Shown here piece after piece: positions 1 to 64,000 of a stretch of 64,000 bases of DNA. The translations under genes and the position numbers were made by a program. The DNA lies in contig VGGR01000005.1 in assembly GCA_016868585.1 (NCBI GenBank), positions 1 to 64,000 on the forward strand, in the 5' to 3' direction. The DNA is from Bacteroidota bacterium. GTDB lineage: Bacteria; Bacteroidota; Bacteroidia; Chitinophagales; Chitinophagaceae. Positions within the stretch are counted from its first letter, which is position 1; each line of letters starts with the position of its first letter. The notes under the pieces were generated by a model. The model ran no database searches. It saw nothing but the letters and a program-made list of their open reading frames with translations, and was not told the origin of the DNA.

Positions 1-77
1 AGCCTGCTCACTGCTTAAACTGAAATTTGGCATTAAGCATCAAATCAGCAATAATTCCAACTTAACTTTGCGCTCCA

Positions 78-159
78 GCCCAGGTGGCGAAATTGGTAGA
101 CGCACCGTCTTCAGGTGGCGGCGCCGCGAGGCGTGCTGGTTCGAATCCAGTCCTGGGCA
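78..159 (+). tRNA. tRNA-Leu (anticodon CAG)
   Basis: The acceptor stem GCCCAGG (78-84) pairs with CCTGGGC (152-158), with discriminator A at 159; CCA is not encoded. The anticodon stem CCGTC/GGCGG encloses the loop TTCAGGT, giving anticodon CAG. A long variable arm, the class II hallmark of tRNA-Leu, lies before the T arm GCTGGTTCGAATCCAGT. The DNA just 3' contains a partly degraded hairpin followed by a T-run, a likely terminator, which also forms the end of a serine recombinase reading frame on the other strand. Confidence 0.95.
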
Positions 160-233
160 CTTTATTGAACTGAAGCCGATTCTTTGATGAATCAACTTTT
201 TTATTTTTCGATGAATCGCCCGCCAACAAAGGG
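157..233 (+). repeat. 77-bp inverted repeat, copy A (tRNA end plus recombinase tail)
   Basis: This stretch matches the reverse complement of 35584-35660 without gaps, with six mismatches in 77 positions. It starts at the last bases of the tRNA acceptor arm and includes a hairpin with stem GCCGATTC that is imperfect here (GAATCAAC on the other arm), followed by TTTTTTATTTTT. It therefore serves as a probable tRNA terminator on the plus strand and as recombinase C-terminal codons on the minus strand. Confidence 0.85.
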
Positions 234-412
234 ATTGCTTCAAATAAACTATTCACTCTCGGAGTTCGAACTACTCCTTTTTGCTTGTGATACAGGATTC
301 CATCAGGGAATACCATCCTTTGAATGCGTTGCTTTTTCTCATATTCGGCTGAAACCCACGACTGGCTTAGGTTCTGCGTGTATGTCGTCAAAGAAAGTGG
401 ACTATTTAGCAT
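160..412 (-). pseudogene. 3' relic of a serine site-specific recombinase abutting tRNA-Leu
   Basis: The minus-strand frame has only the C-terminal tail of a Bacteroidota serine recombinase. It reads WVSAEYEKKQRIQRMVFPDG, then VRTPRVNSLFEAIPLL, and runs on as PRTGFEPA through the antisense strand of the tRNA. From memory of the family, this tail (Y/FE-KQ-LQ-LVFP-G ... VRT-RVNS-F) is characteristic. The N-terminal resolvase domain with the catalytic Ser and the zinc-ribbon domain are absent, because a stop lies upstream of 412 and GH88 follows directly. I read it as the remains of the integrase of an element inserted at the tRNA 3' end. Confidence 0.7.
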
Positions 413-440
413 AGTAATAAAAAAATGAAAGGAAAAGCTT

Positions 441-1658
441 TTAACCTTTCCTCGCCAGGTAACGCAGCATGGCTTCTACAAAATAGTAGTCTGCATAGGT
501 AAGTGCCACATCAACTTCTCCATTTAGCGGAAGTGCGCCCACACTGTGTTTGAGCAAGAATCCACCATTGGTGCCCTGCTTGGCAAGATAGGTTTCAGAG
601 GAAAGGGTATTGAGCATGGTTTCTGCAGATAGTAGATAGCTGGATGTTAAGCTACCTGAAACATATGCTGAAAGCTCAATGAGGGCGGAGGCCAGGATCG
701 CAGCAGCCGAAGCATCCCTGAATGTGTTTGGTATCTCCTTTGCATCAAAGTCCCAAAAAGGAATACCATCCTTGGGAAGGTGACCGTGATTGAGGACAAA
801 GGCAGCGATCTTGTTAGCCTGGTCTAAGTATCTTGTATCTCTGGTTAATCTGTACATCATGGTAAATCCGTACAATGCCCACGCTTGTCCTCGTGCCCAT
901 GCAGAGGTATCGTGCGCACCCTGCCATGTGGTCTTACGAAGGAGCTTGTTTTGAGCGAGACTATAATCAAGTACATGGTAAGCAGAATTGTTAGGACGAA
1001 ACTGTCTTTCTATGGTTGTATTGGCATGAGTTACCGCTATATCCCTAAAAAGTTGATCTCCTCCGTTATTGCTGACCCAAGTGAGTAACTCAAGGTTCAT
1101 CATATTATCAACGATTACTGCACAACTGAAATTCTTACTTGAATCCCAAGACTGGATGGATTGGATACCCGGACGAAAACGAGTAGCCAGGGACATTGCC
1201 GAAGTATCAATGGTTGCCTTGTAGGATGGATCGCCGGTGATGCGATAGGCATTTCCGAAAGAACAATACATCATGAACCCTAAATCGTGGTTGCTCTTGA
1301 AATGCTTTTCAGGTTCCATGAGCTTGAGTCTTTTTTCAGCAAGAGCGCGGATGGCAGGATCCTTGGTATATTCAAAAATGTACCAAAGTGTGCCTGGAAA
1401 GAAACCTGCACACCACCATTTGGTATTGCTGGTCACTAGTTTACCCGATTGTTCACTAAAGTTCTGTGGCATGCGCCCCTCTGGAACATTAGCATCAAGC
1501 AATTTGTACTGTTCTACAGCCAGCTGCATGTTGTTCCTGATTTTCACGATCAATGAGCTATCGGATTGTTGTGCCTGCAATGAAAAAAAAGAGAAAAGAA
1601 AAAAAGCAATTGATCCCAGTCTTGTTGTCATGATCTTTTTATTGGGGGTTGACTTCAA
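441..1658 (-). CDS. Unsaturated glucuronyl hydrolase, GH88 family
   Basis: A 405-residue secreted enzyme that removes the 4,5-unsaturated uronic acid left at the non-reducing end by polysaccharide lyases, releasing a product that becomes 4-deoxy-5-ketouronate. An N-terminal signal peptide ends near residue 30. The family acid pair is visible as Asp125 in HDLGF and Asp184 in VIVDNMMN, and the WARGQAW motif lies at 254-260. Its start overlaps the end of the upstream lyase gene by 20 bases, which indicates translational coupling; an internal ATG at codon 10 is a possible alternative. It is the last gene of the susC-susD-lyase-lyase-GH88 unit. GH105 is a related alternative, but the motifs and context favour GH88. 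Confidence 0.9.
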   Translation of the reverse strand: MKSTPNKKIMTTRLGSIAFFLFSFFSLQAQQSDSSLIVKIRNNMQLAVEQYKLLDANVPEGRMPQNFSEQSGKLVTSNTKWWCAGFFPGTLWYIFEYTKDPAIRALAEKRLKLMEPEKHFKSNHDLGFMMYCSFGNAYRITGDPSYKATIDTSAMSLATRFRPGIQSIQSWDSSKNFSCAVIVDNMMNLELLTWVSNNGGDQLFRDIAVTHANTTIERQFRPNNSAYHVLDYSLAQNKLLRKTTWQGAHDTSAWARGQAWALYGFTMMYRLTRDTRYLDQANKIAAFVLNHGHLPKDGIPFWDFDAKEIPNTFRDASAAAILASALIELSAYVSGSLTSSYLLSAETMLNTLSSETYLAKQGTNGGFLLKHSVGALPLNGEVDVALTYADYYFVEAMLRYLARKG

Positions 1659-3549
1659 TTGTATAATTTCCTATTGATGATGCCGTATGTTCGGTGAGTC
1701 TGATGCGGTAGATCGAGGACCCCCATACCCGCGAAAGTCGAATGTCATCGATCGCTATCCTATCCAGCGTTGCAGCAAAACGCTTCGGATCATAATGGAT
1801 GACCACTGTAGCGTCGCCGTTACTGAGTTTGATCTTACCTGGCTCCATCTCCTGCGGCGCCACCGCAACGAGCAGGTGATGCGCATTGGCCTGCTTACTG
1901 CTACCCAGTTGATAACGCGAGCCGATTCGCAAAATACCATTATCAAGCAATGTGTAAGTCAATTTCCAAGACAACACATCTGCTTCAATAGGATAGGCAC
2001 TGGCAATATCCATCTCGAGCTGGCTCTTACCAGGATCAAAACTGACTTCTCTGGCTTTGAATTCACGTCCGTCTTTTTGTGATACGCCGTTGATACGAGG
2101 CAGGTTGTGGTAATCACTCTGCATCGTCCATATGGTGTAGCGTTGCTCACTAAAGGTGAATTTGGTATAAGTTCCGACACCGGCATCGATTAAAAAAGGT
2201 TTATTCTTATAGTAATACACAAAACTGCCTGCATCATTGTGATTATGACTTTCCGCATTATATCCCCCTTTGGCCCCAAAAAAGACATCCCCCTTGCGCA
2301 AATAACAAAACTGAGTTTGTGGATACCAAGTAGCAGTTGCAGTGGGAAGCGCAGGAAGAACTGCAGCCATCTCATCATCGTGCACCAACTCTTCAAAAGT
2401 CCGGAAAAGGTCCCTTCTGGAAATATTCGATTCGGGTTCACGATGGCGCAGATAAGCAGCAAATGATTTCAATTCTTCACTCATCACGGCAACCCCATAT
2501 CGGTAAATGAGTCCCGCATCTCCGCCGCCTTTGGCAGATGCATCTGCAAAATTCACCACCCATCCGTTGCCGATATAGGAACGAGAAATGTACTCGCCCA
2601 TGCGGCAAATCTTTGGCTGATCGAAAATGCTGATCCGTCCGCCAGTGGCATAATGAAGCAATTGCAAGTAATCATACATTTTTCCTGCAGCATGTCCCCA
2701 ATAAGTAGGACCTTCTTCACAGGCACCATCCTCTTTGGTATAGTTGATAAACTTGTCAGTAGATACCATGGTCTTATGCACAGCCTCGGCCTGACGTAAC
2801 TCGTCCTTCTCCATCAATAAAAAACAGGTAAGTGCATTGAAATTGCACCAGGGATTCCAGTTGTTGACCATTTGGTCAGGACGATTGGAAAGGGCCATCC
2901 ACCAGAAATCATTGCGCTTTAGATAAGGATCAAGGATTCTTGATTTGACCTCTTTCCTGATCCTGGCAGCGACTACGGGATTAACTTTATCAAAACTGGG
3001 TGCCAGGAAATAATGCATCCAGGAAAGCATCGATCCCAGATCACCAGAAGAAAGATCAATGATTACCTCTTCAGTGTCGGGCAGAGATCGTCTGGACCGC
3101 TGATTCTGCAAGTGAGCCGACATCACCCAGGTGCTCATCTCGCAAGTATGCCAGATTCCGTTGATAAGCTGATCAATAAATCTCCCCTTTCCTTCGGCAA
3201 GCTCAGCCATGAACAAGAAAGTCAATGCAGTGTTGTTCTGTTCAAAGGGTGTTTCCATGATTACCCTGGAGCCGGTGCGCTCAAAAGCAAGGTAATCCGT
3301 TGCCTTGACCACCTTCCATTCGTAGTTGATGTACTTCTCGCCCAAGTTGATTAGTGGACCTGCCTTTTCTCCCAAGATTTTTTGCCAAGCTTCACGTTCA
3401 GTATAGGCTGGATAGTTGATCCATTGTGAAGTGGTAAGAAGGACCGAGGCTACGCCATTGCGATCGCTCTTGCTAGAAAGAAGGTTCAGCTGCGCAAACA
3501 ACAGCGTGGGAATGAAAAAAATCAACAGTAAACTGAAATTGAGTTTCAA
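1639..3549 (-). CDS. Heparinase II/III-family polysaccharide lyase
   Basis: A 636-residue secreted protein with a signal peptide (cleavage near residue 19-20). It has an alpha-helical toroid domain carrying NNWNPWCNFN at about 229-238 and GACEEGPTYWGHA at about 276-288, followed by a beta-sandwich domain with YNAESHNHNDAGSF near residue 430. This layout and these motifs are typical of heparinase II/III-like uronate lyases, which cleave glycosidic bonds next to uronic acids by beta-elimination. The substrate cannot be fixed from sequence; the neighbouring GH88 and glucuronate genes point to a glucuronate-containing chain. It lies between a second lyase and GH88 in the same transcription unit. 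Confidence 0.82.
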   Translation of the reverse strand: MKLNFSLLLIFFIPTLLFAQLNLLSSKSDRNGVASVLLTTSQWINYPAYTEREAWQKILGEKAGPLINLGEKYINYEWKVVKATDYLAFERTGSRVIMETPFEQNNTALTFLFMAELAEGKGRFIDQLINGIWHTCEMSTWVMSAHLQNQRSRRSLPDTEEVIIDLSSGDLGSMLSWMHYFLAPSFDKVNPVVAARIRKEVKSRILDPYLKRNDFWWMALSNRPDQMVNNWNPWCNFNALTCFLLMEKDELRQAEAVHKTMVSTDKFINYTKEDGACEEGPTYWGHAAGKMYDYLQLLHYATGGRISIFDQPKICRMGEYISRSYIGNGWVVNFADASAKGGGDAGLIYRYGVAVMSEELKSFAAYLRHREPESNISRRDLFRTFEELVHDDEMAAVLPALPTATATWYPQTQFCYLRKGDVFFGAKGGYNAESHNHNDAGSFVYYYKNKPFLIDAGVGTYTKFTFSEQRYTIWTMQSDYHNLPRINGVSQKDGREFKAREVSFDPGKSQLEMDIASAYPIEADVLSWKLTYTLLDNGILRIGSRYQLGSSKQANAHHLLVAVAPQEMEPGKIKLSNGDATVVIHYDPKRFAATLDRIAIDDIRLSRVWGSSIYRIRLTEHTASSIGNYTIEVNPQ

Positions 3550-3575
3550 GGCAAATGTTTCAGCTAAAGTAATTA

Positions 3576-4718
3576 TTATGGCCAGTACAGAAATCCCATC
3601 AGGCTCCTATTGTACCTAGTTGCTGAGGGGAGGATAGTTTGGATATACCCTGCAGACTCTGGGAATCCTAACACCAATTCCTCAAGTGCATAAATACTTG
3701 TAGCAGGATTGTAGGGTTTGTTGTAGTCTGGGCGAGTTCTATCTGGGGCATAGTTGGTGTTCACAAATTCAAGATGCACATTGTTGACAGGGTCAATGAG
3801 AAAGGGCTTCCAATAGTTCATGAGATCCTGCAGCGAAACATCGATATTGTTTTTCTTGGCTTTGAATGTGTTGTAGTTGGTTTGTCCTTCATATAATAAT
3901 TTGACACGCAGGATCCTTGCATAGAAAGCGAGATTATAAGCGTGATAGGCAAAAGCATCCCTACTAATCAGGTCCTCTGATTTTCCCCCAGCCTTGAGGT
4001 TTACATTGAGCAAGGTGGTATAGGCCGCATCAGTTTGTTCAACCAAAGTTCTGTCACCCAGCAGGTATCCAAAGTAATAAAGGAGGCTCAATCTGATAGT
4101 CTCCCAATTGTTGACACGAGGAGGGTAATTGCGGTAGGCAATGACTCTCCCACCAATCCAATTGTCGACCTTGGCACGGCTTGCAGCAGGCATCTTACTG
4201 CGCACAACAGAGTAAGCTTCATAGAAATCTAAATAACTGGTTTCATTTGGTGTATGCACCGGGTTGGCAACCTTGTTCCCGAAATCTGCCCAGGCTAGCA
4301 AGGTGTTTACTGTTTTGTCAAAATAAGGTTTGGCTTCAGCTGGGGATTGTTGAAAGGTATATAACCATCGGATCGCAAGCGATCTACATTCTCTCGCCTG
4401 GGTGGAGATACTGCTAAAGTTCTCGTTAGTAGCTTCAGCAAAAGGGGCGGCTGTTTTAGCAATAGCAGTGGCAGCTGGTTGCATGATAATGCTGGTGACG
4501 GCAGCCGCCAACACAGTGTTGTTTGTCGCTTCACTTCGTATATTTTGTAAGGTAACAGAGTCTATGATCAGGTTGACGGGAAAACTGTTGTCGATTGGTG
4601 AAGGGACAGGCTGTGGATTGGTATTGGGTGAATTAGTTTTTTTGTTACAGGCAAGCAACAGCTGCACAAGTATCAATAGAGAAAATATACGTTTAAAGGA
4701 AAATAATATGCTTCGCAA
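3576..4718 (-). CDS. Alginate-lyase-superfamily lipoprotein (possible PL38-like lyase)
   Basis: A 380-residue lipoprotein with the lipid-attachment Cys at residue 24 (LLLAC), followed by a Pro/Asn-rich linker. The rest looks like an (alpha/alpha) barrel of the alginate lyase superfamily: PPRVNNWETIRLSLL around 199-213 and RDAFAYHAYNLAFYA around 253-267 provide the Asn, His, Tyr and Arg cluster typical of these lyases. The family includes glucuronan and alginate lyases; I suggest a PL38-type glucuronan lyase on context only. It lies 26 bases upstream of the heparinase II/III-like gene and 32 bases downstream of susD, so it belongs to the same operon. Confidence 0.72.
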   Translation of the reverse strand: MRSILFSFKRIFSLLILVQLLLACNKKTNSPNTNPQPVPSPIDNSFPVNLIIDSVTLQNIRSEATNNTVLAAAVTSIIMQPAATAIAKTAAPFAEATNENFSSISTQARECRSLAIRWLYTFQQSPAEAKPYFDKTVNTLLAWADFGNKVANPVHTPNETSYLDFYEAYSVVRSKMPAASRAKVDNWIGGRVIAYRNYPPRVNNWETIRLSLLYYFGYLLGDRTLVEQTDAAYTTLLNVNLKAGGKSEDLISRDAFAYHAYNLAFYARILRVKLLYEGQTNYNTFKAKKNNIDVSLQDLMNYWKPFLIDPVNNVHLEFVNTNYAPDRTRPDYNKPYNPATSIYALEELVLGFPESAGYIQTILPSATRYNRSLMGFLYWP

Positions 4719-4750
4719 AATAGACTAATTTAAAGAAGTATCCTTACTAA

Positions 4751-6532
4751 TTAGTTAGGCCATCCGGGGTTCTGGGTCAAGTTGGGATTAAGTTGAATCT
4801 CTGCCTGCGGAATTGGCCAAGTATAGAAATGATCTCCTCCCCAGGTGTAATTGGCTATGTTCGCACCCCATACGCTGCGGAGACCATTGCTGAAATTAAA
4901 CTTCATGGTTTTCCAGGTTCCCCATCTCAGCTCATCGAAATAGTTGATGCCTTCATTGAGGAATTCTACACGGCGTTCATTACGTACGCGGTTCCGCATA
5001 TTGCCCTGACTGGAAACATAGGTGGGTAATGAAGGGTCGGTTGTTTGCAAAAGCGGCATGCCTACCCTAGCCCTGACCTGATTTACCTTGACGATGGCAC
5101 CAGGGATATCATTTTGTTCCACCAAGGCTTCTGCCCACATTAGCAAAACGTCAGCATATCGGATGATGGGAAAATCAATTGGACCGTAGGACCTGTTCAG
5201 CAGCTCTATGTTGCCTTCGTAGACAAATTTCCTGTGTAGATAATAGAATTCGGCCTGGGTGTCCGTTCTCAAATCACCATTTACAGCAGCCTCAGCCCTG
5301 AAAGGAAAGCGGCTTGTCACAGTGGAAGGGAGGTTGCTGAATACCCCGTTATAAGTGGAATAAGGGGTGATTACAGAAAGCGCCAAGCGAGGATCTCGGT
5401 TCTCAAATGCTCTCTTTATCCTGGCCTCATTGCCTGTGGACAGGTACTTGGTCATATCAGCACCGAGACTCTGTCTTGCTGCTCTTTCCGCTGCCGTCAT
5501 ATTGTCCCTGAGGAAATAGACCTGACGCGCCCTGGAATTCATAGTAGTGTAACCAGGAATAATATCGTCCCAGTTGAAGGCACTTCCATTAATGTTCTCA
5601 AACAAATCGACCCCTACGGGAGAAACGAGATAGGTATTCCAACAGGAACCAAAAGACGAACGGGTGCCGCAAAAGAATTGAGTTGTGGATCCCAAATTGG
5701 TGATGCCTATGTTCTGGAGCGTGAATATCATCTCATCGGACTGTTCATTCAGTTCCTTGAACAAAGTCCTAAAATCATTGAACAAGTTATACCCTGCAGA
5801 CTGTACATTGGCAAAATCAGCAGCTGCTTCAGACCATTTTCCCATAAAGAGGTGTGCCTTTCCCCGAAGTGCATAGGCAGCACCCTTGGTAACTCTACCA
5901 AAGTTGGCATTCCCTTTGGCATACTTCGCAGGGAGGTTGGGGTCAGCGATGGCATCACTGAGGTCTTTTAATATCACATTCCATACTTCTGTTTCAGTTG
6001 AACGTGGCCTGGTGGCATCAGTATATTTGAATGGTTCCAGGTAAATTGGAACGCCCTTCCATACCTGATTCAAGCGAAAATAAAAATATGCCCGCAGAAA
6101 TTTTGCTTCTGCGATCAGCCGTCCTTTTTTGACATCAGGTGAAGGTGACTTTTGGGGGATGTTGGCAATAGCATCATTCGCCCTGATTACACCCTCATAA
6201 AAATTCCTCCAGTTGTTGCTGAACAGGGCGTTACTGGGCGTAATGGTGCCAAGCAACATCGCGTCGGTACCGTCACGCTGCATACCTGTAGTAGCAAAGC
6301 GGTCGTATTGGTAGAGCTCCAAACCTGATGCACTTCCAGTATTCTGACCCAATCGCAGGGCCTCATAGATTGCATTCACACCCAGATCTGTAAGGTTATC
6401 TGTTGTCCACATATTTGAACTGCTGAGCTGGTCATATGGTGTGGTATCCAGCAGATCCTTTTGGCATCCGGCAATACCGAATGCAATAAGCGAGAGGTAT
6501 AACAGTATCTTTTTCATATTCATCGTTTTCAT
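4751..6532 (-). CDS. SusD/RagB-family nutrient-binding outer-membrane lipoprotein
   Basis: A 593-residue SusD-like protein that caps the SusC channel and binds oligosaccharides at the cell surface. The lipobox Cys lies in GIAGCQK near residue 23, after the hydrophobic signal. TPR-like N-terminal helices and the typical C-terminal RagB segment (RYADVLLMWAEALVEQN, then RRVEFLNEGINYFDELRWG) are visible. Three in-frame ATGs (6532, 6523, 6517) could start it; all keep the signal peptide. It follows susC by four bases, the standard tandem arrangement. Confidence 0.95.
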   Translation of the reverse strand: MKTMNMKKILLYLSLIAFGIAGCQKDLLDTTPYDQLSSSNMWTTDNLTDLGVNAIYEALRLGQNTGSASGLELYQYDRFATTGMQRDGTDAMLLGTITPSNALFSNNWRNFYEGVIRANDAIANIPQKSPSPDVKKGRLIAEAKFLRAYFYFRLNQVWKGVPIYLEPFKYTDATRPRSTETEVWNVILKDLSDAIADPNLPAKYAKGNANFGRVTKGAAYALRGKAHLFMGKWSEAAADFANVQSAGYNLFNDFRTLFKELNEQSDEMIFTLQNIGITNLGSTTQFFCGTRSSFGSCWNTYLVSPVGVDLFENINGSAFNWDDIIPGYTTMNSRARQVYFLRDNMTAAERAARQSLGADMTKYLSTGNEARIKRAFENRDPRLALSVITPYSTYNGVFSNLPSTVTSRFPFRAEAAVNGDLRTDTQAEFYYLHRKFVYEGNIELLNRSYGPIDFPIIRYADVLLMWAEALVEQNDIPGAIVKVNQVRARVGMPLLQTTDPSLPTYVSSQGNMRNRVRNERRVEFLNEGINYFDELRWGTWKTMKFNFSNGLRSVWGANIANYTWGGDHFYTWPIPQAEIQLNPNLTQNPGWPN

Positions 6533-6536
6533 TTGA

Positions 6537-9500
6537 TTAGAAAGTAAAGTTTACGCCAAGGGCAAACTGCTTCATGGTTGGGTAGCTGAATCCGGAACCA
6601 ATCTCTGGGTCCAGACCAGGAAATGCAGTTATCATAAACAAATTCTCGCCACTGAAAAAGACTCTTGCCTTCTGTAGGAAGAGCTTCTTCAACAAGTCCG
6701 GAGCAAGTGTATAACCCACTTGCAGGTTCCTTAGCTTCACATAGCTGGCATCATAAAGCCAAAAATCACTACTCAGTGCTGTGTTTTGTCCATCTGCAAC
6801 ACGCAGTCGTGTATACTTTCCGTTGATGTTATTGCGGCGATCATTGGGATCGGCATCATTATAGTAATAACGGTTGTTCGCAACATCCGCACTCACATGG
6901 TTACCCCAAATTACGGTAGGGCTGTTAAATCCGAGCTGGACCATGGAAAACTGGTGGCCTGCAGCCCCGCCTAGAATAAAGGAGAGATCGAACTGCTTCC
7001 AGCTGATATCGCCACTGAGTCCAAAAACGTATTTTGGTAGGGCAGAAGTTCCCGTGAATTGTCTATCGAAAGAGTTTCCGTAATCCCCATCACCATTCAA
7101 GTCAGCATAAATCAGATCACCATACCAGATGGCGTCCCTTCTGATGGAATTGCCAGGGCGAAGTTTGTATCCTGCAGTTAACATAGCCTGTGCCCATGCT
7201 AGGTCCTCAGCTGTACGTAGCATTCCGTCTTTTGGACCACCGTTGATGTTGACTGTTCCATCTGCGTTAAAGTATTTTCCGGATCCTCTATAGACCCTAT
7301 AGATATAATGTTCGTTAATCATTTTATCCTCAAGTGCTCCAGAATTGTATACGGCACTTAAGTTTGACTGATAAACATTATTTCCTGCGGCATCTGTGAC
7401 AAAGCCCTCAACAAGCTTTCCCCTGAACTTAGTTACTTTATTCTGCGTGAAGGCAAAGTTTCCAGTAACATTATACCTAATCTCTCCAAACTTTCCTCTA
7501 GTACCAAGCGTAATCTCAAAGCCCTGGTTTTGCACCGCAGCTAGGTTTACAATTGGAGCAGCAGCGATACCGGCAGTAATGGGAATAGCGATAGTGGAAA
7601 GAATGCCATCGGTGTTCCTTCTAAACAAGTCAAACTCCACGTTCAACTTATTGCCGAAGAGCGAAGCATCGAAACCAATATTCTTGATATTGGTCGACTC
7701 CCAACGCAATTCAGGATTTGCATAGCTGCCCACGGAGAGACCGGAAGCCTGCGCGTTATTGAAAGAGTAAAATCTGGGTGCATAGGTAGTCTGCCAGTCA
7801 TATAGCCCTGAAGCATACGCACCAAGCTCACCCCAAGAGGCACGAAGTTTGAGGTTGTTGAGCCATTTAATCTTCTTCATGAATTTTTCATCAGAGATCT
7901 TCCATCCTGCTGAAGCAGAAGGGAAATAACCATACCGGCTGGTGGGAGAGAAACGGGAAACACCGTCATAACGGAGATTTGCCTCCAGCAGGTACCTGCT
8001 TTTGTAACCATAATTCACCCTTCCAAATAGCGAACGAATTGCCCAATCACTTTCATTACCCGTAGTACTGATTGGATTCAACACGGTCGAAGGCACAAAA
8101 AGATTATAATCAATCATGCCTTGTTTAGTGAAGGCTGTGTTGTAAAAATTATAGTAAAGTTGGTTGTAACCGGCAAAAGCGGAGATATCATGGTCCTTGG
8201 CAATTGTAGTGCTGTAACGCAATACATTATCCAGTGTAACCTGATAGTTCTTATCGTAACTGTAGCTGGATGAAAGATTGGCGGGGATCTGCGGAAAACT
8301 CATCTGGGTGTTAGTAGCGAAGTTCCAACGGATGGCCGCATCGGGGTTGGTCCTGGTCCTATACTCATTCTGCCTTGCCTGGTAGTTGAAACGGGATTCA
8401 AAAGACAAACCCTTCATCAGGTTAATCGTAGCATAGAGCGTGGTGTTGAAGCGGGAGGTTTGGTCCTTGCCCAATCTGTTATTAAGAAAAGAAAATACGT
8501 TGTTGGCTTGCTGATTCTCTTCAGAAGTTTGTGCATATCCGTATTTGCCGTTGTACTTGGGAAAAATACCGGGTGTGGTTTGCCTTAGGAAGTTGAAGGC
8601 ATCGGTCACATTGCCCATGGCATCGTTCTGGAACATGGCAAAGGTTTGTGTGCCCACGGTCAGGAACTTGGTGACTCTTGATTCCAGGTTGGAACGGAAC
8701 TGAAAGCGCTGGCTCCAGGTGTTTTCAACAGTACCCTGATTTTTCAAATAGCCAACTGACAACAAGTAAGTAGTATTGTCAGATCCGCCATTAATGGAAA
8801 TATTGTGGTTCAGCACCATGCGAGAAGAGAAAAAAGCATTTGCCCAATCTGTATTGGGGTACGCCACATAGTTTGGAACACCATTTGGCGTCAACAGGTT
8901 GGGTATCTTGCTTGCTGAGTCCCAGGCAGCGATGGTCAGCGCACTGTACTTGGCCGCCTGCCCGATATTCGTGTGCGCTTCATTGGTAAGGCGCATATGT
9001 TCCGCGTAATTGGTCACCAGTCGAGGCATGTTCATGGGGCTAGTGGTAGAGTACTGCCCGGAATAGTTAACGGAAAGTTTATTGCGAGTGCCTTTTTTGG
9101 TTGTGATGAGCATGACGCCATTTCCAGCCTGTGAACCATAAATAGAAGCAGAGGCCGCATCTTTTAGCACTGTGACCGACTCTACATCCTGTGGATTCAC
9201 TGCGTCTAAGGAACCGATCACACCGTCAATGACTATAAGTGGCGCAGTTCCACTCAAGGTGCCCCGACCCCTTACCACAATAGATGCACCGTCTGAACCC
9301 GGCCGGCCTGAACCCTGCTGAACAGATACACCGGTAAGCAAACCTGAAAGCGAGGTTGAAAGATTGGTCAGTGGGCGGTCTTCGATGTCCTTTGCTGTGA
9401 TCATTGACACGGAACCGGTCAGGTTCACTTTCTTTTGTGTGGCATACCCTACAATAACTACTCCTTCCATGTTCACCCCGGTAGTTTCCAGGGCAATACG

Positions 9501-9779
9501 TACAGGATCAAGGGCATTAACCACTACGATCTCATTTTCTGCATACCCTACCATGGTGACCGCCAGTTTGTCGCCTTGTTTGGCAATGAGTGTGAAAGCA
9601 CCATTGGAATCGGTTTGGGTGCCAGCACCAGAGGACTTATTGACGACCGACGCCCCAACTACAGGTTGATTTTCCCTCGAAGATGTCACCACCCCCTTTA
9701 CCGGGCTTTGTGCATGAACACCCACACTGACAATGACTGCTGCCCATAGCAACAGCAGCCTTAAAATAAGTTTGCTCAT
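6537..9779 (-). CDS. SusC/RagA-family TonB-dependent outer-membrane receptor
   Basis: About 1080 residues. After a signal peptide ending near VGVHAQ come a carboxypeptidase-like beta-sandwich domain (KGVVTSSRENQPVVGASV), the plug domain with GYATQKKVNLTGSVS and DVESVTVLKDAASASIYG, and a 22-strand barrel ending in FALGVNFTF. It imports oligosaccharides with SusD using TonB energy. The frame extends to a GTG at 9824, but the ATG at 9779 directly before the signal sequence is preferred. It is the first gene of the minus-strand lyase operon. No anti-sigma, ECF or hybrid two-component regulator gene is adjacent. Confidence 0.95.
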   Translation of the reverse strand: MSKLILRLLLLWAAVIVSVGVHAQSPVKGVVTSSRENQPVVGASVVNKSSGAGTQTDSNGAFTLIAKQGDKLAVTMVGYAENEIVVVNALDPVRIALETTGVNMEGVVIVGYATQKKVNLTGSVSMITAKDIEDRPLTNLSTSLSGLLTGVSVQQGSGRPGSDGASIVVRGRGTLSGTAPLIVIDGVIGSLDAVNPQDVESVTVLKDAASASIYGSQAGNGVMLITTKKGTRNKLSVNYSGQYSTTSPMNMPRLVTNYAEHMRLTNEAHTNIGQAAKYSALTIAAWDSASKIPNLLTPNGVPNYVAYPNTDWANAFFSSRMVLNHNISINGGSDNTTYLLSVGYLKNQGTVENTWSQRFQFRSNLESRVTKFLTVGTQTFAMFQNDAMGNVTDAFNFLRQTTPGIFPKYNGKYGYAQTSEENQQANNVFSFLNNRLGKDQTSRFNTTLYATINLMKGLSFESRFNYQARQNEYRTRTNPDAAIRWNFATNTQMSFPQIPANLSSSYSYDKNYQVTLDNVLRYSTTIAKDHDISAFAGYNQLYYNFYNTAFTKQGMIDYNLFVPSTVLNPISTTGNESDWAIRSLFGRVNYGYKSRYLLEANLRYDGVSRFSPTSRYGYFPSASAGWKISDEKFMKKIKWLNNLKLRASWGELGAYASGLYDWQTTYAPRFYSFNNAQASGLSVGSYANPELRWESTNIKNIGFDASLFGNKLNVEFDLFRRNTDGILSTIAIPITAGIAAAPIVNLAAVQNQGFEITLGTRGKFGEIRYNVTGNFAFTQNKVTKFRGKLVEGFVTDAAGNNVYQSNLSAVYNSGALEDKMINEHYIYRVYRGSGKYFNADGTVNINGGPKDGMLRTAEDLAWAQAMLTAGYKLRPGNSIRRDAIWYGDLIYADLNGDGDYGNSFDRQFTGTSALPKYVFGLSGDISWKQFDLSFILGGAAGHQFSMVQLGFNSPTVIWGNHVSADVANNRYYYNDADPNDRRNNINGKYTRLRVADGQNTALSSDFWLYDASYVKLRNLQVGYTLAPDLLKKLFLQKARVFFSGENLFMITAFPGLDPEIGSGFSYPTMKQFALGVNFTF

Positions 9780-9823
9780 AAACAGTTGGTTTAATTTGAT
9801 TCCCTTAAGCTGAAGTAGAGACA

Positions 9824-9831
9824 CAAAAATA
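9824..9831 (-). promoter_or_regulatory. Possible -7 element of the susC promoter
   Basis: On the minus strand this reads TATTTTTG, matching the Bacteroidota -7 consensus TAnnTTTG, about 45 bases upstream of the susC ATG. I find no -33 TTG at the usual spacing, so support is moderate. Confidence 0.35.
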
Positions 9832-9839
9832 AATAAGTT

Positions 9840-10232
9840 TTAGTTTAAAGCAGTTCGGCAAAAACTTAATTAACCTATGTCGTAAAAAATTCGCTGATTG
9901 CTAGAAAATGTTTCAATACTTAAATGTACTAACTTTCCCTTACAATAATGCTTCCTAACTTTTTTACTATTTTTGATACAAGGCAGACTATCTTGATTTT
10001 ATTTGCTAATAACCAAGCTTTTAGCTTTTCTGACACCTAGCACGAACCACAGCAAGCTCGAGGCAACATGACCTTTTTTCTTGTTATTAATTTTTCTGTT
10101 CAATAATAGAAGTGCATGCTTAAGTTTAGTATCTTTTATAGTGTATATCATGCCAACTTGTTCAACTTCATAAAAATTAGCTATTTAAGTTTATCCGACT
10201 TATCACTAGCCCTGATTAATTAAAATTTCATC
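9840..10232. other. AT-rich divergent intergenic region
   Basis: About 390 bases between the divergent susC operon and the DUF1080 gene. It is very AT-rich with several poly-T and poly-A tracts and no open frame that looks coding. It must hold the promoters of both units, but apart from the susC -7 candidate I see no convincing operator or palindrome. Confidence 0.5.
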
Positions 10233-11618
10233 ATGAAAAAAGTCGCTATTTTCTCCATTTTTTTTCTCTTCTTCGCTGCCTTTTTAACGGCGCAAAGCAG
10301 CAAATGGACTTATCTTTTTAATGGGAAAGATTTAAAGGGATGGAAGCAACTCAATGGAAATGCAATTTATAAAATTGAAAATGGCGAACTGGTTGGGGTT
10401 ACCGTACAAAATACGCCTAATTCATTTTTAGCAACTGAAAAAACATTTACTGATTTCATATTTGAGGTTGATTTAAAGGTTTCCAACCAAATGAATTCTG
10501 GTATTCAATTTAGAAGTGAATTAAAAGACAATAACGATAAGTGTGAGGTCACAGACAAAAAAACACCAAATAGAGTTCATGGTTACCAAATGGAAATTGA
10601 TCCTTCTACCAGAGCCTGGAGTGGTGGGATTTTTGATGAAGCCAGAAGAGGCTGGCTATATTCCTTAGAAAATAATCCTGCAGCCAAATCAGCTTTTAAG
10701 TATAATCAATGGAATCGCTATAGAATTGAATGTATTGGAAATAGTATTCGCACTTGGGTAAATGGGGTTGCAGCAGCACATATTATCGACAATGCTACTC
10801 CTGAAGGATTTATAGCACTACAAGTACACCAAATAAATAATCCCGCTGATGCTGGCCATGAAATTCGCTGGAAAAATATAAGAATTCAGACCGAAAATCT
10901 GAAACCATCAACAGCTGATAATTTATTTATTATCAATTTAATTCCTAACAACTTATCCGCAGCTGAAATGAAAAATGGCGTGCACTTACTTTGGGACGGC
11001 CTTACTACAACGGGATGGCGGGGTGCCTATAAAAATGAATTTCCAGATAGTGCTTGGTATATTAAAGAGGGAACCTTAAATGTTAAGGGTGGCCATGGTG
11101 CAGAGTCGGCAAACGGAGGTGATATAGTAACCATTAAAGATTTTTCTGCGTTTGATTTACAATTTGAGTTTAAAATAACTGATACAGCCAATAGCGGTAT
11201 TAAATACTTTGTGACGGAAAAGGAAAATAATGCAGGCTCTGCAATTGGGTTAGAATATCAAATTTTAGATGATGAAAATCATCCCGATTCAAAACTGGGG
11301 ACAACTGGTAATCGAACAATGGCCTCTTTATATGATCTTATTCCAGCAAAAAAAATTTCAAGTGACCGAAATAAATTACCTATTGGTCAATGGAATAGAG
11401 GAAGGATAATTGTATTTCCAAATGGTCAAGTAGAACACTGGATTAATGGATGGAAAGTAGTAGAATATCAGCGAGGAACACAGATGTACTATGCATTAAT
11501 AGCCAGAAGCAAGTATTCCAAATGGTTGGATTTTGGTATGGCCACAAAAGGCCATATTCTGTTGCAAGAACATGGCACCGCCGTAGCTTTCAGGAGCATT
11601 AAAATTAAAGAATTATAA
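10233..11618 (+). CDS. Secreted tandem DUF1080 protein (3-keto-glycoside hydrolase family)
   Basis: A 461-residue protein with a signal peptide (about residues 1-20) and two concanavalin-like DUF1080 domains. The first, at about 25-215, begins with LFNGKDLKGWKQLNG; the second, at about 245-460, begins with LLWDGLTTTGWRG. Each contains the typical NSGI(Q/K) segment. Some DUF1080 proteins hydrolyse 3-keto-glycosides made by sugar 3-dehydrogenases. The next gene, nine bases away, is such a Gfo/Idh/MocA-type oxidoreductase, so the pair may oxidise and cleave a glycoside in the periplasm. Its substrate is unknown; its location suggests one linked to uronate polymers. Confidence 0.82.
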   Translation: MKKVAIFSIFFLFFAAFLTAQSSKWTYLFNGKDLKGWKQLNGNAIYKIENGELVGVTVQNTPNSFLATEKTFTDFIFEVDLKVSNQMNSGIQFRSELKDNNDKCEVTDKKTPNRVHGYQMEIDPSTRAWSGGIFDEARRGWLYSLENNPAAKSAFKYNQWNRYRIECIGNSIRTWVNGVAAAHIIDNATPEGFIALQVHQINNPADAGHEIRWKNIRIQTENLKPSTADNLFIINLIPNNLSAAEMKNGVHLLWDGLTTTGWRGAYKNEFPDSAWYIKEGTLNVKGGHGAESANGGDIVTIKDFSAFDLQFEFKITDTANSGIKYFVTEKENNAGSAIGLEYQILDDENHPDSKLGTTGNRTMASLYDLIPAKKISSDRNKLPIGQWNRGRIIVFPNGQVEHWINGWKVVEYQRGTQMYYALIARSKYSKWLDFGMATKGHILLQEHGTAVAFRSIKIKEL

Positions 11619-11627
11619 AATTTCATT

Positions 11628-12986
11628 ATGGCCTATACGCGTCGAAAATTTATACAACAAGCCAGCAAAGCTTCTGCCAGTATTTATCTTGGCGCATTTG
11701 CTTTTAGTGCAAAAAGTTATGCGAATATTCTAGGAGCCAATGAAAGAGTACGCGTTGGAGTAATAGGGTTTTCAGATAGATTTAAAAACTCCTTATTGCC
11801 ATCCTTTATGCGTCATAGCCAAGAATTGAATTTTGATATTATAGCCGTATCTGATATCTGGAAAAATAGACGGCAAGAAGGAGTTGATTATCTTAAAAAC
11901 AAATTACAACACGGTATTGTTGGTTGTATAAATAATGATGAGCTATATAATCTAAAAAATATAGATGCAGTAATGGTTAGCACAGCTGACTTTCAGCATG
12001 CGTTACATGCAATAGAAGGAGTACGCGCTAACTGTGATGTGTATTGTGAAAAACCATTTGCCGAAACGATGGAAGACAATCGAGCTGCGCTAACGATAAT
12101 AAAAAAATCAGATAGAATTGTGCAAGTTGGCTCGCAACGAAGAAGTGGTGCAAATTATAAAGCCGCAGCTGATTTTATTCAATCCGGTAAGTTTGGACCC
12201 ATTACCATGGTTGAATTAACTTGGAATGTAAATCAACCTGGACGATGGAGAAGGCCTGATTTAGTTGCGCAATGCAAAGAAGAAGATGTGGACTGGAAAC
12301 GATTCTTACTAAATAGGCCTTATGAAAATTTTAATGCAAGGAAGTATTTAGAATACAGATTATTTTGGCCCTATTCTTCTGGTATGCCGGGACAATGGAT
12401 GAGTCACCAAATTGATACTGTTCATTGGTTTAGCCAGTTATCACACCCAAGAAGTGTAACCGCAAATGGTGGAATTTATTGCTGGAAGGATGGGAGAGAG
12501 AATTGGGATACAACTACTGCTGTTTTTGATTACGGCCCTTACAATGATAGTCATTCAGGTTTTCAAGTTGTATTTATGTCTAGAATGCATAATGGCGAAG
12601 AGAACCCATCAGAAATTTATTACTCTAATGGAGGGGAACTTAATTTAATGACTAATAAAATTTCTTCTACAGGCGGACTAAAAGAAAATATGGCAGCAGC
12701 AATGCAACTACAGGCCAATTTATTACCCGAAATAAACTTAACGGACACCATCATAAAGGTTGAGAGCAGCGCCAATACGGGAGGTGACAATCTTACCTCT
12801 TCACATGTAAGAAACTGGATGGAGTGCATTAGAAGCAGAAAGCAGCCTAATGCTCCAGTAGAAGCTGGATATAATCATTCCGTTGCAACAATTATGACAA
12901 ACGCTGCTGTAAGAACTGGAGGTAAAGCAACATTTGATGAAAAAACACAAGAAGTAATGGTAAATGGCAGCCTTTTCAAATATTGA
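11628..12986 (+). CDS. Tat-exported Gfo/Idh/MocA-family oxidoreductase
   Basis: A 452-residue NAD(P)-type oxidoreductase. The N-terminus TRRKFIQQASKAS is a twin-arginine signal, so the enzyme is folded with cofactor before export. The Rossmann fold begins at VRVGVIGFSDRF, and the family motif YCEKPFAETMED contains the conserved EKP lysine. Family members often act as sugar or cyclitol dehydrogenases, including 3-dehydrogenation of glycosides. It is cotranscribed with the DUF1080 gene and ends five bases before the convergent aldolase gene, so the two units share no spacer. Confidence 0.85.
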   Translation: MAYTRRKFIQQASKASASIYLGAFAFSAKSYANILGANERVRVGVIGFSDRFKNSLLPSFMRHSQELNFDIIAVSDIWKNRRQEGVDYLKNKLQHGIVGCINNDELYNLKNIDAVMVSTADFQHALHAIEGVRANCDVYCEKPFAETMEDNRAALTIIKKSDRIVQVGSQRRSGANYKAAADFIQSGKFGPITMVELTWNVNQPGRWRRPDLVAQCKEEDVDWKRFLLNRPYENFNARKYLEYRLFWPYSSGMPGQWMSHQIDTVHWFSQLSHPRSVTANGGIYCWKDGRENWDTTTAVFDYGPYNDSHSGFQVVFMSRMHNGEENPSEIYYSNGGELNLMTNKISSTGGLKENMAAAMQLQANLLPEINLTDTIIKVESSANTGGDNLTSSHVRNWMECIRSRKQPNAPVEAGYNHSVATIMTNAAVRTGGKATFDEKTQEVMVNGSLFKY

Positions 12987-12991
12987 AATAG

Positions 12992-13633
12992 CTACTCATC
13001 ATGCAAGGCAAGAATTTCATTAATTTTTTTTGCTAATGTAATTGGAGATGCCATAGCAGAAAATAAAGCGGCGCCCACACCTACCGCCACTGCCCCAGCA
13101 GATAACCACTCGCGTAAACTTGCACAATCTGGTTTGATCCCTCCCGTAGGCATAAAATGAATACCGGGAAATAAATCTTTAATTGTTTTAATATAAAGAG
13201 GGTCAAGCACACTCGCAGGAAACAATTTTATTAATCTACACCCAGATTGGGTTGCCCTAGCTATTTCAGTTGGTGTCATACACCCAGGTATGTAGGGAAT
13301 TTGGCGAGCAAAACAAAAGTCAGCAACTTCTTCGGAATATACAGGACTGATTATTATGTCAGCCCCCGCCTCTGAAAAAGCTATAGCATCAGCAGTCGAA
13401 TAAATAGTACCGACAGCTAAAAATAAATCAGGATATTCTGTTTGTTGAATCCGTTTGATGGCTTTGAAATTAGTTAAAGCATAGTCACCCCGGTTTGTAA
13501 ATTCAATAACTCTGATGCCAGCTTCATATAAATTACGAGTCCGACTAATGCAAACCTGAACATCATCGTGATAAAACAATGGGAGAATTATCTGCTTATA
13601 TAAAGATTGAATGAGTGTGTGGTAGGTTAACAT
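12992..13633 (-). CDS. eda: 2-dehydro-3-deoxy-phosphogluconate (KDPG) aldolase
   Basis: A 213-residue class I aldolase that splits KDPG into pyruvate and glyceraldehyde-3-phosphate, the last step of the uronate pathway encoded here. The Schiff-base Lys136 lies in LIKLFPA, Glu44 in VIEFTNRG matches the catalytic Glu of the E. coli enzyme, and IPYIPGCMTPTEI and FMPTGGIKPD form the phosphate-binding part. Length matches the family. It is the distal gene of the kduD-to-eda unit, four bases after uxaC. Confidence 0.93.
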   Translation of the reverse strand: MLTYHTLIQSLYKQIILPLFYHDDVQVCISRTRNLYEAGIRVIEFTNRGDYALTNFKAIKRIQQTEYPDLFLAVGTIYSTADAIAFSEAGADIIISPVYSEEVADFCFARQIPYIPGCMTPTEIARATQSGCRLIKLFPASVLDPLYIKTIKDLFPGIHFMPTGGIKPDCASLREWLSAGAVAVGVGAALFSAMASPITLAKKINEILALHDE

Positions 13634-13637
13634 GATA

Positions 13638-15074
13638 TTATCGTATTCGATTATTCAGCGTATTACTATGTCCAAAATAATTTACTGCATTATAAAAACA
13701 TATTTGCTGAATCTGCTCTCCCATCCACTTTTCATCATCGGGCAGCTCCCCATTTTCTATTTCCTGGCCCAGTAAATTACAAAGGATTCGTCTAAAATAC
13801 TCATGTCGGGGAAAAGACAGAAAACTCCGCGAATCAGTAAGCATTCCTACAAATCGACTCAACAATCCCATATTGCTAATAGCCTGCAGCTGTTGAATAA
13901 TTCCTTCTTTTTGATCATTAAACCACCAGGCTGCTCCAAGTTGAACCTTTCCTGGGAAACTTCCCTCATTAAAATTACCTATCAGTGCTGCTAACGGCTG
14001 CAGATCTGCGGGATTGGTGCTATAGATAATTGTTTTTGCCAATTGCTGGTGCTGATCAAGGCGATCCAAAAACTGATTGACTTGGCGCATATCTGTAGTG
14101 TTTCCCATTGTATCCCAGCCCGTATCGGGACCCAATTGTAAAAACATTCTTGTATTACCATTTCGAATAGGGCCAATGTGATACTGCTGAACCCAGTTTT
14201 TTTCGTACCCCCATTGAGCAAAAAAATATAGCAGTGCTGATTTGAATGAACCTATCTCTTCATCACTTATTGCTTCACCTTTTAATAATTTTTTAAAACT
14301 ATTTCGAAGTGACGAGTCAGTAAAACGCTGTGCATACAATTGGTCTACACCATGATCAGCAGCAACACAGCCTACTGAATCAAAAAAATCATGACGAGAG
14401 CGAAGTGCTTCTAAATAATTGTCAAAATGATGTATCTCCACATTTGCAGCAGCTTCTAACTTTTTTATATAGGCTTGAAATGTAGTGGCATTTTCAACTG
14501 CCATTGCCTTATCAGGCCTAAACGTAGGAGCTACTTTGAATGGAAGCGATTGGGTACATAGTTCCGCATGAAAACGTAAATCATCGGTTGGGTCATCAGT
14601 GGTACCGATGAATTTTACTTGCATGCGTGTCAAAAGTGCTTGCGGAGTATATTCAGCCTCATTTAATCTTTCCGAAGCGTTTACAAATACAGCCTGAGCT
14701 GTAGTTGAATTCAGCAAATCAGTAATCCCAAAATAACGTTGTAGCTCTAAGTGTGTCCAATGAAATAATGGATTTCGAAAAGTAAAGGGGACGGTTTTAG
14801 CCCAGGCGTCAAATTTTTCAAATGGAGAAGAGTCACCTGTAATATATTTTTCATTTATCCCATTTGCACGCATTGCGCGCCATTTATAATGATCGCCATC
14901 CAGCCAAGCTTCCGTTAGATGCTGAAATGAAATATTTTTAGCGATTCGTTCAGGAGAAAGATGATTATGATAGTCAAATATCGGTAGCGATTTGGCGTAA
15001 GTATGATACAGACGCTGTGCGGTTTGAGTAGCTAATAAAAAATCATCCCCCAAAAATGATTTAATCATTCGCAT
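13638..15074 (-). CDS. uxaC: Glucuronate isomerase
   Basis: A 478-residue cytoplasmic isomerase that converts D-glucuronate to D-fructuronate (also galacturonate to tagaturonate). The metal-binding signature [10 protein letters not shown] lies near the N-terminus, and [13 protein letters not shown] is typical of the amidohydrolase-like UxaC family. Length is close to the usual 465-470 residues. The frame overlaps the end of uxuA by 14 bases; a second ATG at 15068 would reduce the overlap. With UxuB and UxuA next to it and no altronate genes, the pathway is set for glucuronate rather than galacturonate. Confidence 0.95.
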
Positions 15075-16263
15075 AAAGTGATTTATAAATACCCCATTCT
15101 AATCCTCTTAATTCTGCCAAGCCACGCAACCTGCCTATTGCAGAATAGCCGGGATTTGTTTCCTTATTAATATCATCCAACATTTGATGCCCATGATCAG
15201 GGCGCATAGGAATAGAGGATTGACGACAATGCATTTCGGCAAGTAGATTTTTCATAACGCCATACATGTCAACATCGCCCTCTAAATGATTATCCTCATA
15301 AAAATCACCCCAGTCATTTCGCTTGGTACTTCGTAAATGAACAAAATGAATTCGGTCGGCAAATTGCGCCACCATAGCTGGCAATTGATTATCCGTGCGC
15401 ACACCAAATGATCCTGTACAAAAGCATAGCCCATTGGCTGGAGAAGGAATGGTGTCAAATAAATACTTCAAATCAGCTGCCGTGGAAACAATACGGGGTA
15501 ACCCTAATAGAGAATAAGGAGGATCATCCGGGTGTACCGCCATACATTGTCCGTTTGCTTCAGCAATGGGTGTTACCTCCTGTAAGAAGTGAACCAAGTG
15601 CGCGCGTAATCGACTTGCATCTATATTGGTATAGGCAGCTAAAGCCTGTCGAAAACTATCAATAGTAAAGCTATCCTCACTCCCTGGAAGGCCCTTAATA
15701 ATATTTTTTGTCAATAACTCTTTTTCTGCAACAGACATAGTAGCAAATCGTTGTGTAGCCCGCGCGATCTCATCAGCCTTATAATCTGTAGCCGCATTTT
15801 TACGTTGCAGTACAAACAAATCAAAAGCAATAAAGGCCGCCCGTTCAAAAAAAAGTGCCAAAGATCTATCGGGTTGTGGGTACGCTAAATCGGTACGTGT
15901 CCAATCCATAACAGGCATAAAATTATAAGTAATAACTTTTATACCACAGCTACTTAAATTTTGTAAAGACTGCTTATAATGATCAATGTAGAGTTCAAAA
16001 CCCGGCCTTTGTGTTTTAATAGCCTCGTGAATAGGTAAACTTTCAACTACAGACCATACCATTCCTGCCGCGGCAATTTTCTCCTGACGTTTGCTGATTT
16101 CATCAATAGTCCAAATAGCCCCATTAGGAATATGATGTAAAGCAGAAACCACATCCGTACAACCAGCCTGTCGAATATCCCATAAACTAACAGGGTCTTT
16201 AGGGCCATACCAGCGCATCGACTGTTTCAGTAAATGAGAAGCGGGTGATTGCATATTTTTCAA
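15061..16263 (-). CDS. uxuA: Mannonate dehydratase
   Basis: A 400-residue enzyme that dehydrates D-mannonate to 2-keto-3-deoxygluconate (KDG). Family features include [20 protein letters not shown] and [16 protein letters not shown] near the N-terminus, [19 protein letters not shown] and the C-terminal [14 protein letters not shown] segment with metal-binding His and Asp. The start is uncertain because three Met codons precede the conserved core; the longest is given. It sits between the SDR-type mannonate oxidoreductase gene (3-base gap) and uxaC (overlap). Confidence 0.95.
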
Positions 16264-16266
16264 GTT

Positions 16267-17082
16267 TTATACGCCGCTATAAGCAGAAAAGCCTCCGTCT
16301 ATAGTAATGGTTGCGCCGGTAACAAATTTTGAAGCATCGCTTAATAGCCATACTAACCCTCCTTCAAGTTCCTCAGGATTTCCCATTCTGTTAAATGGTG
16401 TTTGTTGAATAATTTTTTGTGCTCGCTGCGTAAATGCTCCTGCTTCGGTGATGAGTAATTGTCGGTTTTGTTCAGTTAAAAAGAACCCGGGTACCAAAGC
16501 GTTCATCCGAATACCATCACCATACCTATGCGCTAATTCAATGGCCATCCAGCGGGTAAAGGCCTCCACTCCTGCTTTAGCTAAACTATAACCAAGTACA
16601 CGAGTCAATCCTTGAGAGGCACTGACAGAAGAAATATTTACAATGCTGCCTTTTTTGGCTTGCGTCATTTGTCTTCCAAAAATCATGGAGGGTAATACAG
16701 TACCCATCAAATTCAGCTCATATACCTGTTGCAAAGCCGAAAAATTCAAATCAAACAAATTGACACTAGGATCTATTACCGCTCCCGGTAAATTTCCTCC
16801 TGCTGCATTCACTAATCCATCTATGGAACCAAACTTTTGAAGCACTTGCGTACAGGCGTTGGCTAACTCGTTCTCTTTTAATACATCTGCCTTGATAGCA
16901 ATAGCTTTGCCCCCGGCTATACATACGCCATGAGCCCTTGCTTCAGCTGTTTCCATATTTCTGCCTATTAACACTAACCGACCTCCAGCTTGCGCAATGG
17001 CATGGATAAATGAAGCGCCTAATACTCCAGTACTTCCAGTAACAATTATTGTTTTATTCAACAAACTAAACTGATCAGCCAT
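16267..17082 (-). CDS. uxuB: SDR-type fructuronate reductase / D-mannonate oxidoreductase
   Basis: About 271 residues of classical short-chain dehydrogenase. The cofactor loop is TGSTGVLGASF, the catalytic Ser lies in NISSVSAS and the YSLAK motif gives Tyr and Lys; the C-terminus ends in TIDGGFSAYSGV. Its function is inferred from position: it lies three bases upstream of uxuA, where the step between fructuronate (UxaC product) and mannonate (UxuA substrate) is needed. Some bacteria use this SDR form rather than the long-chain UxuB of E. coli. The ATG at 17082 is preferred to the TTG six bases earlier. Confidence 0.82.
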   Translation of the reverse strand: MADQFSLLNKTIIVTGSTGVLGASFIHAIAQAGGRLVLIGRNMETAEARAHGVCIAGGKAIAIKADVLKENELANACTQVLQKFGSIDGLVNAAGGNLPGAVIDPSVNLFDLNFSALQQVYELNLMGTVLPSMIFGRQMTQAKKGSIVNISSVSASQGLTRVLGYSLAKAGVEAFTRWMAIELAHRYGDGIRMNALVPGFFLTEQNRQLLITEAGAFTQRAQKIIQQTPFNRMGNPEELEGGLVWLLSDASKFVTGATITIDGGFSAYSGV

Positions 17083-17153
17083 AAGCAAATTTTTCTATTT
17101 GTTTGAATAAGATCTTGCGGCTAAATTACCTAATAAATCTTAGGATTCGTGTT

Positions 17154-18305
17154 TTAAAAGGGACTTATAGCGATCTGCAAAGGATTCGCAAGTTGCTGTT
17201 TTATGATTGTTAAATAGTTAAACCAGGCTGATGAGTCAGTTATCCTTTTTGCCTTATCCCAAGCTGCACCTGTGTAGTAAACAAGGGGAGTCTGTTTATT
17301 GGTTTTTAATAAAGCAAGGAAGTGGTTATTTGTAATTTTAATATCTGCAACTGGCTGTAAAAAAATGCAACCAACGCCAGTTGTGCCATGCTGTAAATGA
17401 CTAGGCTCCCAATAGCCCATCAGCCCCAACGACAAATCAAATAATACAGTGCCAGGATCCTTACGACGTGTAATTCCTATCGCCACTGGCAAAGTATCAA
17501 CCATGTCATAGGCATAAGCAGTTTCCACTCTACTTAACTGCATTCCTGCGTCAAGCGTAACCGTTTTTGTCATAGTCACTTTCTTTCCAGCTACATTCCA
17601 CGCATCATAGGTAAGTCGAAAAGTAGAACGCAGTGGTCCATTATCTAAAATCTCCCAGGTTCGGTAATTGGTCGGGTAATAAATAGAGTCGTCAATAATT
17701 GGAGCAATATTGCCAGCTCCTAAGCTTAATCCCACATGATAATAATCCATGCCATCGCCATGATCTATATGATACTCCCCTCTTTGATATCGATTGTTGA
17801 TGACCATTTGATCAGTTCTCTTTACCCAAACGTCAATTCCATTCGCATTTTCCTTTGTTCCTTCAAGCGCTTTTCCATACATACGAAATGCAATTCGGTC
17901 ATTTTCCCATGCAAAGTCATCTTTACGTTCCGGAACATACCGGCAAAATGTTTTAGTCATAAAGGGGGAATGGCTCCCCTTTTCTAGACGTATTACTTTT
18001 TTAGCGTGTGGAGGAACACTAATTTGTACAAGTAATTGTTGGGGTGATGGTTGGCCTCGAAATTCAATCTGGTAAGGTAATTCCTTTTGGGTTGAATCGT
18101 CGATTAGTCGAAAATCAAATTTCGCTACTAGTGAACTTTTTTCAACAACGGCTGTCCAAGGAATATTTATGACATATTCTTCGAAAAGAATTGGGGTTGA
18201 ATTAGAGATAAGTATAGCAAGCGAATTTTCTTTTTGTGCAAAAACACAACAATTAAAAAGTAAAATGAAGAATAGGGATAGATATAATTTTACTGGATTC
18301 AACAT
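17154..18305 (-). CDS. Secreted DUF4861 family protein
   Basis: About 383 residues with a signal peptide ending near CCVFAQ. The central segment CRYVPERKDDFAWENDRIAFRMYG followed by GIDVWVKR and YHIDHGDGMDYYHVG is characteristic of DUF4861, a beta-rich family found in Bacteroidota polysaccharide loci for pectin, ulvan and similar uronate polymers. Its biochemical activity is not known to me; a periplasmic uronyl hydrolase or carbohydrate-binding role is possible. The ATG at 18305 is preferred to an upstream TTG because it gives a clean signal peptide and avoids overlap with the transporter gene. Confidence 0.82.
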   Translation of the reverse strand: MLNPVKLYLSLFFILLFNCCVFAQKENSLAILISNSTPILFEEYVINIPWTAVVEKSSLVAKFDFRLIDDSTQKELPYQIEFRGQPSPQQLLVQISVPPHAKKVIRLEKGSHSPFMTKTFCRYVPERKDDFAWENDRIAFRMYGKALEGTKENANGIDVWVKRTDQMVINNRYQRGEYHIDHGDGMDYYHVGLSLGAGNIAPIIDDSIYYPTNYRTWEILDNGPLRSTFRLTYDAWNVAGKKVTMTKTVTLDAGMQLSRVETAYAYDMVDTLPVAIGITRRKDPGTVLFDLSLGLMGYWEPSHLQHGTTGVGCIFLQPVADIKITNNHFLALLKTNKQTPLVYYTGAAWDKAKRITDSSAWFNYLTIIKQQLANPLQIAISPF

Positions 18306-18315
18306 AAGCAACTCC

Positions 18316-19614
18316 TTAATAATCAATTTTTTTAAAAGAGGGTATTAACAAATGCATTAATAGCCAGGCTAACAAATAAGTTAATCCACATATTAAAAAC
18401 ATAATAAAATATCCTGTATTTTTCTCGCCTATCGAATGGTAATAATCGAATAAAACACCGGCACCTCTGGCTAATAATATTCCGCCGACAGCACCCGTCA
18501 TACCACCAATTCCTGTAACGGTTGCCGTAGCAGCCTTAGGAAACATATCACTAACAGTAGTAAATATATTTGAACTCCATGCCTGGTGCGAACCCATTGC
18601 ACAACCAATAATCATAACGGCAAGCCACATATTTACTCCTCCAAGATGTTGTGCAAATAATACAGGCAAAATACTGATTGCAAAAATGAGCATGGCCTTT
18701 TTACGTGCGCTGAAAATGGGAATACCACTTTTTACAAATCGCATAGGTAACCAGCCTCCAAAAATACTGCCTACAGTAGACAAGGTGTAAGCGACAGCAA
18801 GGGGGATAGATTTAGCAGAACCCGCAAGCCCATACTGTTTTTCCAAAAAATCAGGTAACCAGAAAAGATAAAACCACCAAACTGGATCAGTTAAAAACTT
18901 ACCAATCGCAAAAGCCCATGTCTGCTTGTATGTGAGCAATTTTTTCCACCGTAATTTGGAACCAGCACTTTCTTCCAGTTGCTCCTCATCTGGATCATTG
19001 ATAATAAAATTAAGTTCATTTTTAGATAGCTTACTATGTTTACGTGGAACATCGTATAGTATAAACCAAAAAATTAACCAGATAAAGCCTACAAGGCCCG
19101 TTAAAATAAACGCCCATTTCCAACCATATTGCTCAGCAATAACTGGAACTGATAAAGGAGCTACAATTGCCCCAATATTTGCACCAGAATTGAATACCCC
19201 AGTAGCAAAAGCCCTTTCCCTAAGCGGAAACCATTCAGCGACTGTTTTTATTGCTGCAGGAAAGTTCCCGGATTCAGTAGCACCTAAAGCTCCTCTTGCA
19301 ATAATAAATCCAAAAGTGTTAGTAACAAATCCATGGGCAATTGCAGCAATTGACCAAAGTGTAGTGGCAAGTGCATAACCAAGTTTGGTACCGACCTTAT
19401 CAATAAATCTTCCTGCTCCTAAAAATCCAATGGCATAACAAATCTGAAATGCAATGACAATATTTGCATAATCAGTTTCAGTCCAATTAAACTCTTTTGT
19501 TAACGGCGATTTCAATATGGAAATTACCGCTCGATCAAGATAATTTATAGTTGTAGCAAAAAAAACCAAACCACAAATGGTCCACCGGTACTTACCAACT
19601 ATTTGCTGCGTCAT
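18316..19614 (-). CDS. MFS hexuronate transporter (ExuT-like)
   Basis: A 432-residue inner-membrane protein with about 12 hydrophobic segments, of the anion:cation symporter branch of the major facilitator superfamily. The N-terminal NYLDRAVISILKSPLTKEF and the segment RGALGATESGNFPAAIKTVAEWFPLRERA are hallmarks of hexuronate/glucarate transporters. It would bring free glucuronate or unsaturated uronate monomers from the periplasm to UxaC and KduI. It lies four bases downstream of the KDG kinase gene. Confidence 0.9.
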   Translation of the reverse strand: MTQQIVGKYRWTICGLVFFATTINYLDRAVISILKSPLTKEFNWTETDYANIVIAFQICYAIGFLGAGRFIDKVGTKLGYALATTLWSIAAIAHGFVTNTFGFIIARGALGATESGNFPAAIKTVAEWFPLRERAFATGVFNSGANIGAIVAPLSVPVIAEQYGWKWAFILTGLVGFIWLIFWFILYDVPRKHSKLSKNELNFIINDPDEEQLEESAGSKLRWKKLLTYKQTWAFAIGKFLTDPVWWFYLFWLPDFLEKQYGLAGSAKSIPLAVAYTLSTVGSIFGGWLPMRFVKSGIPIFSARKKAMLIFAISILPVLFAQHLGGVNMWLAVMIIGCAMGSHQAWSSNIFTTVSDMFPKAATATVTGIGGMTGAVGGILLARGAGVLFDYYHSIGEKNTGYFIMFLICGLTYLLAWLLMHLLIPSFKKIDY

Positions 19615-19617
19615 AAA

Positions 19618-20640
19618 TTAATTTATAAATTGACTGGCAATATGCCGGATTGTTGAAGTGTTGTTATTGGTTGCGTCTCCTTTCTCGTGCAACTTTCCAA
19701 AGGCAGCAGCAGCGGCATAAGCAATTATAGTTGGCAATGAATGATTATTGATTATCCCATAAATCAATCCTGCCATAAAACAATCTCCACTTCCCACTTT
19801 ATCTACAATTTTGGCGGATCTAAAAAAAGGAGAAACAAATTGATCCTTTTTAGTATTTATAGTTGCATAATATTGAATTGCTCCTTGCTGGCTATCCAAT
19901 CGGAATGTGTTCGCCACATATTGACATCTTGGATAGTCCCTAAATAGGTTAGTAGCCGTAGCGGTAGCGCCTGCCAAGTATTCTTCTTGTGTAGGATATT
20001 CAGCCATATCAAGAGGTAAATTGATACCTAATAAAGCATGCGCAGACCATATATTACCCATCACTACATCACAATAATGTACCAAATCTGGCATCACTGC
20101 TATAGGACTTTTAGCATACTTCCATAAGAGCGCGCGGTAATTTAAATCAACAGAAATAGTAATATTTCGTTGTGAAGCAGCATGTAATGCTTCTTTACAT
20201 AATGCAGCAGCTGCTTCACTTAAAGCAGGCACTATGGCACTAAAATGAAACCAAGAAACATCTTCTAAAATCTCATTCCAGTTGAGCTGCCCAATTGGAA
20301 ACGTAGAAAAAGCTGAATCTTTTCGATCATATACGGTATGCTCACTTTTCATGTCAGCACCTGTACTTACATAATAGGTGCCTATACGCCCGTTTGTATA
20401 AACAATAGCAGAACTGTCAATTTCTTTTTGCGCTACATAAGCAACAATGTTTTTTGAGATAGCATTATCCGGTAGTGCCGTAAAATATTTGACGGGCACC
20501 CCCCACTTTGCGAGTGCAGTAGCAACATTTAATTCGGCACCTCCTACAAAAACAGGCATTTGATGTTGACCCAACCACTCCCCACTTGCAGAAGGTGAAA
20601 AGCGGAGCAATAGCTCACCAAAACATAAAACTTTTTTCAT
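19618..20640 (-). CDS. kdgK: 2-dehydro-3-deoxygluconate (KDG) kinase
   Basis: A PfkB-family kinase of 340 residues that phosphorylates KDG to KDPG. It starts MKKVLCFGELLLRFSP, has the substrate-contact GGAELNVATALAKWG segment and the C-terminal ATP/anion-hole motif VGSGDCFMAGLIYG with the catalytic Asp. Context fixes the substrate: both uronate branches encoded here end in KDG, and the aldolase acting on the product is in the same block. The ATG at 20640 is preferred to a TTG nine bases upstream. Confidence 0.92.
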   Translation of the reverse strand: MKKVLCFGELLLRFSPSASGEWLGQHQMPVFVGGAELNVATALAKWGVPVKYFTALPDNAISKNIVAYVAQKEIDSSAIVYTNGRIGTYYVSTGADMKSEHTVYDRKDSAFSTFPIGQLNWNEILEDVSWFHFSAIVPALSEAAAALCKEALHAASQRNITISVDLNYRALLWKYAKSPIAVMPDLVHYCDVVMGNIWSAHALLGINLPLDMAEYPTQEEYLAGATATATNLFRDYPRCQYVANTFRLDSQQGAIQYYATINTKKDQFVSPFFRSAKIVDKVGSGDCFMAGLIYGIINNHSLPTIIAYAAAAAFGKLHEKGDATNNNTSTIRHIASQFIN

Positions 20641-20658
20641 TTGCTGCAAAAAGCTACT

Positions 20659-21489
20659 TTATTTTAAACTAGCAATAGGCTGTGGATCCATATCCGTAAA
20701 CTCTTTATTTTCACCAGCCATAGCCCAAATAAATCCATAATGGGCTGTGCCTACGCCATAATGCATACTCCATGGTGCAGAGATAGCCGCTTCATGATTA
20801 GCAATAACCAAGTGACGCGTTTCTTGGGGCTCTCCCATAAAATGAAATACACGGTGGGCTTCGTCTACGTCAAAATAAAAATACACTTCCATTCGACGTG
20901 CATGTGTGTGTGGAGGAACTGAATTCCACACGCTCCCAGCTTCTACTGTGGTCAACCCCATTACCAGTTGGCAACTTTGAATACCATCCTGATGAACATA
21001 TTTATAAATAGTTCGCTCATTAGCAGTAGCCCTATCTCCTAATTTGATTGGAGATGCTTCAGCCTTGGTCATTTTACGATTCGGATAGCTTTTATGCGCT
21101 GGTGTGGATAGCATATAAAATTGCGCAGGAGTAGTAGCTTCCAAACTTGCAAAAGTAACTTGCTGGGTTCCTTTTGATAAATAAACACATTCCAATTTTT
21201 CAACCTCATAGGATTCTCCATCTGCGGTCACTATACCTTTTCCACCTACATTAATAATTCCGATCTCTCTTCGTTCTAAAAAATAATTAGCCTTTAATTC
21301 CCCTTGGCTAAGTAAGGAAAGTGGTTCACTAGTAGGAACAGCTCCACCAATAATTACTCGATCATAATGTGAATAAACTAATTGAATTTGTCCGTTTTTC
21401 ATTAACTGTTGAACTAAAAAATTGTCACGCAATTGTTGCGTGTTCATTTGACACGTTTCTTTTGGACTGTTTTGATATCGTACTTGCAT
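20659..21489 (-). CDS. kduI: 5-keto-4-deoxyuronate isomerase
   Basis: A 276-residue cupin that isomerises 4-deoxy-L-threo-5-hexosulose uronate to 3-deoxy-D-glycero-2,5-hexodiulosonate. The four zinc ligands are visible: His194 and His196 in PPHTHARRMEVYF, Glu201 in the same segment and His243 in SMHYGVGTAHYG, at nearly the same positions as in E. coli KduI. It uses the product of GH88 and passes it to KduD, whose gene is 25 bases upstream. Confidence 0.96.
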   Translation of the reverse strand: MQVRYQNSPKETCQMNTQQLRDNFLVQQLMKNGQIQLVYSHYDRVIIGGAVPTSEPLSLLSQGELKANYFLERREIGIINVGGKGIVTADGESYEVEKLECVYLSKGTQQVTFASLEATTPAQFYMLSTPAHKSYPNRKMTKAEASPIKLGDRATANERTIYKYVHQDGIQSCQLVMGLTTVEAGSVWNSVPPHTHARRMEVYFYFDVDEAHRVFHFMGEPQETRHLVIANHEAAISAPWSMHYGVGTAHYGFIWAMAGENKEFTDMDPQPIASLK

Positions 21490-21514
21490 GAAATTTATTT
21501 TTTGGGTTAATTAA

Positions 21515-22276
21515 TTATCTACTCATCCACCCGCCGTCAACAGTAATAATGCTACCGCATATATAATCAGAGGCCGGGGAAGCCAAAAACACAAAGGCTC
21601 CGGTAAGATCAGCCGTGTTACCCCATCTTCCAGCAGGAATTCTTCCTAAGATAGCTTTATTTCGCTCTTCATCCGCACGTAACAGTGCGGTATTATCCGT
21701 AATAATATAGCCGGGTGCTATGCCATTTACATTGACTCCTTTTGAAGACCACTCGTTGGCAAACGCCTTTAAAAGCGATGCAACAGCACCTTTACTAGCG
21801 GCATAACCGGGCACATTAACTCCCCCTTGAAAGCTCAAAAGAGAACAAGTAAAAATAATTTTACCCCCTCCGTTCTTGATCATTTGTTGACCAATTTCAC
21901 GTGTAATTATAAATTGTGTAGTTAAATTAATATCGATGATTGCATCCCAGTACTCATCCGGGTGTTCAGCGGCGGGTTTACGCATAATATGACCTGCATT
22001 ATTAACTAAAATATCAATGCGCGAATGATTTGCTTTAACCTTATGAAGAAAATTATACACAGATTGACGGTCTGAAAAATCAGCTTGATAAGCATAAAAC
22101 TTTTTTCCAGTAGCTTCAATAGCTTTTGCAACCTCACTTTCGGTTGGGGGCAAAGAATTAGATACGCCAATAATATCTGCTCCAGCATGGGCCAATGCTA
22201 TGGCCACTTCCATCCCAATACCACGACTACAACCTGTAACCAAAGCTATTTTATTATCCACTCTAAAATTATTCAT
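21515..22276 (-). CDS. kduD: 2-deoxy-D-gluconate 3-dehydrogenase / DKII reductase
   Basis: A 253-residue short-chain dehydrogenase reducing 2,5-diketo-3-deoxygluconate to KDG. It has the TGCSRGIGMEVAIALAHAG cofactor loop, the NNAG motif in VNNAGHIMRKP, a YAASKGA catalytic pair and the C-terminal GSIITVDGGWMSR typical of KduD. It is the first gene of the long minus-strand uronate unit. I see no clear TAnnTTTG box in the 300 bases upstream. Confidence 0.93.
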   Translation of the reverse strand: MNNFRVDNKIALVTGCSRGIGMEVAIALAHAGADIIGVSNSLPPTESEVAKAIEATGKKFYAYQADFSDRQSVYNFLHKVKANHSRIDILVNNAGHIMRKPAAEHPDEYWDAIIDINLTTQFIITREIGQQMIKNGGGKIIFTCSLLSFQGGVNVPGYAASKGAVASLLKAFANEWSSKGVNVNGIAPGYIITDNTALLRADEERNKAILGRIPAGRWGNTADLTGAFVFLASPASDYICGSIITVDGGWMSR

Positions 22277-22584
22277 GCCCCTAAAATTTAGATAAGATTA
22301 TTTTATAATTTTTGAAAACTTCTAACAGTTTTTTTATGATGTTGCACTTGTCTCATATTTCAGACACTACTATTTGTAGAAATCGGGCTTGACTGAAATG
22401 TCCTGCAACATCTTCCCCCGATATGCATCAAGTTACATTCAGCCATTCGTCCCGGAAGCACCACTAATTGATTCAGTGAATGGATTACCTGTTGGTTTCC
22501 CGGGGCGGGAATAGTCTAAGGTAACATTATTTTAATACGCCAGCGATCAAAATTCTTGTTGATAAATGCTGCATCTATGTGCAC
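22277..22584. other. Non-coding region upstream of kduD
   Basis: About 300 bases with no plausible coding frame. It should contain the promoter of the kduD-to-eda unit, but no consensus -7 box is evident on the minus strand. A short GC-rich patch with TTTCCCGGGGCGGGAA near 22495 is the only notable local feature. Confidence 0.4.
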
Positions 22585-22618
22585 AAAGCCCCCAACACGA
22601 AGTGTTGAGGGCTTTTTT
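22585..22618 (+). terminator. Strong intrinsic terminator with no gene upstream
   Basis: The hairpin arms AGCCCCCAACAC and GTGTTGAGGGCT flank a GAA loop and are followed by TTTTT. It is oriented for plus-strand transcripts, yet no plus-strand gene precedes it; kduD reads away from it and the next lipoprotein starts downstream. It may have served a gene now lost. Confidence 0.8.
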
Positions 22619-22630
22619 AATTGGATGCGT

Positions 22631-22693
22631 GCAAAGCTTGCTTTGCTAAGCAGACAAGTACAAAGCCCGTCACGCCGAAGGCGTGTGGGGCAT
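22631..22693. repeat. Two consecutive hairpins
   Basis: GCAAAGC-TT-GCTTTGC (22631-22646) and CACGCC-GAA-GGCGTG (22671-22685), the second extended by outer arms GCCC/GGGC across a two-base internal loop. With the preceding terminator they form three hairpins within about 105 bases, ending some 45 bases before the tRNA 3'-end copy. Confidence 0.65.
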
Positions 22694-22737
22694 TGGGTAA
22701 GAGCAGCTTTTTGCGATGTGTGAGCACAGCGAACACC

Positions 22738-22754
22738 ATCCAGTCCTGGGCACT
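22738..22754 (+). repeat. Exact 17-bp copy of the tRNA-Leu 3' end (candidate att site)
   Basis: ATCCAGTCCTGGGCACT is identical to the T-arm and acceptor end of the tRNA-Leu at 145-161, in the same orientation. The following bases (CATTAAACAGCAG) also resemble the DNA after the tRNA (TTATTGAACTGAAG). No complete tRNA is present here. Confidence 0.75.
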
Positions 22755-22880
22755 CATTAAACAGCAGTCCCTAAAAAGACGAAAACAATTACTTTGAAAA
22801 ATATTACATTTAAACAACGAAACTCTCGACAACTAAACTGTCTACTTTCTTTGACAACATATAAATCTAATATTTAATCT

Positions 22881-23600
22881 ATGGGGAAAACACCAGTAAT
22901 CCAACTATTAATACTCCCATTATTTATTTTCATTGGATGTGGATCTGGTTCAGGCAATTCTGAAGCGGCATCACCGGTTGAAACATCTGCGAGTATGCCA
23001 ACTACAACAGCCGATGCATCAGCTACTCCACAGACCGAAACTGCGCAGACCACTGAAAAGATTGACCTATGCCGTTGCTTGACTGAACCGGGCAATTCAC
23101 AATGGGCAGTCGACAACTATGATGCTTGTAATGCAGCAATTAATAAAGAACTAAGGGTTGAGAATTGGGAAAAGGTTAATTTTTCTAAGGAGCCTGAGTT
23201 GAATAAAAAATGGGATGCTTTAGTCAAAATGTGCACTGGTAGCGCTAAGTTAAAAACTGGCGTGGAGGCTGTTGATAAGAACAATGAATTGGTGCCAGAG
23301 ATTGGAACATCCTATGGGTATATCTGGGAGTCGGTCAATGAAGCAGCACAGATGTATACTACACTTGCTTTTGATGGTTTGGTTTTTAGATCGACTGCCT
23401 ACGCGATGAACGGTCAAACCGAATCCGAAAATTTTAGCAAAATCATTGATATTTCAGGAAGCTGGACGGCTATAGATGCAGAAAGTGCAGCGGGCATAAT
23501 CAAAGCCAATGGCGTAAAGGTTGGTTGGACATTTAGCAGCGATTACACAACCCTGACCAATAACAAAGGCGTTGAGTTTACACGGCTGAAGGTCAAATGA
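22881..23600 (+). CDS. Hypothetical lipoprotein
   Basis: A 239-residue protein I do not recognise. The signal peptide ends in a lipobox at IFIGCGSG (Cys near residue 20), followed by a low-complexity Ser/Thr/Ala/Glu linker to about residue 55. The rest includes two Cys-containing segments (DLCRCLTEPGNSQW and VKMCTGSAKL) and a C-terminal half that could be a small beta-rich domain. The 93-residue lipoprotein gene follows about 30 bases later. A surface or periplasmic role is inferred only from the lipobox. Confidence 0.7.
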   Translation: MGKTPVIQLLILPLFIFIGCGSGSGNSEAASPVETSASMPTTTADASATPQTETAQTTEKIDLCRCLTEPGNSQWAVDNYDACNAAINKELRVENWEKVNFSKEPELNKKWDALVKMCTGSAKLKTGVEAVDKNNELVPEIGTSYGYIWESVNEAAQMYTTLAFDGLVFRSTAYAMNGQTESENFSKIIDISGSWTAIDAESAAGIIKANGVKVGWTFSSDYTTLTNNKGVEFTRLKVK

Positions 23601-23630
23601 TATATACTATTTATGTACAGATTATTTTTT

Positions 23631-23894
23631 ATGAAATATTTATTCCTGTCTCTTTTTGTGCTGACCACAATTTATTTTAGCAGTTGTGATAACTCTTCTT
23701 CCTCTCGCGCCGAATCTACTCCACAAAAATGTTCTGATATGGAAAGTTATGATTATGGCTATGCTATTGCAAGAGATCAGGATGGCTTACTGGCTGATTG
23801 TAATTATTTATATGAAATTGCTAGCACACAAAAAAATGTAACAAGTAAATCTTGTTTTTGTGAAGGAGTTTCAGATTTTAGAAATAGTAAATAA
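23631..23894 (+). CDS. Small hypothetical lipoprotein
   Basis: 87 residues from the ATG at 23631 (a second in-frame ATG at 23613 would add six). The signal peptide ends at the lipobox YFSSCDN, followed by a Ser-rich linker and a short Cys-containing domain (PQKCSDMESYDYGYA, LLADCNYLYE, KSCFCEGVSDF). The pattern of Cys residues resembles small periplasmic disulphide-bonded proteins, but I recognise no family. Confidence 0.6.
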   Translation: MKYLFLSLFVLTTIYFSSCDNSSSSRAESTPQKCSDMESYDYGYAIARDQDGLLADCNYLYEIASTQKNVTSKSCFCEGVSDFRNSK

Positions 23895-23905
23895 ATTACA
23901 AGTAT

Positions 23906-24122
23906 ATGGATTCAAGTTTAGAAAAGCTCATAGAATTGGTTACATCTTCTGGATCAATTTCTGAAAAACATAAGCAACTAATTTTTGAAAAGGCAAAAGC
24001 GCAGGGAATAAGTGAAATAGAAGCTCAGATATATTGATGCTGCTTTAAAAAAGTCTATGAGGAATGAGCTTCAGCAAATCTCAGTAAACTTCAATTTCCA
24101 GAAAAGATGTATATTATATTAA
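23906..24122 (+). pseudogene. Small gene interrupted by a frameshift in an AT run
   Basis: The ATG at 23906 opens a 43-codon frame (MDSSLEKLIELVTSSGSISE..., ending SEIEAQIY) stopped by TGA at 24035. The overlapping frame continues the helical pattern as IDAALKKSMRNELQQI to a TAA at 24120. Adding two bases to the AT repeat at 24029-24034 would restore EAQIYIDAALKKSM. The N-terminal helix pair resembles short SHOCT-like or helical domains seen at the start of Bacteroidota membrane proteins. It may be a real slip or an assembly error. Confidence 0.5.
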
Positions 24123-24139
24123 GGGTTCGTACTCTGATT

Positions 24140-25135
24140 TTATCTAATCCCCCTTTCCATCATCTGCCCAATTCGCCATTGGAATGAAATTTCATAGGAA
24201 CTTGCTGGCGTAAGCGTTCTTTTAAGATTGTTGTATGCGATATCATACGAAAAACCAACGCGCATTTTATTAACTTCCACATATGCATGTGGCGCAAATG
24301 ATTCACCGGAGCGATACCAAAGACCTGCTCCTACCATCTGCTCCTCATCTTCACCAAATAATCGAGCAATTGAAAACCCCGCCAACAGATAATCAACCTC
24401 AGCCTGTTTCTGATATAATGCTTTTATGTTGATGAGGCTTACCTCATTGATATATTGCTGAAAGGTCATCTGACCAGACCACCTAATTGGCAAAACCTGT
24501 TTTGGATCGTCCATGACCGTTTGAATAGGCTTGTTAAAGTGATAACCAGAAAGTCCCACATCAAAAAATGTACCTGACAGCGGATTACCAGAACGAAACA
24601 ATAATCCTGCACCAATTGAGTAAAATGGCTTCATGTTTTGCATCGCTGCCTCACCGTTAGGCAGTGAAAGATTAAAACCGCCACTTGCAAACTGACGATC
24701 AAATGAAATTCCCGCAAAGTCAATTCTTCGGTTTCCATAATTAATTGCCAGACCCGCACCAACGGACTGGTCATCTGCTTCGTTTAGCTTAACATGGTAG
24801 GAGGCCATTAGTCCAGCATAGCTACTCCTAAATGCCCCAGCCATGGATTGATCTTGCATAAATTGCACACCAATATTAAAAGGGTGCTGCCCTCCCTCTT
24901 CAGGCTTATAGTTACCTATTTTAACATCGCCAGCTACCACGGCAGTGGTAAAGGGGTCAACCAGGTTAGCCCATTGCTGACGGTAATTTGCCATTACACG
25001 TGCTGAGCCATTAAATACGCCTGCATAAGCTGGATTAACGGTAAAAGGAGCAGCCACAAACTGCGTAAAATGTGGATCCTGCGCTTTTACAAAAACACTT
25101 ATTAGCAAAACAATAGTAAGATAGACAAATCGCAT
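24140..25135 (-). CDS. Type IX secretion system PorP/SprF-family membrane protein
   Basis: A 331-residue outer-membrane beta-barrel protein with a signal peptide and the conserved start QDPHFTQFVAAPFTVNPAYAG, diagnostic of PorP/SprF. Such proteins attach or help secrete a specific partner with a type B C-terminal sorting domain. The partner here is very probably the adhesin encoded ten bases upstream. The length and the C-terminal strand SYEISFQWRIG fit the family. Confidence 0.92.
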   Translation of the reverse strand: MRFVYLTIVLLISVFVKAQDPHFTQFVAAPFTVNPAYAGVFNGSARVMANYRQQWANLVDPFTTAVVAGDVKIGNYKPEEGGQHPFNIGVQFMQDQSMAGAFRSSYAGLMASYHVKLNEADDQSVGAGLAINYGNRRIDFAGISFDRQFASGGFNLSLPNGEAAMQNMKPFYSIGAGLLFRSGNPLSGTFFDVGLSGYHFNKPIQTVMDDPKQVLPIRWSGQMTFQQYINEVSLINIKALYQKQAEVDYLLAGFSIARLFGEDEEQMVGAGLWYRSGESFAPHAYVEVNKMRVGFSYDIAYNNLKRTLTPASSYEISFQWRIGQMMERGIR

Positions 25136-25145
25136 GTTTATTGAT

Positions 25146-27695
25146 TTATCGCAATAGCAGGAATGTACCTGTTCGCTTTATTAGATTGTTATCAAAATCT
25201 ATTCCTTCGGCGATCCACACATATCCCTCCATAGGCTGTTTAACTCCTTTATAGGTTCCATCCCAACCCTCGTTGATGTTAGTGGTCATAAATAGCAGTT
25301 GCCCCCACCGGTTAAACACCTTGAAATACGTGAGTGTTCGTACGCCTACAAGGCGGGGGAATATTTTATCATTATTGCCATCACCGTTTGGAGAAAACCC
25401 TTTGGGAACATAAATTTCTTTCTCCTTGAAAATCCTTACAAGTTGCGTGTCCTTTAGTATACACCCAATTCCAGTAGTGATAGAAATTACATAATCAACT
25501 TCTGCATTATAATTGAATATTGGATTTGAAATTAAAGAACTACTTAAACCCGTTGATGGGCTCCAAGAGTAAATAGCACCCCCAAAAACGCGTGCCTCTA
25601 ATTGCAAATCACGATTCTCTACCGCATTGAGTGCAATATACCGCTGATTGGCAGGGGGCGCCACAACTGAAACTGGCTTTGTGATGGAAGTAGCGAGCGA
25701 GGGGCATGCTACCGGCGTAACTATCAAGCTTACCGAGTAGGTGCTTGCTGTTGGGAACGTATACGTGGGGTTCTGTAATGTGGAGGTGCCTTGGCCCTGA
25801 CCAAAATTCCAACTATAAGCAACCACATTACTATTGGCGATATTTGACTGGTCCGTAAACTGAGTAGGGAAGCCAGCACAGTATTTATCAAAAGTGAAAT
25901 TAACTGTTGGCTTACGAACTAGCTGCAGCGTAACAGCACCAGTGGCAGAAGCTATACAACCATCTGCAGAAACTACATTTACAGTATACGTGCCCGGCTG
26001 AGTGGCAGCATAAGATGCGGTAGTTGCCCCAACTATGGCGCCACCATTGATAAACCACTGATATGTAGTACCGCCAGATGCAGTCAGCGTAACCGTTCCC
26101 CCTTCACAAAGTAAATTGGTAGTCGGTGTATTAAGGGTCCCAGTAGGCATTGGACGCACCGTTATACTATGTGTGATACTATCCTTACATCCCTCTGCAC
26201 TTGTTGAAACTAACTTAACATTATATGATCCTGCAGCGAGGTATGAATACGAGGGAGAGGCCTGTACAGATGTTGCCCCATTACCAAAATTCCAAGCAGC
26301 GGTAATTGTACCTGTTGTTATGGTAGATAGATTTGTAAACACAAATTGATTAGTAGAAAGACACTGCGCTCTTCTATTAATACTAAAATCAACAGTTGGC
26401 TTTGGATTGACGGTAACAGTTCGGGTAGTACTATCCGAACAGCCATTATTACTTACTGCTATCAATTTTACAATGTATGTGCCCGCAGCAAGATAACTAT
26501 GCGTTGCATTGGCTGTGGTAGCCGTATTGCCATCACCAAATCTCCAAACATAAGAGACGGTACCACTAGCGATAGTTGTGCTGTTGGTGAAAACAAAAGA
26601 GTTACCATTTACACATTGCGATAGACTGTTCACACTAAAATTAACCACGGGTTTTGCAAAGACTGAGACCGACCTTGTAGTACTGTCTTTGCAACCCAGC
26701 CCGCTTGTAACAACCAGCTTAACTGTGTAAGTACCCGCATTGATATAAGAGTGCGTGGGGTTAGCGTTAGCAGATACATTGCCATCCCCAAAAGTCCAAG
26801 CATAAGTAAGCGTTCCGGTAGTAACTGAACTATTGTTAGTGAAATTAAATTGATTGCCTGTCACACACTGACTTGCCGCATTAACAGAGAATGTGGCTGT
26901 TGGAGTAGCAACATTCGGAATTGCTGTTACAGTAGAATTATATAACTGAGTGATTTCACAGCTAGTCAAAGCTCTATTCCAGATACCTATGTCATCAAGC
27001 TTGCCCGTCAAGTATTGAGGCCCACTGGGCAGTGGGATAACAGGATCCTCTACGCCGAAGTATAAAAAGCCATTGTTGTCTACATTTTGGAGTGGCGTAG
27101 GAATACTTTCTGTTCGAGCTAAAATACCATCAACATAAATACTTACTGTAAGAGTAGAGACATTATAAACTGAAACTATGTGATGCCAATTCGTAGCATT
27201 AACAGCAGGAGCTTGTGCTCCGAGGCCGGTATTAGTAAAAGTATTTCCCTGCCCATAGGTAGGTTGACTATTGTCATACCTTAAAAAATAACCCTTGCTA
27301 CTATAGGGGGTTGATGTTGACAATGTATGAGTTATAAAATGCTGCCATCTACCACCACCTGTAGATAGCACCCAAGATGACAATGTGAAAGAGCCAGTGC
27401 CAAAATTTATTAGAGCTGAGTTATTAGCTCTAATATAGCTACTAGAGCCATTAAAGGCATATGCAGTATTTCCAGAAAACCTATCGGTTGTTGTTGAAGC
27501 ATTAAAAACAGTTCCGTTAATATTATTCCCACTCACATCATTTGCATTTCCACAAAACGGATAATATGCAACTAATCCATTTTGTAAGTTGGAGGGAATT
27601 TGAGAAAGACTACAAACTTGAGATAATGATTCTTTACCTGCTCCAAGTAGAGCCAAAAAACAAAAACAAAAAAACGCCAGATGATTAAATCGCAT
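25146..27695 (-). CDS. Large secreted LamG/PKD adhesin with gliding-type C-terminal domain
   Basis: About 849 residues. After a signal peptide come a LamG/concanavalin-like domain (about 45-250, GLVAYYPFCGNANDVSGNN), three tandem PKD repeats with WxFGDGN motifs (about 260-515), an Ig-like segment (about 520-600), another PKD repeat, and the CHU_C type B sorting domain EIYVPKGFSPNGDGNNDKIFP ... VFNRWGQLLF at the end. It should cross the outer membrane by type IX secretion and be held at the surface by its PorP/SprF partner. The ATG at 27695 is chosen over a TTG 21 bases upstream. Confidence 0.9.
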   Translation of the reverse strand: MRFNHLAFFCFCFLALLGAGKESLSQVCSLSQIPSNLQNGLVAYYPFCGNANDVSGNNINGTVFNASTTTDRFSGNTAYAFNGSSSYIRANNSALINFGTGSFTLSSWVLSTGGGRWQHFITHTLSTSTPYSSKGYFLRYDNSQPTYGQGNTFTNTGLGAQAPAVNATNWHHIVSVYNVSTLTVSIYVDGILARTESIPTPLQNVDNNGFLYFGVEDPVIPLPSGPQYLTGKLDDIGIWNRALTSCEITQLYNSTVTAIPNVATPTATFSVNAASQCVTGNQFNFTNNSSVTTGTLTYAWTFGDGNVSANANPTHSYINAGTYTVKLVVTSGLGCKDSTTRSVSVFAKPVVNFSVNSLSQCVNGNSFVFTNSTTIASGTVSYVWRFGDGNTATTANATHSYLAAGTYIVKLIAVSNNGCSDSTTRTVTVNPKPTVDFSINRRAQCLSTNQFVFTNLSTITTGTITAAWNFGNGATSVQASPSYSYLAAGSYNVKLVSTSAEGCKDSITHSITVRPMPTGTLNTPTTNLLCEGGTVTLTASGGTTYQWFINGGAIVGATTASYAATQPGTYTVNVVSADGCIASATGAVTLQLVRKPTVNFTFDKYCAGFPTQFTDQSNIANSNVVAYSWNFGQGQGTSTLQNPTYTFPTASTYSVSLIVTPVACPSLATSITKPVSVVAPPANQRYIALNAVENRDLQLEARVFGGAIYSWSPSTGLSSSLISNPIFNYNAEVDYVISITTGIGCILKDTQLVRIFKEKEIYVPKGFSPNGDGNNDKIFPRLVGVRTLTYFKVFNRWGQLLFMTTNINEGWDGTYKGVKQPMEGYVWIAEGIDFDNNLIKRTGTFLLLR

Positions 27696-27716
27696 GAGGG
27701 CTGGGGTTGATCCCAA

Positions 27717-28290
27717 ATCTGAATTTAATAAAAGAAAGCTTGCAAAAGGCAGACCAAGGGATTTTATTTTGGGTAAGATATTTTAATTAAAATACCTGAT
27801 CTAAATTATAACTGCGTTAAGCTATTGCACTTATGTATGGATATGCAGATGTTCCCTAACTTCACCGTAGCGACAATTTGGTGACAGTTGTTCTTTTTCT
27901 AATATGTAATTAGCTGATATTCAAAGATTAAAGAGGGTGTGTTCGACCCCACCCCACGATTGAAACGCAAAGGAGTTGGGAGTGGTTCATCATTTAAAAT
28001 TAACTAATAAGCTTGCTAAATAAAGCAGATTGAGGGATTATGCTTTGGCCAAGTAATTTTACTTTAAATATTTTAAAAGCCACTAAAAATCAGAGAATGC
28101 AAATTTTGATAAGACTGAGATATGCGCAACTAATTCTTTCTAACTCCGTCCAGCGAAGGGCCCTTTATTGGATATTAGTAATCTATATCAACATACCGAC
28201 GCTAAAGTTTTCGGGCTTTGCGTTCTTGCGGTCCCAACAATTGCCATTTTCTTTACGGCAGCCATTATAGAAAAGTATAGTTAGTTATGT
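27717..28290. other. Gene-poor region with possible relics
   Basis: About 570 AT-rich bases without a convincing intact gene. It contains a short repeat also found near 41131 (28129-28162) and a plus-strand frame at 28147-28284 ending in a hydrophobic stretch (FGLCVLAVPTIAIFFTAAII), which looks like the last membrane helix of a lost protein. Both are weak. Confidence 0.4.
28129..28162. repeat. Short dispersed repeat, copy 1
   Basis: ACTAATTCTTTC, one variable base, AACTCCGTCC, four variable bases, then AAGGGC. The same arrangement occurs at 41131-41164. About 29 of 34 positions agree. Confidence 0.6.
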
Positions 28291-28291
28291 T

Positions 28292-28299
28292 TAAATTTG
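28292..28299 (+). promoter_or_regulatory. Possible -7 element of the CocE-type hydrolase gene
   Basis: TAAATTTG matches TAnnTTTG and lies 18 bases before the ATG at 28318. No clear -33 TTG is seen at 19-21 bases upstream. Confidence 0.4.
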
Positions 28300-28317
28300 G
28301 AGTATATAAAATTGATT

Positions 28318-30225
28318 ATGAAATCTCGCTTCCTCCTCCCCCTGCCATTAGTACTTAGCTTACTATCGCATGCCCAAGACACGCTCCCTAGCTATTATAA
28401 ACTTGCTGAAATAGCAGTAATTGAACAGAAAGTGATGATACCGATGCGAGATGGAGTAAGGCTTGCTACTGACATTTACAGGCCTAAGGGTGGCGGGAAG
28501 CATCCACTGATACTTTCAAAAACTCCCTACAATTTCAACAGCTGGGTAGATGGTAAAATGACAGCGCGCAGCTTTGAAGAAGCGTATGAAGCAGTCAGCC
28601 GTGGTTATGCATTTGCTGTGCAGAACGAACGGGGTCGATTTTTTTCGGAGGGCGAATGGGATATACTGGGTACTCCTGTAACAGATGGAGATGACGCTTT
28701 CTCTTGGTTTGCTGCACAATCTTGGTCTAACGGAAAAATTGGTTTAATCGGGTGTTCTTCCACGGCTGAATGGCAAATGGCCGTAGCTGCACGTAAGCAT
28801 CCTGCACTCGGTGCTATTGTGGCGCAGGGATATGGAGCAGGAGTTGGTAAAGTAGGACGTTTTCAAGAACAAGGTAACTGGTATCGCGGCGGTGCACAAC
28901 AAATGCTATTTACCTCCTGGTTATACGGGACACAAAATGATAAATTCAGACCAACACTCTCCAAGGACATCACGCAACAGGACCTGATTCGTATCTCTCG
29001 TTTTTATGATATGGCAACCGAAATGCCTCGTGTAGATTGGGCAAAAGCGTTTAATCACTTACCGGTTAGTGAAATTATTAAAAACGTAGATGGTCAAGTG
29101 GGTGTCTATGATAAAATGATTACGCGCAAACCAAACGATCCGGCTTGGTATACTGGAGGGCTCTGGCATGAAACGATGCCTATAGAAGTGCCAGGATATT
29201 GGTTTGTTTCTTGGTTTGATGTTTCATCAGGTCCGAATATTGAATTGTTCAATCATATTCGCAATACAGCCAAAGACAAAAAAATTGCAGATAATCAATA
29301 CTTGGTTATTGCCCCTGTTGTACACTGTTCCTTTAAGCGCGCCACCGAGGATACTAAAGTTGGCGACTTAAGTGTGGGTGATGCACGATTAGATTATAAT
29401 GCTCTTACTTGGTCTTGGTTCGATTTGCATTTAAAAAGTGAAGCCAACAATTTCAAACAACAAAACCCTCGGGTTCGTTATTATACCATGGGGATTAACA
29501 AATGGCAAACGGCTGATAGCTTTCCGGTTCCAGGTACACGAATGCAACAAATGTGGCTGGCAAGTAGTGGACATGCCAATACAAGAAATGGCGATGGAAT
29601 ACTTACCACTACTGCTCCAACTAAATGTTCAACTAAATCACCAATCAAAGAAGCGCCAGATACATTCACGTATGACCCCATGAATCCAGTTCCATCTGTT
29701 GGTGGAAATGTATGTTGTACGGGAAATGCTATTCAAGGGGGCTCTTATGATCAATCTCAGGTGGAGCTTCGCAATGATGTGCTTGTCTATACGTCGGAGC
29801 CATTAACAGAAGGAATAGAGGTGACAGGATTTATTGAATCAACACTATATGTTTCATCAACGGGTAGAGACACAGATATTACATTAAAGCTCATTGATGT
29901 TCATCCAGATGGTAAGGCGTTTAATCTTGATGAAACCATTCAACGACTGCGTTACCGCGAAGGATATGACAAGGAAGTGTGGATGGAAAAAGGGAAAGTC
30001 TACAAAGTGAATATGAGCCCACTGATAACTAGTAATTACTTCGGCCCTGGCCATCGCATACGTATTGAAATTTCAAGTAGCAACTTCCCACGCTTTGAGC
30101 GAAACCTAAATACAGGAGGCCCCAACTACAATGAAGCAAAAGCGTTAACGGTTCAGAATACTATTCATCATTCAAAATTATATCCTTCGGTTATTAGAAT
30201 CCCATTAGTAGCGCCGAAACGATAA
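28318..30225 (+). CDS. Secreted CocE/NonD-family alpha/beta hydrolase (S15-like)
   Basis: About 635 residues with a signal peptide ending LLSHAQ. The N-terminal alpha/beta domain includes [18 protein letters not shown] and the nucleophile region [13 protein letters not shown], matching the X-Pro dipeptidyl-peptidase/CocE superfamily. The C-terminal jelly-roll domain (about 420-635) contains [19 protein letters not shown] and ends with [19 protein letters not shown]. Members hydrolyse peptides, glutaryl-acylamides or esters, so the substrate is open. The ATG at 28318 is used rather than a TTG at 28297. Confidence 0.88.
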
Positions 30226-30457
30226 TGCCACTTGATAAACAGAGTTGAGACGTATTGCCTCACCATAATAGGCAACTTCCTCTTCACCTATTTTTCTAGC
30301 ACCGATTTTTCTACCGCCTTTTGTGATCGGATAGTATAGGATGTTGTTCCCAAATCAATGGATCACTGACCACCGCATAAAGCGATTCAACATCAGTAGC
30401 TAACAGCGGTCGTAAAGAAACTAACTCACTGTGAAGACGTGTAGGTTGCAGATGCAT
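30205..30457 (-). pseudogene. GNAT acetyltransferase relic with a large internal deletion
   Basis: On the minus strand the frame starting at 30457 reads MHLQPTRLHSELVSLRPLLA ... SLYAVVSDPLIWEQHP, the N-terminus of a ribosomal-protein-type GNAT. It passes directly into RSQKAVEK, part of the C-terminal acetyl-CoA-site helix. A further frame then continues ARKIGEEEVAYYGEAIRLNS to a stop at 30205. About 90 central codons are missing and at least one frameshift is present. The 3' end overlaps the end of the CocE-type gene. Confidence 0.72.
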
Positions 30458-30475
30458 AACACCATTGTAATTACG

Positions 30476-32074
30476 CTAAGAGACTGTCTGCGCAAACTGT
30501 GGCTCTCTCCGGTGATTAGTAGCCTGCTCATAAGAATAGGCTACTCCAATGAGTGGCCCCTCTTGAAAAGCTGTTCCTAAAAAGGCAAGTCCCACGGGCA
30601 TCCCATGAACAAACCCCATAGGAACATTTACAGAAGGATTACCACAAATAGCAGCAGGACCATACATTCCATATCCGGAAAACCGATCACCATTGATCAG
30701 ATCAGTACACCAAGCCGCTCCATTTGAAGGACCACAAATAGCATCAAGTTGTTGTGATGCAAAAAATTCTGCATAAAATTTTCTAGCATCGGCATAGCGA
30801 GTCACCGCTTCTACATAATCTTTTTCACTTAACATTCCTTTTGCTTCAGCTGCCTCTAAAATCTCTTGTTGGAAAAACGGCATAGCTTTAGTTGCATGCT
30901 CCTTATTATACCGAATCACATCAGAAAGCGTTTTTAAAGCACTATTAGCTTTTGACAAATAAGCATTCACGCCATCTTTGAATTCGTACTGCAGTACCTT
31001 GGTAGCTTGAATACTCAATCTGTTAAATGCGGATAGAAATTCTACTTCAACTACAGTGGCACCTTTTTGTTTTAGTACAGCTATAGCTTCCTTGTATAGG
31101 GCAAGCACCGACTCATGACCACCGGTTAAAAAACTTTTTTCCACTCCTACTCGTTTTCCGGATAAAGCATCTGCTTTTAAGTAAGTAGTATAATCAATTG
31201 AAGCAACAAGAGAGGCAAGTGATGCAGAATCAGCGGGATCAACCCCCGCAATAGTGGTTAAAACTATAGCGGCATCACGAACGGTTCTGGTCATTGGCCC
31301 TGCAGTATCCTGTGTTTTAGAAATAGGAATGATTCCTGACCTGCTTACTAACCCAACCGTGGGTTTTATCCCCACTACGCCATTAACAGATGAGGGGCAA
31401 TGAATAGAACCATTAGTTTCCGTACCAATAGCTACGGCACAAAAATTAGCAGATACTGCGGCACCGGAGCCAGAACTGGAACCACATGGATTTCGGTCTA
31501 AAGAGTAAGGATTTTTTGTCTGTCCACCTCGGCTACTCCAGCCGCTCACCGAACGTGTAGAACGAAAATTAGCCCACTCACTTAAATTGGTCTTTCCCAA
31601 GAGCACAGCGCCCGCAGCACGAAGTCTGGTAACTAAAAAAGCATCCTGTGCCGCAATATTATCTTGTAGAGCCAGTGCCCCGGCAGTAGTATGCATTTTA
31701 TCTCCTGTATCAATATTATCCTTAATTAAGACGGGGATACCGTGTAAGGGGCCTACTGTTTTCTTTTGCTTTCGCTCCGCATCACATTGTCTGGCTATGG
31801 CCAATGCGTCAGGATTAAGTTCAATAACTGCGTTCAAAGCAGGTCCTTTCTTATTATGGGAAGCTATTCGATCCAGATATAGTTGAGTTAATTGTAGGGC
31901 ACTGATTTCCCCTGTAGCTAACAATTTTTGTAATTGTTCGATAGTGGCTTCTCGAATTATTTCAGCAGTAAATGTTTTTGTAGCAACGTTATTATTAGCC
32001 AACACCCCTGAGGGCAATAAGGCGTAACCAGATACCACTAATCCGATATCGGCTAAAAAGGATTTTCGGTTCAT
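30476..32074 (-). CDS. Amidase (amidase signature family), exported
   Basis: A 532-residue amidase with an N-terminal signal-like segment (MNRKSFLADIGLVVSGYALL, perhaps Tat-like). The Ser-cisSer-Lys triad is visible: Lys in VLIKDNIDTGD, Ser in PCGSSSGSGAAVSA and the nucleophile region GTETNGSIHCPSS. The G-K-T-N-L-S-E-W segment is also typical. These enzymes hydrolyse amides from small molecules to peptides; a substrate cannot be chosen. It is transcribed away from the DinB gene pair and stands alone. Confidence 0.9.
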   Translation of the reverse strand: MNRKSFLADIGLVVSGYALLPSGVLANNNVATKTFTAEIIREATIEQLQKLLATGEISALQLTQLYLDRIASHNKKGPALNAVIELNPDALAIARQCDAERKQKKTVGPLHGIPVLIKDNIDTGDKMHTTAGALALQDNIAAQDAFLVTRLRAAGAVLLGKTNLSEWANFRSTRSVSGWSSRGGQTKNPYSLDRNPCGSSSGSGAAVSANFCAVAIGTETNGSIHCPSSVNGVVGIKPTVGLVSRSGIIPISKTQDTAGPMTRTVRDAAIVLTTIAGVDPADSASLASLVASIDYTTYLKADALSGKRVGVEKSFLTGGHESVLALYKEAIAVLKQKGATVVEVEFLSAFNRLSIQATKVLQYEFKDGVNAYLSKANSALKTLSDVIRYNKEHATKAMPFFQQEILEAAEAKGMLSEKDYVEAVTRYADARKFYAEFFASQQLDAICGPSNGAAWCTDLINGDRFSGYGMYGPAAICGNPSVNVPMGFVHGMPVGLAFLGTAFQEGPLIGVAYSYEQATNHRREPQFAQTVS

Positions 32075-32121
32075 CCGTAACTGCTTTTTTAATTAAAGCA
32101 TGAATTAAGATACATACAATT

Positions 32122-32385
32122 ATGCTTAATTTTACAACAATGCTTAAAATCTACCTTATCGGTATTTTTATCTTGTTTGCGGCCATCCTATTAAATGGAG
32201 TGGTAAACAAGCTGGGTATTTTAGGGTGGTATGATTTTATTAATCTGTTGGTTGATAAAGAAACCGTAGCTGGAAAAAGGGTAAGCATCATAGATGTGAT
32301 TTGGTTATTTATAGCTTATCCCTTTTTATTAGGTCTAGCGGGATTTGGTGGAAACTATTTATATACCTCGCTATTTCAGAAATAA
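32122..32385 (+). CDS. Small membrane protein of unknown function
   Basis: 87 residues with two predicted membrane helices (IYLIGIFILFAAILLNGVV near the N-terminus and VIWLFIAYPFLLGLAGF near the C-terminus). A second ATG at 32140 is an alternative start. It ends seven bases before the DinB gene and is probably cotranscribed. I do not recognise the family. Confidence 0.65.
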   Translation: MLNFTTMLKIYLIGIFILFAAILLNGVVNKLGILGWYDFINLLVDKETVAGKRVSIIDVIWLFIAYPFLLGLAGFGGNYLYTSLFQK

Positions 32386-32392
32386 TTTTGGT

Positions 32393-32917
32393 ATGAACAC
32401 AGATCGACAGTATCCTATCGGTCGCATCCAATTAATCGAATACAGCGATGCGGCAAAGGAAAATTGTTTAAAAGCAATTCGGGCACTACCCCTTCAGCTA
32501 GACCATGCTGTTGAGAACTTGAATGACACGCACCTCCATACTCCTTATCGGGAAGGCGGTTGGACACCTAATCAAATCATTCATCATTTAGCCGATTCGC
32601 ATATGAATGCGTTTATACGGTTTAAGTTAGCGCTCAATGAGCAACATCCCACCGTTAAGCCATATGATCAAAACGTATGGGCTGAAACCACCGATGTAAA
32701 AAACGTACCCTGTAATGTTTCCATTACACTGATTCATGCCTTACACAAACGCTGGGATACCTTACTCCAATCACTTACTAAAGAGGATCTTATGCGATGT
32801 TTCTATCATCCGGAACAAGCCAGAGATATCCAATTATGGGAAATATTACAGTATTATGCCTGGCATGGGAAACATCACGCAGCTCAAATAAACAATGTTA
32901 AACGCTTGGGATGTTGA
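32393..32917 (+). CDS. DinB/YfiT-family putative metal-dependent hydrolase
   Basis: About 174 residues. The opening QYPIGRIQLIEY, then GWTPNQIIHHLADSHMNAF and the C-terminal YYAWHGKHHAAQI provide the three metal-binding His residues of the DinB/YfiT four-helix bundle. Bacillus YfiT is a thiol-S-transferase-like metal enzyme, and many Bacteroidota carry a homologue. The ATG at 32393 fits the family N-terminus; an upstream TTG extends the frame over the previous gene and is rejected. Confidence 0.87.
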   Translation: MNTDRQYPIGRIQLIEYSDAAKENCLKAIRALPLQLDHAVENLNDTHLHTPYREGGWTPNQIIHHLADSHMNAFIRFKLALNEQHPTVKPYDQNVWAETTDVKNVPCNVSITLIHALHKRWDTLLQSLTKEDLMRCFYHPEQARDIQLWEILQYYAWHGKHHAAQINNVKRLGC

Positions 32918-33041
32918 TTTACTAACCAATCCTACGCTGCTAACACAAGCAAAGGAGGAATGGCAAAAAAACAGAGGCGCCGATTTCAAATACGTTCCGT
33001 TGGTTGGAAACCGAAAGCCCGCATTGAATGATCGGGATTAA
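32895..33041 (+). pseudogene. C-terminal relic of an M20/AbgB-type amidohydrolase
   Basis: A 48-codon frame overlapping the end of the DinB gene reads AWDVDLLTNPTLLTQAKEEW and GADFKYVPLVGNRKPALN before TAA at 33039. This resembles the last residues of AbgB-like M20 metallo-hydrolases (DLL-P-L---A---F ... Y-P-L----KP-L), from memory. The upstream catalytic domains are absent: a stop lies just before 32892. It ends inside the convergent peptidase stop region. Confidence 0.5.
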
Positions 33042-34054
33042 AGTTTTTTCAAAAAGGAAATGACACCATTGAAATAAGTTTCCTGGTCATCATACATGGC
33101 CATATGACTTCCCTTGGAACAATACAGGTAAGAACCGCTCTGTACCAGTGTGCTCATTTTTTCCATGGCTTTTGGGTCCATCGTGTCAAACTCACCGCCG
33201 ATTGTTAAAGTGGGCACAGCAATTTTGTTAAGATCATTAGTACGATCCCAATTCTTCAATACCGCGTCTCCAACTACCCCAAATTCACTTGGTCCTTGCA
33301 TCTTTAAATAGAGGGGGTAATTAATATTCTTAAAAGCACGATTAACCGGATTCGGCCATTCGCTTGGCTTCATGCGAAGAATGTGTGCTGGATAATAATG
33401 TTCTTGGATTAAACCCAAGTAAGCAGGATTGGTATAATCGCCTTTTTCTTCGTAGGAGCGAATAGTTTTCAAAATATCAGGGGGTAATTGTGGACCCAAT
33501 ACCTCATTGGCATATTTTACGTAATCGGGTATGGAGGAAACCATATTAGAAATAATCAAGCCTTTTAAGTGTTGCTGATATTTCAAAGCATACTCCATGG
33601 CAAGAATTCCACCCCAAGAGTGCCCTAATAAAACAAAGTTGGAAGAGTCAAGTCCCAACGCCACACGCACCTGTTCAACCTCTTCCACAAAACGCGCAAG
33701 ATCCCACAGGCGTTCATCGTTGGGGTTATCGCTTTTACCGGATCCCAGTTGGTCGTAGTAATAATACTCAATGCTTGCACCCGGAAAATAAGAATCAGCT
33801 GCTTCAAAATATTCACTGGTGGCGCCGGGACCTCCATGTAATAACAACACTTTCAGCGAAGGATTATTCCCTATTCGCTTTGTCCACACATTAAAAACAC
33901 CAAGCGGGGTGTTGATGGGAATAACCTTATTTCCCCCACTAAGTTTTGAATCTGTTTGACTATACTCAAAATAGCTAATGGTGGGTTTTTCGTTGATTGG
34001 CTTACAGGAAACCAATGAGGCAATAACAAGCAATAGAAGCGCTACTTTATACAT
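33038..34054 (-). other. Internal start: lipoprotein proline iminopeptidase (S33 family)
   Basis: The 338-residue C-terminal part of the fused frame, beginning at the ATG at 34054. It has a lipobox VSCKP, the oxyanion-region HGGPGATSEYF, YYDQLGSGKSDNP, and the nucleophile elbow LLGHSWGGILAMEY, all as in proline iminopeptidases. The catalytic Asp is likely in GGEFDTMDPKAM and the His in KGSHMAMYDD. It removes N-terminal residues, usually proline, from peptides and would sit on a periplasmic membrane face. Confidence 0.8.
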
Positions 34055-34807
34055 AGATTTGGTTTTATTGTCTATTGTAAGTATCCCATCACGTCCAAAG
34101 ATTTTATATTTTACTCGCTGCCATATATTAGACTTGGGTTTATAATCATTTATAGAACGTACTCCTCGTCTTATGTGAAAAGGAGCTGCCCTTCTTTTTT
34201 TAACAAAAACGACTATACTATCATAAAATGCTATTGAGTTGATGTGTTGAGTGATGGTATTATTCAGAACACATTTATTTCTTTTAATATGGTCATAAAA
34301 AAGCGAGTCGATAAGTTTTTTTGAATATTCAATGAAAGTTCCCCTTTTTCGTAAGCCCCCCCCGAATGTATTCCAATAAGATGTATGTGTATCTTCTACA
34401 AAAAAAATTCCGTTTTCTTTTAACTTTAAAAACAAGTATTCAAAAGTTAATATTTGCTGTCGCATGGTATGCCCCCCATCGTCGATAATTATATCCATTT
34501 CAGGCAATTCATCTCGTAGCTTGTTTAAAAAAGAAGGGTCCTCTTGAGATCCTATGAATAATTGAGTTGTTTGGCTGGTGAATTGCTGACATGCTGGATT
34601 AATATCTACTGAGTATAATTTAAGATTTTCACCAAAATATTTTTTCCACATTTCAATAGATCCTCCTTGGGAGACTCCAATCTCTAAAAGATTAATCTCC
34701 TTACCTCTATACTTTTCAAAATACATTTCATAAATCTCGAAGTAATGATCCCATTTGTGAATCAAATTACCATCATGGCTATAAAAGATTTCTCTTAACG
34801 ATTTCAT
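33038..34807 (-). CDS. Methyltransferase fused in frame to lipoprotein proline iminopeptidase
   Basis: One open frame of 589 residues holds two unrelated proteins. Residues 1 to about 250 are a class I SAM-dependent methyltransferase of the CmcI/sugar O-methyltransferase type: LLEIGVSQGGSIEMW, YSVDINPACQQF, DIIIDDGGHTMRQQ. From residue 252 it continues as a complete lipoprotein alpha/beta hydrolase starting MYKVALLLLVIASLVSC. The lipoprotein signal in the middle would be useless in a full-length product, so the peptidase is probably also translated from its own ATG at 34054. I infer the methyltransferase lost its stop codon in a recent rearrangement. Confidence 0.8.
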   Translation of the reverse strand: MKSLREIFYSHDGNLIHKWDHYFEIYEMYFEKYRGKEINLLEIGVSQGGSIEMWKKYFGENLKLYSVDINPACQQFTSQTTQLFIGSQEDPSFLNKLRDELPEMDIIIDDGGHTMRQQILTFEYLFLKLKENGIFFVEDTHTSYWNTFGGGLRKRGTFIEYSKKLIDSLFYDHIKRNKCVLNNTITQHINSIAFYDSIVVFVKKRRAAPFHIRRGVRSINDYKPKSNIWQRVKYKIFGRDGILTIDNKTKSMYKVALLLLVIASLVSCKPINEKPTISYFEYSQTDSKLSGGNKVIPINTPLGVFNVWTKRIGNNPSLKVLLLHGGPGATSEYFEAADSYFPGASIEYYYYDQLGSGKSDNPNDERLWDLARFVEEVEQVRVALGLDSSNFVLLGHSWGGILAMEYALKYQQHLKGLIISNMVSSIPDYVKYANEVLGPQLPPDILKTIRSYEEKGDYTNPAYLGLIQEHYYPAHILRMKPSEWPNPVNRAFKNINYPLYLKMQGPSEFGVVGDAVLKNWDRTNDLNKIAVPTLTIGGEFDTMDPKAMEKMSTLVQSGSYLYCSKGSHMAMYDDQETYFNGVISFLKKL

Positions 34808-34810
34808 ACT

Positions 34811-35023
34811 CTAGTTTCGATTGCGAAAGATACTTATTTTTAAGAATTTTTCTAAGTGAATGTAAGCAAGAATAAATAAAAAAGGCAAACCAGAAACGGA
34901 ATGCCATTTTGGAAGTCGCGTAGACTTGATTACCGTCGGTGCTAATGAAGTTAGGGATGATTTAACCACTCGTATCAATTTTTGAGAGACCTTAATGATT
35001 TCTAAGTATTGTAAATCATGGTA
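34811..35023 (-). pseudogene. C-terminal relic of an unidentified protein
   Basis: Upstream of the methyltransferase, a minus-strand frame without a good start codon reads HDLQYLEIIKVSQKLIRVVK and ends LPFLFILAYIHLEKFLKISI before a stop at 34811. The pattern of Lys, Leu and Ile looks coding and could be the tail of a glycosyltransferase or membrane protein from the cluster that supplied the methyltransferase. Identity is unknown. Confidence 0.3.
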
Positions 35024-35110
35024 TTAAAAATGCTTACGTGCTTTTCCTTTCGAAAAATTTCCAATGTTATTCTTTTTAACTAAATTGGTTTCAACCAAAA
35101 CTCAAAATTT

Positions 35111-35512
35111 ATGGATGCAATACCGACATTGGATTATGGCAAGATTGTGTTGCGAGTTCTCGAACTCATCATCATCAAGCCATTAGTTTTACCCTTTAAA
35201 ATTTATAAAAATACACTTGTAAGTTTATCAAGCAGCGATTCTGATGACTCAACAGAGGAGGTATTGGCTGGCGAATTTCCATTGTATGTGTGGTTTATTG
35301 ATTTATTTGATGCCATAATTGCATTAAGTTATCCGGTCGGCTTAATCATCGCACTTACAATGGGAATTGAAAGTTATCGCGGAGGTTTTAGTACATTTTT
35401 AACAGTATCTATGATAACCTACTTTGTGCCTTTAATTTACGGCTTCATGAAGGAATTATTAAGTATAACACTCAAGACTGTTAAGTATCTAAAAATTCTA
35501 TCCAATAAGTAG
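35111..35512 (+). CDS. Hypothetical membrane protein
   Basis: A 133-residue protein with an amphipathic N-terminus, a Ser/Asp-rich loop (SLSSSDSDDSTEE) and two membrane helices (ALSYPVGLIIALTMGI and MITYFVPLIYGFMKELL). I recognise no family. It stands alone; the DNA behind it holds the inverted repeat copy B. Confidence 0.6.
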   Translation: MDAIPTLDYGKIVLRVLELIIIKPLVLPFKIYKNTLVSLSSSDSDDSTEEVLAGEFPLYVWFIDLFDAIIALSYPVGLIIALTMGIESYRGGFSTFLTVSMITYFVPLIYGFMKELLSITLKTVKYLKILSNK

Positions 35513-35583
35513 TTTTCAGAGAGTCGTATTCAAAAGCCACTAAGGATATATGATCAGTGGCTTTTCCCCCCTTTGGCAATGTG

Positions 35584-35660
35584 CCCTTTGCTGGCGGCCG
35601 ATTCACCGAAAAATAAAAAAGCCGATTCATCAAAGAATCGGCTTCAGTTCAACAAAGTGC
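35584..35660 (-). repeat. 77-bp inverted repeat, copy B (recombinase tail and terminator hairpin)
   Basis: Reverse complement of 157-233 with six mismatches and no gaps. Here the hairpin GCCGATTC-TTTGAT-GAATCGGC is perfect and is followed on the minus strand by TTTTTTATTTTT, a complete intrinsic terminator. On the plus strand it encodes PLLAADSPKNKKADSSKNRL and then QFNKVHE to a stop, the same C-terminal recombinase tail as copy A. Similarity stops exactly where the tRNA acceptor stem begins in copy A. Confidence 0.85.
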
Positions 35661-35668
35661 ACGAATAA

Positions 35669-35697
35669 AAAAATTCCTCACTTAGTGCGGGATTTTT
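35669..35697 (+). terminator. Possible intrinsic terminator
   Basis: AAAATTCCTCAC and GTGCGGGATTTTTT pair around a TTA loop with two mismatches and end in a T-run. It lies just before the DUF6526 gene. Confidence 0.45.
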
Positions 35698-35719
35698 TAT
35701 TTTACATCAAATCTTAACT

Positions 35720-36148
35720 ATGAAACCTATCCAAAACTTTAGCAATCATTCTCGCCTACATCCCACCTACCATTATTTTATTGCGCCATTGGCTATTGGC
35801 GGTCTGGTAGCAAGTGGATGGATGCTTTTTTGTAATCCCAATAGTAGTTGGCAATCAATCTTACTTTTTGTTATTAGCTTGACATTGACCAGCACCGTTG
35901 CTTTACTGCGTGTTTATGCGTTGAAAGTTCAAGACAGGGTAATTCGAAGTGAGGAGAATTTTCGCCATTTTCGGTTAACGGGTGCTGTACTGAACCAACA
36001 ATTGCGAATGAGTCAAATCATTGCCCTGCGTTTTGCTCCAGATGATGAATTTCCAGCACTTGCTGCTCGTGCGCTCAATGAAAAATTAACGGCAAAGCAA
36101 ATAAAAGAGGCTATTGTAAATTGGCGTCCAGATTATTGGCGCATCTAA
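35720..36148 (+). CDS. DUF6526 family membrane protein
   Basis: A 142-residue protein with two membrane helices in the first half and a cytosolic tail. The pattern QNFSNHSRLHP, then DRVIRSEENFRHFRLTG and QIIALRFAPDDEFPALAARAL is the signature of DUF6526, a small Bacteroidota family of unknown function. It ends three bases before the stop of a convergent gene. Confidence 0.85.
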   Translation: MKPIQNFSNHSRLHPTYHYFIAPLAIGGLVASGWMLFCNPNSSWQSILLFVISLTLTSTVALLRVYALKVQDRVIRSEENFRHFRLTGAVLNQQLRMSQIIALRFAPDDEFPALAARALNEKLTAKQIKEAIVNWRPDYWRI

Positions 36149-36151
36149 TAG

Positions 36152-36526
36152 TTATTCTACCTGTATGGCAAGAGCAGTCTGTGGAGTAGGGTAGTAAGCC
36201 AGGCAGAGTACACAGGTTTCATTAACTTGAGTAGTTACTCGAAAATAAAATTCATCACCCTCATTGATGTGGCCGGGGAACTGGCAAGGGTTTGCTAGCC
36301 TAAATGCCCTTAGGTAGGTGATGCCTGAAACAGGATCCACCCAACTGTTTTCAAATTGGCCTGGATTTAGTGTGCCCTCCACCAGCGTAATGGTGATATT
36401 TGCGCAAATTCCATTGACGGAAAGTTTTCCCTTTAGTAGTGGGCCGGATAATTGTTTTTCACATTGAAATCCAAGCAGCGAAAAACTAATGCCTGTAAAT
36501 AAAAGTATACGAACGGAATTTTTCAT
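36152..36526 (-). CDS. Hypothetical exported protein
   Basis: 124 residues with an N-terminal hydrophobic signal ending near LLGFQCEKQ. The Cys could be a lipid-attachment site, but the preceding residues are not a canonical lipobox. The rest contains four further Cys residues and short beta-prone stretches. No family recognised. Confidence 0.6.
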   Translation of the reverse strand: MKNSVRILLFTGISFSLLGFQCEKQLSGPLLKGKLSVNGICANITITLVEGTLNPGQFENSWVDPVSGITYLRAFRLANPCQFPGHINEGDEFYFRVTTQVNETCVLCLAYYPTPQTALAIQVE

Positions 36527-37010
36527 AACCCTGTAAAGTTATTGAAAATATAGGATACGTACTTCCCTTAGTGCTGAAATGTCTTTCTTACATTTGATTT
36601 ATAAAATCAAACCCTTCCGGTACAGGTCAAGCCATAAGTAGGTTACCGTCAATTATGAACCTTATATGGTCCGCGATGAGAATACAGTTCTGCTGAGTGA
36701 TTTTCTGTATCCAAGCAATTGTTTCCCAATTGTTTGTGAGTCCGTAGGCAACCAGCAATGAGGAATAGGTTTTTCCTGATCAAATCAGTCCTAACTTTTT
36801 TAGAATGGTAGTCCGACAACAGATTACGCAGAACCAAATCAATGAGCGAAATACTTTGTGTCCGGGAGCGGTCATCGAAGGAGTGATTAACTCTCCGTTG
36901 TGGAACGCCAAACTATTGTTTTAACCTCAATTGAACTAAATTAAGGATTAAGTAGTTTCTAAAATGCAAAAAACCAGCCATCCGGTAATGAGGATACAAA
37001 GTCCAAGTAA
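36527..37010. other. Non-coding stretch, no gene recognised
   Basis: About 480 bases before the tyrosine recombinase relic. Frames on both strands are short and broken, and none resembles a family I know. Given the relics on either side, this is probably decayed accessory DNA. Confidence 0.4.
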
Positions 37011-37232
37011 CCACACCGGTCAGTTATCCGAATTCAGGCATTTTTAACACGTAGGCGTTACAGTGTCAACACCATTAAAACCTATACCGAGACCCTGTCT
37101 GTGTGCATTCGTTTTATGGCAAACAAGCCACAGAGTAGCGGCATGCTTTCGCTGGTGCTTATTGGATTAGCCGTACTAACAGTACCCCCCCTACAGGTAT
37201 TTACTAAACTCAACAAGCAAAGACGCTGCTAA
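37011..37232 (+). pseudogene. Tyrosine recombinase N-terminal relic joined to a membrane-protein tail
   Basis: After a frameshift near 37035 the plus strand reads QAFLTRRRYSVNTIKTYTET and LSVCIRFMANKPQ, the SAM-like DNA-binding domain of a phage-integrase/Xer-type recombinase. An upstream frame gives QLSEF, matching the usual residues before it. The same frame continues into MLSLVLIGLAVLTVPPLQVF and stops at 37230, which looks like a membrane helix and not recombinase. The catalytic domain is entirely absent, so two unrelated fragments were probably joined by deletion. Confidence 0.68.
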
Positions 37233-37251
37233 AAATCGCTTAACTTGTATT

Positions 37252-37953
37252 ATGTCGTTGGTCCGCGTTTATCCCATTCACGAAAAAGTCTGCACCGTAC
37301 AACTTGAAAAACTAATTAGCCCGGATACATTTCAAGTACTTGAACGCATTCAACAAGCTATTTTAAAAAAATTTGAAAAAGAAATTACTGAAAGTACCCT
37401 TTCCTATACCAGTGCTACTTTTTTTCTTCAAAATGAAAAAAACTTGGATGAGTATTGTATACAATTCCAACAGCTGGCAACAGCAGTACTAAATAATCAA
37501 CGACTTGTAAAAAAGAATGAAAGAACAACTATCCGCATACCCGTTTGTTACGACATCTCATTTGCGCCAGATTTAGTTGCAGCAAGTGATAAACTTATGC
37601 GCAGTAAAGAAGAAATAATTAAGCTGCACATGCTGCCGAAATATCAAGTTTATACCATTGGATTCGTGCCAGGATTCCCTTATATGGGTGAAGTGGATGC
37701 CCGATTAAATCTACCTAGAAAAACAACTCCTGCAACACGGGTGGCCCCAGGAAGTGTTGCAATTGCAGGGCTACAAACTGGAATTTACCCTGTTGAAGTA
37801 GCGGGCGGGTGGCATGTTATTGGACGTACGCCAAGTAAACTTTTCGACAAACACAGAGAAAAACCTTGCTTATTAGAAGCAGGAGATCAAGTTGAATTTT
37901 ATCAAATCACTAAAGAAGAATTCGAAAATTGGAATGAGTCTGATTGTACATAA
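37252..37953 (+). CDS. pxpB: 5-oxoprolinase subunit B (KipI family)
   Basis: A 233-residue subunit of the ATP-dependent 5-oxoprolinase PxpABC, which opens pyroglutamate to glutamate. The family core YTIGFVPGFPYMGEVDARLN, RKTTPATRVAPGSVAIAG and GGWHVIGRTP is present. It starts the cluster pxpB-pxpC-pxpA-transporter, with each gene overlapping the next, an operon coupled at translation. Confidence 0.93.
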   Translation: MSLVRVYPIHEKVCTVQLEKLISPDTFQVLERIQQAILKKFEKEITESTLSYTSATFFLQNEKNLDEYCIQFQQLATAVLNNQRLVKKNERTTIRIPVCYDISFAPDLVAASDKLMRSKEEIIKLHMLPKYQVYTIGFVPGFPYMGEVDARLNLPRKTTPATRVAPGSVAIAGLQTGIYPVEVAGGWHVIGRTPSKLFDKHREKPCLLEAGDQVEFYQITKEEFENWNESDCT

Positions 37954-38809
37954 ACCCGGCTTACAAAGTACTATCCAAGATGCCGGAAGAGAGGGATTTC
38001 GGAAGTATGGTGTTCCGGCAGCAGGACCTATGGACTTTGCAGCAGCGCAGCTATCACAAACGCTGTGCAATAATTACCATAACCAACCCTTTATTGAACT
38101 CACATTACATGGGGCCATTTTTGAATTCGAAAAAACCGCAGTCATAGCATTGACTGGAGGTGGCGCAACAGCCCTACTCAATGATACTCCACTACCCTAT
38201 TTTAGAAGTGCAGTGATAAAAGCTGGAAGCATTTTAAAGTTCTGCCCTGCACAATTTGGTTGTAGAACCTACTTATCAGTACAAGGAGGATTTAATATTC
38301 CACAAGAGCTGGGAAGCACGGCAACCTACTTGCCAGGAAAATTAGGCGGAATAATGGGACGTGCTATCAAAGCAGGAGACCGAATAGAATTCAATTTGAA
38401 AAAACAAATTGAAGAAAAAGTATCTGATATGGAAGTTGAATTAGGCAATCCAGCTCTATTTACAAACCAAGTAACAATTCGATTTACAGAAGGCCCAGAG
38501 TGGAGTTGGTTCTCAGCTGAGGAACAAAACCTTTTCCTGCATACCAAGTGGATGGTTCATCCTCAATCCAACAGAGTGGCCTATCTATTAGAGGGCGATG
38601 CACTGGCGTTAACACAAAAAAGAGAGTTGATTTCCACGGCCGTAATGCCAGGACTGATACAAGTGACCCCAGCAGGAATTCCCTATATTTTAATGGCTGA
38701 TGCACAGACAATTGGAGGATACCCCAGACTGGCCCGAATTAAATCCGAGGACAGAAATAGGTTGGCACAATGTAGACCAGGCTATCAGCTTAACTTTCAA
38801 AAAATATGA
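37934..38809 (+). CDS. pxpC: 5-oxoprolinase subunit C (KipA family)
   Basis: About 291 residues, starting MSLIVHKPGLQSTIQDAGRE at 37934 inside the last codons of pxpB (20-base overlap). The opening PGLQSTIQDAGREG and the KYGVPAAGPMDF segment are the family signature, and RTYLSVQGGFNIPQELGSTATY follows in the middle. It pairs with PxpB to activate 5-oxoproline for hydrolysis by PxpA. The stop overlaps the pxpA ATG. Confidence 0.93.
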   Translation: MSLIVHKPGLQSTIQDAGREGFRKYGVPAAGPMDFAAAQLSQTLCNNYHNQPFIELTLHGAIFEFEKTAVIALTGGGATALLNDTPLPYFRSAVIKAGSILKFCPAQFGCRTYLSVQGGFNIPQELGSTATYLPGKLGGIMGRAIKAGDRIEFNLKKQIEEKVSDMEVELGNPALFTNQVTIRFTEGPEWSWFSAEEQNLFLHTKWMVHPQSNRVAYLLEGDALALTQKRELISTAVMPGLIQVTPAGIPYILMADAQTIGGYPRLARIKSEDRNRLAQCRPGYQLNFQKI

Positions 38810-39567
38810 ACTGGGAAATTGATTTGAATTGCGATATGGGAGAAGGTATAGGAAACGATGCGTTAATCATTCCCTATGTAAGTTCCATTAGTATTGCTTG
38901 CGGAGGACATGCCGGTAATAAAGACTCTATACGACAAGCCATACGATTGGCAAAACAAGCAGCTGTCTGTATAGGAGCGCATCCTTCTTACCCTGATCGT
39001 GAAAATTTTGGACGCAATAAAATAGTGATTGATTATGCATCCTTAAAAGAGTCACTGATCAATCAGTTAACACTAATTCAAAAAATCGCTTTTGAGGAAA
39101 ACTATCCCCTGGTTCACCTCAAACCTCATGGAGCACTCTATAATCAAGCTGCCGTGGATATTGAACTAGCTGACCTTATAGTATCTATTTCGAAAAGTAT
39201 GGATCCCCAATGGAGTGTATGGGGCCTGCCAAATTCAGCGTTGGCAAAATCATGCACAGCACAATCAGTTTGTTTTATTCCGGAGGGGTTCGCGGATAGA
39301 AGCTACCAAGCGGACGGTAGTCTAACTCCCCGTACTGACTCACAGGCGTTATTAGAGACGGAAGAGGCATGCGTAAAACAGGTATTACAGCTAGTAACAC
39401 AAAAAAAAGTAACCACTTTAAATGGCGAAGAAATTGATTGTAACGTAGCAACAATTTGCTTGCACGGTGACGGGGCACACGCCCTGTCCTTTGCAAAAGC
39501 ATTGAGGGGAGAATTTAAAAAGAGACAAATCAGCTGCCAACCGCCTTATGGGAAAACCTCATCTTAA
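38806..39567 (+). CDS. pxpA: 5-oxoprolinase subunit A (LamB/YcsF family)
   Basis: A 253-residue enzyme of the LamB/YcsF family. DLNCDMGEGIGND at the N-terminus, SISIACGGHAGN, GAHPSYPDRENFGR, HLKPHGALYNQA and CLHGDGAHAL are the conserved catalytic and metal/substrate segments. It starts with an ATGA overlap to pxpC and its end overlaps the transporter gene by 20 bases. Confidence 0.94.
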   Translation: MNWEIDLNCDMGEGIGNDALIIPYVSSISIACGGHAGNKDSIRQAIRLAKQAAVCIGAHPSYPDRENFGRNKIVIDYASLKESLINQLTLIQKIAFEENYPLVHLKPHGALYNQAAVDIELADLIVSISKSMDPQWSVWGLPNSALAKSCTAQSVCFIPEGFADRSYQADGSLTPRTDSQALLETEEACVKQVLQLVTQKKVTTLNGEEIDCNVATICLHGDGAHALSFAKALRGEFKKRQISCQPPYGKTSS

Positions 39568-40756
39568 AAAGTTTAGCAAACCGATTCTTGGTGCCGCTTT
39601 CCTGATGGCCACTTCTGCAATTGGTCCAGGCTTCCTGACACAAACAGCCACTTTCACCAACTCGCTTCTTGCAAGCTTTGGATTTGTAATTTTTATTTCT
39701 ATTCTACTAGAGATTGGTGCCCAGTTGAATATATGGCGAATTTTATCTGTAAGTTCATTGCGCGCACAGGAATTAGCCAATACAATAATACCCGGTGCGG
39801 GAAAATTACTTACAGTGCTGATTGTATTGGGTGGTCTTGCTTTTAATGCAGGAAACTTAGCAGGAGCCGGGCTTGGGCTGGAAGTCTTATCCGGAATTTC
39901 GCCAAAGTATGGCGCTTTAATCAGCGCATCAGTGGCAACCATCTTATTTTTTCAAAAGGACTCCATTCGCTTTATTGATCTTATTGCAAAAGTGCTAGGT
40001 GTCCTAATGATAATCGTAACATTATACGTAGTTATTGTAGCAAAACCACCATTCCTGGAAGCAGGATTGAGAATGTTTTGGCCGTCAAAAATTGATGGAA
40101 TTGCTATTTTAACATTGGTGGGAGGGACCGTAGGCGGCTATATTAGCTTTGCGGGTGCACACCGTATACTGGATGCCGGACTCACTGGCTCCGGGAAGAT
40201 ACAAGAAGTGAGTAGTTCTGCGGTAACAGCCATCTTATTAGCCTCGCTGATGCGTTTATTACTTTTTTTAGCTGCACTTGGAGTGGTATCAAAAGGAATA
40301 AGTCTTGGAACACACAATCCCGCTGCGGCCGTATTCATGCAAGCTGCCGGAAACCTTGGTTACCTATTTTTTGGGATTGTAATGTGGAGTGCTGCAATCA
40401 CATCTGTTATTGGTTGCGCCTACACTTCTATTTCTTTCATCATACCTGTTACAGTGGGGCAGGAATGGAAACAAAAAAAATTACTGTTACTTTTTCTAAC
40501 TCTTTCCCTTACCCTATTCGTTGTATTTGATAACCCCGTTCAAGTACTCATTGGAGCAGGTGCGCTTAATGGAATTATTCTGCCCTTATCACTTAGCCTA
40601 ATACTCATTGGCTCAACTAATAAAAAGTTAATGGGAGAATATCAGCACCCTAAATGGTTAGGCTGGTTGGGATGGGGCGTTGTAGTAGCAACTACTTTCC
40701 TCGGCACTACAAGTTTAATCCAACTGGTGAAAAAGATGTTGTTCATACAATTTTAA
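39548..40756 (+). CDS. NRAMP-like transporter of the 5-oxoprolinase cluster (YcsG-like)
   Basis: A 402-residue inner-membrane protein with about 11 helices and the NRAMP/APC-like fold. In true Mn/Fe NRAMPs helix 1 carries DPGN and helix 6 carries MPH; here the equivalent helix 1 segment is IGPGFLTQ (residues 25-32) and helix 6 reads GGTVGGYISFAGAHR. The metal-site residues are therefore absent. B. subtilis ycsG, also NRAMP-like, sits beside ycsF and kipI/kipA, so this is a conserved association. I infer import of 5-oxoproline or a related compound rather than metal. Confidence 0.85.
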   Translation: MGKPHLKKFSKPILGAAFLMATSAIGPGFLTQTATFTNSLLASFGFVIFISILLEIGAQLNIWRILSVSSLRAQELANTIIPGAGKLLTVLIVLGGLAFNAGNLAGAGLGLEVLSGISPKYGALISASVATILFFQKDSIRFIDLIAKVLGVLMIIVTLYVVIVAKPPFLEAGLRMFWPSKIDGIAILTLVGGTVGGYISFAGAHRILDAGLTGSGKIQEVSSSAVTAILLASLMRLLLFLAALGVVSKGISLGTHNPAAAVFMQAAGNLGYLFFGIVMWSAAITSVIGCAYTSISFIIPVTVGQEWKQKKLLLLFLTLSLTLFVVFDNPVQVLIGAGALNGIILPLSLSLILIGSTNKKLMGEYQHPKWLGWLGWGVVVATTFLGTTSLIQLVKKMLFIQF

Positions 40757-41085
40757 ATTGAATGCACGTGCATTGACTTGACCTCTGCAATCACACTATG
40801 GTAATAACGGTACCAGGTTGATTTACCTTTTTGTTTGGCTTCGATATGCTTTGGCTCCATGGCCCAGGCTCGAACGGCGTCCATGTCTTTCCAGTAACTT
40901 ATGAAAGTACCACGCCCATCATGTTTGAAACTTTCGTACCCCAAATAGCCAGGCATTTGTTTTGCCAGTTCAAGCGTGAGTTCATCGTATTCCTGATACC
41001 CATCAAGTTGAGAGGACAAGTAGTAATTAAAAATTGAAGCGATATAGGGCGGTGCAGGTGTAATATTTTCTTTCCAGTTTATCAT
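40753..41085 (-). CDS. Antibiotic biosynthesis monooxygenase (ABM) domain protein
   Basis: A 110-residue ferredoxin-like alpha/beta protein. The pattern ELAKQMPGYLGYESFKHDGRG, then FISYWKDMDAVRAWAMEPKH is typical of the ABM family, which includes haem-degrading and quinol monooxygenases and stress proteins. No specific substrate can be assigned. It converges with the NRAMP-like gene and overlaps its stop by four bases. Confidence 0.85.
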   Translation of the reverse strand: MINWKENITPAPPYIASIFNYYLSSQLDGYQEYDELTLELAKQMPGYLGYESFKHDGRGTFISYWKDMDAVRAWAMEPKHIEAKQKGKSTWYRYYHSVIAEVKSMHVHSI

Positions 41086-41130
41086 ATATTAATTGGTGTT
41101 GGTAAATATAGAATAATTGCAATACCCCCG

Positions 41131-41164
41131 ACTAATTCTTTCGAACTCCGTCCGGAAAAGGGCA
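41131..41164. repeat. Short dispersed repeat, copy 2
   Basis: Second copy of the element at 28129-28162, here with TTCGAACTCCGTCC at its centre. It lies between the ABM gene start and the end of the acid phosphatase gene. Confidence 0.6.
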
Positions 41165-41181
41165 CTAACATAGAAACACTA

Positions 41182-42033
41182 CTACCAGTAACCTTTCAGC
41201 TGTGCTTTGTAAGCAGAATCTTTCTGTGCGTTGTTCAAACCACGTTTATACTGAATTAAAGCGTTCTCCCATTCGCCATAAATGGCATTGGGTAGTACAA
41301 TGAACTTCTTACCCCACTCTGCCTGAACTGCATCGGTTTCAGCAAAACGATCAGCAATACTTTTCTTCTCAAATACCTTAGCAAAATCATAGAGGTTATC
41401 CCCCAAGAGCATCACAATATCATATTGCTCGGCCACTTTTTGTCTTCGTGCTTCTTTAGAAGACTCGTTCGATAAGAATAAGAGATGATCTGCCCTTGCA
41501 TCAGGAAATTGGTATGCCTGCAGATTCTTCAGTGTGGTATTGACTTCTGATGTGTCTCTGTTTGAGATATAAAAAATATGAAACCCCATTTGCTTAGCTT
41601 TCTGAAAAAATGCAACTGCCCCGGGTAAGGGTGTTGCTGCAGCTTTGCTGGTCCAGTTCTTCCAATTAGCAGGATTATATTCTGTATTGTTTTTGATGGA
41701 TTGCGCTTCGCTATAGCTATTGTCCAAAGCTGTTTCATCAATATCTGTAATGATTGCCAATGGATGCCTGTGTTTTTTTACTTTGATGGAGGCTAGACGA
41801 AGTTCAGCCAGATTGAATGCCTGATAACATAAGGCACGATATTCAGCTGCATGCTGGTGCCACAAAACGGGAAGAAGTTTAAAAGATGCAGCTGTATGCT
41901 GGGCCTGCTGCATGGTTTGTGCAAGCAGGTTATGGGTAGATAAAAAATTGATTACCAATATCAACAAGATTGATATTTGCTTTATTTTGCAACTTTGTTT
42001 TAGCTGTGTAATGGTTATCATATTTTGTATCAT
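41182..42033 (-). CDS. 5'-nucleotidase/acid phosphatase, lipoprotein e(P4) family
   Basis: A 283-residue HAD-superfamily phosphatase with an N-terminal signal ending near HNLLAQ. HAD motif I is ITDIDETALDNS with both catalytic Asps, motif II is FYISNRDTSE, and LLGDNLYDFAKVF carries motif IV. Family members are periplasmic or surface-bound phosphatases that dephosphorylate nucleotides such as NMN. The signal has no lipobox Cys, so this one may be soluble. Two ATGs (42033, 42021) are possible starts. Confidence 0.9.
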   Translation of the reverse strand: MIQNMITITQLKQSCKIKQISILLILVINFLSTHNLLAQTMQQAQHTAASFKLLPVLWHQHAAEYRALCYQAFNLAELRLASIKVKKHRHPLAIITDIDETALDNSYSEAQSIKNNTEYNPANWKNWTSKAAATPLPGAVAFFQKAKQMGFHIFYISNRDTSEVNTTLKNLQAYQFPDARADHLLFLSNESSKEARRQKVAEQYDIVMLLGDNLYDFAKVFEKKSIADRFAETDAVQAEWGKKFIVLPNAIYGEWENALIQYKRGLNNAQKDSAYKAQLKGYW

Positions 42034-42055
42034 TACTTTAAAAAATACTGTACAA

Positions 42056-42202
42056 ATGTCTGCAATTTACCTGCAACAGGTTTCAAAATTTTATGGCAAG
42101 CATGAGGCACTGAAAAGGTTGAATCCAAAGATTGCAACAGGTGAGATATGCTGCTTGCTTGAACAAAATGAGGCAGACGGAGCCCTCATCCAGTTGAATT
42201 AA
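42056..42202 (+). pseudogene. ABC transporter ATPase relic, truncated inside Walker A
   Basis: The ATG at 42056 opens MSAIYLQQVSKFYGKHEALK, the typical A-loop start of an ABC ATPase, followed by KIATGEICCLL. The expected GQNGAGKTT then reads EQNEADGAL, and a stop follows at 48 codons. The Walker A lysine and all later motifs are missing. It lies divergent to the phosphatase gene and ends at the stop of the BNR protein gene. Confidence 0.72.
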
Positions 42203-45200
42203 TTACCAAATCGCAGCATATGCTTTTCGAAGTGTGTCAAATTCTTTTTCCAATATTTCAATTGCTCCGATCTTTGACGGAGAGAATGGCTCCAGTGCTG
42301 TGCAAATAGCTACATACACATCGCTCAATCTTCTTCTGTATTTGAATTCGTCAAAAAACACGGTCTTTCTGTTGGTTTCGATGATCTCAGTCCGCAGGCT
42401 GTCGAGTTTTTTCAGCTGATTTGACTGCGCAACGGAACGCTGTTCATTCTTCTTTAAACCGGCAATTTGTTTATCTAGGGAATCAACCAGCTGATAAAGT
42501 TGCTCATGGAGTTTGAAAAGTCGCATAGACTGATTGTGAATAGACAGAATGGTTTGTGCAGAGAACCCTTTACGGGGATTTTCAATCAACTGCACAGTTT
42601 GTTCATATTTAGCCTCTCCGATTTGCAATACGGCCTTATACGACCCAATTGGCGCACGTGGTCCAATCACTGAGGAGAATAACACAGAAGATCCTGCGGT
42701 GAAACCACCCACAGCTACTTTGGGTGGATTTTGATCAAGCCCCCAATACACTTTGTTCAACCCTTTACTACCCGATCCATTCAAATCCCGAATTTTATTT
42801 CCCTTCGCATCAAATAGCTGGATTTTTATGGCCTGCACGGATTTTTCCTTCAGAAAGTACTCCATAGTGGGCAGTTGTGCTTTATTACCAACGGTCCACC
42901 CTTCCAGATTGCCATAAGAACCGGGAGTTTGTGACTGCACATCATACACAAAGGGCTGTACCGGGAAAAATACTACGTCTTTATCAATTGAAGTTTTAAT
43001 CACTCGTCGAATAGAACTGAGGTTATCCAAAACATAAATACCACGACCGTGTGTGGCGATTGCAAGGTCTCCGGAATTTGAAATTTTCAAATCTCTTACC
43101 AGTGCATACCAGGGAATATTTTGATACTTACTGCGCATCCAATTTTGACCACCATCCAGGGACATGAACAGTCCCATTTCGGTACCGAGGAAAAGCAGAT
43201 TTGGTTCAATTGGGTCTTGTCTTACCACGTGTGCAAAACCAGTAAATTCCTTGGAATTATGACGCTTCCAGGTTTTCCCGCCGTCTGTGGTCTCCACCAA
43301 GTACGTTTGATGGTCGCCATACATATGATTTTCTGCTGTGAAAAATGCTTGATTGGGATTGGAGATGGAAATTTCGATCGACGAGATCCAAGCATGCTGT
43401 GGAACACCTGCCTGCCAAATTGCAGCAGTTAGATTTTTCCAGGTCTTCCCACCGTCAATTGTCCTTTGCATATTGCCATCGTCCGTACCCACCCAGATAA
43501 TATCTTCATTGCGCGGATCCTGTGCAACGGTAAAAATGGTGCAGTGGTTTTCCGCACTGGTATTATCCCCAGTTATTCCGCCGCTTTTCTCTGTTTTCTG
43601 CTTGTCCTTATCATTGGTGGTCAAATCAGGAGAAATGCGCTGCCAATTTGTTCCCTCATCCGTAGACTTATATAGATACTGATTAGCGGTGTATAAATTA
43701 TAACCCGCAGCACGTTTAGTTGTTGGTGCCGTTACAATAGGAGTATTCCAATTCCAACGATGTGTTTCCTCTCCTTCTCTACGTTGAGGTTTGATTCCAT
43801 AGGAAAGCCCTGTTTTTAAATTAATGCGGTTTGACTCCCCCCCTTGTGATTCTGCAAATACAATGGAAGAATTTAACGGAGAAGGTTGAACCCAAAATCC
43901 ATCACCACCATTTAAAAACTGCCAGTCAATACTGGCTACACCGCCGGGAGAGGAACTAGGCGCTTGCCAGGAACCATTATCCTGCAAACCACCATAAACA
44001 TTGAAAGGCTCGTCCTTGCTCACGCTAACATGATAGAACTGACCCACCGGAAGGTTATTGAGAAAGGCCCAGGAAAGTCCTTTGTTGTAACTCACATACA
44101 CTCCGCCATCGGTACCTAAATAAAGCTGACTGCTATTTTCAGGGTTAATCCAAAGCGCATGATGATCTGCATGCGGTACTACATCGGAAAAAAGTTGACC
44201 TGACCAGGAGTAACCCCCATCCGTTGAATACTGAAAATCAAAGGCTGGCCGATACACGCGTTTGGGATCTTTTGGGTCAAACTCCAGGGTGCTGAAATAA
44301 AATGGCCGAGCCGTGATATTATCCGTGGAAGCTAATTTTTTCCAGGTCTCCCCCTCATCTCCTGATAAATACAAGCCGGGTACTTTAGCCTCTATAATAG
44401 ATAACAATTCAGTGGGCTTGGAAGGATTCATAGACAATACTGCACGCCCCAGTTCGCCCTCAGGCAAACCATTGGTCAGTTTTTTCCAGGTTATCCCTCC
44501 ATCTATAGATTTATATAACGCACTACCTTTTCCGCCAGAGGCAAACGAATAGGGCTGTCTTCTAAATTGCCAAAAACTTACAATAATGATATTGGGATCT
44601 ATCGGGCTTTGTACAATGTCCGCACAACCCGTATGTTCATCAACGTATAAAATTTTATTCCATGTCTTACCTGCGTCCTTGCTCTCATATAAACCGCGAT
44701 GTTGGCTGGCAGACCAAAGCGGACCCGGTACCGCTACCAACAAGCGTTTATTATCATTTGGGTTAATCAAGATTTTACTGATGTGTTCAGTGCTGTCAAG
44801 CCCCAGTTTTTGCCAATTAGCCCCTGCATCCGTTGATTTATAGATACCATCGCCAATGGAAACCGAATTACGCATATTACTCTCTCCGGTAGCGGCATAA
44901 ATGGTGCGTGGAGACTTTGGATCCAGTGCCAACGCACCAATTGACTGACAATACTTATCAAATACAGGAGTAAATGTATATCCCCCGTTTAAGCTTTTCC
45001 AGATTCCTCCTCCCGCTGTGCCTACAAATAAATTGACTTGTCCCTCTTGCACTGCACCAACAATGGAAGTGATTCGGCCACTCATGGTGGAAGGGCCTAG
45101 GTTCCTGGCTCCCATTGATTGAAAGTAGGACGAATTGAGCTCTGCTAATTTCACCTGTGCCTCCAATGAGGTGTTCACTAAGGTGCATAGGGTTAGTTTT

Positions 45201-45238
45201 ACAAACAATGCTGTTTGCGCAAAACGAGAAAATTGCAT
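42203..45238 (-). CDS. Secreted sortilin/VPS10-like BNR-repeat protein
   Basis: A 1011-residue protein with a signal peptide and a ten-bladed type of beta-propeller made of Asp-box repeats. At least nine Asp boxes are readable, such as STDAGANWQKL, SKDAGKTWNKI, SIDGGITWKKL, SGDEGETWKKL and TTDGGKTWKRH. A C-terminal region after residue 700 includes helices (SVAQSNQLKKLDSLRTEI). Bacteroidota encode many such proteins, often annotated as glycosyl hydrolases or sortilins; the real activity is unknown. It is followed by no operon partner except the LolA-like gene seven bases upstream. Confidence 0.87.
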   Translation of the reverse strand: MQFSRFAQTALFVKLTLCTLVNTSLEAQVKLAELNSSYFQSMGARNLGPSTMSGRITSIVGAVQEGQVNLFVGTAGGGIWKSLNGGYTFTPVFDKYCQSIGALALDPKSPRTIYAATGESNMRNSVSIGDGIYKSTDAGANWQKLGLDSTEHISKILINPNDNKRLLVAVPGPLWSASQHRGLYESKDAGKTWNKILYVDEHTGCADIVQSPIDPNIIIVSFWQFRRQPYSFASGGKGSALYKSIDGGITWKKLTNGLPEGELGRAVLSMNPSKPTELLSIIEAKVPGLYLSGDEGETWKKLASTDNITARPFYFSTLEFDPKDPKRVYRPAFDFQYSTDGGYSWSGQLFSDVVPHADHHALWINPENSSQLYLGTDGGVYVSYNKGLSWAFLNNLPVGQFYHVSVSKDEPFNVYGGLQDNGSWQAPSSSPGGVASIDWQFLNGGDGFWVQPSPLNSSIVFAESQGGESNRINLKTGLSYGIKPQRREGEETHRWNWNTPIVTAPTTKRAAGYNLYTANQYLYKSTDEGTNWQRISPDLTTNDKDKQKTEKSGGITGDNTSAENHCTIFTVAQDPRNEDIIWVGTDDGNMQRTIDGGKTWKNLTAAIWQAGVPQHAWISSIEISISNPNQAFFTAENHMYGDHQTYLVETTDGGKTWKRHNSKEFTGFAHVVRQDPIEPNLLFLGTEMGLFMSLDGGQNWMRSKYQNIPWYALVRDLKISNSGDLAIATHGRGIYVLDNLSSIRRVIKTSIDKDVVFFPVQPFVYDVQSQTPGSYGNLEGWTVGNKAQLPTMEYFLKEKSVQAIKIQLFDAKGNKIRDLNGSGSKGLNKVYWGLDQNPPKVAVGGFTAGSSVLFSSVIGPRAPIGSYKAVLQIGEAKYEQTVQLIENPRKGFSAQTILSIHNQSMRLFKLHEQLYQLVDSLDKQIAGLKKNEQRSVAQSNQLKKLDSLRTEIIETNRKTVFFDEFKYRRRLSDVYVAICTALEPFSPSKIGAIEILEKEFDTLRKAYAAIW

Positions 45239-45245
45239 GGCTAAC

Positions 45246-45956
45246 TTATTTTACGTCAAATGTAGATTCTGGAATATCAACGTTGGCTTCAACATGTTCA
45301 ATCACAAATACCTGACCCATTTGATCTGTCTTGTGCGCCATCATTACACCAACAGAAAGAAGTTGATAATCCATTAACATAACCTCCACTTCCATTTCCT
45401 GCCCCTGCACTTTAGCCGTATGCTTGGACTTGTAGATCAAGAAAGTTTTGGTATCTATGAAATGTATAACGGAATTCCCGGTTTTTGTTGTCAATCGAAC
45501 TTTGAAATACTCGTTACCGTCTTCTTCATCCTTACCTATTAATTCTACAGAAGACCCTTTTTCTTTCCAATCCACGAATTCATTTTGAATATCGAGTTTA
45601 TCTACTAACGCTTTGTGCTCATCTTCGCTGGAGGGCTCCAGATTAGTTTTACCGGCAAAAGGCATTTGCGACCAGGAATTGGTTTGAGTGGTGATTTGGA
45701 TGATCTGCATGCCCGAAAACTCGGCATCCAATCTAAATCCTTTGTTATGCACAGACTGTTGCGTAAATGGAATTTCAATACCCTGCACTTCAATGTGTCC
45801 GGTTATTTTCAAAGACTGGAGTTTTTTCCAGTTTTCGGCACCACCAGTTGCAGCAACGTGGCTGGCAATTACTTCATCCACTGTTTGCGCAAAACTATTT
45901 GTAGAAACAGCAACAAAGAAGCAAGCAATAAAAAGTGTAGAAAATAGATTTTTCAT
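45246..45956 (-). CDS. Periplasmic LolA-like outer-membrane lipoprotein-sorting family protein
   Basis: About 236 residues with a signal peptide ending SFAQ. Mature sequence begins TVDEVIASHVAATGGAENW, and repeated beta-strands follow (LKITGHIEVQG, SVIHFIDTKTFLIYK), consistent with the LolA/LolB-like half-barrel that binds lipid. Bacteroidota often pair such proteins with large beta-propeller or peptidase genes. The ATG at 45956 is preferred to an upstream non-ATG start that would include the promoter. Confidence 0.75.
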   Translation of the reverse strand: MKNLFSTLFIACFFVAVSTNSFAQTVDEVIASHVAATGGAENWKKLQSLKITGHIEVQGIEIPFTQQSVHNKGFRLDAEFSGMQIIQITTQTNSWSQMPFAGKTNLEPSSEDEHKALVDKLDIQNEFVDWKEKGSSVELIGKDEEDGNEYFKVRLTTKTGNSVIHFIDTKTFLIYKSKHTAKVQGQEMEVEVMLMDYQLLSVGVMMAHKTDQMGQVFVIEHVEANVDIPESTFDVK

Positions 45957-45975
45957 GAAGATTTTTTTTGATACA

Positions 45976-45983
45976 CAAATGTA
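45976..45983 (-). promoter_or_regulatory. -7 element upstream of the LolA-like gene
   Basis: On the minus strand this reads TACATTTG, an exact TAnnTTTG match, followed by a short leader of about 20 bases to the ATG at 45956. A similar block, GGGGTAnATTTGT, precedes the outer-membrane protein gene at 51034-51041. Confidence 0.5.
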
Positions 45984-46137
45984 CCCCTGCTGCCTGATAC
46001 CGAGCGTCAATTTCTGTTAATTTTCCACAAACGGTCTTTTCTACATTTTAGTGGGACCAACCTGTTACTCAACACTTACATTAAAGTCCCGAAAGGCCTC
46101 ATTTAGGGTGGTTTTTAAATTCAGTGCTGGGCTTTCG

Positions 46138-46168
46138 TTGTCCAATAATCGATGCGACCGTATCTTTG
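46138..46168 (+). promoter_or_regulatory. Promoter TTG-N20-TATCTTTG, apparently leaderless
   Basis: TTG at 46138-46140 and TATCTTTG at 46161-46168 are 20 bases apart, the usual Bacteroidota spacing. The glycosyltransferase ATG is at 46173, only four bases after the -7 box. Transcription would begin at or next to the start codon. Confidence 0.6.
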
Positions 46169-46172
46169 AAAG

Positions 46173-47330
46173 ATGCGGATAGCCTTTGACGCAAAAAGAG
46201 CTTTGCATAATAGTACCGGGCTTGGCCATTACAGCAGAACCTTGATCAGCACGCTGGCTAGCACGTTTCCGCAAAACGAGCACTTTTTAGTGAACCCTAA
46301 ACTTTCCTCCCTTTTTTCTATCAAGGGTCATAATCTGCATGAACTAAGACCCCCTGCTTGGTATCCCGGTTTTCTAAGCAGTTTATGGCGAACAAAAAGC
46401 TGCGTAACACAATTGGCAAAGCAGGGAGTTCAACTTTATCATGGACTTAGCCATGAGATACCCTTTGGGCTGAAAAAAAAGGGTATTGCCTCCGTTGTGA
46501 CCATGCACGACTTGATCTTTGAACGCTATCCCAAGCAATATCAATGGGCAGACCGAAAAATTTATCGTGCTAAATTCAAGCATGCAATAAAAAACACAGA
46601 TCTAATTATAGCCATCAGCGAACAAACAAAACGAGACCTAATTGAATTTTACCAGGCCGATCCTGCAAAAATTCGAGTTTGTTATCAAAGCTGCAACCCT
46701 GCTTTTGCCCAACAAATTGAGGAAGCGGAAAAAGAAAGGATTCGAACAAAATATAACCTACCCCACCGCTTTTTACTATCAGTTGGATCGATCATAGAGA
46801 GAAAAAACCTACTAGCCGTTTGTCAAGCCATGGCATTACAGAGCAAAGAAGACCGACTGCCACTGGTGGTGGTTGGAAATGGTGGAGCCTACAAGAAAAA
46901 AGTAAAAACTTATCTGGCACAAGTCGGGCTTGCCAACCAAGTAATTTTTCTTTCGGACAATCCGGCAAATAAAAAAGATCCATCCTTTCTTACGGCCTTG
47001 GATCTACCTGGCATTTATCAAAATGCCGCAGGGCTTCTTTATCCTTCTACATTTGAGGGTTTTGGTATTCCTGTCTTGGAGGGCTTATTCAGTAGAATTC
47101 CTGTTATTACCTCCAATCAATCTTGCTTACCTGAGGCAGGAGGATCAGGAGCCTTTTATGTAAACCCATACATACCTGAGCAAATTGCAGAACAACTACA
47201 TTTAATTGTAAACAATAAAGGGGTAGTGGAGAAAAAGATTGAAGCAGGATGGCAACATGCACAACATTTTACGCCTTTGAAAACAGCATGCACCGTAATG
47301 CAAGTTTACACTGAACTTATCAATCAATAA
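46173..47330 (+). CDS. Glycosyltransferase family 1 / GT4-like
   Basis: A 385-residue GT-B glycosyltransferase. It starts MRIAFDAKRALHNSTGLGHY, with the N-terminal acceptor domain (HDLIFERYPKQY) and the C-terminal nucleotide-sugar domain containing LLSVGSIIERKNLL and the EX7E-type motif in PSTFEGFGIPVLEGL. It transfers a sugar to an unknown acceptor. The next gene begins directly after its stop codon, so it is probably cotranscribed with the threonylcarbamoyl-AMP synthase gene. Confidence 0.9.
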   Translation: MRIAFDAKRALHNSTGLGHYSRTLISTLASTFPQNEHFLVNPKLSSLFSIKGHNLHELRPPAWYPGFLSSLWRTKSCVTQLAKQGVQLYHGLSHEIPFGLKKKGIASVVTMHDLIFERYPKQYQWADRKIYRAKFKHAIKNTDLIIAISEQTKRDLIEFYQADPAKIRVCYQSCNPAFAQQIEEAEKERIRTKYNLPHRFLLSVGSIIERKNLLAVCQAMALQSKEDRLPLVVVGNGGAYKKKVKTYLAQVGLANQVIFLSDNPANKKDPSFLTALDLPGIYQNAAGLLYPSTFEGFGIPVLEGLFSRIPVITSNQSCLPEAGGSGAFYVNPYIPEQIAEQLHLIVNNKGVVEKKIEAGWQHAQHFTPLKTACTVMQVYTELINQ

Positions 47331-47906
47331 ATGGTGTTAAGCAACTTTGAATCAGATATCCAGGAATGCCTCTCCGTACTAAATAACGGAGGTTTGATAT
47401 TATACCCCACTGATACAGTTTGGGGGATTGGATGTGATGCAACCAATCCAATTGCCGTGCAGAATATTTTTGATCTAAAGCAACGAGCAGATCACAAAGC
47501 ACTGCTTGTTTTAGTAGCGGAAAAACAAGACATATTGAAGTATGTGGTTGCTCCTGATATTGCAATTTTTAACTACCTGGAATCCTGCGAACACCCCATT
47601 ACCGTTATATATCAGCAGGTTATTGGCTTAGCTGGTACAATTTTAGGTCAGGATGGTTCAGCTGGAATAAGGATTTGCAAGGACCCCTTCTGCAATCAAC
47701 TAATTAAGCGATTTAATAAACCAATCGTCTCCACTTCTGCAAATGTCTCAGGTATGCCAACACCGCTTCGCTTTAGCACCATTGATGCAAGAATTGTACA
47801 TGGTGTTGACTACGTTGTAAAGTGGAGACAGCACCAAGAAAAAGACGGACAACCATCCAAGATCATTCGATGGAATGGAAGCAATATTGAAGTGCTCCGC
47901 CCTTAA
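47331..47906 (+). CDS. Threonylcarbamoyl-AMP synthase (TsaC/YrdC type)
   Basis: A 191-residue enzyme making threonylcarbamoyl-AMP for the t6A37 modification of tRNAs that read ANN codons. The signature GGLILYPTDTVWGIGCDA, the KQRADHKALLVLV segment and STSANVSG are conserved. It lacks the C-terminal Sua5 domain, so it is of the short type. It starts at the base after the glycosyltransferase stop and converges with lon, overlapping it by four bases. Confidence 0.92.
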   Translation: MVLSNFESDIQECLSVLNNGGLILYPTDTVWGIGCDATNPIAVQNIFDLKQRADHKALLVLVAEKQDILKYVVAPDIAIFNYLESCEHPITVIYQQVIGLAGTILGQDGSAGIRICKDPFCNQLIKRFNKPIVSTSANVSGMPTPLRFSTIDARIVHGVDYVVKWRQHQEKDGQPSKIIRWNGSNIEVLRP

Positions 47907-50305
47907 ACCAGGGCCAATTCTAATACCTGTCCCATACTTTTTACATAGTGGAATCGAACGCCTTTGATAAATGCAGGGTCAATTTCCTGCACATCCTTTT
48001 CATTTAGTGCACAAAGAATAATTTCTTTTATGCCAGAACGTTTGGCTGCCAATACTTTTTCTTTGATTCCCCCCACAGGCAAGACCTGTCCACGAAGTGT
48101 GATCTCTCCCGTCATGGCTAAATGAGGCTTGACTTTTTTTCCGGTAAGCACAGAAGCAATGGCCGTCATCATGGTGATGCCGGCACTGGGCCCATCCTTA
48201 GGCACTGCTCCCTCCGGCACATGAATGTGAATGTTCTGTTGTGTAAACAAGGAGGAATCAATTTTATACTTTTTTGCATTGACTTGCAAATAGGTCAATG
48301 CGGTTGAGGCACTCTCTTTCATTACATTACCGAGGTTTCCTGTTAGCTTCAATTCTCCTTTTCCGTCGCAGCTATTTGCCTCAATAAATAAAATATCACC
48401 GCCCACATAAGTCCAGGCAAGTCCTACCGCTACTCCCGGTATGGTAGCCGATTTATACAGATCATTACTGTAGCGTGGTTTCCCTAAAATTTTTTCAAGT
48501 ATCGCAGGCCCCAGTGAAGGCTTTATTTTTTCTTTTAGTACCAATTCCCGGGCTTCGTAGCGCATGATTGAAGCAATCTGTCTGTCCAACTCCCTAACGC
48601 CGCTTTCTCGTGTATAGTCTTGAATAATGCGTTCAATCATTTTATCGGCAAACCTAATGGGAGTACTCTTTAAGCCATGCAGTTCTTTTTGCTTTGGGAT
48701 AAGATGACGCTTGGCAATTTCAACCTTCTCCTCCACTGCATAACCGCTCAGATCAATAATTTCCAAACGATCTCTGAGTGCAGGTTGGACCCTCTGTAGA
48801 TTATTTGCTGTAGCAATGAACAGCACTTTGCTCAAATCATATTCCAACTCTAAATAATTATCATAGAAACTACTGTTTTGTTCGGGGTCCAATACCTCCA
48901 ACAAAGCAGAGGAAGGGTCTCCTCTGAAGTCATTTCCTATTTTGTCAATTTCATCAAGGATCATCACAGGATTAGATGACTGAACTTTTCGAATGGATTG
49001 AAGAATGCGACCAGGCATTGCTCCTATGTATGTTTTACGATGTCCCCTTACTTCACTTTCATCATGAAGACCACCCAAGCTGAGTCTTACGTACTTCCGC
49101 CCCAATGCATTGGCAATACTTTTTCCCAACGATGTTTTACCAATACCGGGAGGCCCAACAAAACAAAGAATAGGGCTTTTCATATCCCCCTTTAATTTCA
49201 ATACAGCCAGGTGCTCTAAAATTCTTTCCTTTATTCGCTTCATTCCATAATGATCCTTATCAAGCGTAATCAACGCCTTTTTCAAATCATAATGATCAGT
49301 GGTATACGCCTCCCACGGCAAATCCAACATCAGATCAAGATGATTATACACCACTGAATAATCAGGGGTACTGGGGTGCATGCGCTCTAATTTTTCTACT
49401 CCCTTTTGAAATGCAAGTTTTGCTGATTCAGGCCACTTCTTCTGTTCAGCCTTTTTCTGCATCTCCCGGATCTCCTGAACATTGGTATCGCCCCCCAACT
49501 CCTCTTTAATGCTTTTAAGTTGCTGCTGTAAAAAGTATTCACGCTGTTGTTTATCTAACTCGGTTCGTGTTTTGGCAGTGACTTTGTTTTTAAGTTCAGC
49601 AAACTGTAATTCTTTCTGCAAGAGTTGCATTAACAGATCCGCTCGTTGCCGGATGGGATCTGTTTCAAGCAACCGTTGTTTTTCTATGATATCTGTGTTA
49701 AGATTACTGGAAACAAAATGAATGAGAAAAACAGGATTCTCAATATTGCGGAGAATGATCCCCGCCTCTGCAGGAATATTGGGGGATAATTGAATAATTT
49801 GTGCAGCCAGCTCCTTGACATTATCTATATAGGCATTGAAATCCTCATCTGTTGGGGCTTGTTCGTCTTTCAACGTAGTAATAGCTGCCTTGAAATAAGG
49901 GTCTTCTCCAGTTATGGAGTTGATCTTAAATCTAACCTTACCTTGAATGATGATCGTGGTGCCCCCATCTGGCATCTTGATCAGTTTCACTATTTTGGCC
50001 ACCGTACCAATCTGCACCAAGTCAGCAATTCCTGGATCTTCTGTGTTGCTATCTTTCTGCGCCACTACACCAATCAACTTATCTCCCTTGTAGGCATCTT
50101 GCACTGCTTTGATGCTTTTGTCTCTTCCTACCGTAATTGGAATAACCACACCAGGGAATAGCACGGTATTGCGAAGCGGTAATAGTGGAATGGTATCAGG
50201 AACGGTAAGTTCTTGACCATTTTCCTGCCCTCCTTCATTTAATGGGATTATAGGTAAAAAGTCCATTTCCTCCTCGGGACCCAATAGTAGTTTGTTTACT
50301 TGCAT
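47903..50305 (-). CDS. lon: ATP-dependent protease Lon
   Basis: An 800-residue cytoplasmic protease. The N-terminal LON domain begins at [15 protein letters not shown], the AAA domain has Walker [14 protein letters not shown] and Walker [13 protein letters not shown], and the proteolytic domain carries the catalytic Ser in [14 protein letters not shown] with the Lys in the following [14 protein letters not shown] region. Length matches bacterial Lon. It degrades misfolded and regulatory proteins. No sigma-32-like heat-shock promoter was recognised upstream. Confidence 0.97.
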
Positions 50306-50426
50306 AATGTATAATGGCAGATTGTCACCCCTGTTTGACGGTTTGGGTACAAAAATGGGATAGTTTGCCGAAATTCAATATTTCAACAATCATGCCCCTG
50401 AGCCAAAACTGACAAAATTGGTTGAA

Positions 50427-51011
50427 TTAGAAGAAAGTAAGCCCCAGTGACAGCTGAAATCCCTGATTCAGCCATTTACTGTCATTGGTGAGATCGTTGA
50501 TATCAGTAAGACCGATAAAATATCGTCCATTTAGCCGAATAGCCCCCGCTTTTATCTGTACTCCACCCAATAAGGAAAAATCACCTTTTTTGAATGCATT
50601 ACCGGTATTCTGCCATAATGAATTACCCTTATCGATCAGCACACCGTATTGAGGGCCCGCTTGCAAGCTGATAAATCCACCACCTCCTATTCGGTAGTTC
50701 AATAAAATAGGAACAGAAAGGTAATCCAATTTGACACTGGTCCTCCCATTGAACACATTTCCCAGAAGATTATTATAGCTGGTGTCCAAACGAGTGTTAT
50801 ATTCATTGAACAATAATTCAGGTTGCAGATATAATTTCTTGGATAATTTAATCTCTGCAAATCCACCCAATGCATATCCAGATCTGAATTGATCCGTAAA
50901 AGACTTGCCCTCTACTTTTGTAACATTAGCACCTGCCTTTACCCCTACATGGAACTGTGCAAATACAGGACAAGAAACCACCACCAGTAAGATCAATAAC
51001 CATTTGCGCAT
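50427..51011 (-). CDS. Outer-membrane beta-barrel protein (porin-like)
   Basis: About 194 residues with a signal peptide ending CPVFAQ. The mature part FHVGVKAGANVTKVEGKSF and alternating strands (YLQPELLFNEY, FISLQAGPQYGVL, GFQLSLGLTFF) match the OmpX-like eight-strand barrels common in Bacteroidota. Function is unknown beyond the outer-membrane location. The ATG at 51011 is used. Confidence 0.85.
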   Translation of the reverse strand: MRKWLLILLVVVSCPVFAQFHVGVKAGANVTKVEGKSFTDQFRSGYALGGFAEIKLSKKLYLQPELLFNEYNTRLDTSYNNLLGNVFNGRTSVKLDYLSVPILLNYRIGGGGFISLQAGPQYGVLIDKGNSLWQNTGNAFKKGDFSLLGGVQIKAGAIRLNGRYFIGLTDINDLTNDSKWLNQGFQLSLGLTFF

Positions 51012-51033
51012 AAAGTTGATTTTTTCAGATAGA

Positions 51034-51041
51034 CAAATATA
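51034..51041 (-). promoter_or_regulatory. -7 element upstream of the outer-membrane protein gene
   Basis: On the minus strand this reads TATATTTG, an exact TAnnTTTG match within GGGGTATATTTGTC, 22 bases upstream of the ATG at 51011. Confidence 0.5.
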
Positions 51042-51161
51042 CCCCGTCCTAATGCTGCATCTCCCCGGGATATTATCCACCGGATGTTAATCTTTTGAAA
51101 ACAATTCAATTGCTGTGATCGCTGGAAAAGCGCACAGGCTTCAGATGTAGTGGGCAAAACT

Positions 51162-51169
51162 TATTTTTG
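51162..51169 (+). promoter_or_regulatory. Possible -7 element of parA
   Basis: TATTTTTG lies 63 bases before the parA ATG. No matching -33 TTG is obvious. Confidence 0.4.
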
Positions 51170-51232
51170 CGGTCTTATCCGGAACTATCATCTTTATAGC
51201 TAACAAACACAACCGAGGGAAGTTCAGCAGAC

Positions 51233-52036
51233 ATGGCAAGAATTATAGTCGTAGCAAATCAAAAAGGAGGAGTGGGAAAAACCACCACGGCAATCAACCT
51301 GGCAGCTAGTTTTGCCGTGTTGGAATATAAAACACTATTGGTAGATGCTGACCCACAAGCCAACAGTACAACGGGAGTAGGATTTGACCTTCACAATGTA
51401 ACGCAAAGTCTATATGACTGTATGATCAACCAGGCACGTGCGCGGGATGTGATATTAAAAACTGAAATTCCGAATTTGGAGCTCATTCCTTCACATATTG
51501 ACCTGGTAGGAGCTGAGATAGAGATGATCAATCATCCCAACCGGGAAATGGTGCTTAAATCTATGCTTGACTCCCTTCGTAATGAATATGATTTTATCAT
51601 CATCGATTGTTCTCCTTCGCTGGGATTAATTACGGTCAACGCATTGACCGCCGCTGATGCAGTGGTAATTCCAGTACAAGCTGAATTTTTTGCATTGGAA
51701 GGGTTGGGAAAATTACTCAATACCATAAAAATTGTACAAAGCAGATTAAATACTGAACTGATCATTGAAGGTATCTTGATGACCATGTACGATGGAAGAC
51801 TTCGCCTCTGCAACCAAGTAGTGAGTGAAGTGAGAAGGCATTTTGAAGACATGGTTTTCACCACCATTGTTCATCGCAATGCAAGACTGGCTGAAGCACC
51901 AAGCACCGGCAAGCCTGTAATCCTGTACGATGCCAACAGTAAAGGGGCGGCTAATTATTTGAACTTGGCCAAAGAGATTCTGCAAAAAAATAACCTCACG
52001 CGTATCAAGAATGAGGAGCGTATCCTCGAACTCTAA
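51233..52036 (+). CDS. parA: Chromosome-partitioning ATPase ParA/Soj
   Basis: A 267-residue deviant-Walker ATPase: the P-loop [15 protein letters not shown] lies at 11-25, DADPQANST and the [16 protein letters not shown] segment follow. It moves ParB-parS complexes and helps chromosome segregation. It is followed three bases later by parB and then DUF5683, a conserved Bacteroidota order. Confidence 0.96.
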
Positions 52037-52039
52037 GAA

Positions 52040-52957
52040 ATGAGCACACCAAAACTAAATAAAGACCAACTGGGGAAAGGTATTCGTTCTTTATTACAAA
52101 GTATCGATGCTGATCTTAAAACTACTAGTGGTCAGCTAAAGCCCTCCATTATAGAGCACGTTACTTCAAGCTCCAGAATAGCCGTTCAGGATATTGAACC
52201 AAACCCCAAACAGTCCCGTCGTGATTTTGAAGAGTCGGCTCTACAAGAATTAGCCGCTTCCATCAAAACGCACGACATCATTCAGCCGGTAACTGTTGCT
52301 AAACTCTCCAATGGCAAATTCAGATTGATAGCCGGAGAACGTCGGTGGCGTGCTGCAAAACTGGCTGGTTTAAAAGATATTCCGGCTTTTATTCGTCAAG
52401 CCAATGACCAACAATTACTTGAGCTGGCACTGCTGGAAAATTTACAACGCGAGGATCTCAATGCCATGGAAGTAGCGCTCAGCTATAAACGTATGATGGA
52501 CGAACTGGAGTACACTCAGGAACAAGTGGCCGATCGTATGGGTAAGGACAGAAGTACCGTAGCCAATGTTATCCGATTACTCAAGCTTCCCCCGGATATA
52601 CAATTGGCGGTTCGTAAAGGCTCCCTTTCCATGGGTCATGCCAGGGCCCTGATTGCATTAGAGCTTGTAGATGCACAGCTTATAGCGTTTAAAGAAATCG
52701 TGGCAAAAGGCTTATCGGTTCGTCAGACTGAGGCGCTTGTACAGCAATTGAAAAAGCAGTTGCCCGCTGTTAAAAAAACTAAAAATTCGATCAACTCCTC
52801 TCCTTACAAAAGAATTGAAGATAAATTAGCAACACATTTCAGCACCCGGGTAAAAATCAAACAAAGCAAACGTGGTGACGGTCAGTTGATCATTGAGTAT
52901 TATACCACTGAGGAGCTTAATAAGATACTTGGGCAACTGAACGTTCCATTGGACTAA
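52040..52957 (+). CDS. parB: Chromosome-partitioning protein ParB/Spo0J
   Basis: A 305-residue CTP-dependent DNA clamp. The N-terminal CTPase motifs include KFRLIAGERRWRAAKLAG, and LLENLQREDLNAMEVALSYK is also conserved. The helix-turn-helix is EQVADRMGKDRSTVANVIRL. I did not see a parS-like palindrome nearby. Its stop overlaps the start of the DUF5683 gene by one base. Confidence 0.95.
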   Translation: MSTPKLNKDQLGKGIRSLLQSIDADLKTTSGQLKPSIIEHVTSSSRIAVQDIEPNPKQSRRDFEESALQELAASIKTHDIIQPVTVAKLSNGKFRLIAGERRWRAAKLAGLKDIPAFIRQANDQQLLELALLENLQREDLNAMEVALSYKRMMDELEYTQEQVADRMGKDRSTVANVIRLLKLPPDIQLAVRKGSLSMGHARALIALELVDAQLIAFKEIVAKGLSVRQTEALVQQLKKQLPAVKKTKNSINSSPYKRIEDKLATHFSTRVKIKQSKRGDGQLIIEYYTTEELNKILGQLNVPLD

Positions 52958-53550
52958 TGAAAAGGCTGCAACAAAGCACAATCTTCTTTCTCCTTTTTTT
53001 AACTGTACCACAGCATAGTTGGTCACAAGTAACTGGGCTATTCCCCAAAGACAATAACAAATACGATTCAGCTCAAGCGGCGCATAGTCCCCGAAAAGCG
53101 GCCATCCGTTCTGCTTTGTTACCAGGTCTTGGTCAGATATACAATAAAAAATACTGGAAACTTCCATTGGTATATGGTGCCCTCGGCGCAAGCGGCGCTG
53201 TATTTGTATATAACATTTCCAATTACCGTGATACGCGCTTTGCCTATCGAGTAAAATACAATATGCGTGTCAATCGGACAGACTCGCTGCTATTCAATGC
53301 TATCAAATCCAATTTGCAACCGCTTTCTGAAGAAAGCCTTCGCTATTACCGGGATCAGTTCAGGAGAGATATTGATTATTCTTTTTTATTTTTTCTTCTA
53401 CTGTGGGGGCTCAATGTAGTGGACGCCTCTGTCGATGCGCATCTTAAAACATTTGACGTAGGTCCTGATCTTAGCCTTCAATTGAAGGCGGGCTTTAGTG
53501 AAATGGCACGGACCAATGGCGTAAGCCTTCGATTGCAATTAGGGAAATAA
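52957..53550 (+). CDS. DUF5683 domain protein
   Basis: A 197-residue envelope protein with a signal peptide and two or three hydrophobic segments. The signature RKAAIRSALLPGLGQIYNKKYWKLPLVY and SNYRDTRFAYRV is characteristic of DUF5683, which in Bacteroidota lies between parB and dapB. Its role is unknown. Here an intact dapB does not follow; a relic does. Confidence 0.9.
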   Translation: MKRLQQSTIFFLLFLTVPQHSWSQVTGLFPKDNNKYDSAQAAHSPRKAAIRSALLPGLGQIYNKKYWKLPLVYGALGASGAVFVYNISNYRDTRFAYRVKYNMRVNRTDSLLFNAIKSNLQPLSEESLRYYRDQFRRDIDYSFLFFLLLWGLNVVDASVDAHLKTFDVGPDLSLQLKAGFSEMARTNGVSLRLQLGK

Positions 53551-53619
53551 CAAGTTTACGTTGACCATTGTTAACGCATTGAACAAGGGTTGACTGAACG
53601 TTGATTGAATTCAGTAAGT

Positions 53620-53816
53620 ATGAAAATTGCACTAATTGGTTACTGAAAAATGGGTAAAGAACACATCGCGTTAAATATGCATCCGTTATAGATGATATAG
53701 CAATCGCTCATACCGCTCACGACCGCACAGGGTTTGTGGCAGGTGCGCTATTAGCCGCTACGTTTAGTAGAGATCAAAAAGGGACCTACACTATGAAAGA
53801 AGTGTTAGGCCTTTGA
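53620..53816 (+). pseudogene. dapB: dapB relic: N- and C-terminal stubs with the middle deleted
   Basis: The ATG at 53620 reads MKIALIGY, a TGA where Gly is expected, then KMGKE: the Rossmann start of 4-hydroxy-tetrahydrodipicolinate reductase. About 30 bases later, in another frame, it resumes as YASVIDDIAIAHTAHDRTGF and ALLAATFSRDQKGTYTMKEV to TGA at 53814, the DapB C-terminus. Roughly 180 of about 240 codons are missing. The position after parA-parB-DUF5683 is the standard dapB location. No lepB follows either. Confidence 0.82.
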
Positions 53817-53821
53817 ACAAG

Positions 53822-54922
53822 TCAATTACATCCAAGTAATTGACAAAGGGTTTGTTCCAAAGCAGGACCCCTCAGATTTTTAGCAACAATCTTACCTGTG
53901 GGATCTACCAGAAAATTAGCAGGGATTCCCGTCACTCGATAGAGCTTAGCCGCTTCATTATTCCAATACTTTAAATCACTGACCTGGGTCCAGGCTAAAC
54001 CATCTTTACGTATTGCTTCTAACCATTTTTCGCGTAAATCCTCCCGATCAAGCGAAACGCCCAACACCGTAAAATTCTTTGACTTGAATTTGTTGTAGTT
54101 ATAAACCACAGTTGGGTTTTCTTGCCGACAAGGACCGCACCAGCTTGCCCAAAAATCAACCAGCACATATTGGCCTCTGAATGAAGACAGTGAAACAGGT
54201 TTCCCATTCACATCAGGCTGTGTAAAATCAATGGCATGAGTGCCAACTGCACCAACTTTGTAGTCTTGAATAATTGCATTCAATTGTTGGCCCGTGGTTC
54301 CTCGTTGCCTCAAGCTTGACAATTGATTAAACCGTTGTTCCAATTGTACAGGATCGTTGGTAAACCCATAAGTGGCTGCAAGAACAAATGGCGTTACCGG
54401 AGAGTTGGGATGTGCTTTAACCAAATTATCGATCTGTTCCTGCATTTTAAGGTTGGCCATTGTGTATACTTGCATCACACTGTCCCGATTGAAACCAGCT
54501 CCTGATTCATTGAGCAGGTTAGCTTGGTTGTTACGCAGCTGAACATAAGGCACAAAACTTGCTACAAAACCTTGAAATACCTGGTGCGACTCACTTCCTG
54601 AAACAACCCAATTTGTTGGACTTCCTTTTTCCCCTTTAACAAGAATGGAGGCATTTTCCAGAAATAACTCAGCAGGCTGTTGCTGATCTCCCACCACTAA
54701 AAAAAACAAGGCCGGTTCGCCCAATTGCCCACGAAGAGTAAATTGCTGTTGCCTTAAAACAGTGCTCAAAAAAGGCGTATGTTCTCCACTACGAAAAAGC
54801 TTTACCGACACACTATCGGCAAATCCGGTTAGCTGCCCATTTAATTCAAAACCATCGCCTTGCTGCGCAAGCGCAATAATACTGTGTAGACAACAAAAGA
54901 TGTAAAGAAAAATAATCTTCAT
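53822..54922 (-). CDS. TlpA-family thioredoxin-like protein with DUF4369 domain
   Basis: A 366-residue protein with a signal peptide. The N-terminal half (about 22-115, GFELNGQLTGFADSVSVKLF) is the DUF4369 beta-domain, and the C-terminal half holds a redoxin fold with WASWCGPCRQENPTV, the active CGPC pair. Such proteins keep periplasmic disulphides reduced or assist cytochrome maturation. Its 3' end lies five bases from the dapB relic. Confidence 0.9.
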   Translation of the reverse strand: MKIIFLYIFCCLHSIIALAQQGDGFELNGQLTGFADSVSVKLFRSGEHTPFLSTVLRQQQFTLRGQLGEPALFFLVVGDQQQPAELFLENASILVKGEKGSPTNWVVSGSESHQVFQGFVASFVPYVQLRNNQANLLNESGAGFNRDSVMQVYTMANLKMQEQIDNLVKAHPNSPVTPFVLAATYGFTNDPVQLEQRFNQLSSLRQRGTTGQQLNAIIQDYKVGAVGTHAIDFTQPDVNGKPVSLSSFRGQYVLVDFWASWCGPCRQENPTVVYNYNKFKSKNFTVLGVSLDREDLREKWLEAIRKDGLAWTQVSDLKYWNNEAAKLYRVTGIPANFLVDPTGKIVAKNLRGPALEQTLCQLLGCN

Positions 54923-54932
54923 AGCAAATGCA

Positions 54933-55559
54933 TTAGCGAATCTGTTGACGAAATTGTAAAATGGTTTTTAAGTCTTTTTCACCCGGAGCTGTTTCAAATA
55001 ATCGTGTAAGGTCAGGACCAAAAAAATCCGGATGGGAAAATTTACGAATCGCTCCTGCCTGGTGCTGATGGATGTCTCCGGAAAGAAAAAATGGTTTTTC
55101 GATACGCAGTGTTTGCAATTGTGCCCAATCAAAGGCAATGCCGTATACTCCTGACGTGGATTGGCTATTGCCGGTAAATAAATAATAATCACAGACTGCA
55201 TCATAATCCGCCAGCAGTTTTTCCAGCTCCTTAGTGGAGTCTCCCACTAAAAAAGCTTTGATTACTTCTACCTCGGTACTTAAATCATCACAAAGGGATG
55301 GGTCCTCTGTTCCATTCAATTGCACCACGTCCAGCTGATACTTATCGATCCAATCCAAAGCCTCTGACAGCGTAGGATTGTAGAGGATACCTGCTTTTTT
55401 AAGGTCAAAGTCAGCTTTACAAACTTCGTTGCCATCTAATAAATTCCCGGCAAACCAAGGTGAGTCTTGCACCAACACAATACCTGCCATATCTATTTCT
55501 AAACCATCCAGCTGTTGAAGCTGCTTGAAGGTGGTAACTCCACAAACTTTTATATTCAT
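54933..55559 (-). CDS. Divergent phosphoribosylanthranilate isomerase-like protein (TrpF family)
   Basis: A 208-residue TIM-barrel protein whose start MNIKVCGVTT keeps the catalytic Cys6 of TrpF, as do VVQLNG and ETAPGEKDL near the usual positions. Other key residues differ: the strand normally reading LFDT, carrying the catalytic Asp, is LFTGN (127-131); the SPR segment is SPWF; SGGI is SGDI; and DLNSRFE is DLTRLFE. It stands outside any trp operon. I infer a pseudoenzyme or one with changed activity, not a normal TrpF. Confidence 0.78.
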   Translation of the reverse strand: MNIKVCGVTTFKQLQQLDGLEIDMAGIVLVQDSPWFAGNLLDGNEVCKADFDLKKAGILYNPTLSEALDWIDKYQLDVVQLNGTEDPSLCDDLSTEVEVIKAFLVGDSTKELEKLLADYDAVCDYYLFTGNSQSTSGVYGIAFDWAQLQTLRIEKPFFLSGDIHQHQAGAIRKFSHPDFFGPDLTRLFETAPGEKDLKTILQFRQQIR

Positions 55560-55626
55560 CTTAAGGTTCGATTGATCCAGTAAAGATCGCCATTTTGACT
55601 AACTTACTACCTTAAAATTACAACCG

Positions 55627-58086
55627 ATGCAAAAGCTTTTTACACGCAGCATTTTTTTAACAATCTGTCTACTTACCATGACAAATCTCGGATGGAGTCA
55701 AGCCGGATATAAAACGCCGCCTGCTGTTGTTGCCGATATGCTACTAGCCAAACGACCAGCATCTGTTTCGGTTGACAACACAGGCCAGTGGATGGTATTG
55801 CAACAAAGTAAAGGTTATGCAGAGATGGAGGAATTGGCTGCGCCTGAATTGAGAATTGCAGGTCTTCGAATAAACCCGGCCAACTTTTCGCCCAGCCGTA
55901 TCAATGCAGTTCATGCAATCAAGTTGAAAGATGTAAAAACGGGGAAAGAATATGCAATAAGCGGACTCCCCGCAAAACTCAGCGCACAATCTATTTCCTG
56001 GAGTCCCGATCAGCAACGTTTTGCTTTTTTGCAAATTGAAAACGGAGGAGTAGACCTCTATACAGTATCTGTCGCTACTAAAAAGGCAACTAAAATAAAC
56101 AAGGCCCCATTAAACATTGTTTTAAATCGATACCAATGGCTTTCTGCAGAAACCTTGCTTTATTTTACTACTACACAAACCCCAACAGAAGCTCCCATCA
56201 GACCTGCTGTGCCAGATGGACCTACCGTACAAGAGAATAGTGGCAAAGCCTCTCCCCGGCCAACTTATCAGGATTTAATAAAATCCCCCTACGATGAAAG
56301 TCTGTTTGCTTTTTACGCAAGAACCCAACTTGTGATCAACAGCAAAGGGATAGAGACTAAAATCGGCACCCCCGCCTTGTATAAATCAGTGAGCCCCTCA
56401 CCCGATAAACGCTACCTGTTAACTGAAATATTCGTATCTGAAAGATTTACTCCTTTCTCCTATTCAGTACCTGCTGGTGGTTTTGCGTCATCGCTTTTCA
56501 TTACAGATAATAAGGGAACCAAAATAAAAGAAGTGATGGAAGTGCCGTCCGCTGAAACGGCACCCAGCGGAAATGATAATGTGCAGCCCATTGCTAGAGG
56601 ACACGAATGGAAGGATGATAGTCCCGCTACATTAGTTTGGTGCGAACCACTGGACAGCGGCTTGATCAACAAGAAAATGGACTATCATGATGCTGTATTT
56701 TCCTGGGAAGCTCCTTTTAAGAGCACACCCTCTCTTTTGTTCAAAACAAAGATGCGTTTCAACAATATCATTTGGGGAAATGAAGGTCTAGCGCTGGTTT
56801 ATGAAGGACTCCGCTCTAAACAAGTGGCAGGAATCAATCGATTCAACCCAATTACCGGAGACCTGGAAAGAATTTTTACGCGGAACACCACAGATGCCTA
56901 TGCTAACCCTGGCAATCCCCTAACACACCCTAATCAATTCGGAAGACCAGTGTTATGGACTATTGAAAATGGAAACAGCATTTTATTCAATAATGTTACG
57001 GGAAGTTCGCCTAAGGGGGATCTGCCCTTCTTACTATCTTTTAATGTTCATACTAAAAAAGCGGATACCGTATGGCGTTGCGCGGAGGGCACATTTGAAA
57101 CCGTTCAAAAAGTAGTAGATGCAGAGAATGGAGTAGTGGTTACACAACGAGAAAGTGAAACGGTAGTTCCCAATTACTTTTTAAAAGATTTAAAAAGGCG
57201 CATTGCAGACAGACCGCTCACCAATTTTGCAAATCCTTATCCAGCCATGGAGGGGGTTACAAAAGAAAAAATACAATACAAGCGTGAAGATGGTGTTACG
57301 TTAACAGGAGATTTGTATTTGCCTAAAGGATATAACAAGGATCGTGATGGCAAGTTACCAGTTTTAATTTGGGCCTATCCAGCGGAGTATAATTCGGCTG
57401 CTGATGCCGCACAAGTGAGAGGCAGTGAACATCGTTTTACTTTCTTAAGTGGGGGTTCGCCCGTATTCTATGTTACGCAAGGGTATGCGGTACTAAACAA
57501 TGCGGAAATGCCCATCGTGGCTACCACTGAAAATGGGAAACCCAACGACAATTACATTGAGCAGTTAACCATGAATGCTTCAGCAGCCATACAAACCTTG
57601 GATCAACGAGGCGTTGGCGATCCTTCCCGTGTTGCCGTTGGTGGTCATAGCTATGGAGCTTTTATGACTGTTAATTTGCTGGCACATACCAAACTTTTTA
57701 AAGCAGGGATTGCAAGAAGCGGTGCCTATAACCGGACACTAACCCCATTTGGATTTCAAAACGAAGACAGAACCTATTGGCAAGCGCCAGATTTATACAA
57801 TAAAATGAGCCCGTTTAGTTACGCAGATCAGATTAAAACACCACTGTTGCTAATCCATGGTGAATTGGACAATAACACCGGTACTTTCCCCATACAAAGC
57901 GAACGTATGTACAATGCTATTAAAGGACATGGAGGCACAGCCCGGTATATCACCTTACCTTATGAATCGCATGGCTACACTGGCAAGGGAAATTTACTGC
58001 ATGTCCTTGCTGAACAGTTGGAGTGGATGGACCGATTTGTCAAAGGAACACCGATTTCTCCCGTAGAGGTCAAAAAGGGATTTTAG
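55627..58086 (+). CDS. Secreted S9-family prolyl oligopeptidase-like peptidase
   Basis: An 819-residue protein with a signal peptide, a beta-propeller N-terminal part and an alpha/beta-hydrolase catalytic domain. The nucleophile is Ser in VGGHSYGAFMTVNLLAH, the Asp lies in HGELDNNTGTFPIQS and the His in YESHGYTG. Members cleave oligopeptides, often acylaminoacyl or glutamyl types. It is divergent from the TrpF-like gene. Confidence 0.92.
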   Translation: MQKLFTRSIFLTICLLTMTNLGWSQAGYKTPPAVVADMLLAKRPASVSVDNTGQWMVLQQSKGYAEMEELAAPELRIAGLRINPANFSPSRINAVHAIKLKDVKTGKEYAISGLPAKLSAQSISWSPDQQRFAFLQIENGGVDLYTVSVATKKATKINKAPLNIVLNRYQWLSAETLLYFTTTQTPTEAPIRPAVPDGPTVQENSGKASPRPTYQDLIKSPYDESLFAFYARTQLVINSKGIETKIGTPALYKSVSPSPDKRYLLTEIFVSERFTPFSYSVPAGGFASSLFITDNKGTKIKEVMEVPSAETAPSGNDNVQPIARGHEWKDDSPATLVWCEPLDSGLINKKMDYHDAVFSWEAPFKSTPSLLFKTKMRFNNIIWGNEGLALVYEGLRSKQVAGINRFNPITGDLERIFTRNTTDAYANPGNPLTHPNQFGRPVLWTIENGNSILFNNVTGSSPKGDLPFLLSFNVHTKKADTVWRCAEGTFETVQKVVDAENGVVVTQRESETVVPNYFLKDLKRRIADRPLTNFANPYPAMEGVTKEKIQYKREDGVTLTGDLYLPKGYNKDRDGKLPVLIWAYPAEYNSAADAAQVRGSEHRFTFLSGGSPVFYVTQGYAVLNNAEMPIVATTENGKPNDNYIEQLTMNASAAIQTLDQRGVGDPSRVAVGGHSYGAFMTVNLLAHTKLFKAGIARSGAYNRTLTPFGFQNEDRTYWQAPDLYNKMSPFSYADQIKTPLLLIHGELDNNTGTFPIQSERMYNAIKGHGGTARYITLPYESHGYTGKGNLLHVLAEQLEWMDRFVKGTPISPVEVKKGF

Positions 58087-58121
58087 GATCCTAAACAAAA
58101 AAAAGTAAAAGGTAAAAATTG

Positions 58122-58129
58122 TAATTTTG
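58122..58129 (+). promoter_or_regulatory. Possible -7 element of the aminotransferase gene
   Basis: TAATTTTG matches TAnnTTTG 38 bases before the ATG at 58160, with a leader of about 25 bases. The -33 region is AT-rich without a clear TTG. Confidence 0.45.
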
Positions 58130-58159
58130 CAGCTGGAAATAATAGGTTAAAACCAGCAT

Positions 58160-59419
58160 ATGGCCGATTTATTTGAGAAACTAATGAAAAACGCGGGTCC
58201 TTTGGGTCAACACCGGGAACGCGCACATGGATACTTTGCTTTTCCTAAGCTGGAAGGTGAAATCAGCAGCCGCATGAAGTTTCGTGGTAAAGACATGATA
58301 GTTTGGAGTCTAAACAATTATCTTGGATTGGCCAATCATCCTGAAGTAAGAAAAGCAGATGCTGAAGGTGCAAGAGACTTCGGACTGGCCTACCCCATGG
58401 GAGCTCGTATGATGAGTGGAAATAGCAATCTTCATGAACAATTGGAGGCAGAGCTGGCCGAATTTGAAATGAAAGAAGATGCCGTGCTTTTGAATTTTGG
58501 ATACCAAGGGATGCTAAGTGTTATTGATGTGCTATGTGGCCGACATGATGTGATCGTATATGATGCAGAAAGTCATGCCTGTATCATTGACGGATTACGT
58601 ATGCATCCAGGCCATCGATACGTATTCAAACACAATGATGTGGAGGATTGCGAAAAACAATTACAACGTGCCACTGCATTAATTGAAAAACAAAAAGCGG
58701 GTGGTATTTTGGTGATCACCGAAGGAGTGTTTGGCATGGCAGGAGATCAAGGGAAACTAAAAGAAATCGCTGCACTAAAAGACAAGTATCTATTCCGAAT
58801 CTTGGTGGACGATGCGCATGGTTTTGGCACATTGGGAAAGACAGGGGCAGGCGCCGGTGAAGAGCAAGGAGTACAAGATAAAATTGATATTTATTTTTCA
58901 ACGTTTGCAAAATCCATGGCTAGCATAGGGGCATTTATAGCCGGAGATAAAGTGATCATGGACTTTATACGTTACAATATTCGTTCTCAAATTTTTGCTA
59001 AAAGTTTACCCATGCCGCTGGTGGTGGGCAATTTGAAACGGCTGGAATTATTGCGCGATCATCCGGAATACAAAGCCAATCTTTGGCGCAATGCACTAAA
59101 ATTGCAACAAGGATTAAAAGAGCGCGGATTTGATATAGGCAAAACAGATTCAGTGGTTACGCCCGTGTATATGAAAGGGGGCGTAGAGGAAGCTACTGCC
59201 ATGGTTATGGATTTACGGGAGAACTATGGTATTTTTTGCTCAATTGTAGTGTATCCTGTGATACCCAGAGGGCATATTATCTATCGGTTAATTCCTTCAG
59301 CTATCCATAATGACGAGGACATTCAGGCAACCTTGCATGCTTTCTCAGCGACCAAACTAAAACTGGATGCAGGAGGCTACAACGCTGAGGCCATCCCTGA
59401 TATGGCTGAAAAGAAGTAA
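58160..59419 (+). CDS. Serine palmitoyltransferase-like alpha-oxoamine synthase
   Basis: A 419-residue PLP enzyme of the 2-amino-3-ketobutyrate CoA ligase/serine palmitoyltransferase group. The PLP Lys251 lies in STFAKSMASIG, VDDAHGFGTLGKTG holds the conserved Asp and His, and His139 in AESHACIIDG stacks on the cofactor. Bacteroidota make sphingolipids with such an enzyme, so condensation of serine with an acyl thioester is the likely reaction. A KBL-type enzyme is the alternative. It stands as a single-gene unit ending at a terminator. Confidence 0.85.
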   Translation: MADLFEKLMKNAGPLGQHRERAHGYFAFPKLEGEISSRMKFRGKDMIVWSLNNYLGLANHPEVRKADAEGARDFGLAYPMGARMMSGNSNLHEQLEAELAEFEMKEDAVLLNFGYQGMLSVIDVLCGRHDVIVYDAESHACIIDGLRMHPGHRYVFKHNDVEDCEKQLQRATALIEKQKAGGILVITEGVFGMAGDQGKLKEIAALKDKYLFRILVDDAHGFGTLGKTGAGAGEEQGVQDKIDIYFSTFAKSMASIGAFIAGDKVIMDFIRYNIRSQIFAKSLPMPLVVGNLKRLELLRDHPEYKANLWRNALKLQQGLKERGFDIGKTDSVVTPVYMKGGVEEATAMVMDLRENYGIFCSIVVYPVIPRGHIIYRLIPSAIHNDEDIQATLHAFSATKLKLDAGGYNAEAIPDMAEKK

Positions 59420-59439
59420 ATACCATTCATCAAAGAGTT

Positions 59440-59472
59440 AAAAGACGGTCCCGAAAAGGCCGTCTTTTTTTA
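59440..59472 (+). terminator. Intrinsic terminator of the aminotransferase gene
   Basis: The arms AAAGACGG and CCGTCTTT pair around TCCCGAAAAGG, and TTTTTT follows. It lies 20 bases after the stop of the upstream gene. Confidence 0.85.
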
Positions 59473-59498
59473 TACTTTTACTCACTAAACAAAATAAT

Positions 59499-61682
59499 AT
59501 GCGTGCATTATTGCTGACACTTTTTTGCGCTCCCTTTTTTGTCCTGGCGCAAACTAGTCAAATTACCCTCGAGGATCTATATAAAAAAGGCACTTTTCGA
59601 GGAGAGGTTGTGAATGCCCGATTTGATACTACTTCAAAAGAACCAACCTGGCAATGGAGCCGCTATAAAGATCAAACAGGCAAATCAATATCCCGCCCGG
59701 ATGAAGTGGTACCCTGTCCATTCAAACCTGGATTATGGTTGATCAAAACAAAAACGGAGCCCATCTATAGAAGATCCTCCAAATCGGTAGTATACTTATT
59801 GCAAATAGTGAATAATGACACGCAACTCGTAAAATTGACGGGGCCACTGGGTAAGGGTGCTGAACAAACAGATTCAAAGTTTCTGCATGCCAGTTTTTCG
59901 CCCACTGGCGACTATGTGTCCTATGTGTATGAAAATAATCTTTACCTCTATCAGATCGCCACCGCTCAGTACAAAGCCGTAACAACAGATGGTAACTGGA
60001 ATTTTATCATCAATGGAAACTGTGATTGGGTATATGAAGAGGAATTTGAATTTTCACAAGCCTACGCTTGGAATAAGGACGGCACACATCTTGCCTATTA
60101 TCGATTTGATGAGACAAAAGTGAAGGAGTTCAACATATCCTTCTATGATAATTTGCACAATTCAAATTACCCTTATAAATATCCTAAAGCGGGCGACGAT
60201 AATTCCACTGTAGAAATTTATGTGTACGATGCAAGGACAGGAAATAAAATCAAAGCCGAAACTGAGACGGGTGATATGTACATTCCAAGAATTAAATGGA
60301 CGCAGGATAATAATACCTTGATTGTTTTCTGGATGAATAGGCATCAAAATCATCTGAAGCTCTTAGCCACTGATGCCACAACCGGGAAAAGTCAGTTGAT
60401 CTATGAAGAGAAGAATAAATACTTTGTTGAGATCAATGATGATTGGTGGTTTTTGAAAGATGGAAAACATTTTATTTTTACCAGTGAAAGGAGTGGATAC
60501 CGCCACTTATACCTCTATAGCTTGGACGGAACCGTAAAATCACCACTAACACAAGGCACAGAAGAAATTACAGAGATCAATGGGGTAGATGAAAGTTCCA
60601 AACGCGTTTTTTACACGGTAGCGGCCCCCAGACCTATGGATAGGAATATTATGGTAACTGATTTCTCAGGAAAGAGTACTGTTGCAATAACCGCTACTAC
60701 CGGATGGAACCGAGCCGTATTCAATGACAACTTCACTGAGTTTTTTCTCTACTACTCTACCATTAACACCCCTCAACAGGTGAGTAGGTACCAGTTAGTC
60801 GTAGATAAAAAAAAGGGGGTTAGCTCTCGACTGTTGTCGCAATTGGGCGCAAACAATAAGTTGAAGGAAAAAATGAATGAGTATGGTTTTTCCAATGCGG
60901 AGTTTATACGCATCCCCAATAGCAAAGGCGATACCCTTAATGGCTGGCTATTGAAGCCGGCAGAATTTGATCCCTCAAAAAAATATCCTGTCCTATTTTG
61001 TAATTATGGAGGGCCCGGTTCCCAACAAGTAGCTAATCGATTTGGTGCGGTAAGTTCCTGGCATCAGCTGCTTGCTCAGAAAGGATTTATTATTGTAAGT
61101 GTTGATAACACAGGAACGGGTTATAGGGGGGAAGAGTTTAAGAAAAAAACCTATCTTCAATTGGGAAAACTTGAAATTGAAGATCAAATAGATGCAGCCC
61201 GTGAATTGGGCCAATTACCCTTCGTAGACAAAGATAAAATTGGCCACTGGGGTTGGAGCTATGGCGGATTTATGAGTACACTGGCCATCACCAAGGGTGC
61301 TGATGTGTTTCATGCGGCCGTTGCTGTTGCACCCGTAACCAGCTGGCGTTTTTATGATAATATTTATACTGAACGCTATATGCGTACGCCACAAGAAAAT
61401 CCAAAAGGGTATGATGATAACTCTCCATTAAGCCATGCAGAAAAAATCAAAGGCAAATACCTTTTAATACACGGAACAGCTGATGACAATGTGCATTTTC
61501 AAAATTCCACACAACTGGTGTCTGCCCTGGTAAAAGCAAATGTTCAATTTGATAGCTTTTATTACCCTAATAAAAATCACGGGATAGGTGGTTCAGCCGA
61601 TAATACAACTTTCCACCTTTGGAGCATGAAAACCAACTGGATTTTAAAGAATCTTGGGAATGAAAACACTAAAAAGAAGTAA
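59499..61682 (+). CDS. Secreted dipeptidyl peptidase IV-like S9 peptidase
   Basis: A 727-residue protein with a signal peptide. The DPP-IV beta-propeller domain includes GNCDWVYEEEFEFSQAYAWN, whose paired Glu residues bind the substrate N-terminus, and the C-terminal hydrolase has GHWGWSYGGFMSTLAI (nucleophile Ser), HGTADDNVHFQNS (Asp) and NHGI (His). It removes X-Pro dipeptides from peptide N-termini. The double Glu motif supports exo-dipeptidase activity. Confidence 0.93.
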   Translation: MRALLLTLFCAPFFVLAQTSQITLEDLYKKGTFRGEVVNARFDTTSKEPTWQWSRYKDQTGKSISRPDEVVPCPFKPGLWLIKTKTEPIYRRSSKSVVYLLQIVNNDTQLVKLTGPLGKGAEQTDSKFLHASFSPTGDYVSYVYENNLYLYQIATAQYKAVTTDGNWNFIINGNCDWVYEEEFEFSQAYAWNKDGTHLAYYRFDETKVKEFNISFYDNLHNSNYPYKYPKAGDDNSTVEIYVYDARTGNKIKAETETGDMYIPRIKWTQDNNTLIVFWMNRHQNHLKLLATDATTGKSQLIYEEKNKYFVEINDDWWFLKDGKHFIFTSERSGYRHLYLYSLDGTVKSPLTQGTEEITEINGVDESSKRVFYTVAAPRPMDRNIMVTDFSGKSTVAITATTGWNRAVFNDNFTEFFLYYSTINTPQQVSRYQLVVDKKKGVSSRLLSQLGANNKLKEKMNEYGFSNAEFIRIPNSKGDTLNGWLLKPAEFDPSKKYPVLFCNYGGPGSQQVANRFGAVSSWHQLLAQKGFIIVSVDNTGTGYRGEEFKKKTYLQLGKLEIEDQIDAARELGQLPFVDKDKIGHWGWSYGGFMSTLAITKGADVFHAAVAVAPVTSWRFYDNIYTERYMRTPQENPKGYDDNSPLSHAEKIKGKYLLIHGTADDNVHFQNSTQLVSALVKANVQFDSFYYPNKNHGIGGSADNTTFHLWSMKTNWILKNLGNENTKKK

Positions 61683-61683
61683 A

Positions 61684-61715
61684 ACTGAATCCCAATGAAA
61701 ATTCAGTTAGTCTTT
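61684..61715 (+). terminator. Possible weak terminator
   Basis: ACTGAAT (61684-61690) and ATTCAGT (61701-61707) form a 7-bp stem with a ten-base loop, followed by TAGTCTTTATT. The T-run is interrupted. Confidence 0.4.
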
Positions 61716-61760
61716 ATTAGGATAAAGGAGTTTTAATGATCAAATTGGCGAAATAGAAGT

Positions 61761-62318
61761 ATGAAAAAGATAGCAGTTTGTATCACAGGCGCCAGTGGCT
61801 CAATTTACGCAGCCAGTCTCCTGGATAAGCTATTATCCATCAAAGAGCAGTGGACAGAACTTGCTGTGGTGATCACTACAAATGCAAAGGAAGTTTGGAC
61901 AACAGAGCTGAATAATAATAACTGGGAAAAGTATCCCGTTAAATTTTATTCCACAACTGATTTTTCCGCCCCATTTGCATCGGGGTCTGGCCAATATGAC
62001 ACGCAGATCATTATCCCCTGCTCCATGGGAACCCTTGGAAGAATAGCCTCGGGTGTTTCAAGCGATTTAATCACTCGTGCAGCTGACGTGATCTTAAAAG
62101 AAAGAAGAAAATTGATTTGTGTGGTTCGCGAAACCCCCTACAACCTCATTCATATTCGGAATATGGAAACCTTAACCCTGGCTGGCGGAATTATATGCCC
62201 GGCCACACCCTCTTTTTATAGCAAGCCCACCACCATTGAGGAAGTGGCCGCCACCGTTTCTGACAGGGTACTTGACTTGGCAGGTTTTGATATACGCACC
62301 TACCGTTGGGGCAATTAG
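61761..62318 (+). CDS. ubiX: Flavin prenyltransferase UbiX
   Basis: A 185-residue flavoprotein that prenylates FMN for UbiD-type decarboxylases. The start KKIAVCITGASGSIYAASLL is the family signature, and CSMGTLGRIASGVSSDLITRAADV plus RETPYNLIHIRNM are conserved substrate-binding segments. The usual partner ubiD is not in this window. Its stop touches the end of the convergent aconitase gene. Confidence 0.93.
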   Translation: MKKIAVCITGASGSIYAASLLDKLLSIKEQWTELAVVITTNAKEVWTTELNNNNWEKYPVKFYSTTDFSAPFASGSGQYDTQIIIPCSMGTLGRIASGVSSDLITRAADVILKERRKLICVVRETPYNLIHIRNMETLTLAGGIICPATPSFYSKPTTIEEVAATVSDRVLDLAGFDIRTYRWGN

Positions 62319-64000
62319 TTAGCTGGCAAATTGCTTTCTGATCACATTCAAGGCGCCGCCAGCCTTGAACCACTCAATTTGTTGTGCATTATAGGAGTGG
62401 TTTGCTTGAATAATGTCAGTGGTCCCATCACTATGTTTCACAAGAATTTCTATTGACTTACCAGGAACGAATGTGGTAAGGCCAATGATATTGAATACAT
62501 CGTCCTCCTGGATCTTGTTGTAATCTTCCTTATTGTCAAAAGTGAGCGCCAACATGCCCTGCTTTTTTAAATTGGTTTCGTGTATCCGGGCAAATGATTT
62601 AACCAGCACTACCCTTACTCCTAAGTGACGGGGCTCCATGGCAGCATGTTCGCGTGAAGAACCCTCTCCATAATTTTCATCTCCCACTATAATTGAACCC
62701 ACTCCTGCAGCCTTGTAGTCTCGTTGTGTTGCGGGCACTGGGCCATAAACACCTGTCAATTGATTTTTTACATGATCCGTTCTATCATTGAAAAAATTAA
62801 CTGCGCCAATCAACATATTGTTACTAATGTTATCCAAATGTCCACGAAATTTCAACCATGGCCCGGCCATTGAAATATGATCGGTGGTACATTTTCCTTT
62901 GGCCTTGATCAACAATTTCAATCCTTGCAAATCAGCACCTTCCCATTCGGCAAAGGGGGATAATAGCTGTATCCTCTTACTGTCCGCCTTCACAACCACC
63001 TGCACCTGACTTCCATCCTCAGCAGGTGCCTGGTAACCGGCATCCTCCACGGCAAACCCTTTTTGTGGTAACTCATCCCCATTGGGAGGATCAAGTCTTA
63101 CCGCTTCGCCCTTTTCATTGACTAAGGTATCAGTAATTGGATTGAAAGTGAGATCACCGGCAATGGCCAAAGCCGTCACTAACTCAGGGCTTGCTACAAA
63201 GGCCAATGTGTTGGGATTACCGTCTGCACGTTTTGCAAAGTTGCGATTGAAAGAATGCACAATGGTATTGCGTTCTTGCTTTTCTGCACCCATACGGTCC
63301 CACATACCTATACAAGGGCCGCAGGCATTAGCGAAAACACGGGCTCCTATCTGCGAGAATGTTTCTAAAAATCCGTCTCGTTCTATGGTATATCTAACCT
63401 GTTCGCTTCCTGGTGTGATAGTAAATTCTGCCTTAGTCTTCAATCCTTTTTGAGCAACCTGTTTAGCCAGGCTTACTGCACGGCTGATATCCTCGTAGGA
63501 GGAATTGGTGCAACTTCCTATTAAACCTACTTCCACTTTGGTAGGCCAATTATTTTGAGCAGCGGCTTCTTTCATTTTTGAAATAGGTGTTGCCAAGTCG
63601 GGCGTAAATGGACCATTTAGGTGAGGCTCGAGTTCGCTCAAATTGATCTCAATTACCTTATCAAAATATTTTTCCGGTTGGGCATACACTGCTGGATCGC
63701 CTGTCAGGTAATCCTTGATCTGATCGGCAGCATCTGCAAGGTCTTTTCTTCCAGTGGCTTCCAGATAACGACGCATACTTGCATCATAGCCAAAAGTGGA
63801 AGTAGTAGCACCAATTTCAGCACCCATATTGCAAATAGTACCCTTTCCGGTACAACTCATGCTGGTGGCGCCTTCACCAAAATATTCAACAATGGCATTG
63901 GTACCTCCTTTAACAGTCAAAATGCCCGCAACTTTCAAGATCACATCCTTGGGCGAAGTCCATCCATTCAATTTTCCGGTCAGTTTAACCCCAATCAGTT
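62319..64000 (-). CDS. Aconitate hydratase, C-terminal part (cut by the window edge)
   Basis: At least 560 residues on the minus strand, open to the right edge, so the N-terminus lies outside. The [4Fe-4S] ligands are in [13 protein letters not shown] and NACGPCIGM, and the C-terminal swivel domain has [15 protein letters not shown] with the catalytic Ser. The arrangement matches the mitochondrial-type aconitase used in the TCA cycle of many Bacteroidota. It is convergent with ubiX, adjoining it by one base. Confidence 0.95.

Follow-up and report, generated by a model that had tools for sequence, protein, structure and literature searches.

Integration at tRNA genes has been ascribed to tyrosine integrases (Islander, PMC4383910), and one count of islands at tRNA genes does not appear to separate the two integrase classes (PMC12884075). 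In classical tRNA islands, an intact tRNA gene is followed on its 3′ side by foreign DNA. Tycheposons are also anchored at a tRNA, close to which they encode a recombinase, and their cargo varies; in the examples given in PMC10872708 this recombinase is the tyrosine-type xerD. In Ca. Methylopumilus, an additive flexible genomic island was identified by copies of the final 20 bp of tRNA-Lys, which are scattered over the variable region next to that tRNA (PMC10872708). Large serine integrases, exemplified by that of LI/A118, contain Resolvase and Recombinase domains and use symmetric attP arms and a short common core (PMC3783163). No paper on a serine integrase at tRNA-Leu, or on Sediminibacterium genomic islands at tRNA genes, was found in the open-access papers searched.

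The window analysed here is the first 64,000 nucleotides of a contig (C5) from a Chitinophagaceae bacterium (GenBank assembly GCA_016868585.1, contig VGGR01000005.1), and its features are listed in Table 1. As in classical tRNA islands, the tRNA is intact and foreign DNA lies 3′ of it. However, the displaced tRNA fragment, a 17-mer, is not at the island end and does not form the far boundary, and the gene next to the tRNA is that of a serine recombinase, an enzyme unrelated to the tyrosine integrases. The tRNA anchor, the adjacent recombinase and the variable cargo are shared with tycheposons, but the recombinase tail is of the serine and not the tyrosine type. Copies of the tRNA end recur beside their own tRNA (here at 22738), as in the additive island of Ca. 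Methylopumilus, but here the recombinase family and the arms have been identified and several junctions carry arms, not plain repeats. The likeness to the LI/A118 system extends to the domains (seen in an intact homologue in genome G045), the arm symmetry, the 5-bp displacement of the outer motif and the short common core, with the difference that the attB would be the 3′ end of a tRNA gene. On the sequence evidence, the region from 159 to 41161 is probably an accreted island of ~41 kb with internal junctions at 22581, 22750 and 35659, built by serine integrases acting at the end of tRNA-Leu(CAG). The polyuronide locus is best read as its tRNA-proximal segment.

Table 1. Features of the 64-kb window that bear on the structure of the proposed tRNA-Leu(CAG) island
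Feature	Position	Strand	Remarks
C-terminal tail of large serine recombinase, N-terminal part missing	62..378	-	frame runs antisense into the tRNA
tRNA-Leu(CAG)	78..160	+	ARAGORN; sole tRNA called in the window
Putative attachment site, 3′ end of tRNA-Leu(CAG)			GC crossover dinucleotide, inferred, at 157-158
Left arm (P′ half-site)	159..190	-	AC-TTTATTGAACTGAAGCCGATTC, with terminator-like hairpin
IS terminal end truncating recombinase gene	379..409	-	shared terminal motif
Polyuronide part 1: GH88, heparinase II/III-type lyase, alginate-lyase-type protein, SusD, SusC	441..9824	-	Pfam; 45.9 % GC
DUF1080 (3-keto-disaccharide hydrolase) and Gfo/Idh/MocA oxidoreductase pair	10233..12986	+	Pfam; 37.0 % GC
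Polyuronide part 2: KDPG aldolase, UxaC, UxuA, SDR, DUF4861, MFS, PfkB kinase, KduI family, second SDR	12992..22276	-	Pfam; 39.5 % GC; second SDR presumably KduD-like, by position
First inner junction	22581..22584	+	TATGT-GC-AC, then tRNA-flank spacer
tRNA-flank spacer (beta unit)	22583..22754	+	terminator hairpin; ends in 17-bp tRNA-end copy
Remnant of IS transposase gene 3′ end and IS terminal repeat	22750..22863	+	reads ALIKQQSLKRRKQLL*KILHLNNETLDN
Second segment: lipoprotein-like protein without Pfam hit, PorP/SprF, PKD/CHU_C protein, S15 peptidase, amidase, DinB, alpha/beta hydrolase, a hypothetical	22881..35512		Pfam
Inverted left-arm copy joined at GTGCAC to tRNA-flank-type terminator (P′-B′ junction)	35584..35660	+
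Third segment: DUF6526, small hypothetical, carboxyltransferase/LamB_YcsF/Nramp-like genes, ABM monooxygenase	35720..41085		Pfam
Right arm (P half-site), proposed attR of island	41140..41165	+	TTCGAACTCCGTCCGGAAAAGG-GC-AC
Chromosomal flank: acid phosphatase, BNR/sortilin-like protein, next gene	41182..46010	-	Pfam

The initial annotation had proposed that the DNA from 78 to 22754, about 22.6 kb, entered as one element at an intact tRNA-Leu (78-159) and was fixed there when its recombinase decayed. The tRNA was confirmed by ARAGORN, and entry at the tRNA is supported. A single element bounded by the 17-mer is not, as the first inner junction lies at 22581 and the right-arm signature at 41140-41165. 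The recombinase tail is also present: the minus-strand frame at 62-412 contains 108 residues that are 90 % identical, free of stops, to an open recombinase frame lying at the end of contig C4. The homologue in G045 is intact (562 aa) with Resolvase (PF00239) and Recombinase (PF07508) domains; for a zinc ribbon it gave no Pfam hit up to E 0.1, only a weak coiled-coil-like hit. The tail in the window has no Pfam hit, and PF07508 has no match anywhere in this assembly, which counts against the island. As the remaining tail lacks stops, the gene is cut and not decayed, and what truncates it is an IS end at ~379-409. This end was placed at 379 and not 381, because CA follows 8 of the 10 sites of the IS terminal motif. 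Allowing ≤1 mismatch, those 10 sites are spread over 4 of 42 genomes (the reversed control gave 3 sites, each in a different genome), and the motif is found at five places in this genome; a full IS copy, with an rve integrase core, is present in G045.

The genus yielded 26 genes with a Recombinase domain (PF07508), 15 of which have their 3′ end on an antisense tRNA. Of these 26, 21 were informative; in the other six informative genes the 3′ end that was scored carries no tRNA, which counts against the island. When named genomes were scanned with the intact recombinase as query, 13 loci were recovered, one of them the query's own record and two others possibly G012:C47 and G013:C42, and all have an antisense tRNA at the 3′ end (12 tRNA-Leu and 1 tRNA-Arg). 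The sequences thus support entry of DNA at tRNA-Leu(CAG), most likely via the serine recombinase whose gene abuts it.

The left arm also lies 3′ of tRNA-Leu in two other contigs of the same assembly, C4 and C18, and in at least four relatives (G013, G015, G045 and G046). When the right-arm motif, TTCGAACTCNGTCCAGCAAAGG-GC-AC, was sought with ≤2 mismatches in 42 genus genomes, 13 sites in 10 genomes were recovered, and none with the reversed pattern; the one at 41140-41165 is the only right-arm signature in the window. One left arm compared with one right arm is symmetric (12/20 identical, P=3.5e-4 by shuffles), as expected for pseudo-palindromic attP arms, and in G041 and G044 a right arm abuts a left arm directly, as in attP or tandem elements. 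For each of the 13 right arms, the best match to the tRNA end (9 to 13 of 14 bases) is obtained when the two are offset by exactly 5 bp, among offsets of 0-8 (0-5 for one arm at a contig start). The outer motif of the LI integrase is likewise displaced by 5 bp between attP and attB (PMC3783163). Relatives' junctions are broken at GC-AC, except for one G041 right arm ending GC-AG. Two observations count against the island: the undisplaced tRNA end matches the right arm at only 7/17 positions (P=0.096), and the copy at 41140 departs from the consensus, with CCGGAAAAGG for CCAGCAAAGG.

From these junctions we infer a recombination reaction and an order of events. The 3′ end of tRNA-Leu(CAG) would be the chromosomal attachment site for a large serine integrase family in this Chitinophagaceae lineage. 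A circular element with an attP made up of the right arm TTCGAACTCNGTCCAGCAAAGG-GC-AC and the left arm TTTATTGAACTGAAGCC would recombine with the tRNA end, TTCGAATCCAGTCCTGG-GC-AC, the crossover lying at the central GC. The tRNA would stay whole because the sequence 5′ of the GC is untouched, while the left arm would supply the AC and a new terminator, leaving the integrase gene to end antisense within the tRNA. Through repeated insertion, both at the tRNA itself and at copies of its end left downstream, the ~41-kb island would have been built up. With its gene truncated near 380 by an IS element, the integrase in this copy can no longer act alone. The polyuronide segment would have arrived by the same integrase route and not by later rearrangement.

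At the far end, homology to G010:C49 returns from 41186, 20 bp past the right arm, and homology to G022:C7 from 42176. The left flank through the tRNA joined to 41166 onward has no continuous match in the relatives' loci compared, and in G022 and G043 other genes separate the right arm from the shared chromosomal flank, which also counts against the island. The inverted left-arm copy at the 35659 junction is 95 % identical to the C4 arm over 77 bp. In the third segment, the DUF6526/hypothetical pair recurs near tRNA-Leu(GAG) in G022 and near a tRNA-Leu-like gene in G005.

An unlikely explanation is that the polyuronide segment was moved or boxed in by the IS, whose ends lie near 380 and 22862, whether it travelled as a composite transposon or IS copies recombined with each other. 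At both places the remnant comes from the 3′ (transposase-end) side of one and the same IS and faces outward, and the terminal motif lies at five places in this genome. However, the outer three bases differ whichever ends are chosen (GTG/TAA for ends at 381 and 22861, GCG/AAT for 379 and 22863), and the composite transposon was rejected, as a target-site duplication is absent under either placement. In addition, the locus is separated from the right IS end by the tRNA spacer at 22583-22751, and the IS remnant on that side is itself cut off at GCAC.

The single 22.6-kb element of the initial annotation, running from 161 to 22754 with the 17-mer as its far direct repeat and the recombinase decaying later, is improbable. 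Several of its observations stand. The 17-mer ATCCAGTCCTGGGCACT is present at 145-161 and 22738-22754, exact and on the same strand. The proposed genome-wide search found it not to be widespread: there are four exact copies in the 1.77-Mb genome, three of them tRNA-Leu ends and the fourth that at 22738, where ~0.0002 would be expected by chance (uniform bases; reversed control 0). The recombinase tail is in place, and the DNA between the repeats is a functionally coherent catabolic locus with a DUF1080/oxidoreductase pair, with which Pfam agrees. A length of 17 bp is also allowable, as streptococcal ICEs with a single serine integrase have repeats of 2-21 bp (PMC4701971), and for this reason an objection to its length, a side argument, was withdrawn without changing the odds. 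What speaks against the single element is the sequence from 22583, a spacer of ~170 bp that lies directly 3′ of tRNA-Leu in relatives lacking the lyase of the locus. In G013, G055 and G022:C9, a tRNA end GG-GC-AC is followed by the same spacer. When the flanks 1-160 and 22585-22754 were joined, they aligned unbroken in G055 (89 %), G013 (92 %) and G054:C97 (94 %, starting at joined position 106), as well as at the G010 tRNA-Leu(GAG) (91 %), and the heparinase-type lyase has no match in any of these four genomes. The spacer is thus the old downstream flank of the tRNA and not part of the incoming element. An empty site had been anticipated in relatives; there, tRNA-Leu is joined directly to the sequence that begins at 22583 here, and the complete empty site of the 41-kb island was not seen in the loci compared.

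Similar tRNA-end copies start 80-159 bp (mostly 149-159) past tRNA-Leu genes in other genomes, which also argues against the single element. Among the loci fetched, a copy of the tRNA 3′ end was found ≤420 bp downstream in 10 of 49 distinct tRNA-Leu(CAG/GAG) contexts vs 1 of 46 contexts of other tRNAs, and in G012 the downstream copy is itself occupied by a recombinase end. Because the spacer that terminates in the 17-mer is native to the flank of the tRNA, 22754 was ruled out as a direct-repeat boundary, and the copy at 22738-22754 is best read, from sequence comparison, as a B-type att scar that would be internal to the island rather than at its edge. The similarity of the flanking bases past 22754 to those past the tRNA did not hold up. 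The bases past 22754 are the 3′ end of the IS transposase gene and the IS terminal repeat, which recur at other places in this genome and in those of relatives, so their likeness to the tRNA flank is coincidental and kinship with the bases after 161 was dropped. The block 22752-22861, which has a copy in C11, was dropped as an element arm for the same reason. The left side of the 22581 junction resembles neither arm (6/17, P=0.33; 7/17, P=0.07), so it was not retained as a degenerate half-site, and this lack of a recognisable right end to the polyuronide segment counts against the island.

Equally improbable is an artefact of assembly or population, with C5 a strain consensus mis-joined at 22581 or 22750 at short repeats: the window starts at a contig end where C4 and C5 share exactly 127 bp, GCAC-ended repeats lie at several contig ends and G022 has a similar two-version pattern (the first 74 bp of C7 agree with C9). 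Against this, the contig continues for 102 kb, the sequences shared at the junctions (17 bp and 4 bp) fall far short of the 127-bp overlap and the same kind of junction is seen in several independent assemblies. The 127-bp overlap looks like an assembly branch and was counted against the accreted island too.

The polyuronide locus itself, with adjacent SusC/SusD and carbohydrate-active enzymes, is a polysaccharide utilisation locus; its SusC/SusD, lyases, GH88 and uronate genes are those of other Bacteroidota and only its position is unusual. The heparinase-type lyase was found in 4 of 42 genus genomes, namely this one, G014 (53 %), G003 (59 %, partial) and G022 (weak), and gene order around it is not conserved in 20 kb of G014 or 10.7 kb of G003. 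Across the order, 68 of 396 sampled genomes (this one included) have a lyase match, the best from other genera being 54 % identical. The initial annotation had named relatives with the same gene order and no tRNA nearby as evidence against an island, and for half of the locus this arrangement exists: G135, from another genus, has strong matches to SusC/SusD/lyase/GH88 in the same order (58/68/53/43 %). G249 and G375 have this order with weak SusC/SusD, GH88 was not found in G266, and the alginate-lyase-type gene is absent from all four of these order-level genomes. As no tRNA lies within the 40 kb fetched around the locus in any of the four, the order in G135 makes the polyuronide module look like cargo and not machinery.

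A broader reading, which we put forward tentatively and at less than even confidence, is that a Chitinophagaceae branch of large serine integrases has specialised on tRNA ends and stacks integrase-free cassettes at tRNA-Leu. The tRNA ends involved would be Leu, Arg, Ser, Lys, Cys, Pro, Asn and Gln. Cassettes would be segments without their own integrase, each closed by the same P half-site and stacked integron-like behind the tRNA. Copies of the tRNA end would act as spare attachment sites, and the palindromic GC crossover would also permit inverted insertion, as at the 35659 junction.

The accreted island carries a caution, namely that the repeat of a tRNA end which first catches the eye can be a scar inside the island. 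With an antisense tRNA at the end of 15 of its 21 informative Recombinase-domain genes, and several tRNA specificities among them, the genus offers a natural test set for site choice by serine integrases. The island also suggests a route by which bacteria with small genomes may gain metabolic loci, such as a polyuronide pathway, while the tRNA is kept.

The initial annotation read window positions 78-22754 as a single tRNA-Leu island, with the tRNA-end 17-mer as direct repeat at its far end. An island at this tRNA gene is well supported by the sequence, as one that would have been built by serine integration. The single 22.6-kb element is not, as the stretch that closes it is the spacer (a tRNA downstream flank of ~170 bp) found directly after the tRNA end in the relatives G013, G055 and G022:C9, the last of which stops 13 bp into the spacer; left-flank orthology is shown only for G022:C9 (85 %) and G010:C7 (87 %). 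The exact second copy of the 17-mer is real, and the genome holds four exact copies, three at tRNA-Leu ends and one closing this spacer.

The spacer carries a terminator hairpin, follows the tRNA end in several relatives and, by our own reading, comes in three sequence types. In some relatives it closes with a tRNA-end copy, exact in G006, G012 and G052 and altered in G005, G056 and others. Among loci retrieved before the count, each distinct sequence taken once and with at least 250 bp downstream (shorter contexts left out), and some of them found with the tRNA end itself, such a copy (≤3 mismatches) lies ≤420 bp downstream in 10/49 tRNA-Leu(CAG/GAG) contexts and upstream in 1/49, the sole upstream case being a tandem tRNA pair that is also one of the ten. 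For other tRNAs the counts are 1/46 and 0/46, the single case being a tRNA-Leu-like gene called as Arg. A tRNA-Leu-like gene called as tRNA-Arg(GCG), with a tRNA-Leu 3' end and an apparently altered anticodon region, was seen in G005:C4 (L127, 8690-8774). In G012 a recombinase end is located at the second tRNA-end copy, so that this copy could apparently serve for attachment.

In three relatives the spacer is preceded by TTCGAACTNNGNCCAGNAAAGG-GC-AC instead of the tRNA, and we refer to this motif as the right arm (P half-site). With ≤2 mismatches the pattern has 13 sites in 10/42 genomes of the genus, one of them in the window, and the reversed pattern none; the DNA that follows is the spacer, the left arm (P' half-site) or another terminator or flank. 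At 13/13 sites the outer 14 bases of the right arm have their best match to the tRNA end when displaced by exactly 5 bp; the sites are not independent of the form of a pattern built from such sites, the tRNA comparison itself not being built in. Summed matches for displacements 0-8 are 69, 47, 13, 8, 68, 146, 53, 15 and 20 (12 sites for the last three), and when one arm was shuffled 12/20,000 shuffles reached 11/14 at any displacement. For the reference LI integrase, attB is reported to hold the zinc-domain motif 5 bp nearer its centre than attP does (PMC3783163); here the tRNA end and the right arms show the same 5-bp displacement.

The outer boundary would lie at 41.16 kb, on the arm motif and two relatives. 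In G010, the most similar genome at the right flank (88-91 %), homology resumes at 41186, with different DNA before that point, and in G022 the chromosome matching the window from 42.2 kb on sits 8.8 kb past tRNA-Leu(CAG). A complete empty site was sought among the loci retrieved from relatives and none was seen. Past the spacer, the DNA is the end of an insertion sequence (IS) transposase gene, reading ALIKQQSLKRRKQLL*KILHLNNETLDN, and a full copy of this transposase in G045 has an rve core. The two halves that meet at the 35659 junction would not be brought together by an insertion in the normal orientation; the junction would be explained if crossover at the palindromic GC permitted inverted integration. 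Elsewhere, tRNA-Leu and a right arm enclose a segment of 3.3 kb (L045, 107-3372, G022:C7) that has no recombinase and encodes a metallo-beta-lactamase-fold protein, a sigma-70 family factor and a DUF4097 protein. L198 (12000-17200, G041:C121), between arms downstream of tRNA-Leu, holds a run of surface-like proteins with N-terminal motifs similar by eye.

Features of the island (window positions unless a contig is named)
Feature	Position	Remarks
tRNA-Leu(CAG)	78-160	ARAGORN
17-mer (tRNA-Leu end)	145-161	
Left arm	159-190	
Polyuronide utilisation locus	441-22276	interrupted by DUF1080/Gfo-Idh pair
Junction	22581	unrecognised left half, then spacer
Spacer	22583-22754	
Second exact 17-mer	22738-22754	
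Junction	22750	tRNA-end copy, then IS remnant
Inverted left arm and terminator	35584-35660	joined at GTGCAC; terminator like those past tRNA-Leu in G006 and G012
Junction	35659	inverted left arm, then terminator
Probable catabolic genes inside island	37252-40756	carboxyltransferase A/B and C/D domains, LamB_YcsF, Nramp-like transporter
Right arm	41140-41165	
17-mer exact copies (genome search)	22738; C4, C5, C18	tRNA-Leu(CAG) ends on C4 and C5; tRNA-Leu(GAG) end on C18

The island is best read as larger and scarred, with the polyuronide locus as its tRNA-proximal cargo. The GC content of the locus is 45.9 % up to 9.8 kb, 37.0 % in the DUF1080/Gfo-Idh pair and 39.5 % beyond (42.4 % for 41182-64000), and given these shifts, with steps near 10 kb, the locus may itself be composite. 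Strong homologues of the heparinase-type lyase occur in just 2/41 other genomes of the genus, and the rest of the locus was not found around these two in the stretches inspected. The order SusC/SusD/lyase/GH88 recurs in another genus (G135), with no tRNA in the 40 kb retrieved there. The genes at 37252-40756, near the right arm, probably form a catabolic unit for 5-oxoproline or a related compound.

Beside the tRNA gene, the tail that had been read as a decayed recombinase is a genuine serine-recombinase tail on the minus strand; its homology stops near 378, at the start of an IS end. Over 108 residues the tail is 90 % identical to a recombinase frame that is still open where contig C4 ends, and intact copies may therefore be present in the population. 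The left arm is also seen at two more tRNA-Leu genes of the source genome, at the C4 end (L038, 19494-20000) and at the C18 start (L040, 1-114), the latter carrying 28 bp of it. The window takes in the initial 64 kb of C5 (102 kb; genome 1.77 Mb, 99 % complete, 20 contigs). C5 and C4 are identical over exactly 127 bp from C5 base 1 and divergent beyond, as a branch in a k=127 graph would produce. Given this shared stretch, the left flank is probably common to two versions, which may be two strains or two loci; the recombinase frame is open in one and IS-cut in the other. A PF07508 search of the source assembly gave no match, consistent with recombinase copies having dropped out of the bin.

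Across the 42 genomes of the genus, a PF07508 search, independent of the tRNA-derived tail, found 26 genes in 16 genomes (L247-L272). An antisense tRNA overlaps the 3' end of 15/26, or of 15/21 that are informative (stop codon present and >60 bases beyond). Eight kinds are represented: Arg (5), Leu (4), and Ser, Lys, Cys, Pro, Asn and Gln (1 each). Six of the 21 informative genes have no tRNA at the 3' end; one of the six has a tRNA-Ala past an early stop codon. A scan of named genomes with the recombinase gave 13 loci (one the query's own record, two apparently from genomes already in the genus set), and in 13/13 the 3' end carries an antisense tRNA (tRNA-Leu in 12). More distant homologues were found in Sediminibacterium and Flaviaesturariibacter. 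By these two counts, the serine recombinases of the genus mostly end on tRNA genes.
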